DNA of 64,000 nt from Cloeon dipterum (taxonomy: Eukaryota; Arthropoda; Insecta; Ephemeroptera; Baetidae): assembly GCF_949628265.1 (NCBI RefSeq), contig NC_088789.1:34155883-34219882 (forward strand), written 5' to 3'. Positions 1 through 64,000 of the stretch are shown one piece after another. The position numbers and the translations under genes are program-made. The notes under the pieces are model-generated. The model had not been told where the DNA came from and searched no databases. It saw only the letters and a program-made list of their open reading frames with translations. The stretch's first letter is position 1, and each line of letters opens with the position of its first letter.

Positions 1-134
1 ATTTTTTATATTAGAAATGGATGTAAGGGAAATGCATCGGAAATAATTTGACAGTTTTATAAGATGCAGAAGAAACCGTTGCATCCTTTTTGAAGAATTG
101 ATAACAAACCTGATTTCTAATATTTGTTATTCAG

Positions 135-588
135 CCAAGCACACCAGCGTACGATACTTCCTTCCCACATTTTTGCGGCAGCACCAAACTTGGAAAGAGT
201 TCGGTTGGTAGGAACAGCAGAGTTCTTCACGATTGAAGACCTGGAAGTGGTCATGTCCAAGATAGCTACGGCAGCTATCCTGAGCCAGCTGCAGAAACTG
301 CAAATCGCGATCAGGGCAGTTCCTTTAGTAGATGATCGTGGAGAAACATTACCCAACGATTATATTCCGGACGAGAACGTCAAGCAGGTCATCCTGCTCT
401 TGAAGATTGCTTCCGCTTTTCTGCCAAGGTTGACAGCAATCAAACTGACCACCCGCGAGAGTTGTGGATGGCAGACTCTGGCAACCAGAGGGAAAATGAC
501 TAGCAGAGGTAAGAAACGGAAAATTGAGAGTATCGATCCAACCCATAGTTTCCGCAGCTTTCTTGAGGTGTTTCGACAATGTGGTTAA
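135..588 (+). CDS. Probable last coding exon of an LRR/F-box-like gene (5' part outside window)
   Basis: An open frame runs from a good splice acceptor (TTATTCAG, ending at 134) to a TAA at 586-588. The first base of the exon completes a codon from an upstream exon, and the next codons read QAHQRTILPSHIF. The roughly 150-residue product is leucine-rich, with stretches such as AAPNLERVRLVG and LSQLQKLQIAI that resemble leucine-rich repeats from F-box or distant LRR proteins. It ends in a basic stretch (SRGKKRKIES). No catalytic motif is visible. The rest of the gene would lie left of position 1. The family is an inference from composition only; the coding call rests on the long open frame, non-repetitive composition and the acceptor. 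Confidence 0.45.
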
Positions 589-2928
589 CAATCGATAGGG
601 TTGTGCCAAACCGATTATCGATTATTTTTTCTTTTTTGCCTCTTTGGTGTCGGGACTATCAAATGAGTACGAATCATCAATTTTTAAGCAATTAAGCATG
701 GGGCGGATCTCAAAGCACCGTTTTTTTTAGCTCGACCTTGAAACACTGTACAATGCTTGCCTTATGCCCAGCGTTGCCATTTTTTCTCAACTTTGCGTTG
801 CCGTGATCCGCCCCCATTTTGGCAGATTTTAGAAATTAATTATTTTCAATTATTTCATCTAAACCGACTATATTTTTAGATTATCTCCCATAACAAAAGC
901 GTTTATGGTCTGATTTCTTAAAAAGGGGTTATTTTCCATTATATTTTGTCTAAAACCACGCAATCTGCGAACGTGCAACAATGTTTTAAGCATCAGAGAG
1001 GTTGCCAAAGCAAATTTTTTAAAGGAATTATATCTTACAAAACAGAAAATTTTTAAACAATTAGTTATAAACCAGCACGTTGGTTCGCATTGTTAAGGCA
1101 CTCTCAGGAGTGTCAAAGCTATGGGAGGTATTTGAGCAGTTGGGAGATCTAATGCTGGCTACCCAATGTCAGAGATGGCAAAAAGTGGTTAGTTTAGTGA
1201 CTCGAATTGCTCAAATTGCTCGACGGGCTGGTTTGCACCTTTCCAGCATGCGTGATTTGGCTTGACGGGACGAATGTCTAGCGTTTCAATGCAGTCCTCG
1301 GTGCGGAGGCAAGTGGCCCTTGAGTGGGCTGCGTCCCTGTGCGGCCTGGTGCGCCCATGTTATCCGTTCGCGGTGTTATTGGGACCCGGGTTTCAGCATT
1401 TGTGCTAACACAGTGCGAGCCCTTCCGCTCCGAGGACAGGGATAAAAAGAGCAAAAAAAAACCGATTATTTGCCTCTGAATTTCCGACTGTAATAATCGA
1501 TTTATTTCTTTGCCAAATCGACTATTTTTGCACATCCCTAACAATTGAAGACGTTTGTGTTTTGCTGAGCTTTTGACAAATCTGTACTTTTTTTCTAAAA
1601 TTTTAAGTAATAAAAACAGTAAAAAGAAGCCCAAGATGTTATTTTTGATGATGCAAATATTACCAGTCGATTCCTGATTATGTTTTGTTCCAATATGAAG
1701 GATTAGGTCAGAGTCTCTCTAGACCAGCGGGGGCCAGATGTGCGATAAAAAATTTGTTCGCACTGCGCAGATCCAAGATGGCGTCTGAACGTGAGAAACA
1801 AAAAGCTCTCTTTGGATTGCCGTACGAGTGTCAAGAGTTTGGTTTTACGATCCAAAAGACACAATTAGTTAAGAGTAATGCAAATTATACGCGTCACAAT
1901 ATTGACTCGCATTTCCACGTGACCGTTTTTTCGTGACATACTCCACCGGACGCCATGCCCGCGCGTCGCACGAATCTGGCCCCCGCTGCTCTAGATGATA
2001 CCTTTTTTCTTTTATCATCTTTTCCAGTTTCCAGGTAAGAAAATATATAGTCGGGTAAAAAAGATAAACTCAACGCTTTCATCCCTTCACCTGAAATAAT
2101 TGGCTGAACAAAAAACTGCATGACAATAGTTTTCTTCGTTGCCTATCAACAGCTATAATTGATGTGTTTGAAATAGCGCGGGAGCCAATGACCAATCAGT
2201 GTCAAGGATTTTAAAAGCAATGAATATTTTATTTACGATAATATGATCGATTTTAATTATTTTATAACATATTTCCGAGTTCCTAACAATAGCAGACGGC
2301 ATTAAAGGCGGGTAAAAGATTTTAGGCAACTTTTTAGAGTCCATTTTCCGGATTTAATTAGAAAAAGCAAATTTATTTGTAAATAATGGAACTGGCGCAA
2401 GAGGGAGAGAAAGAAAGTGACATAAGGTATTTCATCAATCTTTCGAATTAGACCAGGCCAACCTCTTAATTCATCCATTCTCGGCTTGATGAAAAGTCGT
2501 TAACGCGCATAATTAATTAGGTTTAAATTCTTTACGCGTGAAATCAGTTAAGTCGACGGAGACAAATTCAAGTAGCCCGGCCGAGCCAGAGGCGCCAAGC
2601 CGTCTAACACGATCCTCTTCTCATTAAATAGGCAGGCTGCTCTGAATATATCGATTATTTTTGTCTCCGACGAGACAACGATTTACTGTTGAGCCAGATG
2701 GAGAGATGCCAAAAGAGGTGCGCGAGACGCCAAGCAGTCTGAGAGAATTAAGAGAGCAATCCAGGCCTGAGAGAAACAGGATTCTTAAATCCTAAAATAA
2801 ATTAGAACATTTGAGTGTCGTATTTTTTTAATAAAACACCCAGGCTTTTATATAGAATATTTCTTATTTAACGAAATAACAATCAACAAAATGGATACCA
2901 AAAATATAAATTTTATATAACAACGCGT
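589..2928. other. Intergenic, AT-rich, with one dispersed repeat
   Basis: No convincing gene is seen between the LRR-like exon and the protease gene. Short open frames here are small and have unremarkable composition. One dispersed repeat (family D) lies at 1310-1445. The 3' untranslated region of the minus-strand protease gene should fall in the right part, but its polyadenylation site was not placed. Confidence 0.5.
1310..1445. repeat. Dispersed repeat family D, copy 1
   Basis: A stretch of about 135 bases beginning GTGGCCCTTGAGTGGGCTG and ending near GATAAAAAG is repeated with few differences at 44583-44725 in the same orientation. Both copies share the central run CATGTTATCCGTTCG. No terminal repeats or coding capacity were seen, so the class is unknown (SINE fragment or other non-autonomous element). 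Confidence 0.6.
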
Positions 2929-5900
2929 TCACAATTTGCTCTTTGGAAGAGGATCCAGCTGCCACAGCCGTTTGGTCTCGTCTGCGAAGTTTGACAGCTG
3001 CTCCAAGTGGGACACATCTGCAAAATTCATCGATTAATTTTAGGAATTATTCAGTCTGTAAAAAATCCAGGCTTATTATGTAATTTTTAATAATTTTTAA
3101 AGGTTCTATTATCATCCAGTGGACAAAATTAATAAAAATATTTCGATAACTCTCATAAAGACCCAATTAAATTCACGCTTAAAGTCAAAAGGTCAATTCT
3201 AAAATGAAAAAACCCTATTTTTTAATTTTGCAAATATTTTTGTTGCATTAGCTTGATTTTGAAACGACAGAATTGCAAAAAATTGCCAAAATTAAACTAT
3301 TCTTAAATAACTGATAGGTCAAAGGATGTGTTAAGTTATTAAAAAGGTCTGTCTTTAAATAGTTTTTGAACAAAATTTCAAACTTCTCCTTCAGAGCACA
3401 GAAATTGACCGATAAATTATGATTTTTTTCAAACTTCCATTAATTTTATTCATTTTAAATTCCCGGATAGCTCATTGTCAGTCGGTAGATCAGGATGCTG
3501 TTAATCTCAGGTAGTCCTTTTTAATTTTCTGAACTCATATTTTTGCCACTGTAAAATTGAATATATTTAAAAGCAGTAAAAAAATTAATAAAAGTACCCT
3601 GAGTGTCGAGGAAAGCTGCCAGGGGTTTGGCAATGGCAGCGAGAGGGAGCGCAAAGTTGATGCGCGGCCAGTTTTCGGCGGGCAGGCGGGCTTGCTTGGG
3701 CGTCTGCGTGTGGCCGACGACGAGGCCGACGAGCCGTCCGCCGAGCAGCACGCCGCCACCGCTATGGCCGCTCTGCACGGCGCAGCACGTCTGCAGCATG
3801 TGTGGCCGCGCCTGCGACACCAGCCCCCGCGACGCCACCGCGCACGGCGCCTCTCCGGCTGCCTCCGGGGGCGGCAGCAGACCGAAACCAACCACTTCCA
3901 CCACGTCACCTGAAATATGAAGGATTAAAATGGATTTAAAATGGTTGAACTTTTTATTTAAAAATTAGAAATGAAGGAAACATGAATTTTTCTGCAACGT
4001 TAAGCCAATCAGTGATAAAATGCGTACTTCTGGCACTTTTTTATTGGTTTTAGGCGGAAAATCGCCACAGGAAATGTTATTTCGAATAAAGAACAATTTA
4101 AATCAAGGACAAATTTAATAAATGTTTTTATTGGCTAATTGTAAGAAGAAGCGCTTCGTTGTGTATAATGTTGATTGTGGCGCATTCGAGTCGATTAAAG
4201 GGCACGACTGTTTTACGGCCACAGAGAGAAAGACGCACACCCCGCCGCGACGAGCGAAACGAGGCTAATTTGAGACCTTCATCTCAGAAAGGAAGACGCT
4301 TTCATCCCACCCGTTTGGCCATTTCTTTAAAATTAACGTCGAAATAAATAAAATACCTTTTTTGGGCAGGGTCGGGCAGATTTGAGGCGCAGAATTCGGA
4401 CCGGCCACTTGCGTCTTGAGCACGGCGACGTCGAAGGCCGAAGATGGCGGAGTTTTGTACAGGATTTTCGCCCTGACAGGTTCAGGGCCCCATTGCAGCT
4501 GAACTGAGTCCCCGATATCGCGCTGAAAAATGATTAAAAATTGTTTTACTTCATATTTTGAGCCAAAACTGGTGGCGAATTGTGGAACTCACCTTCAAGA
4601 CGTGAGAGCAGGTGAGGAAAACGCCCTTTTGAGCGTCAATGGTCACGGCCGACGCCCAGGTGTCGCCGTCCCTCAGCAGAACCACACCGCGGTTAAAATT
4701 TTCACCTGAAAACAATTCAATCGGCGGAATGAGATGATTCATCTCGGAAAATTGTGTTATTTTTAGAGTCGAGAGAATAAGGGAATTGTGTCAGAGGTCG
4801 GGGGAAAGTGGCTGAGAACAGGTGGAAGCGAGCGATGGGGGTTGCAAGCCGAAAGCGTAAACGAGAGAGAGAAAGAGAAGAGAACTAGATTTCCATGATT
4901 TGTTGGCTGGGTTTTGGTGCAAAGGGAACGGCCGTAAGTCACTCTCTCGCGCGCGGCTCACCCGCATCCACATCCAGAGAGACAGCCCCCAGAGAGACGC
5001 GTCCTCCTCTCATCTCCTGCCGCCCAAACACAACAAATAAACACACCTAATAATTTCTCTTTCTATTCTCTCGTCCTTTTGTGTTGAAACTTGAGACATT
5101 TTTAATTAAAAACAATCCATATAAACCATTAAAAACGAAGATAAATTGTAATTTTGAGTAGAGGCGGTGGAGGGGAGGTGTATTAGTACCTTCAGGAGTG
5201 GAGGGGGCATCGGTGGGAGGGCGAGGGCCGACGTCAGGACGGAGGGGAGGGAGACAGCGAGACACAAAATCATTATTTATGATTTTAAGCTGAGACAATG
5301 GAGGGGAGGTGAACACGTACCTTCAGGAGTGGAGGGGGGCGTTGTCTTCAGGTGTAGGGCCGACGTCAGGATGGAGGGGAGGGACGCGGCGAGGCACAGA
5401 GCGACGGCTTCTCCCCTCACCTGCACCACCGTCTGCACCACGACGGCCACTGGCCGCCGGCCACCTTTCCGCACCGCGTACAGGGCGCCACCTTCCGAGC
5501 CCGGAGCCGCGTGGGCGTCGCTCAGCACCAGGCTGTTACCGACGCCGCTCACGCTGCTCACCTGTGCCGGATCGAAAGGAATTAGCCTCGTTAAATTTAA
5601 AAGGATCCGCTTTTTATTCTCTTTGAAGCTCGTTTTCCGATTTTAAGGGCAGAGAATGGTGAATAAAAGGCATCATTTTTATATTTGTCGTGATTATACG
5701 TATTTAACAAAGAATTTTCCATCGCTTTCTATATATGGCGGGAGTACTTTATTCAATTATGGCGGAAGAAAGACGCCATTTTGTTTTAGTATTGAATAAA
5801 ACACATGTTAAGATGGTCGCCATCTTGCTTATCTAAGAAACTCAAGATGGTGGCAAGCCAGAAAAGAATTTTAACTCACAATTCCGGAGCTCCAGGAGTT

Positions 5901-6422
5901 GAGGAACATGTTTCCCGCCGAAAAGGGCGTGGCCTCGAGCAGGACGGGCTCTCCCCTCTTCGGAAGTGCCACGCCCCCCTCGAGGACCAATCGCAGCATG
6001 TTCTCAATCTGCATCAGGGTGAGCGGGGGACCTTCCTCGACCAGGATGACGAGGAAGAGCGCCAGGTCGCACCCTGAGAAGACCCAGCCCCTGGCGGAGA
6101 GGTGGGCGGCCGCCGCGGCCACGGCGGGGCAGCGCCAGGCGGCCACGACGCGGCCGCCGAGCACACCCTGCTCGTCGGTGAGGCGAACCCGCGGCCCCGG
6201 GGCGGCCAGGAGCGCGAGGCGGCCTTTGGGGGCGGCCTGGGCCGCCTCCGTGGGCAGGAGGAGGCCCGGGGCGACGGCGAGGCGCCCCCAGCGCAGCCCC
6301 GAGCAGCCGGAGGGCCGGTGCGGCGCCTCCAGCTCGATCAGCACGCCTTCCGGGCGCGGGGGCGGCTGGGTTGCCGCCTCCGCCAGCGTCCCCCGCACCC
6401 TCGGGTGATGCTGGGTCGTCAT
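2929..6422 (-). CDS. TYSND1: TYSND1-like peroxisomal leader-peptide-processing protease (6 coding exons)
   Basis: Trypsin-like serine protease of the peroxisomal matrix; the TYSND1 family trims N-terminal PTS2 leader peptides and some PTS1 enzymes. Coding exons on the minus strand: 6422-5880, 5561-5321, 4705-4593, 4522-4357, 3909-3598 and 3017-2929. All junctions are GT-AG and keep frame, giving 487 residues (human TYSND1 is somewhat longer, about 566). Visible features: FLNSWSSGIVS and NSLVLSDAHAAPGSEGG in the N-terminal half, catalytic His near 296 (TCSHVL), Asp near 330 (FDVAVLK), Ser near 404 (QSGHSGGGV), and a terminal SKL, a type-1 peroxisome targeting signal. The start is the first ATG after a possible acceptor (CGTTCCAG) four bases upstream; an in-frame ATG further up (MPLIRAF) is an alternative. 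The gene lies opposite to the ITP gene. Exons 1 and 5 are markedly GC-rich. The symbol rests on motif recognition. Confidence 0.85.
5160..5262 (-). repeat. Tandem partial duplicate of the protease exon 2 tail
   Basis: The 3' end of exon 2 and its splice donor (5290-5395) are repeated directly about 130 bases downstream on the minus strand, inside the intron. Both copies share GTACCTTCAGGAGTGGAGG or a close variant, GGCCGACGTCAGGA and GGAGGGGAGGGA on the plus strand. The duplicate keeps the coding-like STPEG end and a potential GT donor (GAAG then GTACTA), so it could act as an alternative donor or be inert. Confidence 0.6.
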
Positions 6423-6425
6423 CTC

Positions 6426-8140
6426 CTGGAACGAGAGACGCACAAAGGCTCGTATTAGAGGCATGAATGAATGAATGAAGGGGAAATTGGGCCGCCGGCC
6501 GCGCGGGGGTGCCAATTCCGAGCTGCAAATTATTCGCCGAGCTCTTAAAGCGGCACTAGAATCGTTTTCCGGGAAATAATTCCGACCTTATTAAATAATG
6601 AATAAAAATCCTGCAGTGTAGGCAACGTGGCGGGAGTGTGCGCGGCTCAGGTTGCATACACGCAGAGAGAAATGAATTCTGCCGCGAGAGCAGAGGAAGA
6701 AACGAGGGAAATTGAGTATGATTCACGATCGCATGCAAATTGACTGACGCTGAGAGGCAGATAATTTGAAACAATCACCTTGGGCTGACCTCATTCGTGC
6801 TTAACTGCACTTTCATAATAATTCAGCACTGAACAGGCTATTTTCAGACTTTTTTTCAAGCTCATTATCTCTGGCGGTTGAATCCAGAATGGACCAAAGC
6901 TACGGGTGAAAGTCTCGGGGAATCGTTTTCATAATATATGTAAGCGAAAAAATTGACCATAAGGGAAAACCGCAGGCCGCACAACCTGAGGAAGGTCGGT
7001 GACAGGGAAGGATGAAAAATCGTTGTTAAATGTGCTCGGGAGTACCGAAAAAGAATTAAAAACCAGCGTGGGAGCGGACCTCAGGTCGGGGTACCCTGAA
7101 AAAGGTCGTTAAGGTTTCTCAAGTAAAAGTTCAATCAAAAACCTGTCTGATGAGGGGTCGTGGTCCACGATCGGATAAACGGCCGAATTTTAAGAAAAAT
7201 AATAACATTTTTTTAAATTTCGACTTTTTTTAAAATTGGCAGAAAAAAAATTCATGAAAATTCGAAAAATGGTCCGATTTTGAAAAACGGAACACAGGCG
7301 GACGCGTCTCACCTAGGGGCATCGATTCGGGACAAAATCGGCGCCGTCCGGCCCATCGGGCCCCACCTGGGCCCTGATAACAAAAGTTTGAAATGTCACA
7401 AATTCCGTTTTTTGGACTTAAAAAATTCATAACTCGGCTTCTATAGGTCGTAGAGTAAAAAACCAAAGTTTATTAGACTCGCCGTGAAATTCTGCGTCTT
7501 TTAATTTCTTTTGCCGACCACGCCCCCCTTCACACCACCAACGCCCCTAAAATCTGCGTTATTTTAATATAAAATTATTAAATTTTTAACAATTACACCA
7601 AGATCGTCGCCTTAAAGAGAAAAATCCGTTGGTCTGACAATGAGAGGGAATTCGTGGTAGACAAGGAGCAAGTTAATAGTGAATTTATCAGTCTGCTTGG
7701 CGCGGAATTCGGGCAAAAAGAGAGTCAGTCAGGTGATGCCGCGAGCGAGCGAGCAACAGGTGCGAGAGCGGCCGCAGACGGCTTGGCTCCGAACGAACAC
7801 GATTCTATCTCTCCTCATTGTTTGTTTTACTGCGAAGCCGCAAAAAACTGTATCAATAATCCGAGCCGCAATAAGAAGAAAGAATTATTTGTAATTTTCA
7901 GTTGAGATCGAGGAGTGTGATGCAAATGGATCGGCGCTTTTCATCAGACCGAGAGCGAGCGAGACCACTTTGCTCACGCGTTTAAACAAGTTGTTATGCT
8001 AATCGAAGGACAAAATATATATACACCTCTCTGCCCTTTTGTAGTCGCCGCGCGCGGCGGCAAAACCTTGCTGAACCGCAATCCACTTTTCACTTTCAGC
8101 AGGAAAGATTTGTTTAATTTAAATTACAATGCCTTTTTTT
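6426..8140. other. Region between protease and ITP regulatory DNA
   Basis: This stretch holds the presumed protease promoter (not placed), a copy of dispersed repeat A (7250-7495), and AT-rich DNA. A TATA-like run lies near 8015-8025 (AATATATATACACC) followed by CG-rich sequence. The open frame at 7654-7905 is not supported by anything beyond its length. Confidence 0.4.
7250..7495 (+). repeat. Dispersed repeat family A, copy 1
   Basis: About 250 bases including GAAAAATGGTCCGATTTTG, GGGGCATCGATTCGG, GGCCCATCGGGCCCC and AAGTTTGAAATGTCACAAAT, then TAACTCGGCTTCTATAGGTC and CGCCGTGAAATTCTGCGT. The same ordered words recur at 9790-9930, 10070-10215, 43190-43430 and, inverted, at 27600-28060 and 59010-59340. 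No coding capacity or clear terminal repeats were seen, so it is a non-autonomous repeat of unknown class. Confidence 0.7.
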
Positions 8141-8154
8141 AATGCGCATTTGAC

Positions 8155-8812
8155 TGCTTTATTGAAAGGGGGCGTGGCAAGGAGGTCATTGTCAGTTACA
8201 AGTTGAATTAAAAAGGGGCCGTGGTCGGTATTTATAAGGTTTAAAAATTACTAAAAAAAGGGCGTGGCATCGATTTTAGTTAAAACAAATGACTTAAAAG
8301 GGGCGTGGCGGCGATTTCATGTAAAAGAAATGAGTTAAAAGGGGCGTGGCAGCCAGTGCCATTAACATAAATGAATTAAAAAGGGGACGTGGTCGGTATT
8401 TAGGTTAAAAATTACTAAAAAAAGGGGCGTGGCAGCCAGTTCAGCTGTGAGGAATGACTTAAAGGAGGCTTGGAAGCCAGTTTAGTATAAATAAATTACT
8501 TAAAAGGGGGCGTGGCTGCCAGTTCGGTTATAAGAAAAGACTTAAAGGGGGCGTGGCAGCGATTTTAGTTTAAACAAATGACTTAAAAGGGGCGTGGCGG
8601 CGAGTTCATGTAAAAGAAATTAGTTAAAAGGGGCGAGGTAGCCAGTTACGTTAACAGAAATGACTAAAAAAGGGGCGTGGTAGCAAGTTTAGTTAAAAGA
8701 AACTACTTAAAAGGGGCGTGGTCATGTCTTTGGTCCACAAAATACTTAAAAGGGGCGTGTCAAGGAGTTCAGTTTCAGGAAAACTTTAAAAATGGGCGTG
8801 GCAGGGGACATT
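8155..8812. repeat. Minisatellite of about 16 units (~41 bases) built on GGGGCGTGGC
   Basis: Sixteen units spaced about 37-47 bases apart each carry AAAAGGGGCGTGGC or a close variant, followed by a variable spacer such as AGCCAGTT and TTAAAAGAAATGACTTA. The core lies near 8169, 8216, 8261, 8300, 8341, 8386, 8424, 8464, 8507, 8546, 8590, 8632, 8673, 8715, 8752 and 8793. The core matches the GC-box/CACCC class of site bound by Sp/KLF zinc-finger proteins. The spacers vary more than the core. Confidence 0.85.
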
Positions 8813-9364
8813 ATTCGCGGTAAAGTTGATGATTTTGACAATTTAACTGACATTTTCATTAATTATTTGGTTTAAAAGGGGAAAATAATCCAAAAATGGC
8901 CGATTAATATAAAAAAATTGTTAAAAACTGGCTAAAATTCAGAAATATTAGTATTTAATTGGATCCAATATCATAAAAGTGAGGTAAAAATTTAAAAAAT
9001 AATTTAAAATATTAAAGAATTATTCATTCGTTTTATTATTTAATTAATTTATTCCATGAAAAGACAAAAAATAAAAGAAATAACATAATTTTTGTATAAA
9101 TAAATCTCATATTTCCCGAAATAGTGCATTATTTGTGCTGTAAAGTGAATGAGCGGAGGAGAGAGAGAGAGAGAGAGGATCAGCCGCAATTGGGTGGGTT
9201 TTTTTTATTATTATTTATTTTCTTTTGGTGCTGCTTCTGGTGCTGGCGGGAATAATGAATGCGTCTTGCGGCGTGCGGTCCAATTTGTTTGCGCCACGCT
9301 GATCATGTAAGTGGATGAATAGGCGGCTAATTCGCGCAACCCTTGATCAGAGGGCACGCACCCC

Positions 9365-9434
9365 GCATAAAAGGCGCCGGGGAGGAACGCCAAGACACAC
9401 TCCAGCCGCCACCGCTCTCCAGACAGCAACAACG
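9365..9434 (+). promoter_or_regulatory. Candidate distal promoter and noncoding first exon
   Basis: A TATA-like element (CATAAAAGG, 9366-9374) is followed about 30 bases later by a possible start around 9395-9403, and a strong splice donor (ACAACG then GTGAGT) after 9434. The short CA-rich exon between has no long open frame. It may be an alternative 5' exon of the ITP gene downstream, or belong to an unrelated transcript; the sequence alone cannot decide. Confidence 0.35.
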
Positions 9435-9789
9435 GTGAGTTCTCAACATTTCCTTTTCCCTTCGTAACTTGGAAAACTGAAATTTTCAAGATATTTCTAG
9501 AATTTTTCTGAATTGCCGTTTTACTTCCTCGCGCAGTTTTTAATTGGCGACCTTGCGCTGCTCACCTTGCTCGAGTCGAAGGTGAACGCCCTAATCTGCA
9601 TTCGTCTCTTGTCTCTAGAGCCGTCACCGCCAATCAAACCTGACAGTTGCCTCATAAACGTCAAAAATTAATTTTAAAATTGATTAAAATTATAAAAAAT
9701 AAATTAAAATTATAAATATAATGATTTTATATTTTCTAGGGTAGAAATAAAACAATGTTTTGAAAATTTCAACTTTTTTTTAGAAAAAT

Positions 9790-10215
9790 TGACGAAAAAA
9801 ATTCGTGAAAATTCGAAAAATGGTCCGATTTTGAAAAACGAAACATGGGCGGATGCTCCTTACCAAGGAGCATCGATTTGTACTCGGATCAGCACCGTCG
9901 GGCCCCGAAAACAAAAGTTTGAAATGTCACAAATCGCGTTTTGTGGACTTTAAAATTTAATAATTAAATTTAAAATACAAATATTTTTATTTTTTTTATT
10001 TTCTAGGGTAGAAATAAAACAGTTTTATGAAAATTTCGAATTTTTAAAAAAAAAAATGACGGAAAAAAATTCGTTAAAAATCGAAAAATGGTCCGATTTT
10101 GGAAAACGAAACATGGGCGAACGTGTTTTGCCAAGGAGCATCGATTGGTACTCGGATCAGCCCCGTCGGGCCCATAGGACCCCACCTGGGCCCCGAAAAC
10201 AAAAGTTTGAAATGT
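9790..10215 (+). repeat. Dispersed repeat family A, copies 2 and 3 in tandem
   Basis: Two copies of repeat A lie head to tail at about 9790-9930 and 10070-10215. Both contain AATGGTCCGATTTTG, AAGGAGCATCGATT, a ACTCGGATCAG segment and AAGTTTGAAATGTCACAAAT. They are also flanked by the same AT-rich TTTTCTAGGGTAGAAATAAAAC sequence (a copy near 9736 and near 9999), so a larger segment of about 270 bases was duplicated in tandem. Confidence 0.7.
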
Positions 10216-10279
10216 CACAAATCGCGTTTTTTCAACTTAAAAATTTAATAGTTAAATTTAAAATACAAATAGATTCATT

Positions 10280-13140
10280 TTAATATTTTCTGGGCTGTTT
10301 TTCCCCATTTTTTTAAAAAATTTTAACGATTTTATTTCATAAAATTGTATTTTTGTAATTTTGCACAAATTTTAATCAATTTTGAGTGCGGTCGGAGGGA
10401 AAGCAGCGGCGCCAGACGGACTGCAAGCTGATCTGCGGGCCTGCGTTTAATTGTTTTATTGGCCGCACCAATTTATCGCTTTTCTCATGCGCCGAAACAC
10501 GCAATTATCGCGATTGAACCAAATAATTGAATTTCGCTCGGCCACTTTAACGACTATATAGCTCTTCCAAATAAATAAAATGCGGCGCTGAGAGGCGAAA
10601 TATAACCGCCGCGGCCTTGATGGAACAATGAACCACAAAAATGGAACAAAAAAAACCTAAACCAGTTTCTTCCGAGGGATTAATTTGTGTAACGGATTCG
10701 TGTCTTCAATCTTTTCAATTCATAAAATTCGATTTTTCAGGGTCAAAATAAATCATCACTTTTAATTAAATTAATTATTATTTCCCCGTGTTTCCCATTT
10801 CCGATTATTCCTGAGCAATCGGAGGAAAATTCCGTATAAATTTCTTAATCGGGGCAGAATAAGACAGAAGACGCAATTATCCCGCGGTGTCGGCGCAGAA
10901 AGGAATGCATTGAGCTGTCTCTCCGCTGGTCGGTCGCAAGTAATGCAACCGCACGACGCATTCCCAGTGCAACAGGTGTGTTTTTCTTCTCTCCTTTGTT
11001 GCGCGCCGCCTTTCCCAATTATCCAGTCCAGATTGGATCGATAAATCTTCGCTTTCCCGTTACGAAATATATTCACGCCGCGTGTGACTCACATCTTAAC
11101 TCTTTATGATTCAATTCAGGACCCGCCCTTTGCTATTTTTGCCTTCTCACTGTTTAAATATTTGTCATTTTGTGGCGCCAACCCGACGAGGAAGCAATTT
11201 CATAGAAGGAAAATTTATTATCAGTGATTCAATGTTTTTAATATCCTCTTTCCTTCTCCTTTGTTTAAACGCGACGCTGTCATTCATGTAATTCCAACAC
11301 TTAGGCGCCAGAAATGCGATATTTTTGTTCTCGCCACAGAGTAAAACTTTTTCAAAGTCAGCAGCTCTCGGGTTAAAAATAATACGAGAGACGCGCTTGT
11401 CTCACCTGCACGTAATTTTTCATATTTATTTCTTTCGAGCGGTTTGCGGGTTAGATTTTTAATTAAATAATATGAATTTTTTAATTTATTGATCGTGCAA
11501 TAATGATTTAATTGCTATTTAACCCTTTTTTTCAAATTTACCGCGGTTATCGGCACCTGCCACGCCCCCTTTTCAAGATTTTTTTCCCCCTATTTCAAAA
11601 ACGACCTCCCGTTGCTATTTTAACTAAACCTTTGAGGAAATTCGGCAGCGAAATAATTCTATTTTTAAACAAGAGCGCGTTTAACAGCCCTCTTATCTTT
11701 TATTTTCGCGCTCAAACATGTGGCTAAAAGTACCGAACGTGATCGACTGCTCGCTGATAAATTTAAATTGCTGCTTTTTCCTCTGCAGCGTCCTGCATCA
11801 TACATATAATGCTGTATCTCGATGCACGATTTTCCTGCCGGCGCATCAGACTAAAAATAACACGCTCTCACTCTGCTCGAGTGATTGGATCTCTTTTTCT
11901 CACTCACTTTTCGGTGATGTCATTGTCGTGACGTCATGACTACATACATCACACCTGAACCTGAGAGCGGCATTTAGCACACCTCCAAACCACCGACGCA
12001 ACAGGGCAAACAGCAAATTTAATAATGCACGATAATTACTTTCACACGCCTACGCCCCGCCGCCTGTGGAATTGGAATTCCCATGTTGCAGTTTGCTTTC
12101 AACTGGTTTTCACTCGCTTTTAATTTTCGCTCCGGGGAAACACGAAACTGCGGCTTCCTGAGTGAGAGAGGGAAATTGTAATTTTTTAATTAAATCGGGG
12201 AAGTTTGTTTGTAAAAATTATAGCGGATTATTTTTCTTATTTTAATTTTACGTTCTTCTAAAATGATTTAAGAACGGAAATATAAATTTCAAAATTAAGA
12301 ATTGACCTGAAAAAGGGTAAGTTACCCTGATCTCACCCTCCCTCGAGATTTTCAATCAACATCTTATTTCAATTTTCATGTTCTTTTACCTTTTTGAAAA
12401 GAAAACTCTAGACAAACTGATTTTTTTCTATCAACCTGAAAAAGGTCACAAACCCTGACAGTTACAATTGAAATTTCATGAGTAAAATCAGAATTTTGGG
12501 TTAAAAATGTCTGAAAATTAAATATACCCGTGCTATGAGGGGATATTTCACCCTGAAAACGACCTGAGATCTTCAATTCTGAAGTAAAACATAAAAATTG
12601 ATTTTAAGAAGATCAAAATAATTGTTTTTAAAGAATAAAATGAAAAACCCCGGAACGAGTTGCAAAATTATTACTTGAAATGAGTAAAGGATGGTTACCC
12701 TGAGTTACCCATCCCTTGGTTTTTTACTTTAACACAAACCCTGATAGTTAAAATCAGAAATTTTGTTGAAAATTTAATTTACCGATTTTTTTTAGGGGAA
12801 ATTTCACCCTGAAAACGATCATAACTGATTACAGGAACTAAAAACCACTTCAAGTAGTTTTCTAAATTTAAATAAATGGCTATTTGCGTCGGATGATGCA
12901 CCAAAATGATTATTTCGTCTCGAACAATGGCGAGTTTACGTCACGAAAGTTAATTATTAGTTTCTTTCGCCCGCCAGCAAGATGAGATGCTTAAATTCGC
13001 GATAAAATTCCATTGCTTTGTCTGGCAAAAATGTTTGCGTGCAAGACTCACGTCACGAAATTTCCAAATAATGAAACGCAAATTTCTTATAAAAATATTA
13101 GACAAGCGGAAAGGATAAAACCTTTACGCCGTTCTAAGCA
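10280..13140. other. Noncoding region upstream of the proximal ITP promoter
   Basis: No convincing coding region. The sequence alternates AT-rich runs with short CpG-containing patches. Between about 12300 and 12830 phrases such as ACCTGAAAAAGG, ACCCTGA and TTTCACCCTGAAAACGA recur, suggesting an old internal repeat. If the distal exon at 9.4 kb belongs to ITP, this is its first intron. Confidence 0.4.
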
Positions 13141-13144
13141 GAAT

Positions 13145-13330
13145 CAAGTGTTTACCTCGCGTGTGTGTGTGTTTTGGCCTGGAGTCAACTCTTTTATGAG
13201 CTGCTTCAGCGGTCGGTCGGTCGGCATATTAAAAGAAAACAAACACTCCCGGTGGCGCGTGTTCCGTTTAGCAGGTGTTTGTTTTGTATACATAAAAGCG
13301 AAAAAGCGCGACTTTCCGGAGAAGGGAAGG
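13145..13330 (+). repeat. Dispersed repeat family B, copy 1
   Basis: A stretch with GTGTGTGTTTTGGCCTGGAG, CTCTTTTATGAGCTGCTTC, GAAAACAAACACTC, CGTGTTCCGTTTAGCAGGTG and TTTGTTTTG recurs in reverse orientation at 47975-48120 and, more diverged, at 61110-61245. No coding capacity was recognised. Confidence 0.65.
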
Positions 13331-13679
13331 AGGAAGCAGCCAATTAATCTCCGAAGATGAGACGCGAATATCGCGTTTCGCCGGACCACTCATCGACTGA
13401 CTGACGGCCTTGTGCACGAAAAAAAAGAACAATCTGGATCAAGTTTCCAGTTGCTCGCATTCTGACAGCCAGACGGCCTGGGTTTTATCAAAATTCGATC
13501 GATTTAATTAAAATTGAAACGAGTCCCTACCTCAACGCGTCTGGATGGGTTCATCCCTGAAAGAAAGGCGACAACTTGGATTGTATGGATGTAGAAGAGA
13601 TGCGAGTCGGCGGATCGGTTCGCGGTTCGCGCTGGAGCTGCCTGGCCTGCCGGCGTCCCCACCCCACTCCCTCGGCGCG

Positions 13680-13815
13680 GCATTAAAGGCAAGTGCGAGT
13701 GGCGGCGGCAGTCAGTGTGTTGCAGCAGCCCGTACCTGAGACTCGAGAGTGAGACGCAGACAGTCTCGCAAGCAAGCAAGCAACCAACCAACCTCCAGCC
13801 TTTTCAGCAATCGCC
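13680..13815 (+). promoter_or_regulatory. Proximal ITP promoter and 5' leader
   Basis: A TATA-like CATTAAAGG at 13681-13689 is followed at the canonical spacing by an arthropod initiator (TCAGT at 13712-13716, with its A about 31 bases downstream of the TTAAAG). The leader that follows contains short AGCAAGCAAGCAACCAACCA repeats and runs to the ATG at 13816. The spacing and the initiator make this a well-supported core promoter. Confidence 0.65.
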
Positions 13816-16800
13816 ATGATCCGCACAGACACCCTGGTGAGTGCCGAGCCGCCGCACTGCCGCCCCGAACGCCCGGATGCGCCAATTCAGACCAATTATT
13901 CAATTTTCGGCCGACCTTGCCTTTCCAATCCGATTTCAGACGCGACGTTTTAATTTCGGACCGTTTCACAGGTTGAAATTGGATTAATTTGGGTTTAAAA
14001 CCTTTGTAGGGGTTGTTTGGTGCTGCCCCTGGGCTTAATTATCAGTTTTCAGCCGAATATTTGTTAATTAGACGGTTAAAAATGGGAGGAATTCGATTTT
14101 TTATCAATTAAGGGATGATTTAGGGTTGAAGGTGGCATGTAGGCAGACATTTAAATCCCTCCAATGGTTTAAAATCCATTAAAACCCATTTTAGGAATTT
14201 AAAATTTTAATTTTAGCGTGAATTGCGATTTTAACCTTTAAAGAGTCCGTGAAGTGCTGCCACCTAGGCCCGAAACTGTATTTCTACGATTTTCTCAAAA
14301 TCTACAGCCCCAAATTTCTTAAATTACATGCCAAATGAAAGGTCCAGACGCCCTCCAGATGGAGCCACCGGCGAATCGCGACTTTGAGGCCTCCGCCCCC
14401 TTGAAACTGCTCCCCAACCTCCCCCGGGGCCAATTGATCGAATTTTACAAATTAAATCTTCCGAACCGTGCTCGGAGGTTAGGGATTTCGGGCTCGGCAA
14501 CAAAGGCCGTCGCGGGAGGATATGGGTCATTGAAAGGCGGAGAAGCCGCGGTCCCCAATGTACATTTGCGACACCCATCAACGCACGGATCATTATTCGC
14601 ACGTTTCCCACGCGAGAGGACACGCAAGCGTGCACGCAGCCTCGAAAACAAATTCAATCTCGTTCCTAGAATCGCAACAGACACGTGGAAGCAGCAGCAA
14701 AATTAAATTAAATTAAAAAAACCGTCCGAGTCGCGCGGTAAACAAGAAAAGAAGTTTCACAATTCTCGCTGCGAGCGCAAATAAATGAGAATAATTACGC
14801 GCGGGGCAGTACGAAAGAATTATTAGAAAGCAGGTAATTGAGCGATTGTCCGTCCTTGGTGGCGAGAGAGTGCCGCTTTTCGGACAGTTTCCGCACGCGC
14901 GTCTGCCTGCTTTTCTGCTCCAAATGCCGAGCTGAATGCGCGCCGATTGTTTCTCAAGCGGCTCGTCGGTGGTATTTCAAATGAAAAATGACGACGCACG
15001 GAATTAAGGTTGGAAACCGTTTAAACTTTTATTTCGAGACGCTCGTTAGTCACTTAACGCGCGCGGCGCGGTGTTCGCTTCGACGCAGCGCCAAGCTGTC
15101 TGACACTCGCTCTCGGTGACAGATGATAGAGATGCATTTCGGCATTCCCGCTCCGCAGCATCCTAATCGCGTTCCCTTGTTTTATATATTTTAATTCCAT
15201 CTCATGAGGCGTCAAGGAGAAGGACAAGGCCGAGCGCCGACTCAATTTTTGCTAATTGCCCGGGAATAATTTTGACCTCGGCCGGTCGTAATCTGAGCGG
15301 TCAGCTTCCGAATCGCGCGGCACTTCCTGTACCGCAGATTATTTTTTTTCCTACAGATAATCCGGGACCAACAGGATTGCGAAAAACCCGCATTTTTAAT
15401 TTTTACCAGTTTCTCGCAAGTTTTTTATTTTGAGAGAGAAAAACTGGTTGTAAGCAAATGCAACCCTTGGGGCGTAAAATATTTAAATTCGTCTCATTCG
15501 TCCTCTGGCGCTTCCGCAAGTGCAGAAAATGCGCAAACAATGCGCGGCAGGAGTAACGCAATCATTGTTGTTTACTTCATTTCCGATTTTCGACGGGAAT
15601 GCAAACTGCAAACACTTTTGCTCTCGGCCGAGAGCATGAAGACAAAGAACATACATGCACGCACACACGTCGCTCGCTTATTTTGTTGTGCAAGCGCACC
15701 GGTGTGCACAGCTGCCCGCGGATAAAAATAAACCATGAGCCGATTCCGAGATTATCCAATCAATCTCATTATCCCATTCGAACACAAAGAATCCAGGCAG
15801 AGAAAGAAAGTGTCAAACTCAGATTTCTTAATTGTTAACTGTCTCAAAGAGCCCGCAGCTGCACCTGGCAGCGATTTAAATAAAAAAAATGATTATTACA
15901 ATTGCAATTGGCTTTCCCCCCACTCCTAACGTAAGATCTAGGTGGGGGGCGTGGTCCTAATTGGCTCTTCTTAAGGTGGAGGGGAGGTGTCATCCAATTA
16001 AATTGTTTTAACGGATTTTCCGGGTTGTGCGCGTGATTTCCGAAACGTCGGTTTTTTTCTCCGGAGGCTGGATGCTGGAAAATGCGACTCACGCGGCAGC
16101 TTGACCGATTGATGTGCGTTCCGCGAGAATTATTCATTCAGGCGAATTGGCTGACAAGGAGCGAGGGGCCCGACGGCCACCCGTCCCTCCTCACGTGATC
16201 CATTATCGAATCGAGGCGCCCAGGGCAGTGAAAAAAGTGTGAAAAATGTCAGAAAACCTCTAAAAAATCAGTTTAAAAGCCTGAAAATTAAGTGCGTCGG
16301 TTTTTCTATTAAATTTCGCTCCAAAAATCTGAAATTCTGACTTTTGGGGCTTGCGACTGGACAGATCTCGGCGGCAAATGAGCAGCGTTATGCAACGCGT
16401 GTCGCCAATTGCAGAATTGCTCGGCTGATGACGGAGGGGCCCTCATCAGTCGGCTCATCTCTCTCGAGTTTCATTCCAACCGCCGTTCTTTATGTTACAA
16501 CTGGCTCCCAAGCTCGATCAAAAGGCATCGACCGGAATATTTAGAATTATCCTGCAGAAGCCAGTAATTTTCCCTTGACAAGAATTAATTATTATTTCTA
16601 GAAAATGTCTCATTCTCGAACTAATTGCGGATTGACAATCAATTTCCAATTTGATTTGCGCCTCTAGCCACGAGCGAGCGGGAAAACACGTGCGCCATTC
16701 TCGATAATCACATGTGAGCGTGCGAATAAAAGATTCGCCACAATCGATACACGCATTGTCGCGAAAACGCTGCTGGCTGGCAAGGCGACAAAAGCAGCTG

Positions 16801-19800
16801 CGTTAATATTTTGTTTGACCATTATGCTGATGAACCGTCGATTACTTTCGCGCGTCAATCACCCGATCGACCGCGAAATGCAACACAAAAGGGGTAGAAA
16901 AAAGTGGGTCTCCACTTAAAGCCGATCTGTTTTTTAATATTTTTTTTTTGTAAAATCAGGATATCGATTTAATTTCTTAAAAATAGGCTCTAGAGATGCG
17001 CAAAGTCTTCTTCTTCAATATTATATTTTTTCTTAAAAAAAAAAATACTCGCAGTTCTCAAATAAAAAAAAAATACTTTTCTCTAACCTCCTCTAACTAA
17101 ATAAAGGCATTTCAACTTGAAAATCAGGTTAAATTTGCTTAAAAATATTTTTTTATTCAAAATGGCGGATACCACAGTCCGCCATTAAAGCATTGTTGCC
17201 ATGTTTTAGTCAAAAGTGAAAATTTAAGCATTGAAAAGTATATTTATGGTTTCTACAATGTTCAGGAAGAAAATTCCTGCTTTAAAAAATTTTTCATTGT
17301 TGTGGTCATTGTTGACCATTGTTGAAAAATAAGTTTTGATTGTTGAGGGACAATATAAACATAAATATCTTGGTAATATAAGCCAAAAACAATCTACAAA
17401 AATATTCAAGATGGCGGATGACAATGTCCGCCATGTTGGCATTGTTGACGGCCATTGTTGCCTAATTTCATATCTTTAGATCATGTCCATTACAATCAGT
17501 CTGGCAAAAATCCCAACATCCGCCATTTTGACCTCAAATTCGTTTTGGCGGGAAATTCAAATTTTAACCTTAAACCGATTGTTTTTTGTTTTTTTGTTTC
17601 AGACAATGGCGCGAACGAGCATGGCGGCGTGCGTGGCGATCGTGGTGGTGGTGGCGAGCACGGCGCTGGCGGGGCCGACGCGCGGCGGCATCCCGTTCGG
17701 CTCGGGCCCCGCGGCGACGCGGCCCCTGGTGCTCAACCACACCCTGAGCAAGCGGACCCACTTCTTCGACATCCAGTGCAAGGGCGTCTACGACAAGAGC
17801 ATATTCGCGCGCCTCGACCGCATCTGCGAGGACTGCTACAACCTCTTCCGCGAGCCGCAGCTCCACTCGCTCTGCAGGTGAACACCCGCCGCCATCTTTG
17901 TTTTTTGTTCTATTTGTTTGGGAAATTTTTTTTTTGTGTAAGATTGACAGGGGATGATTTTCCGCCATTTTGAAACTGTTGGACAATCTCAACAATTTTC
18001 CAAATTTTTATCTTTTGACAAAAAAAAGATTCACAAAATATTCAAAATGGCGGATTTGTATGTCCTTTTCAACGGGAAATCGGAGAATTATGCGTGAGGC
18101 GAGGTTGGTTTTCGCCACGTGAGGGCACGGTGCGGTTTGTGTGCGATGTGTGTGCTGGAATTTATTGTTGCGGTGACGCGGCCTAATTCATTGACTCGCG
18201 TGTCGCGAATTCGATCGTTATTGGCACTCTCAACCCGCATATTTTGTCGTCGCTCTCCCGCTCCGTGCCAAAACAACTGATTTTCAATCAGGAGAAACCG
18301 ATTCAGCGCGTTAGAATTTTTCTAGTGAGTCACAACAATGAAATTTTGCATTTTTTTCGGGTTTTCACGGCAATTAAAAATAATTTTAAGGCTCCAAAAT
18401 TAGAATTTAAAATATATTTTTAAATTTTTAAATTATTTTTGTTAAACAATAATAATAATAATTTTTTAACAATCCAAAAATGGCGGCCTATCGCGACTTT
18501 ATTAAAGAATTTTTTAAAATTTTTATTTTTAAGGGTAGGTTATCCTTTAAAGTATTTTAATTTCTCTAATTAAATTAAATTCCTGGCCTAGAAGCCCCAT
18601 TCTTTATCAATATTTACTCACAAAATGCCAAAAAAGCTGATTTCGCGGAAGCTGCAGTCCGAGCAGCATTGTTTGCGGTGTGTTCGAACGCGGAAACAAG
18701 CGATTTAGCTGTCATTAATGGACAAAGAGAGAAAAAAATCGTGAAACGAGAGCTGAACGAGTGCAGCAGCAGTAGCAGCTCGCAGCTCGCGAGATAAGGA
18801 GTCTCGTGGCGTGCGTGCGACCTCGTTAGCCGGCTGAAATTACAACGAACGAGCAGGAAAATAAATACACACTTGTCTCGCTTTTATGGAAACTTTGCAA
18901 CACTCGCTCCGAGGAATGCAACGCCACGGACACACGCCGCAATTAATAAAAGCCTTTCTTTCATTCTTGCTCAGCCTGTGGAAAAAAATTATGCACGAAA
19001 TCTTAAAGGAGCCGTACAGCAATCCGCCATTTTTTCGTTGAAAATCATTTAATAGGGTGTTTAAGAGGAATTCTACACCGATAAAAATGGAAAATGTCGG
19101 TTTCTTAAAGAAAAATGCCGCCATTTTGGACTTTAAGAAAATTCAAAATGGCGGCAACCGTCAAATTATTTTAAATTCATGTTTCATTCACGCTCCTGCA
19201 ATGAGCAATGACGATCTCATCGAAAAAGACCAAGCCCGAATTTATGTTTCGTGTTTTCGTGTCCCCCGACCGAATTATCTCGTCAGAATTAATTGTTGCG
19301 TGTTAATAATTGTTAATTGTGTTGTTCGTTTGTGTCTGTGTTTTCGCAGAAAGGAATGCTTCACGACCAACTATTTCAAAGGGTGCATCGACTCGCTGAT
19401 GCTGCAGGATGAGTTGGAAGAAATTCAGTCGTGGATCAAACAGCTGCACGGGGCGCCCCTGTAGCTCGTTGGTCACTCATAGGTACCTGCCCCCCACCCT
19501 CCTCCCCTCCGCATGCCTCTCCTAACCTATTTTTAGTTTTCTAACCTACTCACAACACCTTTTTACTTTTATTTCAAGCCGATTTTTGGTCGAGACTGGA
19601 CAATGGACGGTCCTAACACCACTAACTCCTTTCAGGCGCCATTTTGAATTTTTAAAATGGGGGAATTTCCCATGTTTAAGGCGGGAAATTAAAAATGGTG
19701 GCACATTTATCACAGCAGCCATCTTGTTTTTCCTTATTTTTCTTGAAATCCAAGATGTCGGCCAACTTTAAAGGACCAATAATTATATTTCCCAAAATTC

Positions 19801-20141
19801 AAGATGGCGGGCACCTTTAAAGGACCGATACAAATTTTTTCCCTTTTTTACGCCCGTCTCTGTCTCGACTTCGGCCCTTCATATTTTTCTGTAGTGTGTG
19901 TAGTTTTCGTAGTGTAGTGTTTTGCGTAGTACAAAGCTAGCCGCGTGGAGATTTTGCATTTTGGCGCGCTTCGAGTTTATTATTGACGAAATGATGCGTG
20001 CTCGTGTACTGATTGAGTTTTTCTCATTGCAGATCCGAATGCTTCAGCACTGACTACTTTTGGGGATGTGTTCAGTCGTTACTTCTGGTCGACGAAACGG
20101 AGGAGTTGCGCAAGATGGTCGACTTCCTCGGCAAGAAGTAA
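13816..20141 (+). CDS. ITP: Ion transport peptide preprohormone (short, amidated isoform)
   Basis: Antidiuretic neuropeptide of the crustacean hyperglycemic hormone/ITP family, which drives ion and water reabsorption in insect hindgut. Coding exons: 13816-13836 (MIRTDTL), 17603-17877 and 20033-20141, with in-frame GT-AG junctions; 134 residues. An internal ATG at 17606 (MARTSMAACVA) is a second possible start and gives a cleaner signal peptide (hydrophobic VAIVVVVAST). A dibasic KR precedes the mature peptide THFFDIQCKGVYDKS. The mature part has six cysteines and the family sequence LDRICEDCYNLFRE, matching the locust hormone as I recall it. The C-terminal exon adds SECFSTDYFWGC and ends LGKK, so cleavage and amidation would give a mature peptide of about 73 residues with C-terminal Leu-amide. 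Confidence 0.95.
13837..17602 (+). other. First ITP intron
   Basis: Bounded by a CTG then GTGAGT donor and a TTTGTTTCAG acceptor. It is noncoding: several CpG-containing patches with short open frames (for example 14335-14706) show no recognisable protein features. It holds a KLF-like GGGGGCGTGGTCC site at about 15945 and the first of the ATGGCGG motifs near 17160. Long intron 1 is common for neuropeptide genes and is a plausible place for enhancers. Confidence 0.6.
17155..19830. repeat. Cluster of AAAATGGCGG / AAGATGGCGG motifs across ITP introns
   Basis: The word ATGGCGG or its complement CCGCCAT, usually with flanking A/T as CAAAATGGCGG or CAAGATGGCGG, occurs at about 17162, 17180, 17411, 17429, 17521, 17888, 17962, 18047, 18479, 19024, 19119, 19148 and 19804, with near matches at 19629 and 19718. 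Several are in face-to-face pairs about 20 bases apart. The word matches the core bound by YY1/Pho-type zinc fingers. Confidence 0.7.
19350..19464 (+). CDS. ITP: Alternative ITP-L C-terminal exon (long, non-amidated isoform)
   Basis: This exon follows a GTTTTCGCAG acceptor and continues the shared 17603-17877 exon in frame: the split codon gives Arg, then KECFTTNYFKGCIDSLMLQD, ending HGAPL and TAG. It supplies the last two cysteines, as the ITP exon at 20033 does, but lacks the Gly-Lys-Lys amidation signal. The ITP-L precursor would be 136 residues. A splice donor (CATAG then GTACCT) follows the stop at 19482, so ITP-L mRNA probably includes the ITP exon as 3' untranslated sequence, as in other insects. 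Confidence 0.9.
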
Positions 20142-21650
20142 TCGAGCGACGCCCGCCCCACCGACTCTTCTATTCTAGTCATAATAATTTATTTTGCATT
20201 TACATTTAATTGATTAACAACACACCCGATTTTGTTTTTTCGAAGGCAACTCACCGCGGCTGGGGATGTTTTGCCTCCGAGTTTGTATAATTTGATAGTG
20301 CGAATTCTTTTCTCAAACTTTGTCGAAGGGTAAAAAATAATACTGTAACATAACGAGATATGTTTGTTCGTGTGGAGACCAAAGATTCATCTAACATAAT
20401 TATTATTATTTGTTGTAATGCAAAGCGATCGTTTTCAGGCTGCGACCTTTATTTTTATACACTCACTCACTCACACTCACCCCCGGAACCGATCTGTTTG
20501 ACTCTATTTATTCCATCTCTCTCGTTTTACACCCCCGCCCCCCGAACACACGCATTAATTTTGCACTTTGACCCGCACAAACATGTACATTTGCGCTCGC
20601 TAAGTCTCTCATCGATTGTTTGTTTTAATTTTGTATCGTCGAAATCGTAAATATTTCTCAATAGACACACGCTATAGTGAAAATTAACCCAAATCTTTCA
20701 TTTCTTCGACTCAAAACCCCTGAAAATTCGAATTTGAACTCACCTGGTGGATGGAAAAGGTGCTAAAGATCACAGATGCTGCAGCATGCTCCTTTGTTTA
20801 CAAAATATTAAGGGGGCGTGGCGACAGGCCGGTTAAAGAGGAGAAATAACCGGTTATTTGGAGTATTTTATTTCTTAATTTGTTAGATTTTCGGAGTTTT
20901 TCATTTAAATGATAAGCAAAATGATCTAAAATCTTGTTTAGAGCAGCAAAATAGGTCAAAAAAATCAAGAAAACATGAAATTCTTAGACGGTAGATAATC
21001 GTGATTGGCCTTTTACTTCATTTTCGGTGGGAGTTTGTAAAGGACTCATTAATTGTTTAGATACTTATACGGTTTGAAGGTCTAAAAATGACTTTCCTAC
21101 ATCAACAATAATAATTTTTGGGACTTTTAAATGTAAATTACAATTTTGACTTATTTAAAGCAAAATATAACTTAAGTTTCAACAATGGTTATTATACTCC
21201 TTTCCTCACACTAAAGAATTTTACTGCAATGTTTCTGTAACCAGCCAAGAGGATGAAAATCCTTTGCCAAAAACCTCTTTTGCGTCCTTTTCTCCATCTC
21301 TGCAGGTGTCAAACGGTGGACGAGGCTATCCATTCGCCAACATGATTCATCAGGTTCTTGAAAATTTGGCCATTCCTGTCCATATTCATGTCCATTTCCA
21401 AAATAATCCATACACTCCAAAGTCTGAACACGATTTTAGGCTAATTTTGTTATATTATACTCTGATATTATTGCTTTCAGAAATTTCGATCATTATTTAT
21501 AAATAGGTGCAAAACAAAATGCACCACCTCTTGTTTGGACAGCAATAAAATATATAAACAAAATGACAGGAAAATAATTATTATATTAAATTCCAATTTT
21601 CAGTCAATTTATTTTCTTTTTTCTCTTTATCGCTATAATTTTCATATTTA
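20142..21650. other. ITP 3' untranslated region and intergenic DNA
   Basis: After the ITP stop the sequence becomes AT-rich with CA-rich runs (20455-20560) and no further coding exons. The 3' end of the ITP mRNA was not placed. A single KLF-like GGGGGCGTGGC lies at about 20814. Nothing else recognisable is present up to the start of the accessory gene cluster. Confidence 0.45.
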
Positions 21651-21659
21651 TGACATTAA

Positions 21660-22060
21660 ATTTTGATCTCAGGTTGTTTTGTCTATGGTGGCAGTCGAAT
21701 GTACCAGAGCAATGGAAAAACTCAAATCGTCGCAGGTCGCAGTAATAAATCAGCCTTTTGTATCTTTCAGGGCGACCCTCATCATGAATGGCTCTCCTTT
21801 TCTGAATTAATTGAGTTCTTGCTCAATTTTATATTGTTCCAAGGGCGTGTGCACCATCAGTGGCTCGTTGCATCAGAATTTGGGGGGTTTTCCCATTTTT
21901 CTAGCACTGCCTGGCTCATAAAATTGTGCACGCAGCCCTCAGCCGGACACTGGACAGCCTCCAAGTGCCTCTGGGCCTCGCGGTGCTTGAAGACTGGCTG
22001 CCAGCCCAAATTCTCCCTGCAAATTTGCAACAAGAAATGATATTCATTTGTATTCAACAA
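21660..22060 (-). pseudogene. Degenerate gene-like block (second family), 3' part
   Basis: On the minus strand an open stretch at 22060-21857 contains CRENLGWQPVFKHREAQRHL and later VQCPAEGC. A diverged copy at 44980-45160 keeps CRENLGW but is interrupted. A third fragment related to 21663-21900 lies at 43560-43780 (shared GAGCAATGGAA and CAGCCTT). These fragments sit just downstream of the better-preserved blocks at 22.2-23.1 and 45.4-46.2 kb, so they may be 3' exons of the same gene family. Function unknown. Confidence 0.3.
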
Positions 22061-22209
22061 TTTAATTTATTGTAAAATTGAAGAGCAGATAATAAATAAT
22101 AAAGTTAAAACTTGGCTCACATTTATTTCATACCGATTTTACGGGCATTAGTAATGTTCCACCTCCAAAATTATTGTTTTGGCAGGTTTTTCGACGAGCT
22201 TAGTGACTT

Positions 22210-23120
22210 TTAATAGAAAATGTTCAATATCTTGTGCTTTTTGTGCAGTTTCTGCATTTCAAGGCCCTCCAAGTCGAAATTTAGGTCAATAAGCGCGGAA
22301 AAAAGCCGGTGCAGCCACAAAATAACCACAGGAGGATCTGAAATCAGCAAATTAAAGTTAAAAAGTAAAATAAGTGTCCCCACGGATGCCTCACATTCAC
22401 GCTGGACGCTTAAAGGACCTTTTTCTTGTACGTTATGGCACGGATTGTGGATATTTGGCTGCTCACTCGAAGCCGCCGGACACTTCAGAGTCAGAGCCAT
22501 GACTGAGTAGTCGCGAAATTAATTCCTTTTGCTGCATTTTGTATCCAGGTTTAGCCTCCTCGTCTCGTGGACCGGAAATTTAGTTTTCGGACGAAGAAAA
22601 GTCCATCCAACATCTTCTGCATTAAAAATTAAATTTTAGACAATTGATACAAATGTACACGAATATAAAAACTAACGAGTTAAATCCTATTTTTTGACCG
22701 ATTCCTGTCCGGAAAAGGAGTATGGTGCCTCTTCTTGTCCACGTGGAACGCGTTGATAGCGCCAAAAGCCGTCGGACACTGACTCATTGCGGCCTCAACA
22801 GGGCTTGAATTCGTCCAGAGCGAAATTATAAACAAAACAAACCTTGAAGGTGGGAGTGGCAAAGGGCTGAGGCAAAGGAGTTCCACAGTTAATGTTACGT
22901 ACTTTGATTGTATTATAATTTTTATGAATTATGCCCTTTCAATATATACATAAATTTATGGTATTGATAAAAATAAAAAAAATAATCAGGTATCACGTCA
23001 AGCACTAAAGACTAGAGCATAAAGGATTTCTTCTCCTCTCTGTTCTCCCAAAAGCACGAGTGGCAAGCTGGGTAATGAGCCAATCGCGACATTGCTACAA
23101 TTTAAATGCGTTTTAGCGCA
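22210..23120 (-). pseudogene. Degenerate second-family gene block, copy 1
   Basis: Three segmental copies exist, here and at 26090-27030 and 45380-46220, all in the same orientation. On the minus strand they share, in order: a GTTCCCGCGGTTGCGC-type upstream word, a peptide-like stretch around LLGEQRGEE, a stretch ending FPDRNRSKN, a stretch ending DTKCSKRN, and a segment around PNIHNPCHNVQEKGPL with several cysteines, then a hydrophobic VVILWLHRLFSALID. Conservation in frame of short stretches suggests a former or spliced cysteine-rich membrane protein gene, but the reading frames do not join into one model, so I call it broken. Not recognised. Confidence 0.35.
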
Positions 23121-23469
23121 ACCGCGGGAACAAAATGGCAATAATATTAGATGATACTCAGGATACTCATGCTTGTTCAAAAAGTTGCAAAACCACACGC
23201 TGGATGGCGTCAGCATTCATGGTAGTGCGATGCTTTATGCGAATTGCCGGCAAGGCACGGGAGAAACGACTTGCATTGAGAAATAAAGAATTAGATCGGT
23301 TCCAAAATGAACATGAAGTGAAGTGCACTAACGACCTGACGAGCCTTAGATTTTGTATGAAATTTTGCAATTACTTTATCGTGAAGAATGTGGAAAAACA
23401 ACTAAAATCAGACTTTTTACTTGGCTACAATAATAAGAAGTATTGATTTATTTCTAAAAAAATATCTAC

Positions 23470-23800
23470 AATCACTTGAGAGGATGAGAGGAATGGAATT
23501 TGAATCACGAAACTGGCCATTAATAGAAAAGGTATAGGTGCTGAAGTTGAAGTTAGCGCGAACGTGACTTTAAAAATAAAACGTCAATTTCTGACTGTCT
23601 GGCAACTGGAAGAAGAGATCAGGAAACCGTCTGCTGGTCCGAGCCAGCGAAAGCTTGGGGGGCGGTGGATGTGAGACCATTTGGAGTGTCACGTGGCAGT
23701 GAGTGATTGGAAAAATACATTTCAGGGCGTGGAAGACGCTAAAGCTAATTAAGTAGAACAGTGCTCGCTCGAAATAAATAGAAAAAATAGAAAATGGCCA
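23470..23800 (-). repeat. Shared downstream (3') block of the cluster, copy 1
   Basis: A block immediately downstream of the family gene at 23837-24432 recurs downstream of the gene at 58217 (57950-58200) and in partial form at 30010-30220 and 44780-44940. Shared words include GAGATCAGGAAACCGTCTGC, TGTCACGTG, GGGCGTGGAAGACGC and GGCCAATTTTATGCATTATT. It shows that genes were duplicated together with 3' flanking DNA. Confidence 0.7.
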
Positions 23801-23836
23801 ATTTTATGCATTATTCCAGTCCATGTATCACAATAT

Positions 23837-24432
23837 TTACATGAGGAACAAAATTGCGACGAATGGCACCAGGAACCAAGAAATTTTCGCGGTGTGGCCG
23901 GAGTTGTAGGCAATTTCAGTGACGTTCCCCTTGCCTAGCTGGAAGGTGAGCCTCAGATCAGGGCAGTCAGCTAAAACGGTACGGATTTCGTGAATGGGAC
24001 AGTTTTAAAATTAAAAGTACATACCAGGAGCATTCAGACAGTCCAAGTCGACGTTGTTCTCGGTGAAAGAATTGACGCTGCAGCCGCATTTCAAGTGCAA
24101 TTCTTCCTTGTTATAGCAAATATTTGCATTCCGAGAGGCGTTGTGTCGGCAAATTTGGATTATTGTTTCTTCGGCTGCAAAATTATGTCTGTTAATGATA
24201 CAGTTAAGGAACGACCGTGTTTTAAATTTATTCTCTCCAGTGAAGAGGATTTGAAGAAAACATAAGTCTTTGATTTTTAAATGAATAATTTTGAATTACC
24301 ATTAGCGCCCATCTCGAGCTTCCAGCTGCTTATTTGAAGATTTTCGAACTGGAATGTAGCCCAGACTGGGTAAATAGTCAGGAGCAGGAGGAATATCACT
24401 GATGCCACGTCCATCATCTTTGGCCCCTTCAT
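23837..24432 (-). CDS. Six-cysteine surface protein, GPI-type tail (family member 1)
   Basis: Unrecognised small secreted protein. Minus-strand coding exons 24432-24300, 24174-24025 and 23970-23837; both introns are phase 1 with GT-AG ends; 138 residues. Exon 1 encodes a signal peptide (SVIFLLLLTIYPVWA) and the family box FENLQISSWKLEMGANG. Exon 2 starts AEETIIQICR and carries five cysteines including CGC. Exon 3 starts ADCPDLRLTFQLG and ends in a hydrophobic stretch (SWFLVPFVAILFLM) directly before the stop, typical of a GPI-anchor signal, after a small-residue NSGHT region. Two N-glycosylation sequons are present (NAS, NVT). An upstream ATG adds five residues compared with the paralogue at 58.8 kb; a 5' noncoding exon is likely because an acceptor (TTTGACAG) lies just upstream. 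Confidence 0.75.
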
Positions 24433-26085
24433 TCAGATCTGTCAAACATTTTTTAAGTTTGTTATTAATACACAGCATGATAAATTTTGATAATATTTGT
24501 CACCGTCCTCATAATGTAAACAAATTAAATTGCGACAATATTGGCAATGACAACGACCGGTGAAATGAATGCCAACAATAGATATCTTTATCTGACTTAA
24601 AATTATAAAAATTACAATTAAAGGCGTGCGAATGTTTTATAGTGTTCGTAATTCACCATCATTAAATGTAAATGGTTGCTTTATTTTTAAAATTTTCGAA
24701 TTTGATATTTGACAGGCTTCTTTCAACTTATTTTGCAACGGGGGGAACAGGGATTAGACTTTTGCAGGGGAAAAAGTCCATAAAATTCGATACAAGTGGA
24801 CTTTTCCGAGCGACCCGAGAAAGACTTTCGCAGCAATTTTTATTCTCTTTATGAGCTACAGTGACTTAGATTAGAATAAACAATTTTAAAAGAGGATCGT
24901 GGGGAGAAAAATCACGATTTCCTTCGTTCTTAAGTCCAATTCCTCAAAATATTCGAGATAAATCTATCCCAAAAGATAAACGACTGCGCTTTTAATTTTT
25001 AGACTAATGAGGAAATTAAAAACTTGTAACAGACCGAGATTTACGGGGTTTTAAAACTGAATATTTGATGCCTAAATGCAACAAACTGAACGCCCAGTCG
25101 ATCGTCTCGACTTCCAAACTGAAATTAATTTTACCTTTAACAAAACTCTTCCTTTTAAGTTGCAGGGAAGCCTCGAACGGCCGAATAATGATGGCGCGTA
25201 CACAAACACTCTTACTCAGCTAGCGTAATCACTGATCAGTGCAGCCACAGCCAAGACCGTGTTGAAAGTTGCATGGTTGGACTTTCGTGTAGGTAGGCTT
25301 TATATACGCAGTGACAAAAAAATAAGACTTCATGGAGTGGAAGCTCATTTAGAGGAAAAGTCTTATTTACAATTATTAGTGCAACGCGATTTTGGCCAGT
25401 TTCCATATATTTTTAGGCTCTCTAAAATAGTGCATATTTGCAGCTGTCAGTAATTAATGAGTCGCTTACTCTGTGCTCTTCGGACAGTTAAAAATTTGCA
25501 CTGAATGCTGTTGATCGTGTGTTTCTACCGACTGATGGGAGGTGGGAGAAAGCTTTTATTAGACTGAGTGAGACTTTTTTAAATAGTTATGAGAGCTGGC
25601 CGGCCTGCTGGGTGGTAAACCTTTCAGTTGCACAACATATGAAATAATTTCTAGTTCAACTAAAACATATGTGCACTGAATTTTTCTTTAATTTTCTACT
25701 AATGCCAAATAAAAATCAATGGAACTTTATGCATAATTATTAAATCTCAATTATTCAATGTTAATAACATACATGTTTAGTTATGGCAATATATATATTT
25801 ATAAAAAATCAAAGAGCAAACCTTTATAGCTATTAATTGTCTCTATCTCTAGGCCTGTGGTGGTTTCGTGTGCGGGCTGAACAAAGGTCACTGTTGCGTG
25901 AGTGAGCGAGGGTTGCACGCGAAAAATAATGCTATTCGCTGCTCATGCGATCGCCGCCGTCTGGCTGCCTGATCAGACGAGCCACGAGAACGAATGAGCG
26001 AGCTCCGAGCAAATGCAGCGCCAACACAAAAATTTAAATGTAATTAATTTCGACAAACTGTTTCTTAACATGTAGGTGTACATTT
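24433..26085. other. Intergenic spacer in the cluster
   Basis: AT-rich with a few short open frames lacking recognisable features. The upstream exon and promoter of member 1 should lie in this stretch but were not placed. A TCAGT initiator-like word occurs at about 25232, on the plus strand (GATCAGTGCAG), without a matching gene. Confidence 0.4.
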
Positions 26086-26089
26086 TGAT

Positions 26090-27030
26090 ACTATGGTGAG
26101 AAAAAACGAAACCACCAGACGCGTGCGGCGAAATGGCCCAAAAGACTCAAATGTAAGCGACGGAGTGAAAAATTATCGCCAAATTTGATATTTTTTTGCG
26201 ACGAGTAATAAAAAAGCACATATTGGTGCGGGGTTTTACTAGAGCTCACATTTTCGCTGGACGCTTGCCTAAAGGATCCATTTTCTCGTGCGTTATGGGA
26301 CGGATTGGGGATGTCTGGCCGTTCCCTTGAAGCCACTGCGCGGACACATCAGAGCCACGAAATTCCTTTGGCTGCATTTTGTGTCCAGGATCAGACCCCT
26401 CCTTGTCTGGTGGACAAGAAATTCAGTTGTCGAACGAAGAAGTCCATCGAACATTCAACCTGCGAAACCGAAAATCTGAATTAAAAATTGCATGTCTAGA
26501 TAATGACTTATGTACAAGTTAAATCGGTTGAATTCCATCTTTCGTCCTAATCCCGTCCGGAAAAGGAGTATAGTGCCGCCTCTTGTCCATGTGTGGGACG
26601 CTTTGAAAGCGCCAACAGCCGTCGGACACCGTCTCAGGTCGAGCGACCTACACAGAGGGCTTGAATTTGTCCTGATTTGTCCAGAGCGTAATTATTAGTA
26701 ACAAAACAAAAACAAATCTTGTAGGTGAGAGACTGGGAGTGGCAAAGGGCTTAAGCAAAGGAGTTTCAGAGAAATTGTAGCATTCTTGGATTTGTTTACA
26801 ATTAATATCATTTTGACCATTTTAAAATTAAAAATAACAATAACTTAATGGAAAAACCGGGAAAAACAATAACATATGCAATCAGGTATCACGTCAAGCA
26901 CTGAAGAATAGCATAAAAGATTTCTTCTCCTGTCTGTTCTCCCAACAGCAGGAGGGGCTTGCTGGGAAATGAGCCAATCAGAACATTGCTCGCCTTTGAA
27001 TTCGTTTAGCGCAACTGCGGGAACTGATAG
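26090..27030 (-). pseudogene. Degenerate second-family gene block, copy 2
   Basis: Segmental copy of 22210-23120, matching from GCGGCGAAATGGCCCAAAAG through ACGCTGGACGCTT-like, GTGTCCGACGGCTGTTGGCG and the GTTCCCGCAGTTGCGCTAAA upstream word. The coding-like stretches are interrupted in every frame, more than in copy 1. A fragment of its left end (GACTCAAATGTAAGCG) also recurs near 52440, upstream of the inverted family member. Confidence 0.4.
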
Positions 27031-27184
27031 TAGTAGAAATTATGACCCTAAAAAGCGGCTGTAGTGTGTTTAAGACGAAATATAATGCCTAAATTAAAAA
27101 AATAACAGTTTGAATTTTAATAACTAAGCTATATTTGGCAAGAAAAATTAAAGGGCGCAGCAGTCTAGCAATAATTTATTTAAC

Positions 27185-27460
27185 TGCGTGTTTTACGGCT
27201 AGAGGCTCCTAACAAGGCACACAACTTACTTACTGGAGTTAAAAGGGAAAGCACGCGGAGCACAATGAACCCAAGAACGCGAGCCAAGAAGAAATGATAA
27301 GGAAGTGATTAAGAGGTTCACGGTTCACACACTAACACGGCGGATGAAAGCGACAGATAGAGAGAAATATTGCCAAGGCCACTATTTGCTTGTTCAAAGA
27401 GTTGCCAAACTGCACGCTAGATGGCTTTGGCATTCATATTCATAGTTTCCGCTATGAATG
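27185..27460 (-). repeat. Shared upstream block of the cluster, copy at 27 kb
   Basis: Block with GAGGCTCCTAACAAGGCACAC, GAACCCAAGAACGCGAG, AGAAGAAATGA, GGTTCACACACT and TTGCTTGTTCAAAGAGTTGC, then CGCTAGATGGC. Related copies lie at 23150-23225 (end only), 28950-29200, 36830-37070, 46230-46365 and 54185-54309 joined to 57609-57670. It marks the edges of repeated segmental units. Confidence 0.65.
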
Positions 27461-27599
27461 ATTAGAAAATATTTTTTTAAAGTAATTTATTGTTGCGTGC
27501 ATAGGAGAAATTTTTACTTTTTGCCAAAAATCTGTTATTCAATTTTAAATTTTACACGTAACATTTAATGCAGCGCCAGTGCAACTTTTTTCGACCATA

Positions 27600-28060
27600 A
27601 ATCCCTATCTTCTCTGGTAAAAAAACCGTGAATTTCAGCGCCAAACCCAGCCGATCGACGCCTCTCGGCGCGAAATAAAGTGTCGGGTAGTGAAAATCTC
27701 CTCCGGTTCATAAGTGAATTAAGAAAAAATCAGAAGAAAATTTTAAAAATCACGTGGATTTTTGGGGCATTTGGAGGCGGCGGGGGCGGGAGGGGATGGT
27801 AATGGTGGCTAACGCACGCAGAATTTTACGGTGATTCCAAGCAACATTGGTTTTTCACTCTACAACCCATAGGCGCCGAGTTATTAAATTTTAAAGTCCA
27901 AAAAACGCGGTTTGTGACACTACACATTTTTTGTTTTCGGGGCTCGGTCGGAGCCCTGTGGGTCGGAGGCTGGTGATTTTAGTTTCAGTCGACGCCTCTT
28001 GGTGGGGCACGTTCACCCGTGTCCAGCTTTAAAAAATCGGATCATTTTTCGAATTACTAT
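27600..28060 (-). repeat. Dispersed repeat family A, inverted copy
   Basis: Reading the minus strand, the words of repeat A appear in the usual order: an ATCCGATTTTTTAAAG-like start, GGCGTCGACTG, AAAAAATGTGTAGTGTCAC, TCGGCGCCTATGGGTTGTAG and a CGTAAAATTCTGCGT end. It is more diverged than copies 1-3 and extends further. Confidence 0.55.
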
Positions 28061-28604
28061 GAATTTTTTCGACGAAAAAAGGAAAAAATTATTAAACTTT
28101 GACCAGAAATATTCCCGGATAGTGCCAATTAATTTCTCTATTATTTCTCCTCGCGTGTGCGGCTTGGCTGGTCCTTTCCGCGCACTCCCACTCACTCAGG
28201 CATACTGTACTTTTTACCTGTTCTCGCTCTGCCCATTCAGTCAGGTACACGACTGTCAAGGTCGTCTGCAGGTTGCTGGCCCACTCTTGAGCCCGATCTG
28301 CCACAACACAGGCGCCTGCAGACACAATAATAAAAGGTATTGCGCGTGGCCGCTCCCAAGAGAAACCGTTTTATGTATAAAATTGGCCGTTTATAACTAA
28401 AAGAGACGTTTTGGTGTATTCCCCGCCCTAAAACGGATTTTTCCCCATCACTGATTGGCACTTCACACCCCCAAGTGCGGTATAACATCCATTCCGAGGC
28501 GGCTTTATGTCGTCGGCTCTCGGGCTAGCAGATGGTTTCCTGACTACTGCTGCCTTATTCGAGTTGCCTCTCTTTTACCTTGCCCGCAAATCCTATTCCT
28601 GCGG

Positions 28605-28735
28605 CGTACTGTATAAAAAGACACCCGCCGCGACGGAGAGTTTAATGAATATATGACTCATCGACGGGAAACGCTCTGGGCTCTGCAATAAGGAGCTGTG
28701 TTCTAGAGTCCGTCGTGTTTCGTGTTTGCAGTAGG
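28605..28735 (+). promoter_or_regulatory. Core-promoter-like segment with TATAAAAAG
   Basis: TATAAAAAG at 28612-28620 lies in a locally GC-rich segment, with AATAAGG at about 28687 and a possible acceptor TTTGCAG at 28724-28730. The combination resembles a promoter plus poly(A) site as in a lone long terminal repeat of a retroelement, but no second copy or terminal repeat was found, so this is only a candidate. Confidence 0.25.
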
Positions 28736-28949
28736 AGTGTGGGGCTGTAAAGAGAATTCATATTATTCAATCAAAATACCAATACAAAAGGATTCGATTA
28801 TTAGATCTAGACAAGTTTTAATAACTAATTTAAAATTCAACTGGAGGGTTCAAAATTTATTATTATTGACAACAGTTGTAACAAACTTAAACACGCAGCA
28901 AGCGCTATGGCGATTTATTTAAATCTATAACTGAGGTTTTTCCGACAAC

Positions 28950-29200
28950 GTACACGCTCCTATAATCCTAACGAGGCACACACAACCAATGCCGGTTTGC
29001 TCCATGGCCTTGGAGTTAAAAGGGAGCACGATGAACCTGATTGTGAGAAGAGAGGATGGAATTTGGCGGGAAACACGCGTTCACACAGCGCAGGACAGAG
29101 AGGGAAATTATGCCGCGGCCATCTTTTATTGTTGCTTGTTCAGAGAATTGCAAAACCGCTCGCTAGATGGCTACATCATTCATAGTGGACACCATTATGT
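28950..29200 (-). repeat. Shared upstream block of the cluster, copy at 29 kb
   Basis: Shares CCTAACGAGGCACACAC, GGAGTTAAAAGGGA, GAGCACGATGAACC and TTGCTTGTTCAGAGAATTGC followed by CTCGCTAGATGGCT with the 27-kb copy. No gene is seen in it. Confidence 0.6.
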
Positions 29201-29389
29201 GTATTGTACGAAGTTAACTTACAATTATTATTGAATTTTGTTCACAGGAGAATTCTTTATTTGACTCGCATTTCAGTATTTACTTTTGGCCTATAATAAA
29301 ATGGGCGCGTCAACTTATTAAAATTATAAACATAATCTGACTAATTTAATTGAAAAATAGATTTAAAAAAGGCGATCAGTGAATACTAA

Positions 29390-30860
29390 TATGGGGTCAA
29401 GAGTCACTTATTGAGGAGATCAAAAATGGCAGGAAGGGAAACTACCTCCATTTCATGTTTCCTGGCAGAATGTCATGGACGCATGCGTCCAATAAGCAAA
29501 CCCGTGTGTTGGCAGTGTGCATTTTGCTTTTCTTATAATTGCAGGTGCGGAACGTTGACTGGCTAGAGGGGAGGGTGCAAAAAATGGCGATGAATTTCAT
29601 CTATATGGAGGATATGGCAAATAAATTGATCTAAAAAAGCAACTAAATTTTGCATTACATTTAACTCATTTAACCCTGAGCTTAACATGAAAAAAGTGAT
29701 GCAGAATGAATTAAAATAAAAATGTGCCAAAATTGGTTTTGTCAATTCGATTTCAAATTTGCCTTAAACCTCACTGTCAAAATTTAAATCATACACATAT
29801 ACTTGTATAGTTGCATATTTCTCTTTATTGCATGTCAAAAATGATTCTAACAAAGGAAAAATGACTAATATGGCCATAAATTACATAACTGCAGTTAAAA
29901 ATGAACACAGAATAGACTTTGGAAATTTAAGTTAATTGTTAGTGTGACTGTCTAGGCTGAATTAGGAGTAACTGGTAAGCAGATCAAGGCATAGGAGTGA
30001 TGCTGCTCGACGCAGAGATCAGGAAACCGTCTGCTGCTGGTCCAAGCAGGCGGAAGCCATCTTGAAACTAGAGGGGGTGGATACGTGACACCACCAAGGG
30101 TGTCACGTGCTCTATAGTCAGTGAATGCAAAAATACATTTTCGAGGACGCTAAATCTACTTGAAGTTAAACAGTGGTCTATTGACAATTAAGGAAAAATA
30201 AAGAAAGGCCAATCAAATTATATATTTTACACTACAAATATAAAATGAGGTTCTTTGGTAGAGTTTGCAGGCGCGCGTTGGGGAAGAGAAGAGTGTCGCG
30301 ACAAGTGGGTCGGCCACCTGCAGACGGCCTTGACAGTACCTGACTGAATGGGCTGATGGTTGAGCGAAGAGAGAAAGAGTGAACCTGAGTGAGAGTGTGG
30401 AAGGAGCACACGCCAGACAAAACCATATAATGGACGCGAAAAAAAACTGAATATTTTGGCGATTTGCTTAGGAACATTATTTGTTGATCTTTTTATAAGA
30501 TCGAAAATATATTTGGTTTATATAGACTACGGCATTAATACAACAAGTTGTATAAGCCCTTAGTGTTTGAAGCCGCCAATATAGATGGTGCCACAGCGTA
30601 TACTTTGGTAACAAATTTAATTTTAATTCATTTCCCACTACGATTTCTGACTCACTCCTGCCACTTTGCATTCTTCACTTAATATATGCTTTCTTTTGAC
30701 GTCCTGAAAACCAAAATCGGTAAAGCCATTCCTTTTAGTACTGTCAAGGTCATCATCGCGAGATTAAAATGTCCTTCAGGTAAAAAAAAAGATTTGAAAG
30801 AAAAGATGGCTACACGAAAGAAGAATTGCGTCCTTGAAAGTACTATTGGCTCTTGAGCTC
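29390..30860. other. 3' flank of family member 2, with shared blocks
   Basis: Noncoding. A piece at 29395-29480 (GGGGTCAAGAGTCACTTATT) matches 37205-37270, a piece near 29650-29700 (CATTTAACCCTGAGCTTAAC) matches 37555-37580, the 3' block recurs at 30010-30220, and 30250-30460 (CAGACGGCCTTGACAGT) matches 38660-38815. These ordered matches show that the 29-32 kb and 37-40 kb regions are copies of one segment. Confidence 0.6.
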
Positions 30861-30874
30861 ATCATTAAACTATT

Positions 30875-31734
30875 TCATTTGACGTTTTGCCGCCACTTCT
30901 GCATGCAATAAGAACGCACTCGGGCTCCGTACTTGGCTTCAAAACTCATTCCAACAATGAAACAAAAGATGCCAAAAACGGAAAAAGACAATATCGGAAA
31001 GTTATTCTGGTCTTTTCTGGTTGCTGGAATTTTTTCAGCGTGTGATGGCATCTCGAAGGAGCCTTGATGCAACTTAAAGTCCAGATTCCCAGGGCACCAA
31101 CCTAATCAAAAAATCAGAATTTAATTTAAAAGCTTATATTTTACAATTATTTACTTGAATTGTTGTTGCAGATGAGAACCAGATCTCCAGTCTGGTTGTA
31201 ATGGACGAAGCAATTGCACACCTCCGTAATGTCTGTTGAGGTGGCCTTTGGAAAATTTTGGCATTGTGTTCCGCCGCTTGTCCCGTTATACTTGCAAAAG
31301 TCGTATTTCAGTTCTTTTGCTGCAAAATTGCACGGGTTATATCAGTTGAAAACATTGCTTTCATGGGTAAAATGCAACATTTGATCGATCTAAAATTCAA
31401 AACAAAAGCTTAAAATATTATTGAATTGGAAAGGGGGTGCGCAATATCCGATTTTATAGTGAGCGATGCAACTGCGGCTAGCGGCAATCGTACCAAAAGT
31501 TACAACATTTCATTTTTATTTATTCAAATATAAGAGTCATGCAGTTTATTTGATCTTACGAAATTTTATGTTGGTTTTTTAGGAAAGAATAAAACGCATT
31601 GTTAATTTTCACCCACCATTTGCTCCAAACAGTATAACCCAGTTGTCGATTGATTTGTCTTCAAACTCGATCTCGGCATCGTGTGCGTGTCCGGAGTTGA
31701 GGAGGAAAAACATCAAAATCAGAACCTTTTTCAT
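30875..31734 (-). CDS. Six-cysteine membrane protein (family member 2)
   Basis: Family member with a transmembrane anchor. Minus-strand coding exons 31734-31617, 31319-31155 and 31101-30875, phase-1 introns, 169 residues. Exon 1: signal peptide (MKKVLILMFFLLNSGHA) and family box FEDKSIDNWVILFGANG. Exon 2: AKELKYDFCKYNGTSGGTQC, then CNC and a final cysteine; sequons NGT and NQT. Exon 3: SWCPGNLDFKLHQG, a polar stalk, a hydrophobic helix near residues 129-148 (FPILSFSVFGIFCFIVGMSF) and a basic tail (RVRSYCMQKWRQNVK). Outside-in topology with a short cytoplasmic tail is predicted. Exon 2 is very close to that of member 3 at 39.7 kb. Not recognised as any named family. Confidence 0.75.
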
Positions 31735-33030
31735 TGTTTTGACTGAATTTGGAGAATGTGGTGTCAGTTGTGGGGGACCGCTGAATAGATCGTCTGAAAA
31801 ATAATGGATACACACACCGTGAGTTTTTGCTATTTAATCAAAGATTTTATATGTACGCAAGAAAATAATAATAGAATGCAGGGATTGGGCAATATTAAAC
31901 GTTCTAAAAGGAACTGAACACCCCAAAAAGAGTGGTTGGGATCATGGGATCGAAAATCCAGCGGCGCGCGTCGTTCAAAAACTGTTGGGAGTTTTCTTAG
32001 TGACATTTTTAACCCTTTCAGACGAGCCAAAATCTGAATTCGAAATAACACGTTCTTATGGGAATCGCATGTTTGAAAAAGTTTCGAAAATTCATAACTC
32101 CTCAGGATTTAAATGCTCTATATTATACTATTTTCCGAATATTTGCAATGAGCTGGAACGAATAGTCGGTACGTCCGAAGGTTGTATGAATATTTGGGAG
32201 CAGAATGAGCTTTCCTCCTCCCCGAACAGCGTTTCCAAGCCACTTGGCTTGTTCCCACCGCTCTAGCTGCGAGAATCACAGCATTGTTGTGTGGACTTGC
32301 GATCCGTTTGCTGCTCCGCGCCTACTCTTCTCTTCGTCGCAAGATATTCTATACATAGTTTCCTCCAAAACGGATCTGAAGCTGCGGTTTTTAACTATTT
32401 CTTTAGGCATAAATAAGGTATGTATACATTTGGCGACAATTTTTCACCCTTTCCTGACACCGCGACCTTTCTTAGGTTACGTGACTTGAGATCTGCCCTC
32501 AGACTGTTTTTTTTTCAATTTTGCAGCCTCAACGGACAGTTTTCTGAAGGACATAGGGGCACAAGTTGACCCGTTTTTCTAATATGGCACCATATACCAA
32601 CTCGAAACTCAATTTCGTTAATTTTTAAATTTTCAGCTGTACCATTTTGAGTCCATCAAGATGAAAAAAATCTCGAGAAAAAGGCTTTTTATGTTTCTGT
32701 ACTGTTCCGTCATGAGCTATAATATATTCCTGTTTTTATTTTCTAGATTTTTATTAATATATAACTAAATGGTCTTAACAATCTTTTAATATACGAGTCT
32801 GCGCGCGAATATTTTCTTTGTGGGGCAAATTTGCAAATAGGCCTTGCCAAAGTTGAGAAATTTGCTCTCGTATAAAACAACAAATAAATGCGCATCAAGT
32901 TACAAATCTCAGAAAATATCCTTAGCAAAAAAATTGGTCTTGAATTGAAGAGCAGGAATTTTTTTATTTTCCGGTATATATTTCATGCTGAATTTTCCAC
33001 TGGTGGCCACAGTATAAACAATTAATTTCA
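31735..33030. other. Intergenic, no supported gene
   Basis: Upstream of member 2. AT-rich, with short unsupported open frames (for example 31985-32266). No repeat copies were recognised apart from A/T runs. Confidence 0.4.
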
Positions 33031-33037
33031 ATATTTG

Positions 33038-33145
33038 AAAAATGCGATCACTCGAGGTTGTTTTCATGTTGAATATAATTAAAACCAGGCTTCATCCTCG
33101 TTGTCAAAAAAGAGAAATTCAACGTCTTTATTCCTCGACCAGTAA
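33038..33145 (-). repeat. Dispersed repeat family C, copy 1
   Basis: On the minus strand this reads CTGGTCGAGGAATAAA, then TTGACAACGAGGATGAAGCC, GGTTTTAATTATATTCAACA and CCTCGAGTGATCGCATTTTT, matching 48632-48755 in the opposite orientation. The AATAAA and A/T-rich end suggest the 3' end of a retroposed element, but no coding part is visible. Confidence 0.6.
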
Positions 33146-33149
33146 TAAA

Positions 33150-36100
33150 TTAATTAATAAATTTCAATTTTTAAAAAATGCGCTTTTTATAAGAACTAAA
33201 TTTAACGTTTGAAAAAAATGGCGAGGAAAGCAAGAGAAAATTATAGCGTGGTGTGAGACGCGCGCACTATCAAGTATGGCAGGCTCTTTTCTATTACGTC
33301 ATTGCTAAAAACGCATTATTGAGGTGGGGCTTAGTTTGGGTTGACAAAAACAGGATACAGAACAAGTAGTAAAAGGAGAGAAAATCACATCAGAAAATGC
33401 GATAAATATTAAGTTGTTCGTAAATTGTCCATTTCATATAGCAAACATACTCATATATAGGATTAAAAGATGCTGTTGAGTTCGTAAAGCTATTTTCATC
33501 ATAGAAACATTTTGCCCTGGCGAAGAAAATAACGTTGGGTGCGAAAGATTATTGAAAACTAAGAAATTATCGCGGTGTCTTTTTTTATTTCAATGATTCT
33601 GAGATGCATGGCGTTTGTGCCAATTTCTCAAGGTGAGGCTGACCTTCATCCAGCAGGGCACCGTTTAATAATAGACAGTTTTTGTTAAACGATAAAAATT
33701 CCAGCGCATGGTTGGAAATATCACGTACCAGTAAAGGAAACAATGTTTAGCTAATTACGGCATTTAAGAGTATGTATTTTAAAAATGTGCATAATGGATA
33801 GTTAAATAAAATTGAACGCCCTGCTTTCGATCTTCTCGACTGCATGCCTAACACAAGATTATTCGCACAAGTACTTAACCAAGTGCAAGCAGCAAACTTG
33901 GCAAGCAAATTCACTCACAGTTTCCTGACGGCAGAAATCTTGTATGTCAATTGACGTCCACTTAATCAATGACAATTAAGCGCTTGCTTGGTCCCACCAG
34001 CAAATATGGCGCATGGAAATGTTATCGCTCTTCGTTTGCTTTACCCCTCACCGCCCCTCTTTTCGCCGCCGGATGTTCGTAGGCGTAGACCAACAGCCAC
34101 ACCCGGGGGCGTGTCATATATGGCGTGACTTACCCGAAGTTATTCCGCTATCATTCCACTAGTAAAATATGGTTTCTATCTTGTCCTACGGTTTGCAAGG
34201 GTTCGAGCAGGGAAACAAAGTGATTTTACCTTAATATTGTATTTTGGGTGCCCACGGTCTGCTAATGTCGGCTAGATAAATAAGAGGGCTCGACTGCTTG
34301 CGCCGCTTGTCGTTTGTCTTCGTCTCTTCAGCAGTCTCCCCTCGACTGTTTAAATCTCTACGCCCTCTTTTGCATCCGGTGAGCACCACTAAATCGCGGT
34401 TAGAAACAATTGCGACCGAGTGGTACAGATTTTTTCCGCTTGCATAGCAACAGTAGAGTCCTATTCTGCGCCTAATTTTCTCTTCATCACGTGACATTTT
34501 TTTATTTATAAACGCGGCGCAAAGAGCGTTTTAACAGCGGCAACCGATGATGAGAGACTTGTCGTAGTCTATAAATTTTCTGTTTAATTACATCAGTCTT
34601 TTAAGATCGAGATTTCCCATTCCGGTAGCCGTTCATCGCTGCGGCAATCAAAATAAATCACAAACTAGTATTTCTGATTTAATGGCCGCGCAGCTGCTAT
34701 TTCGGATTGCAGGCAGAACAGCAGGAAAGGTGTAAAACAAAACGCAGCACCTGGCGAGAGTAAAAATCAAATTTAGTGTGAAAGTGAGGGTCACGCCTTT
34801 TCGATTTAGCAGAATGGCTTACTTACTGGCGCTTCCGCTGCCAGTCGCCAAAACTGCCTCGAGAATGTTCTCGAATAATCAGCTCTATATATAGAGCGAT
34901 GGAACTGAAGGCAACAGTAAACTGCGTCGTAATTCAATGTTCTTCTATGGCGAGGAAGCCTTTGGAATAGTCCATCTTATATGTATTTCACTTATACGCT
35001 TAATTATTTTATATTAATTTCTTAAGCACGAGGTAAATCCTAAAATATGCTTGGCTTGATATTTTTTACTTCAAATTTAAATCCTTTTTAGGCCCAGCTC
35101 AGGGTTGAATGAGTCAAATTTGGTGCGCTATTTAGTTTTGTGACTTTTGAGATCAATTTATTTCGATAATATTTGGGAATTGAACCTAAGAACGAAGAAA
35201 ATTTGGATTTTTCCCCCTTTATATCCTCTGTTCGAAAAATGACAACCCAAGAAAAATTAAAGAATAAACAAGGCGGCCGCTATTGTAGTTTTTCTCTGTC
35301 ATATTTAAGTGTGCGATTGAATTAACTTCGTTGCAAAGGACGCACGTTGGCTTATTCTCTCAGGGGATTCGTACGACCGCACATTTTGTCAGCCTGCCAG
35401 AACACCAAAAACTTCCAGGAGGAACTATGGGCAACGGCAAGGCAAAAGAGTGTCACGACATGTTGAAATTGCCAGATTTTGGCGTGCGAATTGATTTGGT
35501 GGGTGTCGCATTCAAAGCCAAAATTATTGCATTGCCCTCCTCGCAATTTAATTTTATTTTTCATAGAGAGACGGCTTAAAATATTATTAAAAAGTAACAT
35601 TTTTAAAAAATGTTTTACAGATCTGATTATGACGACGCCAAAGATGATGTGGTTAAAAAAGGAAAGCATCACTGATATTTCTCAATAAGTTCCTGATGAA
35701 GTGCTCAGTTGGAATGCGTCACCCGCAACTGGAGACTCCTCTGATGAGTATTAAAAATTATTTATTTAACAATTACTTGATATAAAATAAACGAGTCAAA
35801 ATTTCTTCAAATCCGCTTCGCGAGAGAGAAACTAAATTTAAAAGATGTAATTTTACATGAGATGAAAATAAATACAAATGCTATACCTGAAATAAAAAAA
35901 ATGTAAAAATAAGGATTAATTTCCTAAAAGTGTTTCATAATGTACCGAAAACAAATTGAACGTTGACTTCAGTCCTCTCCGGATTTTTTTTAAGTGTCTA
36001 CGTAATTTTATTGTATAATTTTAGCTGACTGCTCTCGCACAACCTTTCAGCAAGGCAACGTCGCCGCGCGCAATCCAGCAGAGCCCACGCAGTGTGAAAC

Positions 36101-36820
36101 CGGCTGCAAGTTTCACGTCGGCCGACGTATTTTTTAAATTTCCTCATGCTCCTCTTGCCGGATACTCACCAGGCCCACTCAGTTTTAGAATGAGTATAAT
36201 TCTGACCACAACGATGCAAATTAAAACTAACAAAATTCCGAATAAAGTTTTGATTATTAAATCAAGATAATTTTTAATAACTTTAGTGGATGCGGACTCC
36301 TTTTTCACTTTTGTTTCAGGGTATTGTTAGTAATGATTGTTAGGCATTCTTTGTTAAAAAAATTCGTGGCAACAGAGAGAAATTTTGAATGATAATAAAT
36401 CAGATTTCGCCGGAACCGCGATCAGCAATCAAGTCGCATTATACCAAGTGTTCCGAGTGAAGGACCCGGCTCAATCGGGTAAATTCTTTTCTTATTTCAA
36501 GTTGTTGTTAAGTCATCTCTCGTCTTATTATATTATTAATTCAGTTTAAGTTTAAAATTGATAATTGTTATACTATGTCAGTAAATCGTATTCTTAATTC
36601 GATTATGAATTTTCTTTATTTAAGGTTTTATAAGTCACAATCAACTGATTAAAGAAGAATTGCTCAAGACTCCGAGAGATTTATTTGTCACCGCACTTCT
36701 CCCCCTAAATAACTATATATATAAATTCAAAATAAAATTGAGAGTTAAAATTTTATTAAGTAATTTTTGGCGCCAGATACAAACCAAAGCGCACAACACT
36801 AGCGATACATTTAGATCTTG
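33150..36820. other. Long intergenic spacer without supported genes
   Basis: AT-rich DNA. A perfect palindromic TATA element, CTCTATATATAGAG at 34881-34894, lies 25-30 bases upstream of GGCAACAGTAAACTG and could be a plus-strand promoter, but no gene follows that I can support. Open frames at 34231-34497 (minus, MSRDEEKIRRRIG) and 35331-35579 (plus) have no recognisable features. Confidence 0.35.
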
Positions 36821-36829
36821 ATTTGAGAC

Positions 36830-37580
36830 TAGAGGCTCTTAACGAGGCACACAAGCAAAGCCGGTTTTTTTTATGGAGTTTATATGGAAAACAGCACAAC
36901 GGACCCGAGAACGCGAGTCAAGGAGAAGAAATTAAGGAGGTAATTTATTGTTATTAGCGGTTCACACACTCACGCGCAGCGGACGAAGTGACAGGAGTGA
37001 GAAATTATGCCAACTGCCAGCTGATTTGCCTCTTCAGAGATTTACAAAACCACTCACTAGAAGTTAATTATTGATTTTTGTTCGCACGGGAGAGTTCTTG
37101 AAATTTTTTATTGGATTCTCATTTCGGCCTAAAGCTGTTATATTCTTTTAATAATACGGGTCCATCAGAATTAAAATAATTTCTTATTTTATTAAAAAAA
37201 TACATGCAAGTGGGTCAAGTGTCATTTGAGGTGACAAAAAGGCAGGGGGGAAATCACTTCTAACTCGATTTTCCTGGCTTTCGTCCGCTTCCTCTGCTAA
37301 AATACAATCACCGTCTCTATATAGGAGGCACACACCATGAATCACACCAACACGGACGCATGCGTGCAAGCGACCCGCTGGTAGCTTTATTGGTTCTTTT
37401 TTGGTGCCAAACGTCGACTGGTGAGCAGAGCGAGGCTCAAAATGGCGGTGCGATAAAGATTTTCTTTGTTCGAAATTAACTATAAGTTTAATTCTTCAAA
37501 AGTTTCGAAATAAATCGATCTCAAAAGACACAAAAATAAATTGTACGTGAAATTTCATTCATTTAACCCTGAGCTGAACC
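36830..37580 (-). repeat. Shared upstream and spacer blocks, copy at 37 kb
   Basis: 36830-37070 repeats the GAGGCTCTTAACGAGGCACAC block with AGAACGCGAGTCAAGGAGAA and GCGGTTCACACACTCACGCG. 37205-37580 matches 29395-29700 (GGGTCAAGTGTCATTTGAGG, TTTAACCCTGAGCTGAACCT). A weaker match to the second part lies at 41740-41880 (AAATCGATCTCAAAAGACGC). Confidence 0.6.
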
Positions 37581-38841
37581 TGAAAAACACTCGATTGGAA
37601 ATTATAATCAAAAATTATATCACGCCAGCAATTCGTATTAGATGGATTTTAAACTATATATATGGATCACTTGAAGGAAAATGATGGTATATAGAAAGAC
37701 CGTTACTGCAACACACTAAAGCGAAACCGCGCGACTGTGTTGTTCTGATTGTGAGGCACCATGAAAGGGTGGGAACTGAAGCTGCTCATGATGAAAAGTG
37801 AATTTTTAGATGTGATTTCTGCTGCAGATATATATAGTTCCAGTGAGTCCCCTCGCTCGCGGAGAATAATTTGTTTGGTCGTTCAATGATTCCCTGCAAA
37901 CATAGCGCTTGCACTTTTTTAAGCAATGAAGGGTTCATGGTAAAAATTCGTCCAGAGACTGAATTTTTTCTTTGTGCATTTACGCATAAAATATGAAGCT
38001 AGTTTTTTTTCATGTAAGATATCAATTGTTTCGAGGAAATGAAGGTTCATAATAAAAAGATCTTTATTGAGGTGTTATTATTAGTCTGCTTTATTTATAA
38101 TTAAATGTTATACATAGTTTCTAAAACATAACTTAGCCTAACATCTTAATGTGAACTCAATCATGGTGACTATAATCGTATTAACGGAGTAAAATCTACT
38201 CAGTATAAATTAACAAAATAATAATGTTGACTATTAAGAAAACGTAGGATGAAGTTTCGGGATAAACCGAGATATTTTGCCAAATTCCTGCTGGATGTTG
38301 ATTTGTTAGGTATATCTGCAAAGAGAGGAACGGATATAAATCCTAGATGGCACCCCCGTTTGTAAGTGTCCCACAATCAGTGCTTATATATGTTATGGCA
38401 CAATCTGTTGCCGCGCAGAGATCTGTATAAATAAAAACTGAAATGGATTAATATTGTTTGGTTATTATTTTTAAACACTTTGGCGTTGGATATGAGGAGG
38501 ATTGGGGCAAAGCTGCCCAATTGGAACATGAAAATAATCAGAGTCAACCAAACAAGTTTAACAGTTTGCAGATAATTAAGAGACAGGAAGACCAGCATAG
38601 AGGAAAACACGCAGACAGAAAATGCGGATCGGAGAGAGGAACTGGAACCTAGGATTGAGGGTCAGCGGCCGGCAGACGGCTTTGACAGTTGCGTAAATGA
38701 CTGTAAAAAGGCTGAGAGGAGAGAGACGAAAGAATACCTGCTGAGTGAGAGTAAAGAAGAGACGCGTGACAAACCCATAAAACCGTAAGACACGAGAAAA
38801 AACTATAGAGATATTTTTATAAAATAGAACTATTTCATAAA

Positions 38842-38995
38842 CTGCAAATCAGGGGTTAGAAATTGATACTGCGCTGCAGTGTGAAAATCTCGCCCGCCGC
38901 ATGTCACCGCTGCGCGGTGCGAAAAACTCACCTTTCACACCCCAGGTATAGTGACGTACCCCGCGGGGTGAGATTTTCTCACCCCTGACTTGCAG
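38842..38995. mobile_element. Palindromic MITE-like element, about 154 bases
   Basis: Ends are inverted copies: left CTGCAAATCAGGGGTTAGAA, right (reversed) CTGCAAGTCAGGGGTGAGAA. The interior is GC-rich for the locus and contains a second inverted pair around GAAAATCTCGCCCGC / GCGGGGTGAGATTTTC. The inner CAGGGGT start resembles hAT ends, but flanking eight-base direct repeats were not found, so the superfamily is open. Confidence 0.55.
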
Positions 38996-39251
38996 TGTAA
39001 CCTATATTTAAAAAATAGAAATATTTTTGGTGGATGTCATTGGTATTAATAATCAATTTTTCTTTTATATATTTTAAGCGTGCAAAATCGTTCATTTTTT
39101 AGTATTAAAAAGCAAACTACGATATAGTGAAATTTTGGACTTTTTTAAACCAACTAACCAGGTTAAAAAAGTCGACGATTTCAATTGTGAGGTGGTTGAA
39201 CGAAAGACTGACTTGCACTTGCATTCTGGAAAGCGGGAAAGCGACTGACTC

Positions 39252-40189
39252 TTAAGCTCTTTGATCTCCTTCACGGTTTTGTTCATTTGAAGACCCGTTG
39301 ACGTATTGACGCCACTTTTCAGTGCAATAAGAACGCACTTGCTCTCGGTACTTGACTAACACTCCCACAATCAAACAAACGAGGACAATAAGGGGCAAGG
39401 ACAAGTACAGAAAGTTAATCTGGTCTTGTTTGGAAGCTGAAATTTCTTCAGCGCGTGATGGCTTTTCGGAGGGGCCTTGCTGGTATTGAAAGGCCAGCTT
39501 CTTGGGGCACCAGCCTAATTAAAAAAATTGGAACATACTTAAAATATTATATTTTCCAATCATTTACTTAAATTGCTGCTGCAGTTGACGCTGAAAGATA
39601 AGGAGCCAGCTTCGGTTTTGTTGTGTTGGACGGAGCAATTGCACGCCTCCCTAATGTCTGTTGAGGTGGCCTTCGGAAGATTTTGGCATTGTGTTCCACC
39701 GCTTGTCCCGTTATACTTGCAAAAGTCGTAAAGCAGTTCCTCCGCTGCAAAATAGGACGGCTTACATCAGTTTAAAACAAATTTTAGAAGAAAAATGCAA
39801 CCTTTGATATCAAATTTTGTCAAAGAATAGGCTTTAAAGTGAATAAAATTGAATTGGAAAGGAGATGCGCATAACCGATTATTTATTTCTGTATTGGTTT
39901 ATGCTACTTGGACCATCCAATGATAAAAAATATGAGGCCATTTAATTAATTGTTAATTTTGTTACACAGATACACCAGAAAAAATCTCATTTATCGCAGT
40001 TCTATAATCTGCCACGCCCTTCTCTTAATTTGCTAAAATAGGTGAACTTTACTAACCATTTGCGCCGATCAGCAGTTGCCAGTTATTCGCGGCCTTGTTT
40101 TTAAACTCAATGGAAGCAAAATTCGACAAAGGAAAGGCGACGCTGAGTGGGAGAAATAGTGTCAGAAGGAACTTTATTTCTTGACCCAT
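39252..40189 (-). CDS. Six-cysteine membrane protein, long tail (family member 3)
   Basis: Minus-strand coding exons 40189-40057, 39744-39568 and 39514-39252, phase-1 introns, 190 residues. Exon 1: MGQEIKFLLTLFLPLSVAFP signal peptide and box FKNKAANNWQLLIGANG. Exon 2: AEELLYDFCKYNGTSGGTQC, CNC, VNC, with NGT, NCS and NKT sequons. Exon 3: SWCPKKLAFQYQQG, a polar stalk, a strong hydrophobic helix near residues 138-158 (YLSLPLIVLVCLIVGVLV), then a basic cytoplasmic tail (KYREQVRSYCTEKWRQ) ending REGDQRA. Exon 3 is almost identical at DNA level to that of the inverted member at 53338-53702, pointing to recent duplication or gene conversion. Function unknown. Confidence 0.78.
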
Positions 40190-43060
40190 TGTTAACGCCC
40201 TGCTCTTCTTGGAGAAATGACTCTGGAATTCAGATTTTTTAATAAGTTCATAGAGAGAATAATAATAATATTATATCAGAAATAATAATCTTTTCACAAG
40301 AAAGTGTATAAATATTACCCGGCCCTTCCCACGCCATTTATCTTTTGAATATTTTAAGTTAGGCGAATTATTTCGGAATTATTTATTAATTATTAGAGCT
40401 TTCACGAACAGTGAGATATGCTTTCAGTATCAACTATGAACTATATTAATATTATGTATTTAGGTGTGGCAGCTGTATAATATGTATATAGTCCCTATGT
40501 CAGACAAGTCGTGCAATCAGACCTGCTGCGGAGCGTTTGGGTGTGGATCAAAAATTGAAAAATAATTAAAATTAAGATGAACAATTCCAAAATCTTCCTA
40601 GCCGTTGCGACACACTATGAAATAAATCGAAAAGCGAGAGATTTTGTATACTACGCAGTAGAAATTGTATACCGTTCTTACTGCGCAGTTAAATATGTAC
40701 ACCATTACTCCCGTCCCTTTCGCCACTTCAGCTGCACCCTAATAAAAAGGTTTAGCGATTGCATATTCAAAGTGATCTTCACGGCTCACTTGAGTTTCCA
40801 AAGGTCTGTGTTAATTCCGTTCAAAATGCTCTTTAACCCAAATTATAGATTCCAAAATGACGGGGATGACAAAACTGACCAAGGATGCAATATATGATGA
40901 ATTTTGTTATTTTCTTTACAAGTTCAGCTGCCACACCGTGGGCTATTATAACTTCCACGCCCAAATATTATGCAAATTCGAGAAAGAGTTTACTATACGC
41001 TATCTAACAGGGTGATTTTGAGATATACTATTTAACTCACCGAATGACTAGTAGAGCTTCTGTGCAAAGCTGACGTAGACGTACTGACTTGGGCTATATG
41101 TGGTGGGCCTGGACTGCTCATTCTAGAACATTTTAGGCATTGCCAACTGCGGTGACACCGCACAGAAGGCGCGAAACTATGCACTCTAGCGAGGATTAGC
41201 CGAACTGGACCGAATTAATTTTATATAAATAAATGCCTTTTATTTCCAATTAGTTTTGGCACGGCTTGAGTATATAAAACGTAAAATTTAATTCACAATC
41301 GAGCATTTAAGTCTCCACTCCACTGGTCTATGCGGAATAACCAAGCGAGAAAATATCATTTCATTTTTAAACAAAAATAATTAATGAATTTTTGTGTGCA
41401 AAATAACAGAAAAATATTGGAATAGAAAGAAATGTAAGAAAATAAATATTAACCGATTTAAACCAACACTTTCTTATAACTCGATAAAAATAGCGAAAAT
41501 TGTTATTCTTAAAATCAATTCTTGAAATGTTTTCTAGACATGAATGCACTCAAGGTTTATATAGTCCTAAACATATCTGTGAAATAATCGACTGTTGGTC
41601 CTTAAAGTAAAAAGTTTAACCCTTTTGCATTTTGTCAAAAATGGTTAAGATTAGACGAGCAAGGAAATTACCGAAACCATTTAATTATCTGGCCCCAAAA
41701 ATAGGAAAATCAAAATTGAAAATGCAAAAAATCATGATTTACTTCTTTCTATATTATGATCGAGTTCAATTCCTTCAAATTTTGGAAGTAAATCGATCTC
41801 AAAAGACGCACCAACGCAATTTGCGCACGACGTTAGACATATTATTCACCCGAGCTAGACCTGAAAATGAATGAGGAAAAATTAAAAAAAAAAATGCTGT
41901 CTTTGTGAAACCTTCCGTGAGGCTATTTTCAAAATAAACTCATTTATTATATTATATATATATGATTCTCTGCACGGCTCTGCTACATATGGCGTTTAAA
42001 AAATTTTCTTAAATAGACGCAAATGTATTCAAAGTGCCTACATGCACAAAAAATCAGTATCGAGTCTCGATTTCCTAACACTATTATTTTAACATGAATG
42101 AATTTTCACCATTAACCATTTTGCTTAAAAATAAAAATGGTGTTTGCAGGGGAAGCTCAACCAAAAGCCAAGCATGTTCAACAACAAGAGCGCACTCGCT
42201 CCGCGAGCTTTTTACTTTATTAGTCCCCTTCTAGCAACGCTTGGCTTAATCCGGCACAACCCACCACTTCCTGGGGCGCATATGTTATATAACTTAATTG
42301 CCGCGTGTGGGGTCACTCCGCCTGCCCTCGCTCTACCTCTCCCTCCCGCTCCGTTAGCCATTTTCCGAAAAACCAGGGATCGTGCGCTTTATTTTAACGA
42401 TCAGATATTTTTAAATCAAATTTTATTAAAATTGAACGATTTTAAAAATTATTGCAAAATAGAGAAACTTCTTTTTCCCTTATTGAAATGATGCATTTAT
42501 ATTCAGACATAAATAAATTAAATTATTAATTGATCCATTGTAAAAGGCAAAATACGTATAAGCTTTAATTAGTTATATTTTATACTGTTTATCGCGCTTA
42601 ATCGCGCAATTAATTTCTGGATTTAAGAACACGTGCGAGATGGCCTTTTACGCAAAAACGTATAGAAAATGAAATTTTATTTTTCTATGGGCGCGAATAA
42701 CATCAAAATCCTTCTCTGTTTCGGGTTTGCGTAAGCGGGAAAAATGCGAATTTTCAATTCTCATGTTGTTCTTATGAAGACATTCCAAAAATCGCGTTTA
42801 TCGAACTCCAAAACCTGTCTTAAGTCCCTTAATTTTCGAGATAAATGGACAAATTATGTGTCAAAAGACGCAAACTAAATGGTTAAAATGGTTCAGAGGG
42901 TCCGTGTTGTCGATTTTTTTGAAAATTTGTCCTGGAGCGGCCACATGGCTGGCGGAAGCCGCAATGGGTGAAAAACATAAAAAATACGCTTAATTTTATT
43001 TTCAAAAAGTTGACTATTTTTTGATAAAAAATCCCAAAAATGTTGTTCATTTGATATTCC
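40190..43060. other. Intergenic spacer, mainly unique AT-rich DNA
   Basis: Upstream of member 3. Two small open frames on the plus strand (40577-40897, 42144-42491) lack recognisable features. A fragment at 41740-41880 repeats part of the segmental unit seen at 37.5 kb. Short alternations ACTACGCAGTAGAAATTGTA / ACTGCGCAGT occur at 40660-40690. Confidence 0.35.
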
Positions 43061-43430
43061 TATTTCCTATCTGAAATGGATAGGCGGCATAACGGAAAAA
43101 ACCTCGGGTCTTCGCTGATCAAATTGTTTGGAAATTTAAGCTTTTACGAAAATCGGTTATTGAAAAAATCTAACAAATTAAAAAAACAGTCTGATTTCGG
43201 AAAACTGCACACGAGGGGACGTGCCCCACCGAGGGGCATCGACTGGCGCAAAGTATCACCGCCTTCGGCCCACAGGGCCTTGGCTGGGCCCAGAAAACCA
43301 AAATTTAGTAATGTCACACAACGAATTTTTACACATTAAAAATCAATAACTCGGCTCCTATGAGTCGTAGATTAAAAAACCAAAGCGTGTTGAACTCGTG
43401 GTAAAGTTCTGCGTCACATGAAACCTGAAA
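43060..43430 (+). repeat. Dispersed repeat family A, copy at 43 kb
   Basis: Shares with copy 1 the order: TCTGATTTCGGAAAAC, GGGGCATCGACTGG, GGGCCTTGGCTGGGCCC, AATGTCACACAACG, TAACTCGGCTCCTATGAGTC, GTAGATTAAAAAACCAAAG, and GGTAAAGTTCTGCGTC. It is the longest plus-strand copy outside the ITP region. Confidence 0.65.
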
Positions 43431-44582
43431 TCAGGGCCCTGTCACCCCCCTGGCCCAAAAGAGCCCAAGAGTCTGTACGAAAATTTCCATTTTCTGCTAT
43501 TTTTTTAATTCACTCGTGAGTTGGAGGGAGTCACGACAAATTTCAATCTCAGCTCATTTTTGTTTTTCTCAGTCAGGACCACCGGAGCAATGGAAGAGTT
43601 CGAATCGTCACTGTGAATCAGCCTTGACGTGACTCTGCAATCTGCTATATTCCGAAATAATCCGCTCAGGGTAGTTCTTGCAGCTCAAACGAGGATTTTG
43701 TTTTGTTCCAAGTTCCAAGGACGTGTGAACCATCAGAGGGCGCCGGTGCATCGGAATCAGTCGTTTTCACCTTTTTTCAGCAATGCCTGGCTGTGGTGAC
43801 CTTTCTCTCTGTAATACCACGAAAAATGTTATGCCTGGCTGTTCCCTTTTACTTACGGTCCACGCAGAGCCGGGCGGGTTGTCCAACGTACCGAGCACTC
43901 TCCGTTGCCGCCACTGCCGCCGATCTGTCTCTATTAAATGTCTCTATCTGCTGCTGGGCCAAGCCATTCTCAAAAGCCTCTCCTCAACATTACTAATTCT
44001 GCCTTGATGATTATATTTGCTCTTTTTAATTGTGCTTCCAACAATAAAATTACTCTCCTTAAACTGTTGTCCACTGAACTATATTATTCAACTAGGCTGA
44101 TTAATAATGCTAACAATCGGTCATAATTATTACCAACTCGGCTGCTCATGCACGGCAGCGAGTTGGAATAATTATGAGACTTTAGAAATATTAATTGCCT
44201 CACTGCTTGTGAGCAGTCCGAAATCCTTAGAATAAAATTTGCGTCTTGCTGGCCTGGCAAGAGCGCGCGACTAAATATTCTCAGCAACTTCTAAACTCAA
44301 ATAAATGGCCCAGTTTCTCCAAAAATTAGCAAACTATGAAAATTGCAAACTGATTGATAAATTAATCTCCTTTATATTAATTACGTTATTATCTTTGAAT
44401 TATCTGTATTTATCACATGGAAAAGTAGAAATTATAAACCGCCGTTTAGCAGTGTAACAATGATTCATGACGTGGTTTTATTGGAACGTAAGTGACTCTA
44501 ACAATTATAAAAACTTTCAATCGCGATATTGGCCATATTTACCGTTACGTTAATTATTAAAACGCAGACGAGACTTTGAAAA

Positions 44583-44725
44583 AAATGTGGCCCTTGAGTG
44601 GGCTGGGTACCTGTGCGGCCTGGTGCGCCCATGTTATCCGTTCGTGGTGTTATTGGCACCCGGGTTTCAGCATTCGTGCTAGTGCAGTGCGCGCCCTTCT
44701 CGGTCCTCGGACAGTGATAAAAAGG
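44583..44725. repeat. Dispersed repeat family D, copy 2
   Basis: Near-identical to 1310-1445 over about 140 bases, from GTGGCCCTTGAGTGGGCTG to GATAAAAAG, same orientation. It lies immediately beside the shared 3' block at 44780-44940. Confidence 0.6.
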
Positions 44726-45379
44726 GGAAAAATGCTTACTTATTACTGTGGCTGGCTGGCGCGTACGGTAGTCGTTGCTCTGCAGAGGTCGGAAAACCAT
44801 CTCAATAACTCGTGAGAGAGGGTGCATTTGGCTGCCAGTTGTACGCGTCAGCCAGTGGTTGGTTCACACAAATCGTGCGCTGAGGGCGCGAAAACCACGT
44901 TAAAGTTAAACAGTGCTCGTCTTACGCTTCCAAAATAAATGCCAATTCTGTAAATTATATGGTGCTCTTGACTTGCCGATACTGGCGCCTGGTCATGGCG
45001 CCTCTAAGGTCAGTAACAGGCCAAATAGAGTCCCAACACTGGCTCTTAAGGTGGCAGGACTCACTGAGCCGGACACTGGACGGCCTCCCAAGTACCACTG
45101 GGCAGCGCGGTGCTCAAAGACTGACTACCAGCCCAAATTCTCCCTGCAAAAATGCAAAAAGAAATTATGTTTGATTGTTTCCAACATTTTAATTTATTGT
45201 ATAAAAAGCAAGTTTCTGCAGATAATAAAACAAAAACTTGGCTTGACGTTAGTTCTTACCAATTTTTTAGGCTGCAGTTATTTTCTGGCTTCAAAATTCT
45301 TATTTTACTTCGAGCTTGGGGACTTTTAATAACAAAAAATGTTCAATTTCTTGTGCGGTTTCTGCATTTTACTGCCCAG

Positions 45380-46365
45380 CAAGTCGATATTTAGGTCATT
45401 AATCGCAGCAAAGAAGTCCAAAGAGCCACAAAATAACCACGGGCGCATCTAAAATCAGAAAATTTAATTTAAGAGTTAAATAAATGTCCTCATCTCTTCC
45501 TCACATTCACGCTGGATGCTGAAAGGACCCTTTTCTTGTGCGTTATGCTACAGAGCCACGACCGCTGTTTTCGTGTAGCAAATTCCTTTTGCTACATTTT
45601 GTGTCCACGCTCAGATTCCTCCTTAGTCTGCTGTACCAGAAATTCAGTTTCCGGACAAAGAAGATCATCCAACATTCAACCTGTCCCGCAGAATATGAAT
45701 TAGAAATTACATGCGAATGGAGACTAGCTAGTTTATTACCATTTTTTGACCGATTTCTATCCGGAAAAGAAGTATATTGCCTCCCTTGTCCAAGAGGGAC
45801 AGCGCAAACAGCCTTCGGACATTGTCTCATTGTCAGAGAGCGGCCTCAAGCCTCAACAGGGCTTGAATTTGTCCAGATAGAGCGAAAATTTAAACAAGCC
45901 ATAAAAACAACAAACCTTCTGGGTGGGAGTGGCAACGTGAACGTGCTTAAGCAAAGGAGTTCACGAGTAGTGTGATAAACTTTGATTTTTTTTACAATTA
46001 TTAACAGTTTTGGCTTCTTCATAACGAATAAAAAACTAATATAAGCAATAAATTTGTATTAATATTTCAGTTATTACACGTCCAGCACCAAAGAATATAA
46101 TAAAGGAATTCTTCTCCCGTCTGTTCTCCCAACAGCATGAGCGCCATGCTGGGAAATGAGCCAATCACACTGCTCGGATTTGCGCTTAGAGCAACCGCGG
46201 GAACTATTGATATTATTATGTAGTTCAAGGATGGGATTGGGTTAACGGGCCACGGCGGAAGAAGCAACAGGAATGAGAGGGAAAAGAGAAAATAATGCAT
46301 CGGCCAGCAATTAGCTTGTTCAGGGAGTTGCAAAGCCAAACGCTAGATATGGCTTCAGCATTGAT
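45380..46365 (-). pseudogene. Degenerate second-family gene block, copy 3, with upstream block
   Basis: Matches 22210-23120. On the minus strand a longer intact stretch (45830-45543) reads MRQCPKAVCAVPLGQG, then FPDRNRSKNG, VECWMIFFVRKLNF and VDTKCSKRN, the best-preserved copy of this central part. The upstream word CCCGCGGTTGCTCTAA and the LLGEQTGEE stretch (46139-46110) follow, then the shared upstream block to about 46365 (CTTGTTCAGGGAGTTGC, ACGCTAGATATGGC). No complete frame can be drawn, so it is listed as a pseudogene; it could instead be a spliced gene whose exons I fail to join. Confidence 0.35.
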
Positions 46366-46826
46366 TTAGCTGCTTGTTTGCAGACTGGAGGCACTGGATT
46401 TGCATAATAATTGCTGGCTGAGCGGAAAAATTTTACTTCTTTATTAACTAAATAGGGCAGTGAAGTAGACGGAAATACAAGAAACGACTCATATAACGAG
46501 AAATAATTTAATCTGTTCCAAAATGAAGAGGCTGCTCCCTCAAGAACTGATTGAGGAAGAAATGATTCAATTATTACTTAATATTTTCGTTCTGTAGGTT
46601 CTTTAGGTCAAGAAAATGGAAAATAAAATCAAGAGTTTTTGCTTGAAAAAGGTTGCTTTTTTATTTATTGCTTGAAAGTGAATGTATAACAGAGAGAAAA
46701 AGACTTTCGGTATTGAAATTGGCAATAAATTACCTAAATTACATTACTCTGAACGAGACTTTGAAAGAAAACGTTAAATCGCGTATATAACAGTGTGTCT
46801 AGCAAAAGTAACCACTTTGGTTAGGA

Positions 46827-47714
46827 TTAAATTGCCAGGTCTCCATTGGTTTCACGCATTTTGGAACAATGCTTTTTCCACAAATGCCATCCAACGTAGC
46901 ACCATGCAACATTGTAAATCATCGACAGGGCCAGAAAAATGTTAAGCATTAATTTAAGTGTACTGTCGGCACTACTGGCGTGTTCGACTTCTGAAAGTGC
47001 ACCTTGCTGGATGCTGACAACGAATTTTCGGGGACAGTAAGCCACTAAAAAAGAACAAGTTACCAATTTAAACTCTATATTTATGCAAAATATAAATTCT
47101 CTTCTTACTTTTTGGGTTATTGCACTTGATGACGACGAGACTGAAAGAGTCATCAAATACGTTGTCTGTTTGAGGACGACATCCGCACTCTTTTTCCAGT
47201 TCGACCTCGTCTTTGCACTCTTCCGGGCTGTTCATTGTGGCGTTCCGTGTGCAATATTTGTAGTGAGTCTCCTCTGCTGCAAAAATTATTAGGAATGTTA
47301 AAAACAAATTGGTCGGGTAAACAGGGAAATATCATTGCAAAATTTACGCTTTATTGCTTTTCATGCTTTAGTGCAAATCGAACGCATGCAGTGTCAGAAG
47401 AATTTATATGCAGCCTCGCCCCTCGATGCAAATTCCGCTAAGTGAAAAGGTCAATTTCAAATTGATGTAAAATATAAACAGCTATAACTACACACTGAGG
47501 AGACACTGCATTTAATTTCTCCTGGCAGGTAAAATGATACGTTGAAAGCGTTTAAATTGTTCTTACAACTCCCCGCGACGTATATTGCCGTGTAGCTGCT
47601 TGATAGGTCTTCAAATTGAAAAGGTGACACGGATGCAGCATCAGTGTAGGGATTGAAGATCAGCACCAAAAATAAAGATGCTAAGATGGACGTGACGGCA
47701 TTGATTGTCTTCAT
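46827..47714 (-). CDS. Six-cysteine membrane protein (family member 4)
   Basis: Minus-strand coding exons 47714-47567, 47276-47109 and 47044-46827, phase-1 introns, 177 residues. Exon 1: signal peptide MKTINAVTSILASLFLVLIF and a diverged family box (FQFEDLSSSYTAIYVAGS). Exon 2: SEETHYKYCTRNATMNSPEE, then CKDEVELEKECGC, with cysteine spacing 11, 9, 1, 18. Exon 3: MAYCPRKFVVSIQQG, hydrophobic helix around MLNIFLALSMIYNVAWCYV, and a short basic tail (GWHLWKKHCSKMRETNG). The donor of exon 1 (AGTT then GTAAGA) shifts the junction residue from Gly to Ser compared with members 1-3. Closest relative in the window is member 7 at 62 kb. Confidence 0.75.
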
Positions 47715-47974
47715 TTTAATCTCTCTGGAACATAGAATTACGAGTTGATTTTATTTTCTGAACCTGCTCTTGTCTCAGCCATAAATATTATCGAGACAAA
47801 AAATTTATTTAACTCGAACTGTCATGCAATGAGGAGGGCAATTTCAAAGCGTAGGTGAAGATGAATGTTGATAAATTGTTGTAGGTCTGTGTGACTTTCA
47901 GACCATAAAAGAGATTCATTTAATTAATTAGGATGTTCGGAAGGCAAGTTGATTTTTTAAACCTCTGCATGCTC

Positions 47975-48120
47975 AGCACTTTCCGGCTTTTCGCGTTTAC
48001 AAAACAAACACCTGTTAAACGGAACACGCACCGCGAGTGTTTATGTTTTCTTTTCATGCCGACCAAAGAAGCAGCTCATAAAAGAGTTAACTCCAGGCCA
48101 AAACACACACACGTGCGAGG
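47975..48120 (-). repeat. Dispersed repeat family B, copy 2
   Basis: Inverted relative to 13145-13330: CAAAACAAACACCTGTTAAA, CGGAACACGC, GAGTGTTTATGTTTTC, GAAGCAGCTCATAAAAGAG, CCAGGCCAAAACACACACAC appear in the expected order. It lies upstream of family member 4; a third copy occupies the same relative place near member 7, though on the opposite side of it. Confidence 0.65.
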
Positions 48121-48149
48121 GGAGCACTATACTACTTGTTGATTCTGCC

Positions 48150-49010
48150 AGTGTCATGTTTTGTATCCCTTCCATGTCAATTTTTTAAGTAAATAATTAG
48201 TGTTCTGCACAGGAAAAAGGACATACGTTAGATTGGAAAAATGTGGAAATTTTGAAGCAAGAAACAAATTTGTGGAAGAGGGTAGTTTTGGAGGCGGTGG
48301 CAATGGAATGCTCAGAAAACGTTACTAGTAACCCAAGCCACCTGCTTTGTGATGTTTGGAAAAATATTTTACGCGCTGATGAGGGAAAATTTAGCTCACG
48401 GAACAAAAAGGTTCCCTCTACCACCTGTGAGATGTGCGTGTTTTTAACAAAGGGGTGGCTCAGAATTTGTTACATTTGGTCTTTGGAGCTTGCCTCAACT
48501 GCCTCATGAATAGGTGGGTGTTTTAAAGAATTTTATGGAATTTTATGTGATTTTAGATGTGACATTATTGCATTGTTGTATTTGATTGTAATTGTAACTC
48601 ATGATTAGGACGTTTGTGATGACGTCGAAACTGGTCGAGGAATAAATAAGACGAATTTCTCTTTTATTGACAACGAGAATGAAGCCTGGTTTTAATTATA
48701 TTCAACATGAAAACAACCTCGAGTGATCGCATTTTTCAAATATTAATTAAGTGTTTTATTTGGAAATTTGCAATGAGCAGGCGTCACGAAGCCGAAACAA
48801 AATTAATTTTAATTTCTCTATGGGCACGGAAAAGCCGCGAAAATAATTTTTCAGACCTAATCGTGCGATGTAATCGTTAAGGCTATTCAATTTTGCTTGA
48901 CAATGCGAGAAAATTAGAAAATTTTCGAATAAAAGAGGACGTTGTGTTAAGTCGGGATATTAATTGAAAATTATACTTGACGATTGGAATTTACAAATAA
49001 AATAGTATTG
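48150..49010. other. Intergenic spacer with repeat family C copy 2
   Basis: Family C occupies 48632-48755 (plus orientation). An open frame at 48243-48509 (plus) is unsupported. The remainder is AT-rich and shows nothing recognisable. Confidence 0.45.
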
Positions 49011-49894
49011 GTATGTCAGCGACGCGGGGCAGGGCCGCCGAATGAGGTGCAGTCGGCCCTGCCGGCGCGCCTTCTCCCTATCACGAGGTCAGAGCCTGTT
49101 CTTCTATAGCCATGGTAGACTTTAAAGGGTGCAGGGTGGACAAGAAGGGAAAATGCCCAGTTACTATACCATACCAGTTTATTGTTGATAGCGGCGACAG
49201 TACACAGCGTGGCTACCCAGAGGGACGAGCGGGGGAGCGAGAGAGTTACCCTCTTGCTCGTGTGCCGTCAGGAAAGCGAATGCCTGGGTGCGAGCGGGTC
49301 GTGTGCTCGCGAGGGGGACGCTCTTGCGTTGCCTTTATTGATACCTGAGTTTCTCCCTCCTCTCTCCCCTGTGGGCGCCCGAAAATTCACGTCAATACAT
49401 ATCGGTGCGGAACAATTATTAATGCGATCGTAATATCGTCAGGTAAAACCCTGACAGTATAGTAACTGGGCATTTTTCCCTTCTTGTCCACCCTGCACCC
49501 TTTAAAGTCTAACATGGCCACAGAAGAACAAACTCCTGACCTCGTGATAGGGAGAAGGCGCGCCGGCAGGGCCGACTGCACCCATTCGGCGGCCCTGCCC
49601 CGCGTCGCTGACATATACCATACCAGATTATTGTTGATGGCGGCGACAGTACAGCGTGACTACCCAGAGGGACGAGCGGGGGAGCGAGAGAGTTTCCCTC
49701 TTGCTCGTGTGCCATCAGGAGAGCGAATGTGTGTGTGTGGGTGCGAGCAGGTCGTGTGCTCTTGCGTTGCCTTTATTGATACCTGAGTTTCTCTCTCCGC
49801 TCTCCCCTGTGGGCGCCCGAAAGTTCACGTCAATACATATCGGTGCGCAACAATTATTAATGCGATCGTAATATCGTCAGGTAAAACCCTGACA
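49011..49894. mobile_element. Composite A-B-A'-B repeat; possible retroelement or foldback fossil
   Basis: Arm A (49011-49169) is an inverted copy of A' (49457-49618): GTATGTCAGCGACGCGGGGC on the left, complement on the right; both contain GGCAGGGCCG and CACCCTGCACCCTTTAAAG or complement. B occurs twice as a direct repeat, 49183-49456 and 49632-49894, each starting TGTTGAT and ending GTAAAACCCTGACA and containing GGGCGCCCGAAA. The TG...CA ends and 263-274 base length would fit short long-terminal repeats around a tiny internal part, but no target duplication or coding part is seen. If it is a retroelement it is a small, non-coding fossil; the close match of the two B copies suggests a fairly young age. 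Confidence 0.5.
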
Positions 49895-52600
49895 ACCGCC
49901 TGATGCTCTGCCGCGGCTCATGTCGGTGCCTTGCATATCTGGCCTGATGACAGCGGTGCCGCCAAGAACGGGTGTAGAACAAACAGCTCCTGAGCGAAGC
50001 TGAATATGACGTCATAATATTTATTTGTCAGGTGGAAGCGGTTTTCGGTTTTCGCCACAAAACGACTCGCGCGACTAATTGCATCATCGTTGTTCGTCGT
50101 TCGTTGCCGGCACATTTTTCACTCTATAGCGCGACGCAAATGAGACAAATAACTTTCGACTTCTGCTCAAGTCTCCATAGGCTCAGAAAATTGAAGATAT
50201 GAATTCAGAAACAGAAAAGAGAGTAGTTGCACTGCTAAGAACTCACCAGGGTCTCCGTGCAGTCTTTTGATGAAAAGGCTGGAGGCTGCGTCTCACAGGC
50301 TCGGGCTGCTGCTACTCAACGACTGCCGGTGCAGCGCCAACTCGCCTTTGCCTTGGCCGAGGAGTGATGGAGGGGGGATCAATCGCGACAATGCATCCAC
50401 CGCGCTCGCATCCCCTGACGGTGCTTGCTGCTTACACTCAACCTTAACTAGCTTGAGAGCTGTTTTTTTTTTCTTAAAAAAGGTGGTTATTTTCTATCTA
50501 AGTAATTAAAATTAATTATATATAGACATCTGAGCCAGCCGCGCCAGCCAGCCAGCCAGCCACCCGTAATTTTTATATTTTCCATTTTTTCATTTCACGT
50601 GCCTTAAAGTTAAAAAAAAACTTTGCGCCGTTCTCTTTTTCATGGAATTTTTTCTCAAGTATTAATAATATATAATATGCTTCTGCTAATCCTAATCTCT
50701 GCGATGAAAATATGAAGAAAAAACCGATCTTGATTCCTCAGCGGGCTTTGTAACGCCATAATTATGATTTTGAGTTTGGATGGTTCTCTGGCTGCGCGTT
50801 TATTATAATAATAATTTATTCTCATTTAAATAATTATATTTGTTAATGTCTGAAATTGATGTTCACATTGCAAAATGTACCAGGGAAAAGAAGTGAATTT
50901 TCTCTATTTTTTAAGGTTTTTCAAATGCAGTCAACGTTTATCAAATTTGAATTAATAATATTTAATCGTCAAAATGTACCGCGCGCGACAGCAAAAATGC
51001 TCAGAGTCTGGAAAGAGAGTTTTGTTCGAAAAGTGGCTGAGCGGGCGAGCGAGCGAGCGAGCGGCCTATAGTCTCTTTCCCTCCCCTTCTCATTCAACCC
51101 TGGCCGAACACATGTCATGTGTGCTCTGCCTCAATTTTTCACGGTCAGCTCCCTGATAAATAAACGCTGGCGATTTCTCCTGAACGACAACTGCACCCCC
51201 TGGATTTTTTCAGATAACTTTTGACTCCAATACATTCAAGGGATGACTGGAACTTATGCAGCAGTAAACCCCCAAATGCAGCTCTGGTTGCATAAGTTCA
51301 ATTCTATTTTTTTTTTGCACCCCAGTTAACGAATCAAATATAGAAGGAAATCAAAGAAAAACTTATCAATTTCAAAAACATAATTTAAAAATTGTAAAAA
51401 ACAGTCCTGAGGGCATCGGGCATGTTAACTGAATAAATTAATGAAAGAAATTGAGGAAATTAACCAAAAAACTTTGAAAATAATTTCAATATGAGCAGGA
51501 AAGAATAGGCCTTAACAAAGATTTGATTTTAGTTCACACGAACCTCTTTTTTGTCTGATAATTGCCCTCGAAATGTAATTTAAAATTGAAAAATCGAGCA
51601 TGTTCGTTCCCTGACAGCACTCTCTTGCGGTCGAATCACCGTCGCTCCTCCTATTATACCGCGTGCACCCCGTTGTGTTGAAAAATTCCTCCAATTCCGA
51701 AATTATGTCCTTCAGCTTCAACAGTTTCAACACTAAATTCTCCTTGTTTTTGTGCCATCAATTTCAGCCTCGGTTTGGCACAATAGTACGCTGCCTTATC
51801 TGCATTCATGTGGTGTGCGCAATATATTAATTCTCGTTCATTTGGTTCGCCAGGGGCATAATATGTATATATTAGCCGCCTGCGTTCGCTGCTGTGTTTT
51901 CGTTCACGTTCGCGCTCAATGCACATTTTTCTCGACTTTTCCTCCGTTCTTTCTTTAAATCTCGTTCATAAATACACTCCTCCGGCCCTTTCATGAGCGC
52001 AGCGCTTGTTAATTTCCACTTATAAGGCGCGTCAAAACTACTCAATCACGCGGTCGCGCCTTTCGTTTGTTAATTGCTCTCGTTTATTAAGCAGCACCGA
52101 ATTTTACGATGCGCCAAAATGAGCCTACACGGATGCGCACAGAAAAAAGGGCGTTGGCCGTCATGGCTGTGTGGACTTAATATGCGAAAATTAAAGTCTA
52201 AGACCGGCGCGGCCTTTCACTCGGCTCTTTCCTTTTATTTTACTACTTGTTGCACGGATCATCAACGGAAAAAGTTCAAACTGGTGTTCCAGCCAGACGC
52301 CAGAACTTTGCAAATTTGATTTGGGCCAAGTAAGTTTGTTTTACATTTAATTTAACTCCGCTAACAGGAAAAGCTTAAATTGTAACTAACTAACAGTTCA
52401 GGCAACTGTCCGTCGAGGCAGCGAAATTGACTAAAAAGACTCAAATAAAATAAGCGGCGGAATGAAAAATCATCGCCGAATGTGCTAAAAATTACTGGAA
52501 AAGCGACATTAGCAAAGTCATGCTGTTAATTTGTTTTGTGAATACATGCCAGTTAATTTGGTCAAACATTAGCATAATAAACGAAAAAATCTGCGTCAAA
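49895..52600. other. Intergenic, no supported gene
   Basis: Mostly AT-rich, with local GC patches (49900-50150, 50250-50450) and short simple repeats such as CCAGCCAGCCAGCCAGCC near 50540 and GAGCGAGCGAGCGAGCGGCC near 51050. Small open frames (50267-50509, 52074-52319) have no recognisable features. A fragment near 52435-52495 resembles the left end of the second-family block at 26.13 kb. Confidence 0.4.
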
Positions 52601-52719
52601 ATCAAACTACTTTTTCATTATGACTCGCTCTCTTGATGTTTCGTCAGAAAATAATAATTTTTTCGAATAAAAACTATATTTCTAATTTTCAAAATTTCTT
52701 TAGAAAGAGGTGCCACGAA

Positions 52720-53702
52720 ATGAATTTCCTGCTGACATTTCTCCTGCTCAACACCACCTTTTCGTGGTCGAATTGTGCTTCCGTTGAGTTTGAGAACATG
52801 TCCGAAGACAACTGGCAACTGCTCATCGGCGCAAATTGTATGTAATGTGTTCACCTTATTTTATATTCGAATATTTTTATATTTTTTAACAAAATTGTCG
52901 GTTATTCGATTTTAAACGCTCTCAAAATGCTGAAATCCTGATGATCCGAGTAACGTAACCAATACAGAATTAAATAATGGACCTTCCATTCAATATTATT
53001 CACTATTTAGCTTAACTGTGTCTTTGAAATTTGAGATCGAATATAGAAATTTTCCCACGAAAAGAATGTTTTCAACTGCTGATATCATTTGTACTATTTT
53101 GCAGCAAAGGAACTGAAATACGACTTTTGCAAGTATAACGCGACAAGCGACGGAACACAGTGCACAAATTTTGAAAAGTTCGCCTCAACAGACATTGGCG
53201 AGGTGTGCAATTGCTCCGTCCAACACACAAAAACCAAAGCTGGCTCCTTCACTTTCAGCGTCAACTGCCTCAGCAATTCAAGTAAAATAATATTTGATAA
53301 TAAATTTTTAAAGTAACTTCAAATTTATTAATTTTAGGTTGGTGCCCCAAGAATCTGCTCATTCAATACCAGCAAGGCCCCTCCGAAAAGCCATCACACG
53401 CTGAAGGAATTTCAGCTTCCAAACAAGACCAGATTAACTTTCCGTACTTGTCCTTGCCCCTTGTTGTCCTCGTTTGTTTGATTGTGGGAGTGTTAGTCAA
53501 GTACCGAGAGCAAGTGCGTTCTTATTGCACTGAAAAGAGGCGTCAATACGACAACGGGTCTTCAAATGAACAAAACCGTGAAGAAGATCAAAGAGCTGAA
53601 CAGTCAGTCGCTTTCCAGGATTTTCCAAGTGCGTCTTTCGTCCGACCCGTCCAACTCCCGAAATTTAACATGGTTCTTTTTCGACTTGATTATTGGGTGT
53701 GA
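52720..53702 (+). CDS. Six-cysteine membrane protein, long tail, inverted copy (family member 5)
   Basis: The only plus-strand member. Coding exons 52720-52837, 53105-53281 and 53338-53702, phase-1 introns, 219 residues. Exon 1: MNFLLTFLLLNTTFSW signal peptide, box FENMSEDNWQLLIGAN. Exon 2: KELKYDFCKYNATSDGTQC, CNC, VNC, sequons NAT, NCS. Exon 3: SWCPKNLLIQYQQG, polar stalk, hydrophobic helix (YLSLPLVVLVCLIVGVLV), KYREQVRSYCTEKRRQ tail, then a further 30 or so residues (EQSVAFQDFPSASFVRP and on) beyond the point where member 3 stops. An acceptor (TTTCTTTAG) just upstream of the start implies a 5' noncoding exon. Exon 3 is nearly identical to member 3 in DNA. Confidence 0.78.
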
Positions 53703-54184
53703 AGAATGGACATCAATTTCACTATGAATGACGGTGAATATTGATATGATATAATACTCTATTATAATAATGATATTCTCAGAGCACCATGTATTAAAAA
53801 TGCAATCTCACCGCTGACTTGCAAAGTGAATAAAAATTAAGAACAAATAATCAATAATTTAAACAATTTATAAAAGGATAATCAAATTAATTTAATTTAA
53901 TCACAAAAATATCTATAGTTTACTCTCGCGTCGAGTTTTGCTGCTCGTTGCTGCTGCTGCATGCCGCGCACTCTCAATTTTAGCTTTGTCAGCTGCTCTC
54001 TTTCTCTCCTCTCAGCTCATTTAGTTATTAATGAGGAATCAAGACTGTGAAATTACACAAATAATCAAAATCACATTTAATCATCACAAAATTGAGCGTT
54101 CAAAATTTTAATTATGCTATTTTTTGGCGAGAAACAAACGAAAGCGCGCAGCTGGAGCGATTTAGTTCTTTAATTCTAGCTGAC
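53703..54184. other. Spacer downstream of member 5
   Basis: AT-rich, no gene. A short CTCACCGCTGACTTGCAAAG near 53806 resembles one end of the palindromic element at 38842-38995. A TGCTGCTCGTTGCTGCTGCTGCA tract occurs near 53940. Confidence 0.4.
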
Positions 54185-54309
54185 TGCTTGCATTGCGATT
54201 GGAGGCTCCTAACGAGGCACGGAGGCGCACACCAAACCAGCGTTAAAAAGGGAAAGCGGAGCACAATGAACCCTCGGAACGTGAGGCAGGGAGAAGAAAG
54301 GGATGAGGG
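54185..54309 (-). repeat. Shared upstream block, interrupted copy (left part)
   Basis: GAGGCTCCTAACGAGGCACG, GTTAAAAAGGGAAAGCGGAG, GCACAATGAACC and AGAAGAAAGG match the 27-kb block. The continuation (TTAGCGGCTCACGCACTCAA) appears only after 57609, showing that this block is split by the transposon at 54310-57594. Confidence 0.7.
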
Positions 54310-54775
54310 TGCTGCAACTGTGACCCGCGGCAACTGTGCCCTATGTTAAAATGGTGGGAAGAGAAGGAGTGTGGCATCAGGGTTTCGTCTTTAGGGAGGG
54401 TCTTTCGAGGGTGGTTGTGGCCTAAATATATTGCTACTTTAAATAAAAAAATTTGCTTACAATATCGTTGATTTCCTGCTTAATTCGCATCGTATATATT
54501 TAAAATGTGTGTTGATATCAAGATAATAACGTGACAATCGAGTCTGCCCTTATTGTTAGTTAATTAAATTCTGAAAATTTTACTTAGGGCACAATTGCCG
54601 CGAGTCACAGTTGCCGTTCACTCGCTTCAACTGTGACCGCGAGACGAGCTTGCAACGCAGCATCCCTCGAGGGTGTTGTGCATCAAAAGGGGACGCGCTG
54701 CTTCACAATTAAAAAAGTCGCTCGCAGGTCAAACTTTTCCTTTGCAGCCGACCGCTTTTGTGTGCTGAAAAAGAT
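54310..54775 (+). repeat. Left terminal inverted repeat of the 3.3-kb transposon
   Basis: Runs from GCAACTGTGACCCGCGGC to about AAGTCGCTCGCAGGTCAAAC / TTTGTGTGCTG, each word found reversed near the right end. The outermost bases differ between the two ends (TGCT versus CGAGTGACAG). Confidence 0.75.
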
Positions 54776-57099
54776 AATTCATCTTACCACAATGAGAATT
54801 ATTACAAAATTATGTACCCTGTCGAAACATTGAAAAATAATAACGATAAATGAATAAAAAATGTGGTTTTCTTGTCAAAAATATAATTTGTTGAATTTTA
54901 CAATTCAACGTCCTTCAAATATACAGGAATCCATGAAAGAGACACCTTGACCGATACTTCATGTTAATAATATCATAAAATTGCCATAAAGAAGTTAAAT
55001 TAATGCATCAACCACGATGAAATGAGTAAGTGAGTAATGCAACATAATTTCTGGAAACTAGTAATACTTATATCTGATCTAAATCAAGATTTCTAAAAGT
55101 TTCAATTCAATTATTCTCTTCCTGGAGACTTAAATGTTATAAATTATATTAGAATTAAGTACATTACAGATATTTTTTAGATTTATTATTCACTAAAAGA
55201 AATAAATAATTTCTCTAGTGCGTTAACCCCGAGCACGGAGGTTGTCTGTTCACGTCTTGATTTTTCACGCACCCCCAATCCCCCAACATCGCATCAGTCA
55301 ATTCATTACTGCCGATGCACACAAAAGCGGTCGTCTGCAAAGGAAAAGTCTGACCAGCGGACTTCTTCTTTAATTGTGAAGCAGCGCGCTATTTTTTGCT
55401 TCAAAGAAAACAAGGCTATTAAAAAATATACATGCAACAATTGCGTTTACGTTAAGAAATAAAAATTATTTTGATATTTTGTGGAAGTATTTATTTTGAT
55501 TTTTTTAATAAAAAATGATATTAAATAATAGATTTGTGTGCTGTTTCGATAAATTTAAGAGTGTGAAACGGTCAATGCCTAGATAATTCCATTATATATT
55601 TTTACTCTCTAAAGTATTAACTCGATATATGGATTTATACATATATATCGATTTATAGAAAATATGCCTGCACGGCCAAATAGCAAAAAAAATCTTTGCA
55701 ATAAAATAATAGCATATGCGGCAATGTCATTATTTTGCAAAATATGGTTATTGCTATCTGCGAAAAAGATTGACCGCACATCGCACACTTTGTGCAATGG
55801 AAAATAATGGAATCACTCGGCTCTCAATAGCCATGCAGCAGCTGCGAGAAGCGAGCACACAGAGCTCATCAGCCGCTGCAATGGGTCTGTGTCTATAATT
55901 AATTATTTTTCCGATTAAGCTCGCGAAGATTTCGACCAGAGGAACATTTTTGGAAAGAACGAAAAATTGTCTTTAACTAGGTGCTAATTTAGATCGAGAG
56001 CGTTGATTATGCCAAGAGGGCAGCGGCTGACCTTGACCTCTTGAGGGCTTTAAAATACATTAAGTCCAAACTACTCGTGAAATCGTACATAAACTGACCT
56101 CAATGGTGTCAATCCGTCTATTCGTTGCAAAATTATAAAGCCCAAAAGCTGCACGTCTTTGTAACGTTTTTAGTACATTTTAAATTTATTTAAATTCAAC
56201 TAACAACTGAGGGGGAAAATCAACGGTTGAACAAACTTCCAGAATTTTTGAGCTGCGTGCAGTATTTTTCATTAGCTATTGCATCAACAAAAACGACTAA
56301 TTAAATACACATAAATTATAAAATTGTAGTTTAAGTCTAGATCTTTGCTTTTTTCGGAAAAACTCGTAATGAACTTTTCTATCAAGAAGTGTTTTTTATC
56401 TTGTGTAAAATAATCATTGCTTAAATTGTATGAGGGAGCGAAATAATGAAAAAAAATTAAATGTTATACCGACTTTGCTCTTCTCGTACAAGCCCACGTC
56501 GATTCATTCAAGAGTGCGGCCGGATTTTATTTTGCGCCAGATCGATATATTTTTTCGGTTCTAATTGGCGTAAACGCTCTGGTCTTGAAAAAATACAGTT
56601 CAACTCTTAGTTGAGAAATTAATTGGTCATGAACAATTTTCCGCTAAACTTATTATTAACCGAGATATTAATTAAAAACACCAATTTTACAATATTTAAA
56701 ATATAAAATCAACTAAAAATACGACAGTTGTTTAACTAGTAAAAATATATTGCCTTCATTGATCTGGAAATTACCAATGTCAAAAGAAAATTTTGATCTA
56801 AATATTTCCATTTTTTATTTTTTATTTAAACTTCGAACGCAAGAATATCAGTTCCTTCCTGATATTTTTACGGTTCAGATGTCGCCATTCCACTGCGTTT
56901 TACAAATATAAATAAATGTATACTCAATTATCGTTTCGTACGATTGCTAACTTTTTAAAATCGATTTTAATTTAGAATACTGGTGTACGGCACAAATTTT
57001 CCCGCGCTCGATATTCGATTTTTGTGGATGAGAAGCCAAGAGCGGTTCTTTCGTGATTTTTCACGCACCCCCTGCATCGCGCCAGTCAATGCATTATTG

Positions 57100-57594
57100 T
57101 CAAAGCACACAAAAGCGGTCGGCTGCAAAGGAAAAGTTTGACCTGCGAGCGACTTTTTTAATTGTGAAGCAGCGCGCCCCCTTTTGATGCACAGCCTAAA
57201 TATGTGCACGGGCTAAACACCCTCGATCGGAGGGTGCTGCGTTGCAAGCTCGTCTCGCGGTCACAGTTGAAGCGAGTGAACGGCAACTTGTGACACGCGG
57301 CAATTGTGCCCTAAGTAAAATTTTCAGAATTTAATTAACTAACAATAAGGGCAGACTCGATTGTCACGTTATTATCTTGATATCAACACACATTTTAAAT
57401 ATATTTGATGCGAATTAAGCAGGAAATCAACGATATTGTAAGCAAATTTTTTTTATTTAAAGTAGCATTATATTTAGGCCACAACCACCCTCGAAAGACC
57501 CTCCCTAAAGACGAAACCCTGATGCCACACTCCTCCTCTTCCCACCATTTTAACTTAGGTCACAGTTGCCGCGGGTCACAGTTGCCTGTCACTC
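57100..57594 (-). repeat. Right terminal inverted repeat of the 3.3-kb transposon
   Basis: Inverted partner of 54310-54775. On the plus strand it ends GGTCACAGTTGCCTGTCACTCG. The repeated GTCACAGTTGCCG word occurs twice at each end, a subterminal repeat that may be a binding site for the transposase. Confidence 0.75.
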
Positions 57595-57949
57595 GAAAGG
57601 GATGAGGGACTGGGTTAGCGGCTCACGCACTCAAACAGCCAACGAAGGAGCAGGCAGTGAAAAGAAAATAATTAAAATTTTGGTATAGCGATATGAAATT
57701 TATTGGTGCAATTAAATTGTCAAGATATAATTTTGCATACTGTTACAAGACGGAGGTAATTGTTACATATTGAAAAGCAGGCAGTGTACAGTACAAACAA
57801 TACAAAAGAACCTTTCATTCGTTAGTGCAATAGTTTAATAGCCATGCATACGGCTGGTTGTAGTTCAATTCAAACAGATAATAGTATTTCATAATTTTAC
57901 ACTGATAAATTTTGGTTTGTTTCTAAAAATCAACCACAAACACGCAAGA

Positions 57950-58200
57950 GAGGAGAGAGGAATGGAATTTTAATCACGAAATTGGCCATTTTCAGGTGCC
58001 GACGTGACTTTGATAATAAGGCGTCAATTTTTTATGTGTTTGGCAAGGCAAAAGAAAAGCAGGGTGTGTCACGTGCCAGACAGTATAAGCGATTGAAAAA
58101 ATAAATTTCGGGGCGTGGAAGACGCCAAGCAACTTTAAGTTGAAAGGCGCTCGCTCAAAATAAACGCAAAATTAAGGAAAATGGCCAATTTTATGCATTA
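57950..58200 (-). repeat. Shared downstream (3') block, copy at 58 kb
   Basis: Matches 23470-23800: AGAGGAATGGAATTTTAATC, GACGTGACTTTGATAATAAG, GGGGCGTGGAAGACGCCAAG and GGCCAATTTTATGCATTATT in order, directly downstream of the gene ending at 58217. Confidence 0.7.
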
Positions 58201-58216
58201 TTCCAGTCCATACTGT

Positions 58217-58837
58217 TTACACGAAGAACAAAATCACGATGAGTGAGATGAATGGACCCAGGAAGCAAGTAATTGTGGCGGTGTGGCCGGTGTTGCTGGC
58301 AAGTGCAGCTTCAGTGGGCTTCGCAGTGACGTTGCCAAGCTGCAAGTTGAGACTCAGATGCTGAGGACAGTCAGCTAAAATGAAAAGGGTTAAGTTGGAA
58401 AATATTTTAAAAATAAAATTATTTACCGAGCGAACTGTGACAATTGAGGTTGCCTTTGTTCTCGTCGGTGGGAGAAATGGTGCAGCCGCACTTTGAAACC
58501 AATTCAGTCAGATTTTTACAATGGTTTTCATTTCGGGTTTCGTTTTGCCGGCAAAACTGGACTATAGTTTCTTCCGCTGAAAAATTATTTCTCGTTATAA
58601 TGATAAAGAAAAACACTCATAAAAATGACGACTCATTTTCTCCCGTGAAGCGGATTTCAGTCGTGCATTTCATGAATTCTTAAATCAATAATTATTTAAA
58701 TTTATACCGTTGGCCATCATCTCGAGTTTCCAGTTGTCGATTCGAATATTTTCGAACGGGCGGAGTGTCGCACCAGCTGATTGTGAGCAAAGAGTCAGCA
58801 GGACCAGGAGGAGAGCAAAAAACGCACAGCTCAACAT
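58217..58837 (-). CDS. Six-cysteine surface protein, GPI-type tail (family member 6)
   Basis: Minus-strand coding exons 58837-58708, 58576-58427 and 58374-58217, phase-1 introns, 145 residues. Exon 1: MLSCAFFALLLVLLTLCSQS signal peptide, box FENIRIDNWKLEMMANG. Exon 2: AEETIVQFCRQNETRNENHC, CGC, LNC; sequon NET. Exon 3: ADCPQHLSLNLQLGNVTAKP, a Ser/Thr/Asn stretch, then a hydrophobic end (TCFLGPFISLIVILFFV) at the stop with no basic tail, as expected for a GPI signal. Closest paralogue is member 1, with matching exon lengths (exon 2 is 150 bases in both) and matching 3' flank. An acceptor-like GTGAAACATTTT... CAG lies upstream, so a 5' noncoding exon is likely. Family function unknown. Confidence 0.77.
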
Positions 58838-59009
58838 CTTTGGTGTTGTCAATCGGATCTGTGAAACATTTTTACAATTTATTTGTTACTCGGTATATTT
58901 TTTTCAAATATACACAAATTAAATTGCGACGAAGTATAATGCAAAAATATAGACAGTCACAACGTCCCGTGAAATTAATTCGCACGATAACTAACCGATA
59001 TTTTCCCTA

Positions 59010-59340
59010 AGCAGATACCCCAAAGGTTTTTGGCCGCCGGCCCACGGGGCCCCGGGGAGTCCCCTCTTTGCAAGCGGCTTCCCTAAGCTCGCGGGTAAAA
59101 AAATCGCCAACACGGGGCGGATCGGGGCGAAACCCGGGTGGTCGACGCAGGGTCGCCCACGAACGCGTTTTCAGGTGTGCAAGCCCGGATTCCTCCCATA
59201 GGCGAATTTTAAAAAAAAATAAAACCAAAAAAGGCTTTTTCGACGCTCACAAGGAGGCAGTGGGGGTGCGGGGGAGCTGAGGGGTTGAAAACTAGCCCAC
59301 CACCCGCAGAATTTAACGGCGAGTTCAGCGAACACCGGTT
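59010..59340 (-). repeat. Dispersed repeat family A, GC-rich inverted copy
   Basis: On the minus strand the usual order can be followed: GGCCCCGTGGGCCGGCGGCC, AACCGGTGTTCGCTGAACTC and GCCGTTAAATTCTGCGGGTG. This copy and its right flank to about 59470 are far more GC-rich than the other copies and the surroundings. A TTTTTTTTTATTTT-type A/T run lies inside. Confidence 0.5.
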
Positions 59341-59479
59341 TTAGCCCGCAGGTCCCATAGCGGCCGAGAGCCGGTTTTCTTGGCGTTTCCGGCGCCGCAG
59401 GCGCCAGCGCGCCCTCGCCCGGCGGTCGCCGCCCGCGATCGGCTTTGGGGGCGAATCCGAGTTTGCCCCCAACTCCTAA

Positions 59480-61100
59480 TTCAAGTGCGAAGCGCTTGTG
59501 AATTACAGATAACACAGATACAGAAACACTGTCAGATTGAAAGATGACAGGAGGGGGAGAAAGGAGTGAGAATGAGAATGCGACTTTTTGGAGCTTCTAC
59601 TCTCTGCTCATCTGCTCCTGAATTCTGAACTTCTTGCTCAAGGCCGATTGTTCCTGGTTGCATAATGCATTGTCACTTTTGTTTCGTTCGCATTCGCACT
59701 TGCAGTTTGCATGTTCAATTTCGAAACGCACGAATTATTAGAATTACATAAAAGTTGCGGGTTTTCCGAGTCAACCCGCACTCGCACTAAACCGCACTAC
59801 GCCTACATTACACTCTAACATTAGATTTCAACTTACATGAATTTTTCCTTTCAAAAAGCAAGCGCTGTATACTGAGGGAGCTGAAACGGACTAACAGCAG
59901 CGGCGGCGCACAGCACGAACACTGTTGCCTCAGTCAGTTATCTTGGAGCTAGAGGTGTGACGTTGAGTGCGTCATTCCACGCCAAGCCTAGAGAGGGGAA
60001 CCGGGATGTTTTTGGCGCGAAATGTGACCTTTTCGTGGTTAAATTCAGTAAAATATGTGGAAAACTCAAAATTGGTGAAATTTTCCAAATGGTATTTTGA
60101 GGGGTGCGTTTTTGCGCATTATAAAATTGACAAACCCTGGTCAAAATGCATAAAAATCCTAAAAATTAACGATACTCCAGACATCATTAGGGCATACAAG
60201 AAAAAATAATCGATAGTTTGTTTAGCACAACACCCTATATATATATAGCAAGAGCCAACCCGCACCCGCAATCCGCCATTTTTGTCCAGATTTGCAAAAT
60301 CTGGACCCGCACCCGCGGGTTTGGTGCGGGTTTTGCGGGTTCAACCTAGTGCTTTGCGAGGGTCGCGGGTTCCCTTCCTATAAATAACGCGCTCGTCGTA
60401 CGCTGCCGCGCCGCGCCTGCTCGTCAGAGCTCACACATTATTTGCGTGGGGTGAAGAGTAGTGTGAGACTTTTGAAAAAGTCCTACTTGAAGATAGGTAT
60501 ATAATATACTGTAGTACACGACGGATGAGGATGAGGGATTGGTCAAAACCGCGCGTATAAAAATTTTTTACTCATGACGTCATGAGTCAACACGCGCTTG
60601 ATTAGGCCCAGCAGTTCAAAGTGCATCAAAAATACTCTGCAGCGCGGACGCGGACTCCTTCGTCGTGCATTAATTCTGTTCTGCCCATTCACCTCTCGCA
60701 GCACGTTATTACTGTTGGGCTACCATCAAGTCGAACAGCTGATCCAAAAGGTCTCTTATTCCTCCTGACAAAAGAGGATCTTTGCGCCCGGCAGCAGACA
60801 TTATGTGAGAGAACGACGTACTGCTTCAAAAGTAAAGCGCCGCAGAAAAATACAGCTGCCTTTTCAGCATTCCTTTGCCGCGCGATATTAATTTGCTTGG
60901 TTCACCAACGAAGAGGAAAAAGCAGCAATTTAAATTTATCAGCGGGCATAGTACATCACGTTCGGTACTTTTAGAGCCAAATGTTTGAGCGCGAAAATAA
61001 AAGATAACGATCAGGCCTTGTCATAAATAGAATCATCGCACATATAGTTATAAAATCACAGGTTTTATCGCTTTAATTCAATTCAATTAACAAACATAAG
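59480..61100. other. Intergenic with GCGGGT/ACCCGC-rich patches
   Basis: No supported gene. Repeated ACCCGCACCCGC and GCGGGTTTGGTGCGGG words lie at 60258-60345 around an inverted CCAGATTTGCAAAATCTGG palindrome, with related words at 59755-59800. Small open frames (59967-60209, 60621-60974) have no recognisable features. A TCTGCAGCGCG patch and short TATAAAAA (60556) are present without a gene. Confidence 0.4.
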
Positions 61101-61109
61101 ACCGTTCTT

Positions 61110-61245
61110 TTTACAACACAAAAACCTGCTAAGCGGAACACGCGCTTGCGATATCTCTTAATGCAGATGCAGACAGCTTATTCAGTTCATAAAAAAGTTG
61201 TCTCCGGGCCAAAACATGACACACGCGCGCGCGCGCGCGCGCAAG
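61110..61245 (-). repeat. Dispersed repeat family B, copy 3, with CG dinucleotide tract
   Basis: Diverged copy of repeat B: AAAACCTGCTAAGCGGAAC, CAGTTCATAAAAAAGTTGTC and CGGGCCAAAACATGACACA. It ends in a pure CGCGCGCGCGCGCGCGCG tract (about 61221-61243), where the other copies have GT or CA repeats. Confidence 0.55.
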
Positions 61246-61804
61246 GTATAAATATAAACACTTGATTCTGCTAATCTGCTTAGCACGCTGTCAAGTTTTT
61301 ATCCTTTCCGCCTCTCTAATATATGTTCAAGTAAATTTGCGATTTGTTTGGAGATTAAAAGTCAAAATAATTCCCGAGCAATTAGCAAAAAATATTGAAG
61401 CAGCTCTCGGCCTTGCCCTTTTCCTTCACGCCTCGGGTCATGAGATGGAATTAAAAGTATTGAAATTGTTGAAGAAATGCTCCAATAATTATACTCAGTC
61501 ATTCGCTTTCTGCTCTTTAGGTCAAGAAAATGGAAAATAAAATCAAGAGATTTTGCATGAAGAAGAGGTTGCTTTTTATTTAGTTTATTGCTTGAAAGTG
61601 AATATCTATAAATTGAAATTGGCTGTGAATTACGTTCCTCTGAACGAGACTTTGATAGAAACCGTAACAAAAGTAACAACTTTGGTCTTGAAGAGCGACC
61701 TCTGGCATAGTGGAAAGATGATTGGTGCTGCGTTGGGATGTTTCGGTACAATTTCATGCACTTCGTACCGATAATTCATTGCACAAATGCCTTCCAAAGT
61801 TGCA

Positions 61805-62592
61805 CTAAACAGCGTTGAAAATTGTTGTCATCAGCACTGCCAGCAAAATGCTATTAAGAGTTGGAAGCGTGCTGGCGCTGGAGAAACTGACAGAGAAGTG
61901 TTCGGGACAGTAAGCCACTAAAAAAAAGAAGAAGCAAATAATTGAAACTCTTTATCCAATATATAAATATACTCTTCTTACTTGTGCGGTTATTGCATAT
62001 GATCAAGACGGAATCGAGAGCGGGATCAGATACGTTTTCTGTTTGAGGACGACATCCGCACTCTTTTTCCAGTTCCACCTCGTCTTTGCACTCTTCTGGG
62101 CCGTTCGGTGGGCAATAGTTGTACAGAAGCTCCTCTGCTGCAAAAATTATTAGAATTGTTAAAAAACAAATGGGTCAACAGGGAAATATTGTCATTGCAA
62201 AAGTTCACACTCTGTTATTTAAGCTTTAGTACAAATTGAACGCATGCAGTGTCAGAATAAGAATTTATATGCAGCCTCCTCGGTTTTTACATTGTCTCTC
62301 AAAATGCAAATTAAGTGAAAAGGATATTTGTGACAAAATCTGTAAAATATTGAAACATAAACTACACACACTGCGAGAGGCAACTGCATTTAATTTCTGC
62401 TGGCATCAGGTTCATTGGTGTTGAGAGCGTTTAAATTTTCTTACAATTGTTCGACATGTGTAGTACCGCGTAGCTGCGTGATAGGTTTGCAAAGTGGGCA
62501 AATTGAAATGGCACGGGTGCAGCATCAGTAGTGTAGGGATTGAAGATCAGCACCAAAAATAAAGATGCAAAGATGGCATTGATTGTCTTCAT
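61805..62592 (-). CDS. Six-cysteine protein with truncated C-terminus (family member 7)
   Basis: Minus-strand coding exons 62592-62445, 62137-61982 and 61917-61805, phase-1 introns, 138 residues. Exon 1: MKTINAIFASLFLVLIF signal peptide; the family box is weak. Exon 2: SEELLYNYCPPNGPEECKDE, VELEKECGC, IICNN. Exon 3: MAYCPEHFSVSF, a deletion of the stalk relative to member 4, then a hydrophobic end (NSILLAVLMTTIFNAV) and TAG at 61805-61807. In member 4 the homologous frame continues into a tryptophan-rich basic tail; here the stop falls right after the helix, so the product would resemble a GPI-signal or tail-less protein. Either a functional variant or an early pseudogene. Confidence 0.6.
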
Positions 62593-63800
62593 CCTCTTCC
62601 AATTGCGTTTTAGAACTCTCTCTGGAACATAGAATCACAATCTGAACTTACTCTTAATCGTCTCACCGAGACCAAAAATAAATTTCACTCTGCCATGTAA
62701 TTTCAAAGCGTACGTGAAGATAAATCATTTTAGATCAGTGACTCTCAGACCTTACATATAATTGTTAATTAGGATGTTTGAAAAGCAAGTGGATTCGCGG
62801 TCCTGCTGCAGAGAGTTTGCGTTGGGGCGGATCAGAAATAAAATTACAACTTACATGGTACGTTTGCTTGCTTTCGTGGCTGTCTGTCTCCCTTTGTGGC
62901 AACGCACTGACTGACACCGCGGAAAATCGCACTTCGCTTTTTATATCAACTCCAGTGCGATCCGATCCGTCAGCCACCGCCCTCGCATCTCTTCTAGATT
63001 CATACAAATCCAAGAAGTTGCCGCATTTGTTTCAACCGAGTAGTTTTTTTCGTTTTCTTTGAATGCCAATTAACATACAGAATTTTAGTGCGCCTAATGA
63101 GCTATCAATTTAAATAATATTTAATTCAAAATCAAACCCACAAAACGCGGGAAAGAAATAAACATGTAAAAAATGAGACAAGCGCGTCTCTCTCACTATT
63201 TTTAACCCGGAGAGCTGCTGAGGGAATATATCGCATTTCTGAGTGTACGAATTGCATGAATAACAGTTTCGTGTTTAAATGAAGCAAACAGATTAAATTA
63301 AACATCGAATCCTTTTTTAAAAGCACCTCCTCGTCGGTTTGGCGCCACAAAAGCGGTTTATATTTGAGCAACACGAGATGGCGAAAATATCAACGGGCGC
63401 TGGCTCCGATTTCAATCTGCATTGAACCATTAAAAGAGTTAATTAAGAGGTGACGCACACGTGTCGTGAATATTACCAACAGCAGAATCCATGCTGTTTA
63501 TAGAAAAATTCACCTCTTCTAAATTCACGGTGCGTCAAAACCGTGAAATTTGTTTTGTTCAAAAATACATTTAAATAATTTCTAGTGAACGAATTCCGAG
63601 GCAGGCATTTAATTCTATCCCCAAAAGATACATAAATATTTATAAATTATTATTTTACACCAATTATAGTTTGCGAATTTTGGAATTGACTCAATTACAA
63701 GTAATTGTTACAACGGCAAAACCCAAAAGTAATACTTTAAGTTAGTTCAACGTTGCAACTGTCCGGTGCTCGATTGACGTTAATGGCCATGCAATTCTAT
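62593..63800. other. Spacer between members 7 and 8
   Basis: No supported gene. Short open frames at 62778-63062 (plus) and 63132-63374 (minus) show no recognisable features. The left part repeats sequence upstream of member 4 (CATAGAATCACAATCTGAAC versus CATAGAATTACGAGTTGAT). Confidence 0.4.
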
Positions 63801-63805
63801 GCTTA

Positions 63806-64000
63806 TTATTCTAGTCCATAAGACCATATTGCCAATCCAATTACACGTTTGATCAGAAACACGATTAACGAAATTAGGAAGAGTGCCAGAGATAGACACA
63901 AGAACCAAGTAATTATTGTCGCGGTGTTGCTTGCAGCAGTTTCACTGAGCTTCGCGGTGACAGCGCCTTGCTGGAAGGTGACACTCACAATCAGATCCTG
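63806..64000 (-). CDS. Six-cysteine membrane protein, 3' exon only (family member 8, partial)
   Basis: The last exon of a further member, cut by the window edge. On the minus strand it enters as QDLIVSVTFQQGAVTAKLSE, then a Ser/Thr/Asn stretch, a hydrophobic helix (WFLCLSLALFLISLIVFLI) and a short basic tail (KRVIGLAIWSYGLE) before TAA at 63806. The TFQQG and AVTAKLSETAASNT words align with members 1 and 6, but the anchor is a transmembrane helix with a tail rather than a GPI-type end. Upstream exons lie beyond 64000. Confidence 0.65.
   Translation of the reverse strand, partial: QDLIVSVTFQQGAVTAKLSETAASNTATIITWFLCLSLALFLISLIVFLIKRVIGLAIWSYGLE

Follow-up and report, generated by a model that had tools for sequence, protein, structure and literature searches.

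The 64,000-nucleotide stretch of Cloeon dipterum DNA analysed here (the window) holds the start of a tandem gene array encoding what is apparently an undescribed large family of small cell-surface proteins. From sequence comparison we could establish the family, its exon design, its predicted topology, the ankyrin tails of two members and a NACHT neighbourhood, and we propose, with a probability of roughly 0.4, that the genes encode type I surface receptors, evolving by birth and death, whose recognition may feed into an NLR-like immune or cell-death response. No prior description of the six-cysteine family was found among the literature matches listed from an open-access library.

Gene models in the window

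Seven complete three-exon genes with hand-picked splice sites lie in the window, all but g52 on the minus strand, together with exon 3 of an eighth (Table 1). All 14 introns of the seven genes are GT...AG introns of phase 1, the phase that the first-pass annotation had proposed, and the products have a signal peptide and an ectodomain with six cysteines, with a single membrane segment predicted. The gene models thus bear out the clustered, signal-peptide-bearing, six-cysteine surface-type proteins described there. Its count of eight three-exon genes applies to seven within the window and is supported for the eighth by the genome; since exons 1 and 2 of this member (locus L022) lie beyond the window, eight such genes could not be read from the window alone.

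Scanning the window with family exon profiles, built in part from its own genes, returned 7 exon-1, 7 exon-2 and 8 exon-3 matches. The weakest true match was exon 3 of g62 at 19.4 bits, while the next-best scores were 8.2, 9.1 and 12.0 bits for exons 1, 2 and 3 and the top scores in a reversed-window control were 10.4, 6.7 and 8.1 bits. Exon 3 of the eighth member matched at 63848-63985 with 31.7 bits to a profile that includes L022. In the family tree, g47 and g62 constitute a divergent subfamily; this tree drew on exon 3 only up to its 22nd residue and is untouched by the incomplete tails of five models noted below. A separate gene at 17.5-19.5 kb of the window matches PF01147 (CHH/ITP) and is the ITP gene.

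Table 1. Family members in the window (window positions) and the two ankyrin-tailed members (chromosome positions).
Feature	Position	Strand	Exons 1, 2, 3	Product	Remarks
g24	23837..24417	-	24300-24417, 24025-24174, 23837-23970	133 aa	phase 1/1 splice-consistent model; genome match L024; hydrophobic C-terminal end without cytosolic tail (hydropathy)
g31	30875..31734	-	31617-31734, 31155-31319, 30875-31101	169 aa	one predicted membrane segment
g39	39252..40189	-	40057-40189, 39568-39744, 39252-39514	190 aa	
g47	46827..47714	-	47567-47714, 47109-47276, 46827-47044	177 aa	
g52	52720..53702	+	52720-52837, 53105-53281, 53338-53702	219 aa	
g58	58217..58837	-	58708-58837, 58427-58576, 58217-58374	145 aa	without cytosolic tail
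g62	61805..62592	-	62445-62592, 61982-62137, 61805-61917	138 aa	first Cys spacing 7
Eighth member	~63806..64000	-	exon 3 only		cut by window edge; coordinates from L022 range
Ankyrin-tailed members	C4:34225184 and C4:34296663				

Genome-wide extent and protein design

Instead of the eight-member family in one cluster that the window had suggested, we found 46 exon-2 loci (merged by hand) on three chromosomes, with 31 on C4, 14 on C2 and one on C5, the last grouping with the C2 genes in the tree. The C4 array starts in the window and spans 223 kb; it lies at 34.2-34.4 of 36.4 Mb, and the C2 array at 35.7-36.0 of 37.5 Mb. In 31 of 33 further loci exon 2 is flanked by phase-1 splice sites exactly where they are expected, while L046 and L053 fail this splice test and are broken copies. 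Reading covered 40 of the 46 loci, the remaining six being on C2; 38 were modelled, 30 of them from the start through the end of exon 3, and 22 of these full-length models entered the alignment for profile searches.

Exon 2 is a phase 1-1 module with five cysteines, the sixth being located in exon 3. The pattern C-x10/11-C-x9-14-C-x-C-x12-20-C-x6/7/11-CP fits 28 of the 30 full-length models, the exceptions being L059, in which Tyr replaces the second Cys, and g62 with its shortened first spacing. The cysteine order proposed from the window was thereby retained, with two spacings (x12-20 and x6/7/11) wider than originally given. Further conserved positions are a Phe and a near-conserved Trp ahead of the cysteines and a Pro after the sixth. 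In the box FEN-x-W-x-L-x-x-GANG assigned to the end of exon 1, F alone is invariant, with W present in 5 of 7 and GAN in 4 of 7 window genes. The last G of this box, as well as the fixed A of the AEE/AKE start assigned to exon 2, arose because the sequence was read across splice sites; the split codon encodes A in four genes but S in g47, g52 and g62.

A 19-residue hydrophobic segment with a mean hydropathy of at least 1.55 is found in exon 3 of 29 of the 30 models. Cytosolic tails are short or absent in most models (the product of g62 stops directly after the hydrophobic segment), and the listed frames of family exons extend to 222 codons at most, two ankyrin-bearing members excepted. It should be noted that L047, L048, L051, L061 and L062 entered the hydropathy, conservation and dN/dS analyses with incomplete tails, their ends being read separately.

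Among the 22 scanned members, the two with ankyrin repeats being included in a form with truncated tails, no Pfam family matched more than two (best E 0.0062 in one, APD1-4_N) and no NCBIfam family more than one (best E 0.0063), and PDB sequences gave no match to the family at E 10. We regard the scattered domain matches at loose threshold (best E 0.0062, 0.029 and 0.0063) as chance, and a degenerate LRR N-cap, considered for the C-x-C...C core, was discarded without a Pfam or PDB-sequence match. The view of an unrecognised family therefore holds, with no shared match in Pfam, NCBIfam or PDB sequences and no strong match of the ectodomain to a named domain. Folding of exon 2 alone yielded models of moderate or poor quality, with a pLDDT of 71.4 with g24 first and 54.8 with g39 first, and the former model showed no fold match in the PDB.

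Ankyrin-tailed members and evolutionary rate

Two members carry a cytosolic ankyrin tail within exon 3 (Pfam Ank_2, E 5.2e-129 and 4e-116), the two tails having about 8 and 15 repeats by eye and 7 and 13 Pfam Ank stretches. The two proteins measure 827 and 571 aa in all, with frames open throughout. This joining of a family ectodomain to ankyrin repeats is an unusual design. Their ectodomains form one clade (support 98/94), and their ankyrin parts are 81% identical over 296 codons with a dN/dS of 0.59, corresponding to a rough z of about 2.1 against neutrality. At synonymous sites the ankyrin parts diverge by 0.18, compared to 1.05 for the remainder of exon 3. Such unevenness suggests that one tail may have arisen from the other by copying or conversion, rather than having been kept since duplication.

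Pairwise dN/dS ranged from 0.64 to 1.22 (22 lowest-dS pairs among 30 models), in line with the rapid variation initially noted; however, pairwise and site-class dN/dS gave no values clearly above 1, so that selection above neutrality was not found. Sites conserved in other clades displayed values of 0.15-0.37, indicating constraint, whereas the mid and variable classes, at 0.58-1.28, showed none. Exons of g39 and g52 are 79-95% identical (exon 3 at 95% DNA identity) versus 61-64% for their introns, while in L058 and L061 intron 1 is 94% identical versus 87 and 79% for exons 2 and 3.

The NACHT neighbourhood

At least 101 NACHT loci were found genome-wide among the matches listed, crowding C4 29-36 Mb and C2 0.8-4.7 Mb. 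They flank the C4 array and also occur within it, where two NACHT frames plus a degenerate copy each lie on the same strand 3' of a family member; these copies may have duplicated along with the six-cysteine genes. Among the matches listed, the nearest NACHT genes lie 117 kb from the C2 loci and 239 kb from the C5 locus, distances within which 5.8% and 9.7% of the genome are found around listed NACHT genes. Given the grouping of the C5 gene with those on C2 in the tree, these two proximities are not clearly independent.

In the two genes checked, L071 and L073 beyond the array, NACHT and ankyrin matches share the same frames of 2060 and 2454 codons. For the NACHT-ankyrin gene L070 a first piece was without Pfam match, and a longer upstream piece gave a NACHT match. 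L071 and L073 match NACHT at 31.6 and 29.1 bits (cut-off 26.7), each with one caspase-domain frame upstream (28.8 and 29.9 bits, cut-off 21.4), which is a candidate for splicing to the NACHT frame. Against PDB chains, a NACHT piece gave no match and a caspase-like piece gave weak caspase matches (best E 0.024). We also considered NACHT or caspase frames as further exons of family members, but on visual inspection those 3' of L048 and L057 rather resemble distinct genes of caspase-NACHT type.

Discussion

We propose a model in which the family expanded in this insect through tandem duplication, with exon-wise conversion, it seems, contributing. Each member would be a type I single-pass protein with signal peptide, an ectodomain whose six cysteines presumably form three disulfides, and one membrane segment. 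The cytosolic ankyrin stack makes the two sister members look like signalling or scaffolding forms, and short-tailed members would then act as co-receptors, decoys or ligand-binding variants. In other animals, NACHT and ankyrin genes of this kind serve immunity and cell death. With arrays close to NACHT loci (at least 101 listed, the two checked being NACHT-ankyrin with a caspase-like frame upstream), recognition of microbe, parasite or non-self at the cell surface, feeding NLR-like immune or cell-death signalling, appears to be the most likely role. We infer ligand binding, expression, coupling to NLR-like proteins and immune function. The first-pass annotation had listed immunity, reproduction and sensing as equals; ankyrin tails and NACHT/ankyrin neighbourhood make immunity or cell death a likelier role than sensing or reproduction, without proving it. 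An unlikely extension would be a two-tier system for immunity or self/non-self cell death, in which fast-evolving six-cysteine receptors, some with Notch-like ankyrin tails, act with about 100 listed intracellular NACHT-ankyrin proteins (caspase-linked, putatively, in the two checked), docking perhaps from ankyrin to ankyrin or by a shared partner.

Chromosome ends accumulate duplicates of many kinds, and both arrays lie near such ends, as do the crowded stretches of listed NACHT loci on C4 and C2. The proximity could consequently be a by-product of duplication-prone ends, with the proteins serving ordinary non-immune functions in adhesion, epithelium or developmental signalling. The shortness of the listed family-exon frames outside the ankyrin members, and the possibility that one ankyrin tail is a recent copy of the other, fit this explanation, which we nevertheless consider somewhat unlikely: two members keep open ankyrin tails at a dN/dS of 0.59, and fast, low-constraint ectodomains are unusual for adhesion or developmental proteins. 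A dN/dS near 1, tandem arrays and small cysteine-rich ectodomains, all present here, are the usual marks of reproductive families, whose gamete or mating-fluid surface proteins evolve fast by duplication. However, the 22 members scanned contain no reproductive domain, and neither ankyrin tails nor NACHT neighbourhood give a reason for such a role, rendering reproductive recognition improbable.

Insect chemosensory genes are typically large tandem families with weak constraint, a description that also suits this family, and accessory membrane proteins of juvenile or adult chemosensation would be conceivable, if slightly more improbable again. The arrays have neither the single OBP match nor any of the five odorant-receptor matches above cut-off in their vicinity, although the search went by exon, is insensitive and recognised few such exons at all; 191 OBPs are reported for Cloeon dipterum (PMC7250882). 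Finally, the members could be mostly relics of a decaying family with few working copies, as the dN/dS of about 1 in close pairs, the failed splice tests of L046 and L053, the cysteine lost from L059, the abrupt end of g62 and the intron of L058/L061 being more alike than its exons would suggest. Exact splice phases and the cysteine pattern are yet kept in nearly all loci and models, constraint is seen at sites that other clades conserve, and g39/g52 show the reverse relation of exons to introns, leaving general decay very unlikely.

Compared to known systems, the two ankyrin members resemble Notch-type receptors, being type I single-pass proteins that have cysteines in the ectodomain and ankyrin repeats on the cytosolic side. 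This order of membrane segment (predicted by hydropathy only) and ankyrin repeats is found in 2 of 46 loci. In contrast to the Notch ectodomain of many EGF repeats, the family has one small six-cysteine region, hmmscan of the 22 members gave no EGF or LNR family among the matches listed up to E 10, and in the longer ankyrin member the C-terminus forms a second hydrophobic stretch. Ly6/uPAR three-finger proteins are likewise small, disulfide-rich and membrane-anchored, often in tandem clusters, and the family is similar in its size, presumed disulfides, predicted membrane segment and tandem arrangement. It differs in the spacing of its six cysteines, where that of Ly6 ends in CN, in the conserved residues before and after the cysteines, and in the missing Pfam match among the 22 members. 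The earlier statement that EGF and CHH patterns do not apply is confirmed by a different cysteine arrangement without Pfam match in the 22 members: C-x-C comprises the fourth and fifth cysteines in EGF domains but the third and fourth here, and PF01147 (CHH/ITP) did not match. The same members gave no match to PF01395, and unlike insect odorant-binding proteins, which are secreted without membrane segment, nearly all family models carry the hydrophobic segment in exon 3.

Lineage-specific expansions of invertebrate surface receptors, such as SRCR and C-type lectin receptors, are reported from sponge and sea urchin (PMC10855680) and from bivalves (PMC10140915). Many copies and cysteine-containing ectodomains are shared with these expansions, whereas no SRCR or lectin match was obtained in the 22 members. 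Lineage-expanded surface receptors are thus a known kind, here with an ectodomain that has no Pfam or PDB-sequence match. NACHT-ankyrin (NLR-like) proteins are neighbours in the genome and have ankyrin repeats in common with the tails of two members; the six-cysteine members, in which neither NACHT nor caspase domains matched in the 22 scanned, are a separate, membrane-bound family. With about 100 listed NACHT loci, some interleaved with the receptor array, this genome would allow direct tests of how NLR-like immunity arose and is used in insects.

Results

Between positions 23837 and 64000 of the window, where the first-pass annotation had counted eight three-exon genes encoding surface proteins with six cysteines, seven complete genes were found (g24, g31, g39, g47, g52, g58 and g62), while the eighth is represented by exon 3 alone, truncated by the window edge. 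All 14 introns of the complete genes, modelled from hand-picked splice sites, run from GT to AG in phase 1. Scanning both strands with family profiles returned seven matches for exon 1, seven for exon 2 and eight for exon 3, the weakest at 19.4 bits; the best other scores in the window were 8.2, 9.1 and 12.0 bits with the three profiles, and the reversed window, serving as control, reached 10.4, 6.7 and 8.1 bits. The box reported earlier at the end of exon 1 is present in a looser form than described, with W in five and GAN in four of the seven genes. Where exons 1 and 2 join, four genes encode A and three encode S.

Six family proteins used as queries against the complete assembly (10 contigs, 190 Mb in total) yielded, once the matches had been merged by hand, at least 46 exon-2 loci, 31 on contig C4, 14 on C2 and one on C5. 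We read 40 of these, the seven in the window and 33 others, and 31 of the 33 carry AG and GT exactly at the phase-1 positions flanking exon 2. The two that fail, L046 and L053, look like broken copies. That the family itself is real can be taken as close to certain.

Positions of the six-cysteine loci, NACHT copies and further features
Feature	Sequence	Position	Remark
Six-cysteine array	C4	34.18-34.40 Mb	left end inside window
Second family array	C2	35.74-35.97 Mb	
Single family gene	C5	29.33 Mb	
NACHT copy (in L078)	C4	34246895-34247770	in array; short or degenerate
NACHT copy (in L079)	C4	34350472-34351374	in array; short or degenerate
NACHT copy	C4	34357518-34358030	in array; short or degenerate
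g39 exon 3	window	39252-39514	
g52 exon 3	window	53338-53702	opposite strand to g39, 13 kb apart
ITP/CHH exons	window	17768-17878, 19339-19440	+ strand, just upstream of array
Trypsin-like frame	window	3521-3964	- strand

Thirty models are continuous from the start codon through exon 3, although five are truncated at the edge of the sequence read. The pattern C-x10/11-C-x9-14-C-x-C-x12-20-C-x6/7/11-CP fits 28 of the 30, the exceptions being L059, which lacks the second cysteine, and g62, with a first spacing of 7. Across 22 aligned members there is no variation at the start Met, the exon-1 box F, any of the six cysteines or the P following the sixth; W38, G43, E48, L116 and G123 (numbered on the first sequence) are almost invariant. 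Exon 3 encodes a hydrophobic 19-residue segment with a mean hydropathy of at least 1.55 in 29 of 30 models (L054, 0.84). Many models end in a short basic tail, whereas g24, g58 and g62 have no tail. Disulfides, glycosylation and topology of these proteins are inferred from sequence.

In two members, exon 3 belongs to long frames (733 and 465 codons), giving full lengths of 827 aa (L063) and 571 aa (L064), and in both the predicted membrane segment is followed by a variable linker and then by ankyrin repeats (about 15 and 8 when counted by eye; Pfam recognises 13 and 7 Ank stretches). The other family-exon frames listed reach at most 222 codons, although further tails on separate downstream exons may exist, and the ankyrin search scored 76 of 652 candidates. 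The two ectodomains form one clade (support 98/94). The ankyrin parts of L063 and L064 are 81% identical over 296 codons (dN/dS 0.59, rough z 2.1 against neutrality), and the preceding part of exon 3 is 31% identical over 140 codons (dN/dS 0.67). Synonymous divergence before the ankyrin part reaches 1.05, against 0.18 within it, so copying or conversion probably carried the repeats from one gene to the other after their split. Beyond its repeats, near the C-terminus, L063 becomes strongly hydrophobic a second time (mean hydropathy 2.36 at residue 799), a stretch missing from L064.

In the family tree, the four C2/C5 sequences form another clade (100/99), but support for where the C5 gene branches inside it is weak. 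Over the 22 lowest-dS pairs among the 30 models, dN/dS ranges from 0.64 to 1.22. In sister pairs from four groups, ectodomain sites conserved in other clades give 0.15-0.37 and mid and variable sites 0.58-1.28, while values for a small class of gap-rich sites scatter erratically (0.52 to 5.14). Because the site classes differ in this way, the ectodomain scaffold is constrained and the remaining sites are nearly free or diversifying; positive selection, looked for by pairwise and site-class dN/dS, was not demonstrated. Among nine pairs aligned including introns, identity often shifts abruptly between adjacent segments: L013/L014 share 96% in intron 1, 63% in intron 2 and 94% in exon 3, and L058/L061 94% in intron 1 and 79% in exon 3. 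In g39/g52, exon 3 is 95% identical, the introns 61-64% and the flanks 45-52%, a likely sign of gene conversion. Identity in g47/g62 is more uniform along the gene (66-83%). We read the jumps between neighbouring segments as suggesting exon-wise gene conversion in the family.

Matches to the ankyrin tail number 121; many fall in single frames 900-2700 codons long in the 29-36 Mb stretch of C4, and some on C1, C2 and C5. In L071 and L073, 230-250 kb past the array, a NACHT domain lies inside the same 2060- and 2454-codon frames as the ankyrin repeats, and one caspase-domain frame lies upstream of each; NACHT and caspase matches exceed the Pfam cut-offs, and four other upstream frames gave no credible match. 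From 164 genome matches to the NACHT region, 101 loci were drawn by hand among the matches listed, full domain make-up being checked against Pfam for these two of roughly 100. The listed loci lie on C4 at 29-36 Mb, C2 at 0.8-4.7 Mb, C1 at 36.7 and 42.2 Mb and elsewhere, and many are giant single frames with ankyrin repeats.

Within the array, two 325-codon NACHT frames and one degenerate copy each lie downstream (3') of a family member that has the same orientation, at gaps of 1.1, 3.0 and 1.0 kb; a 1683-codon frame follows 5.6 kb past the array end, and caspase-like frames were seen by eye upstream of at least one NACHT frame at the array. The distance from a family exon to the nearest listed NACHT locus is 1.3 kb on C4, 117 kb on C2 and 239 kb on C5. 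Of the genome, 5.8% and 9.7% lie within 117 and 239 kb of a listed locus, giving a product of 0.0056 (C3 length estimated) that assumes independence of the C2 and C5 proximities, which is doubtful because of shared ancestry and chromosome-end clustering.

Other genes were also seen. An ion transport peptide/CHH neurohormone gene is recognised by two exons that match PF01147 (E 3.8e-19 and 1.7e-7), and the trypsin-like frame matches PF13365 weakly (19.6 bits, cut-off 27.6). Genome-wide, an exon-wise search gave one OBP (PF01395) and five odorant-receptor (PF02949) exon matches over the cut-offs, both lower bounds. The odorant-receptor matches, together with the ITP-type gene in the window, mark the genome as that of an insect.

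Discussion

We propose a model in which the family proteins are surface receptors whose variable ectodomain would bind something extracellular, with ankyrin-tailed forms passing a signal inward and short-tailed forms acting as partners or decoys. Topology, the pattern of constraint and the tails make this part likely. The receptors would further belong with the surrounding NLR-like genes, a coupling that we infer from linkage and the shared repeat type. The whole reading, with surface receptors, signalling tails and a tie to NLR-like neighbours, is tentative, and we give it a probability of roughly 0.38.

The first-pass annotation had called the family unrecognised. Among the open-access papers listed, we found no description of it, nor of caspase-NACHT-ankyrin expansions in an insect; such absence is not proof. 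The roughly 100 NACHT loci among the matches listed are a large number for an insect. A termite transcriptome study mentions a single NACHT-WD40 sequence, along with eight described as 'NLR-containing' (PMC3712931).
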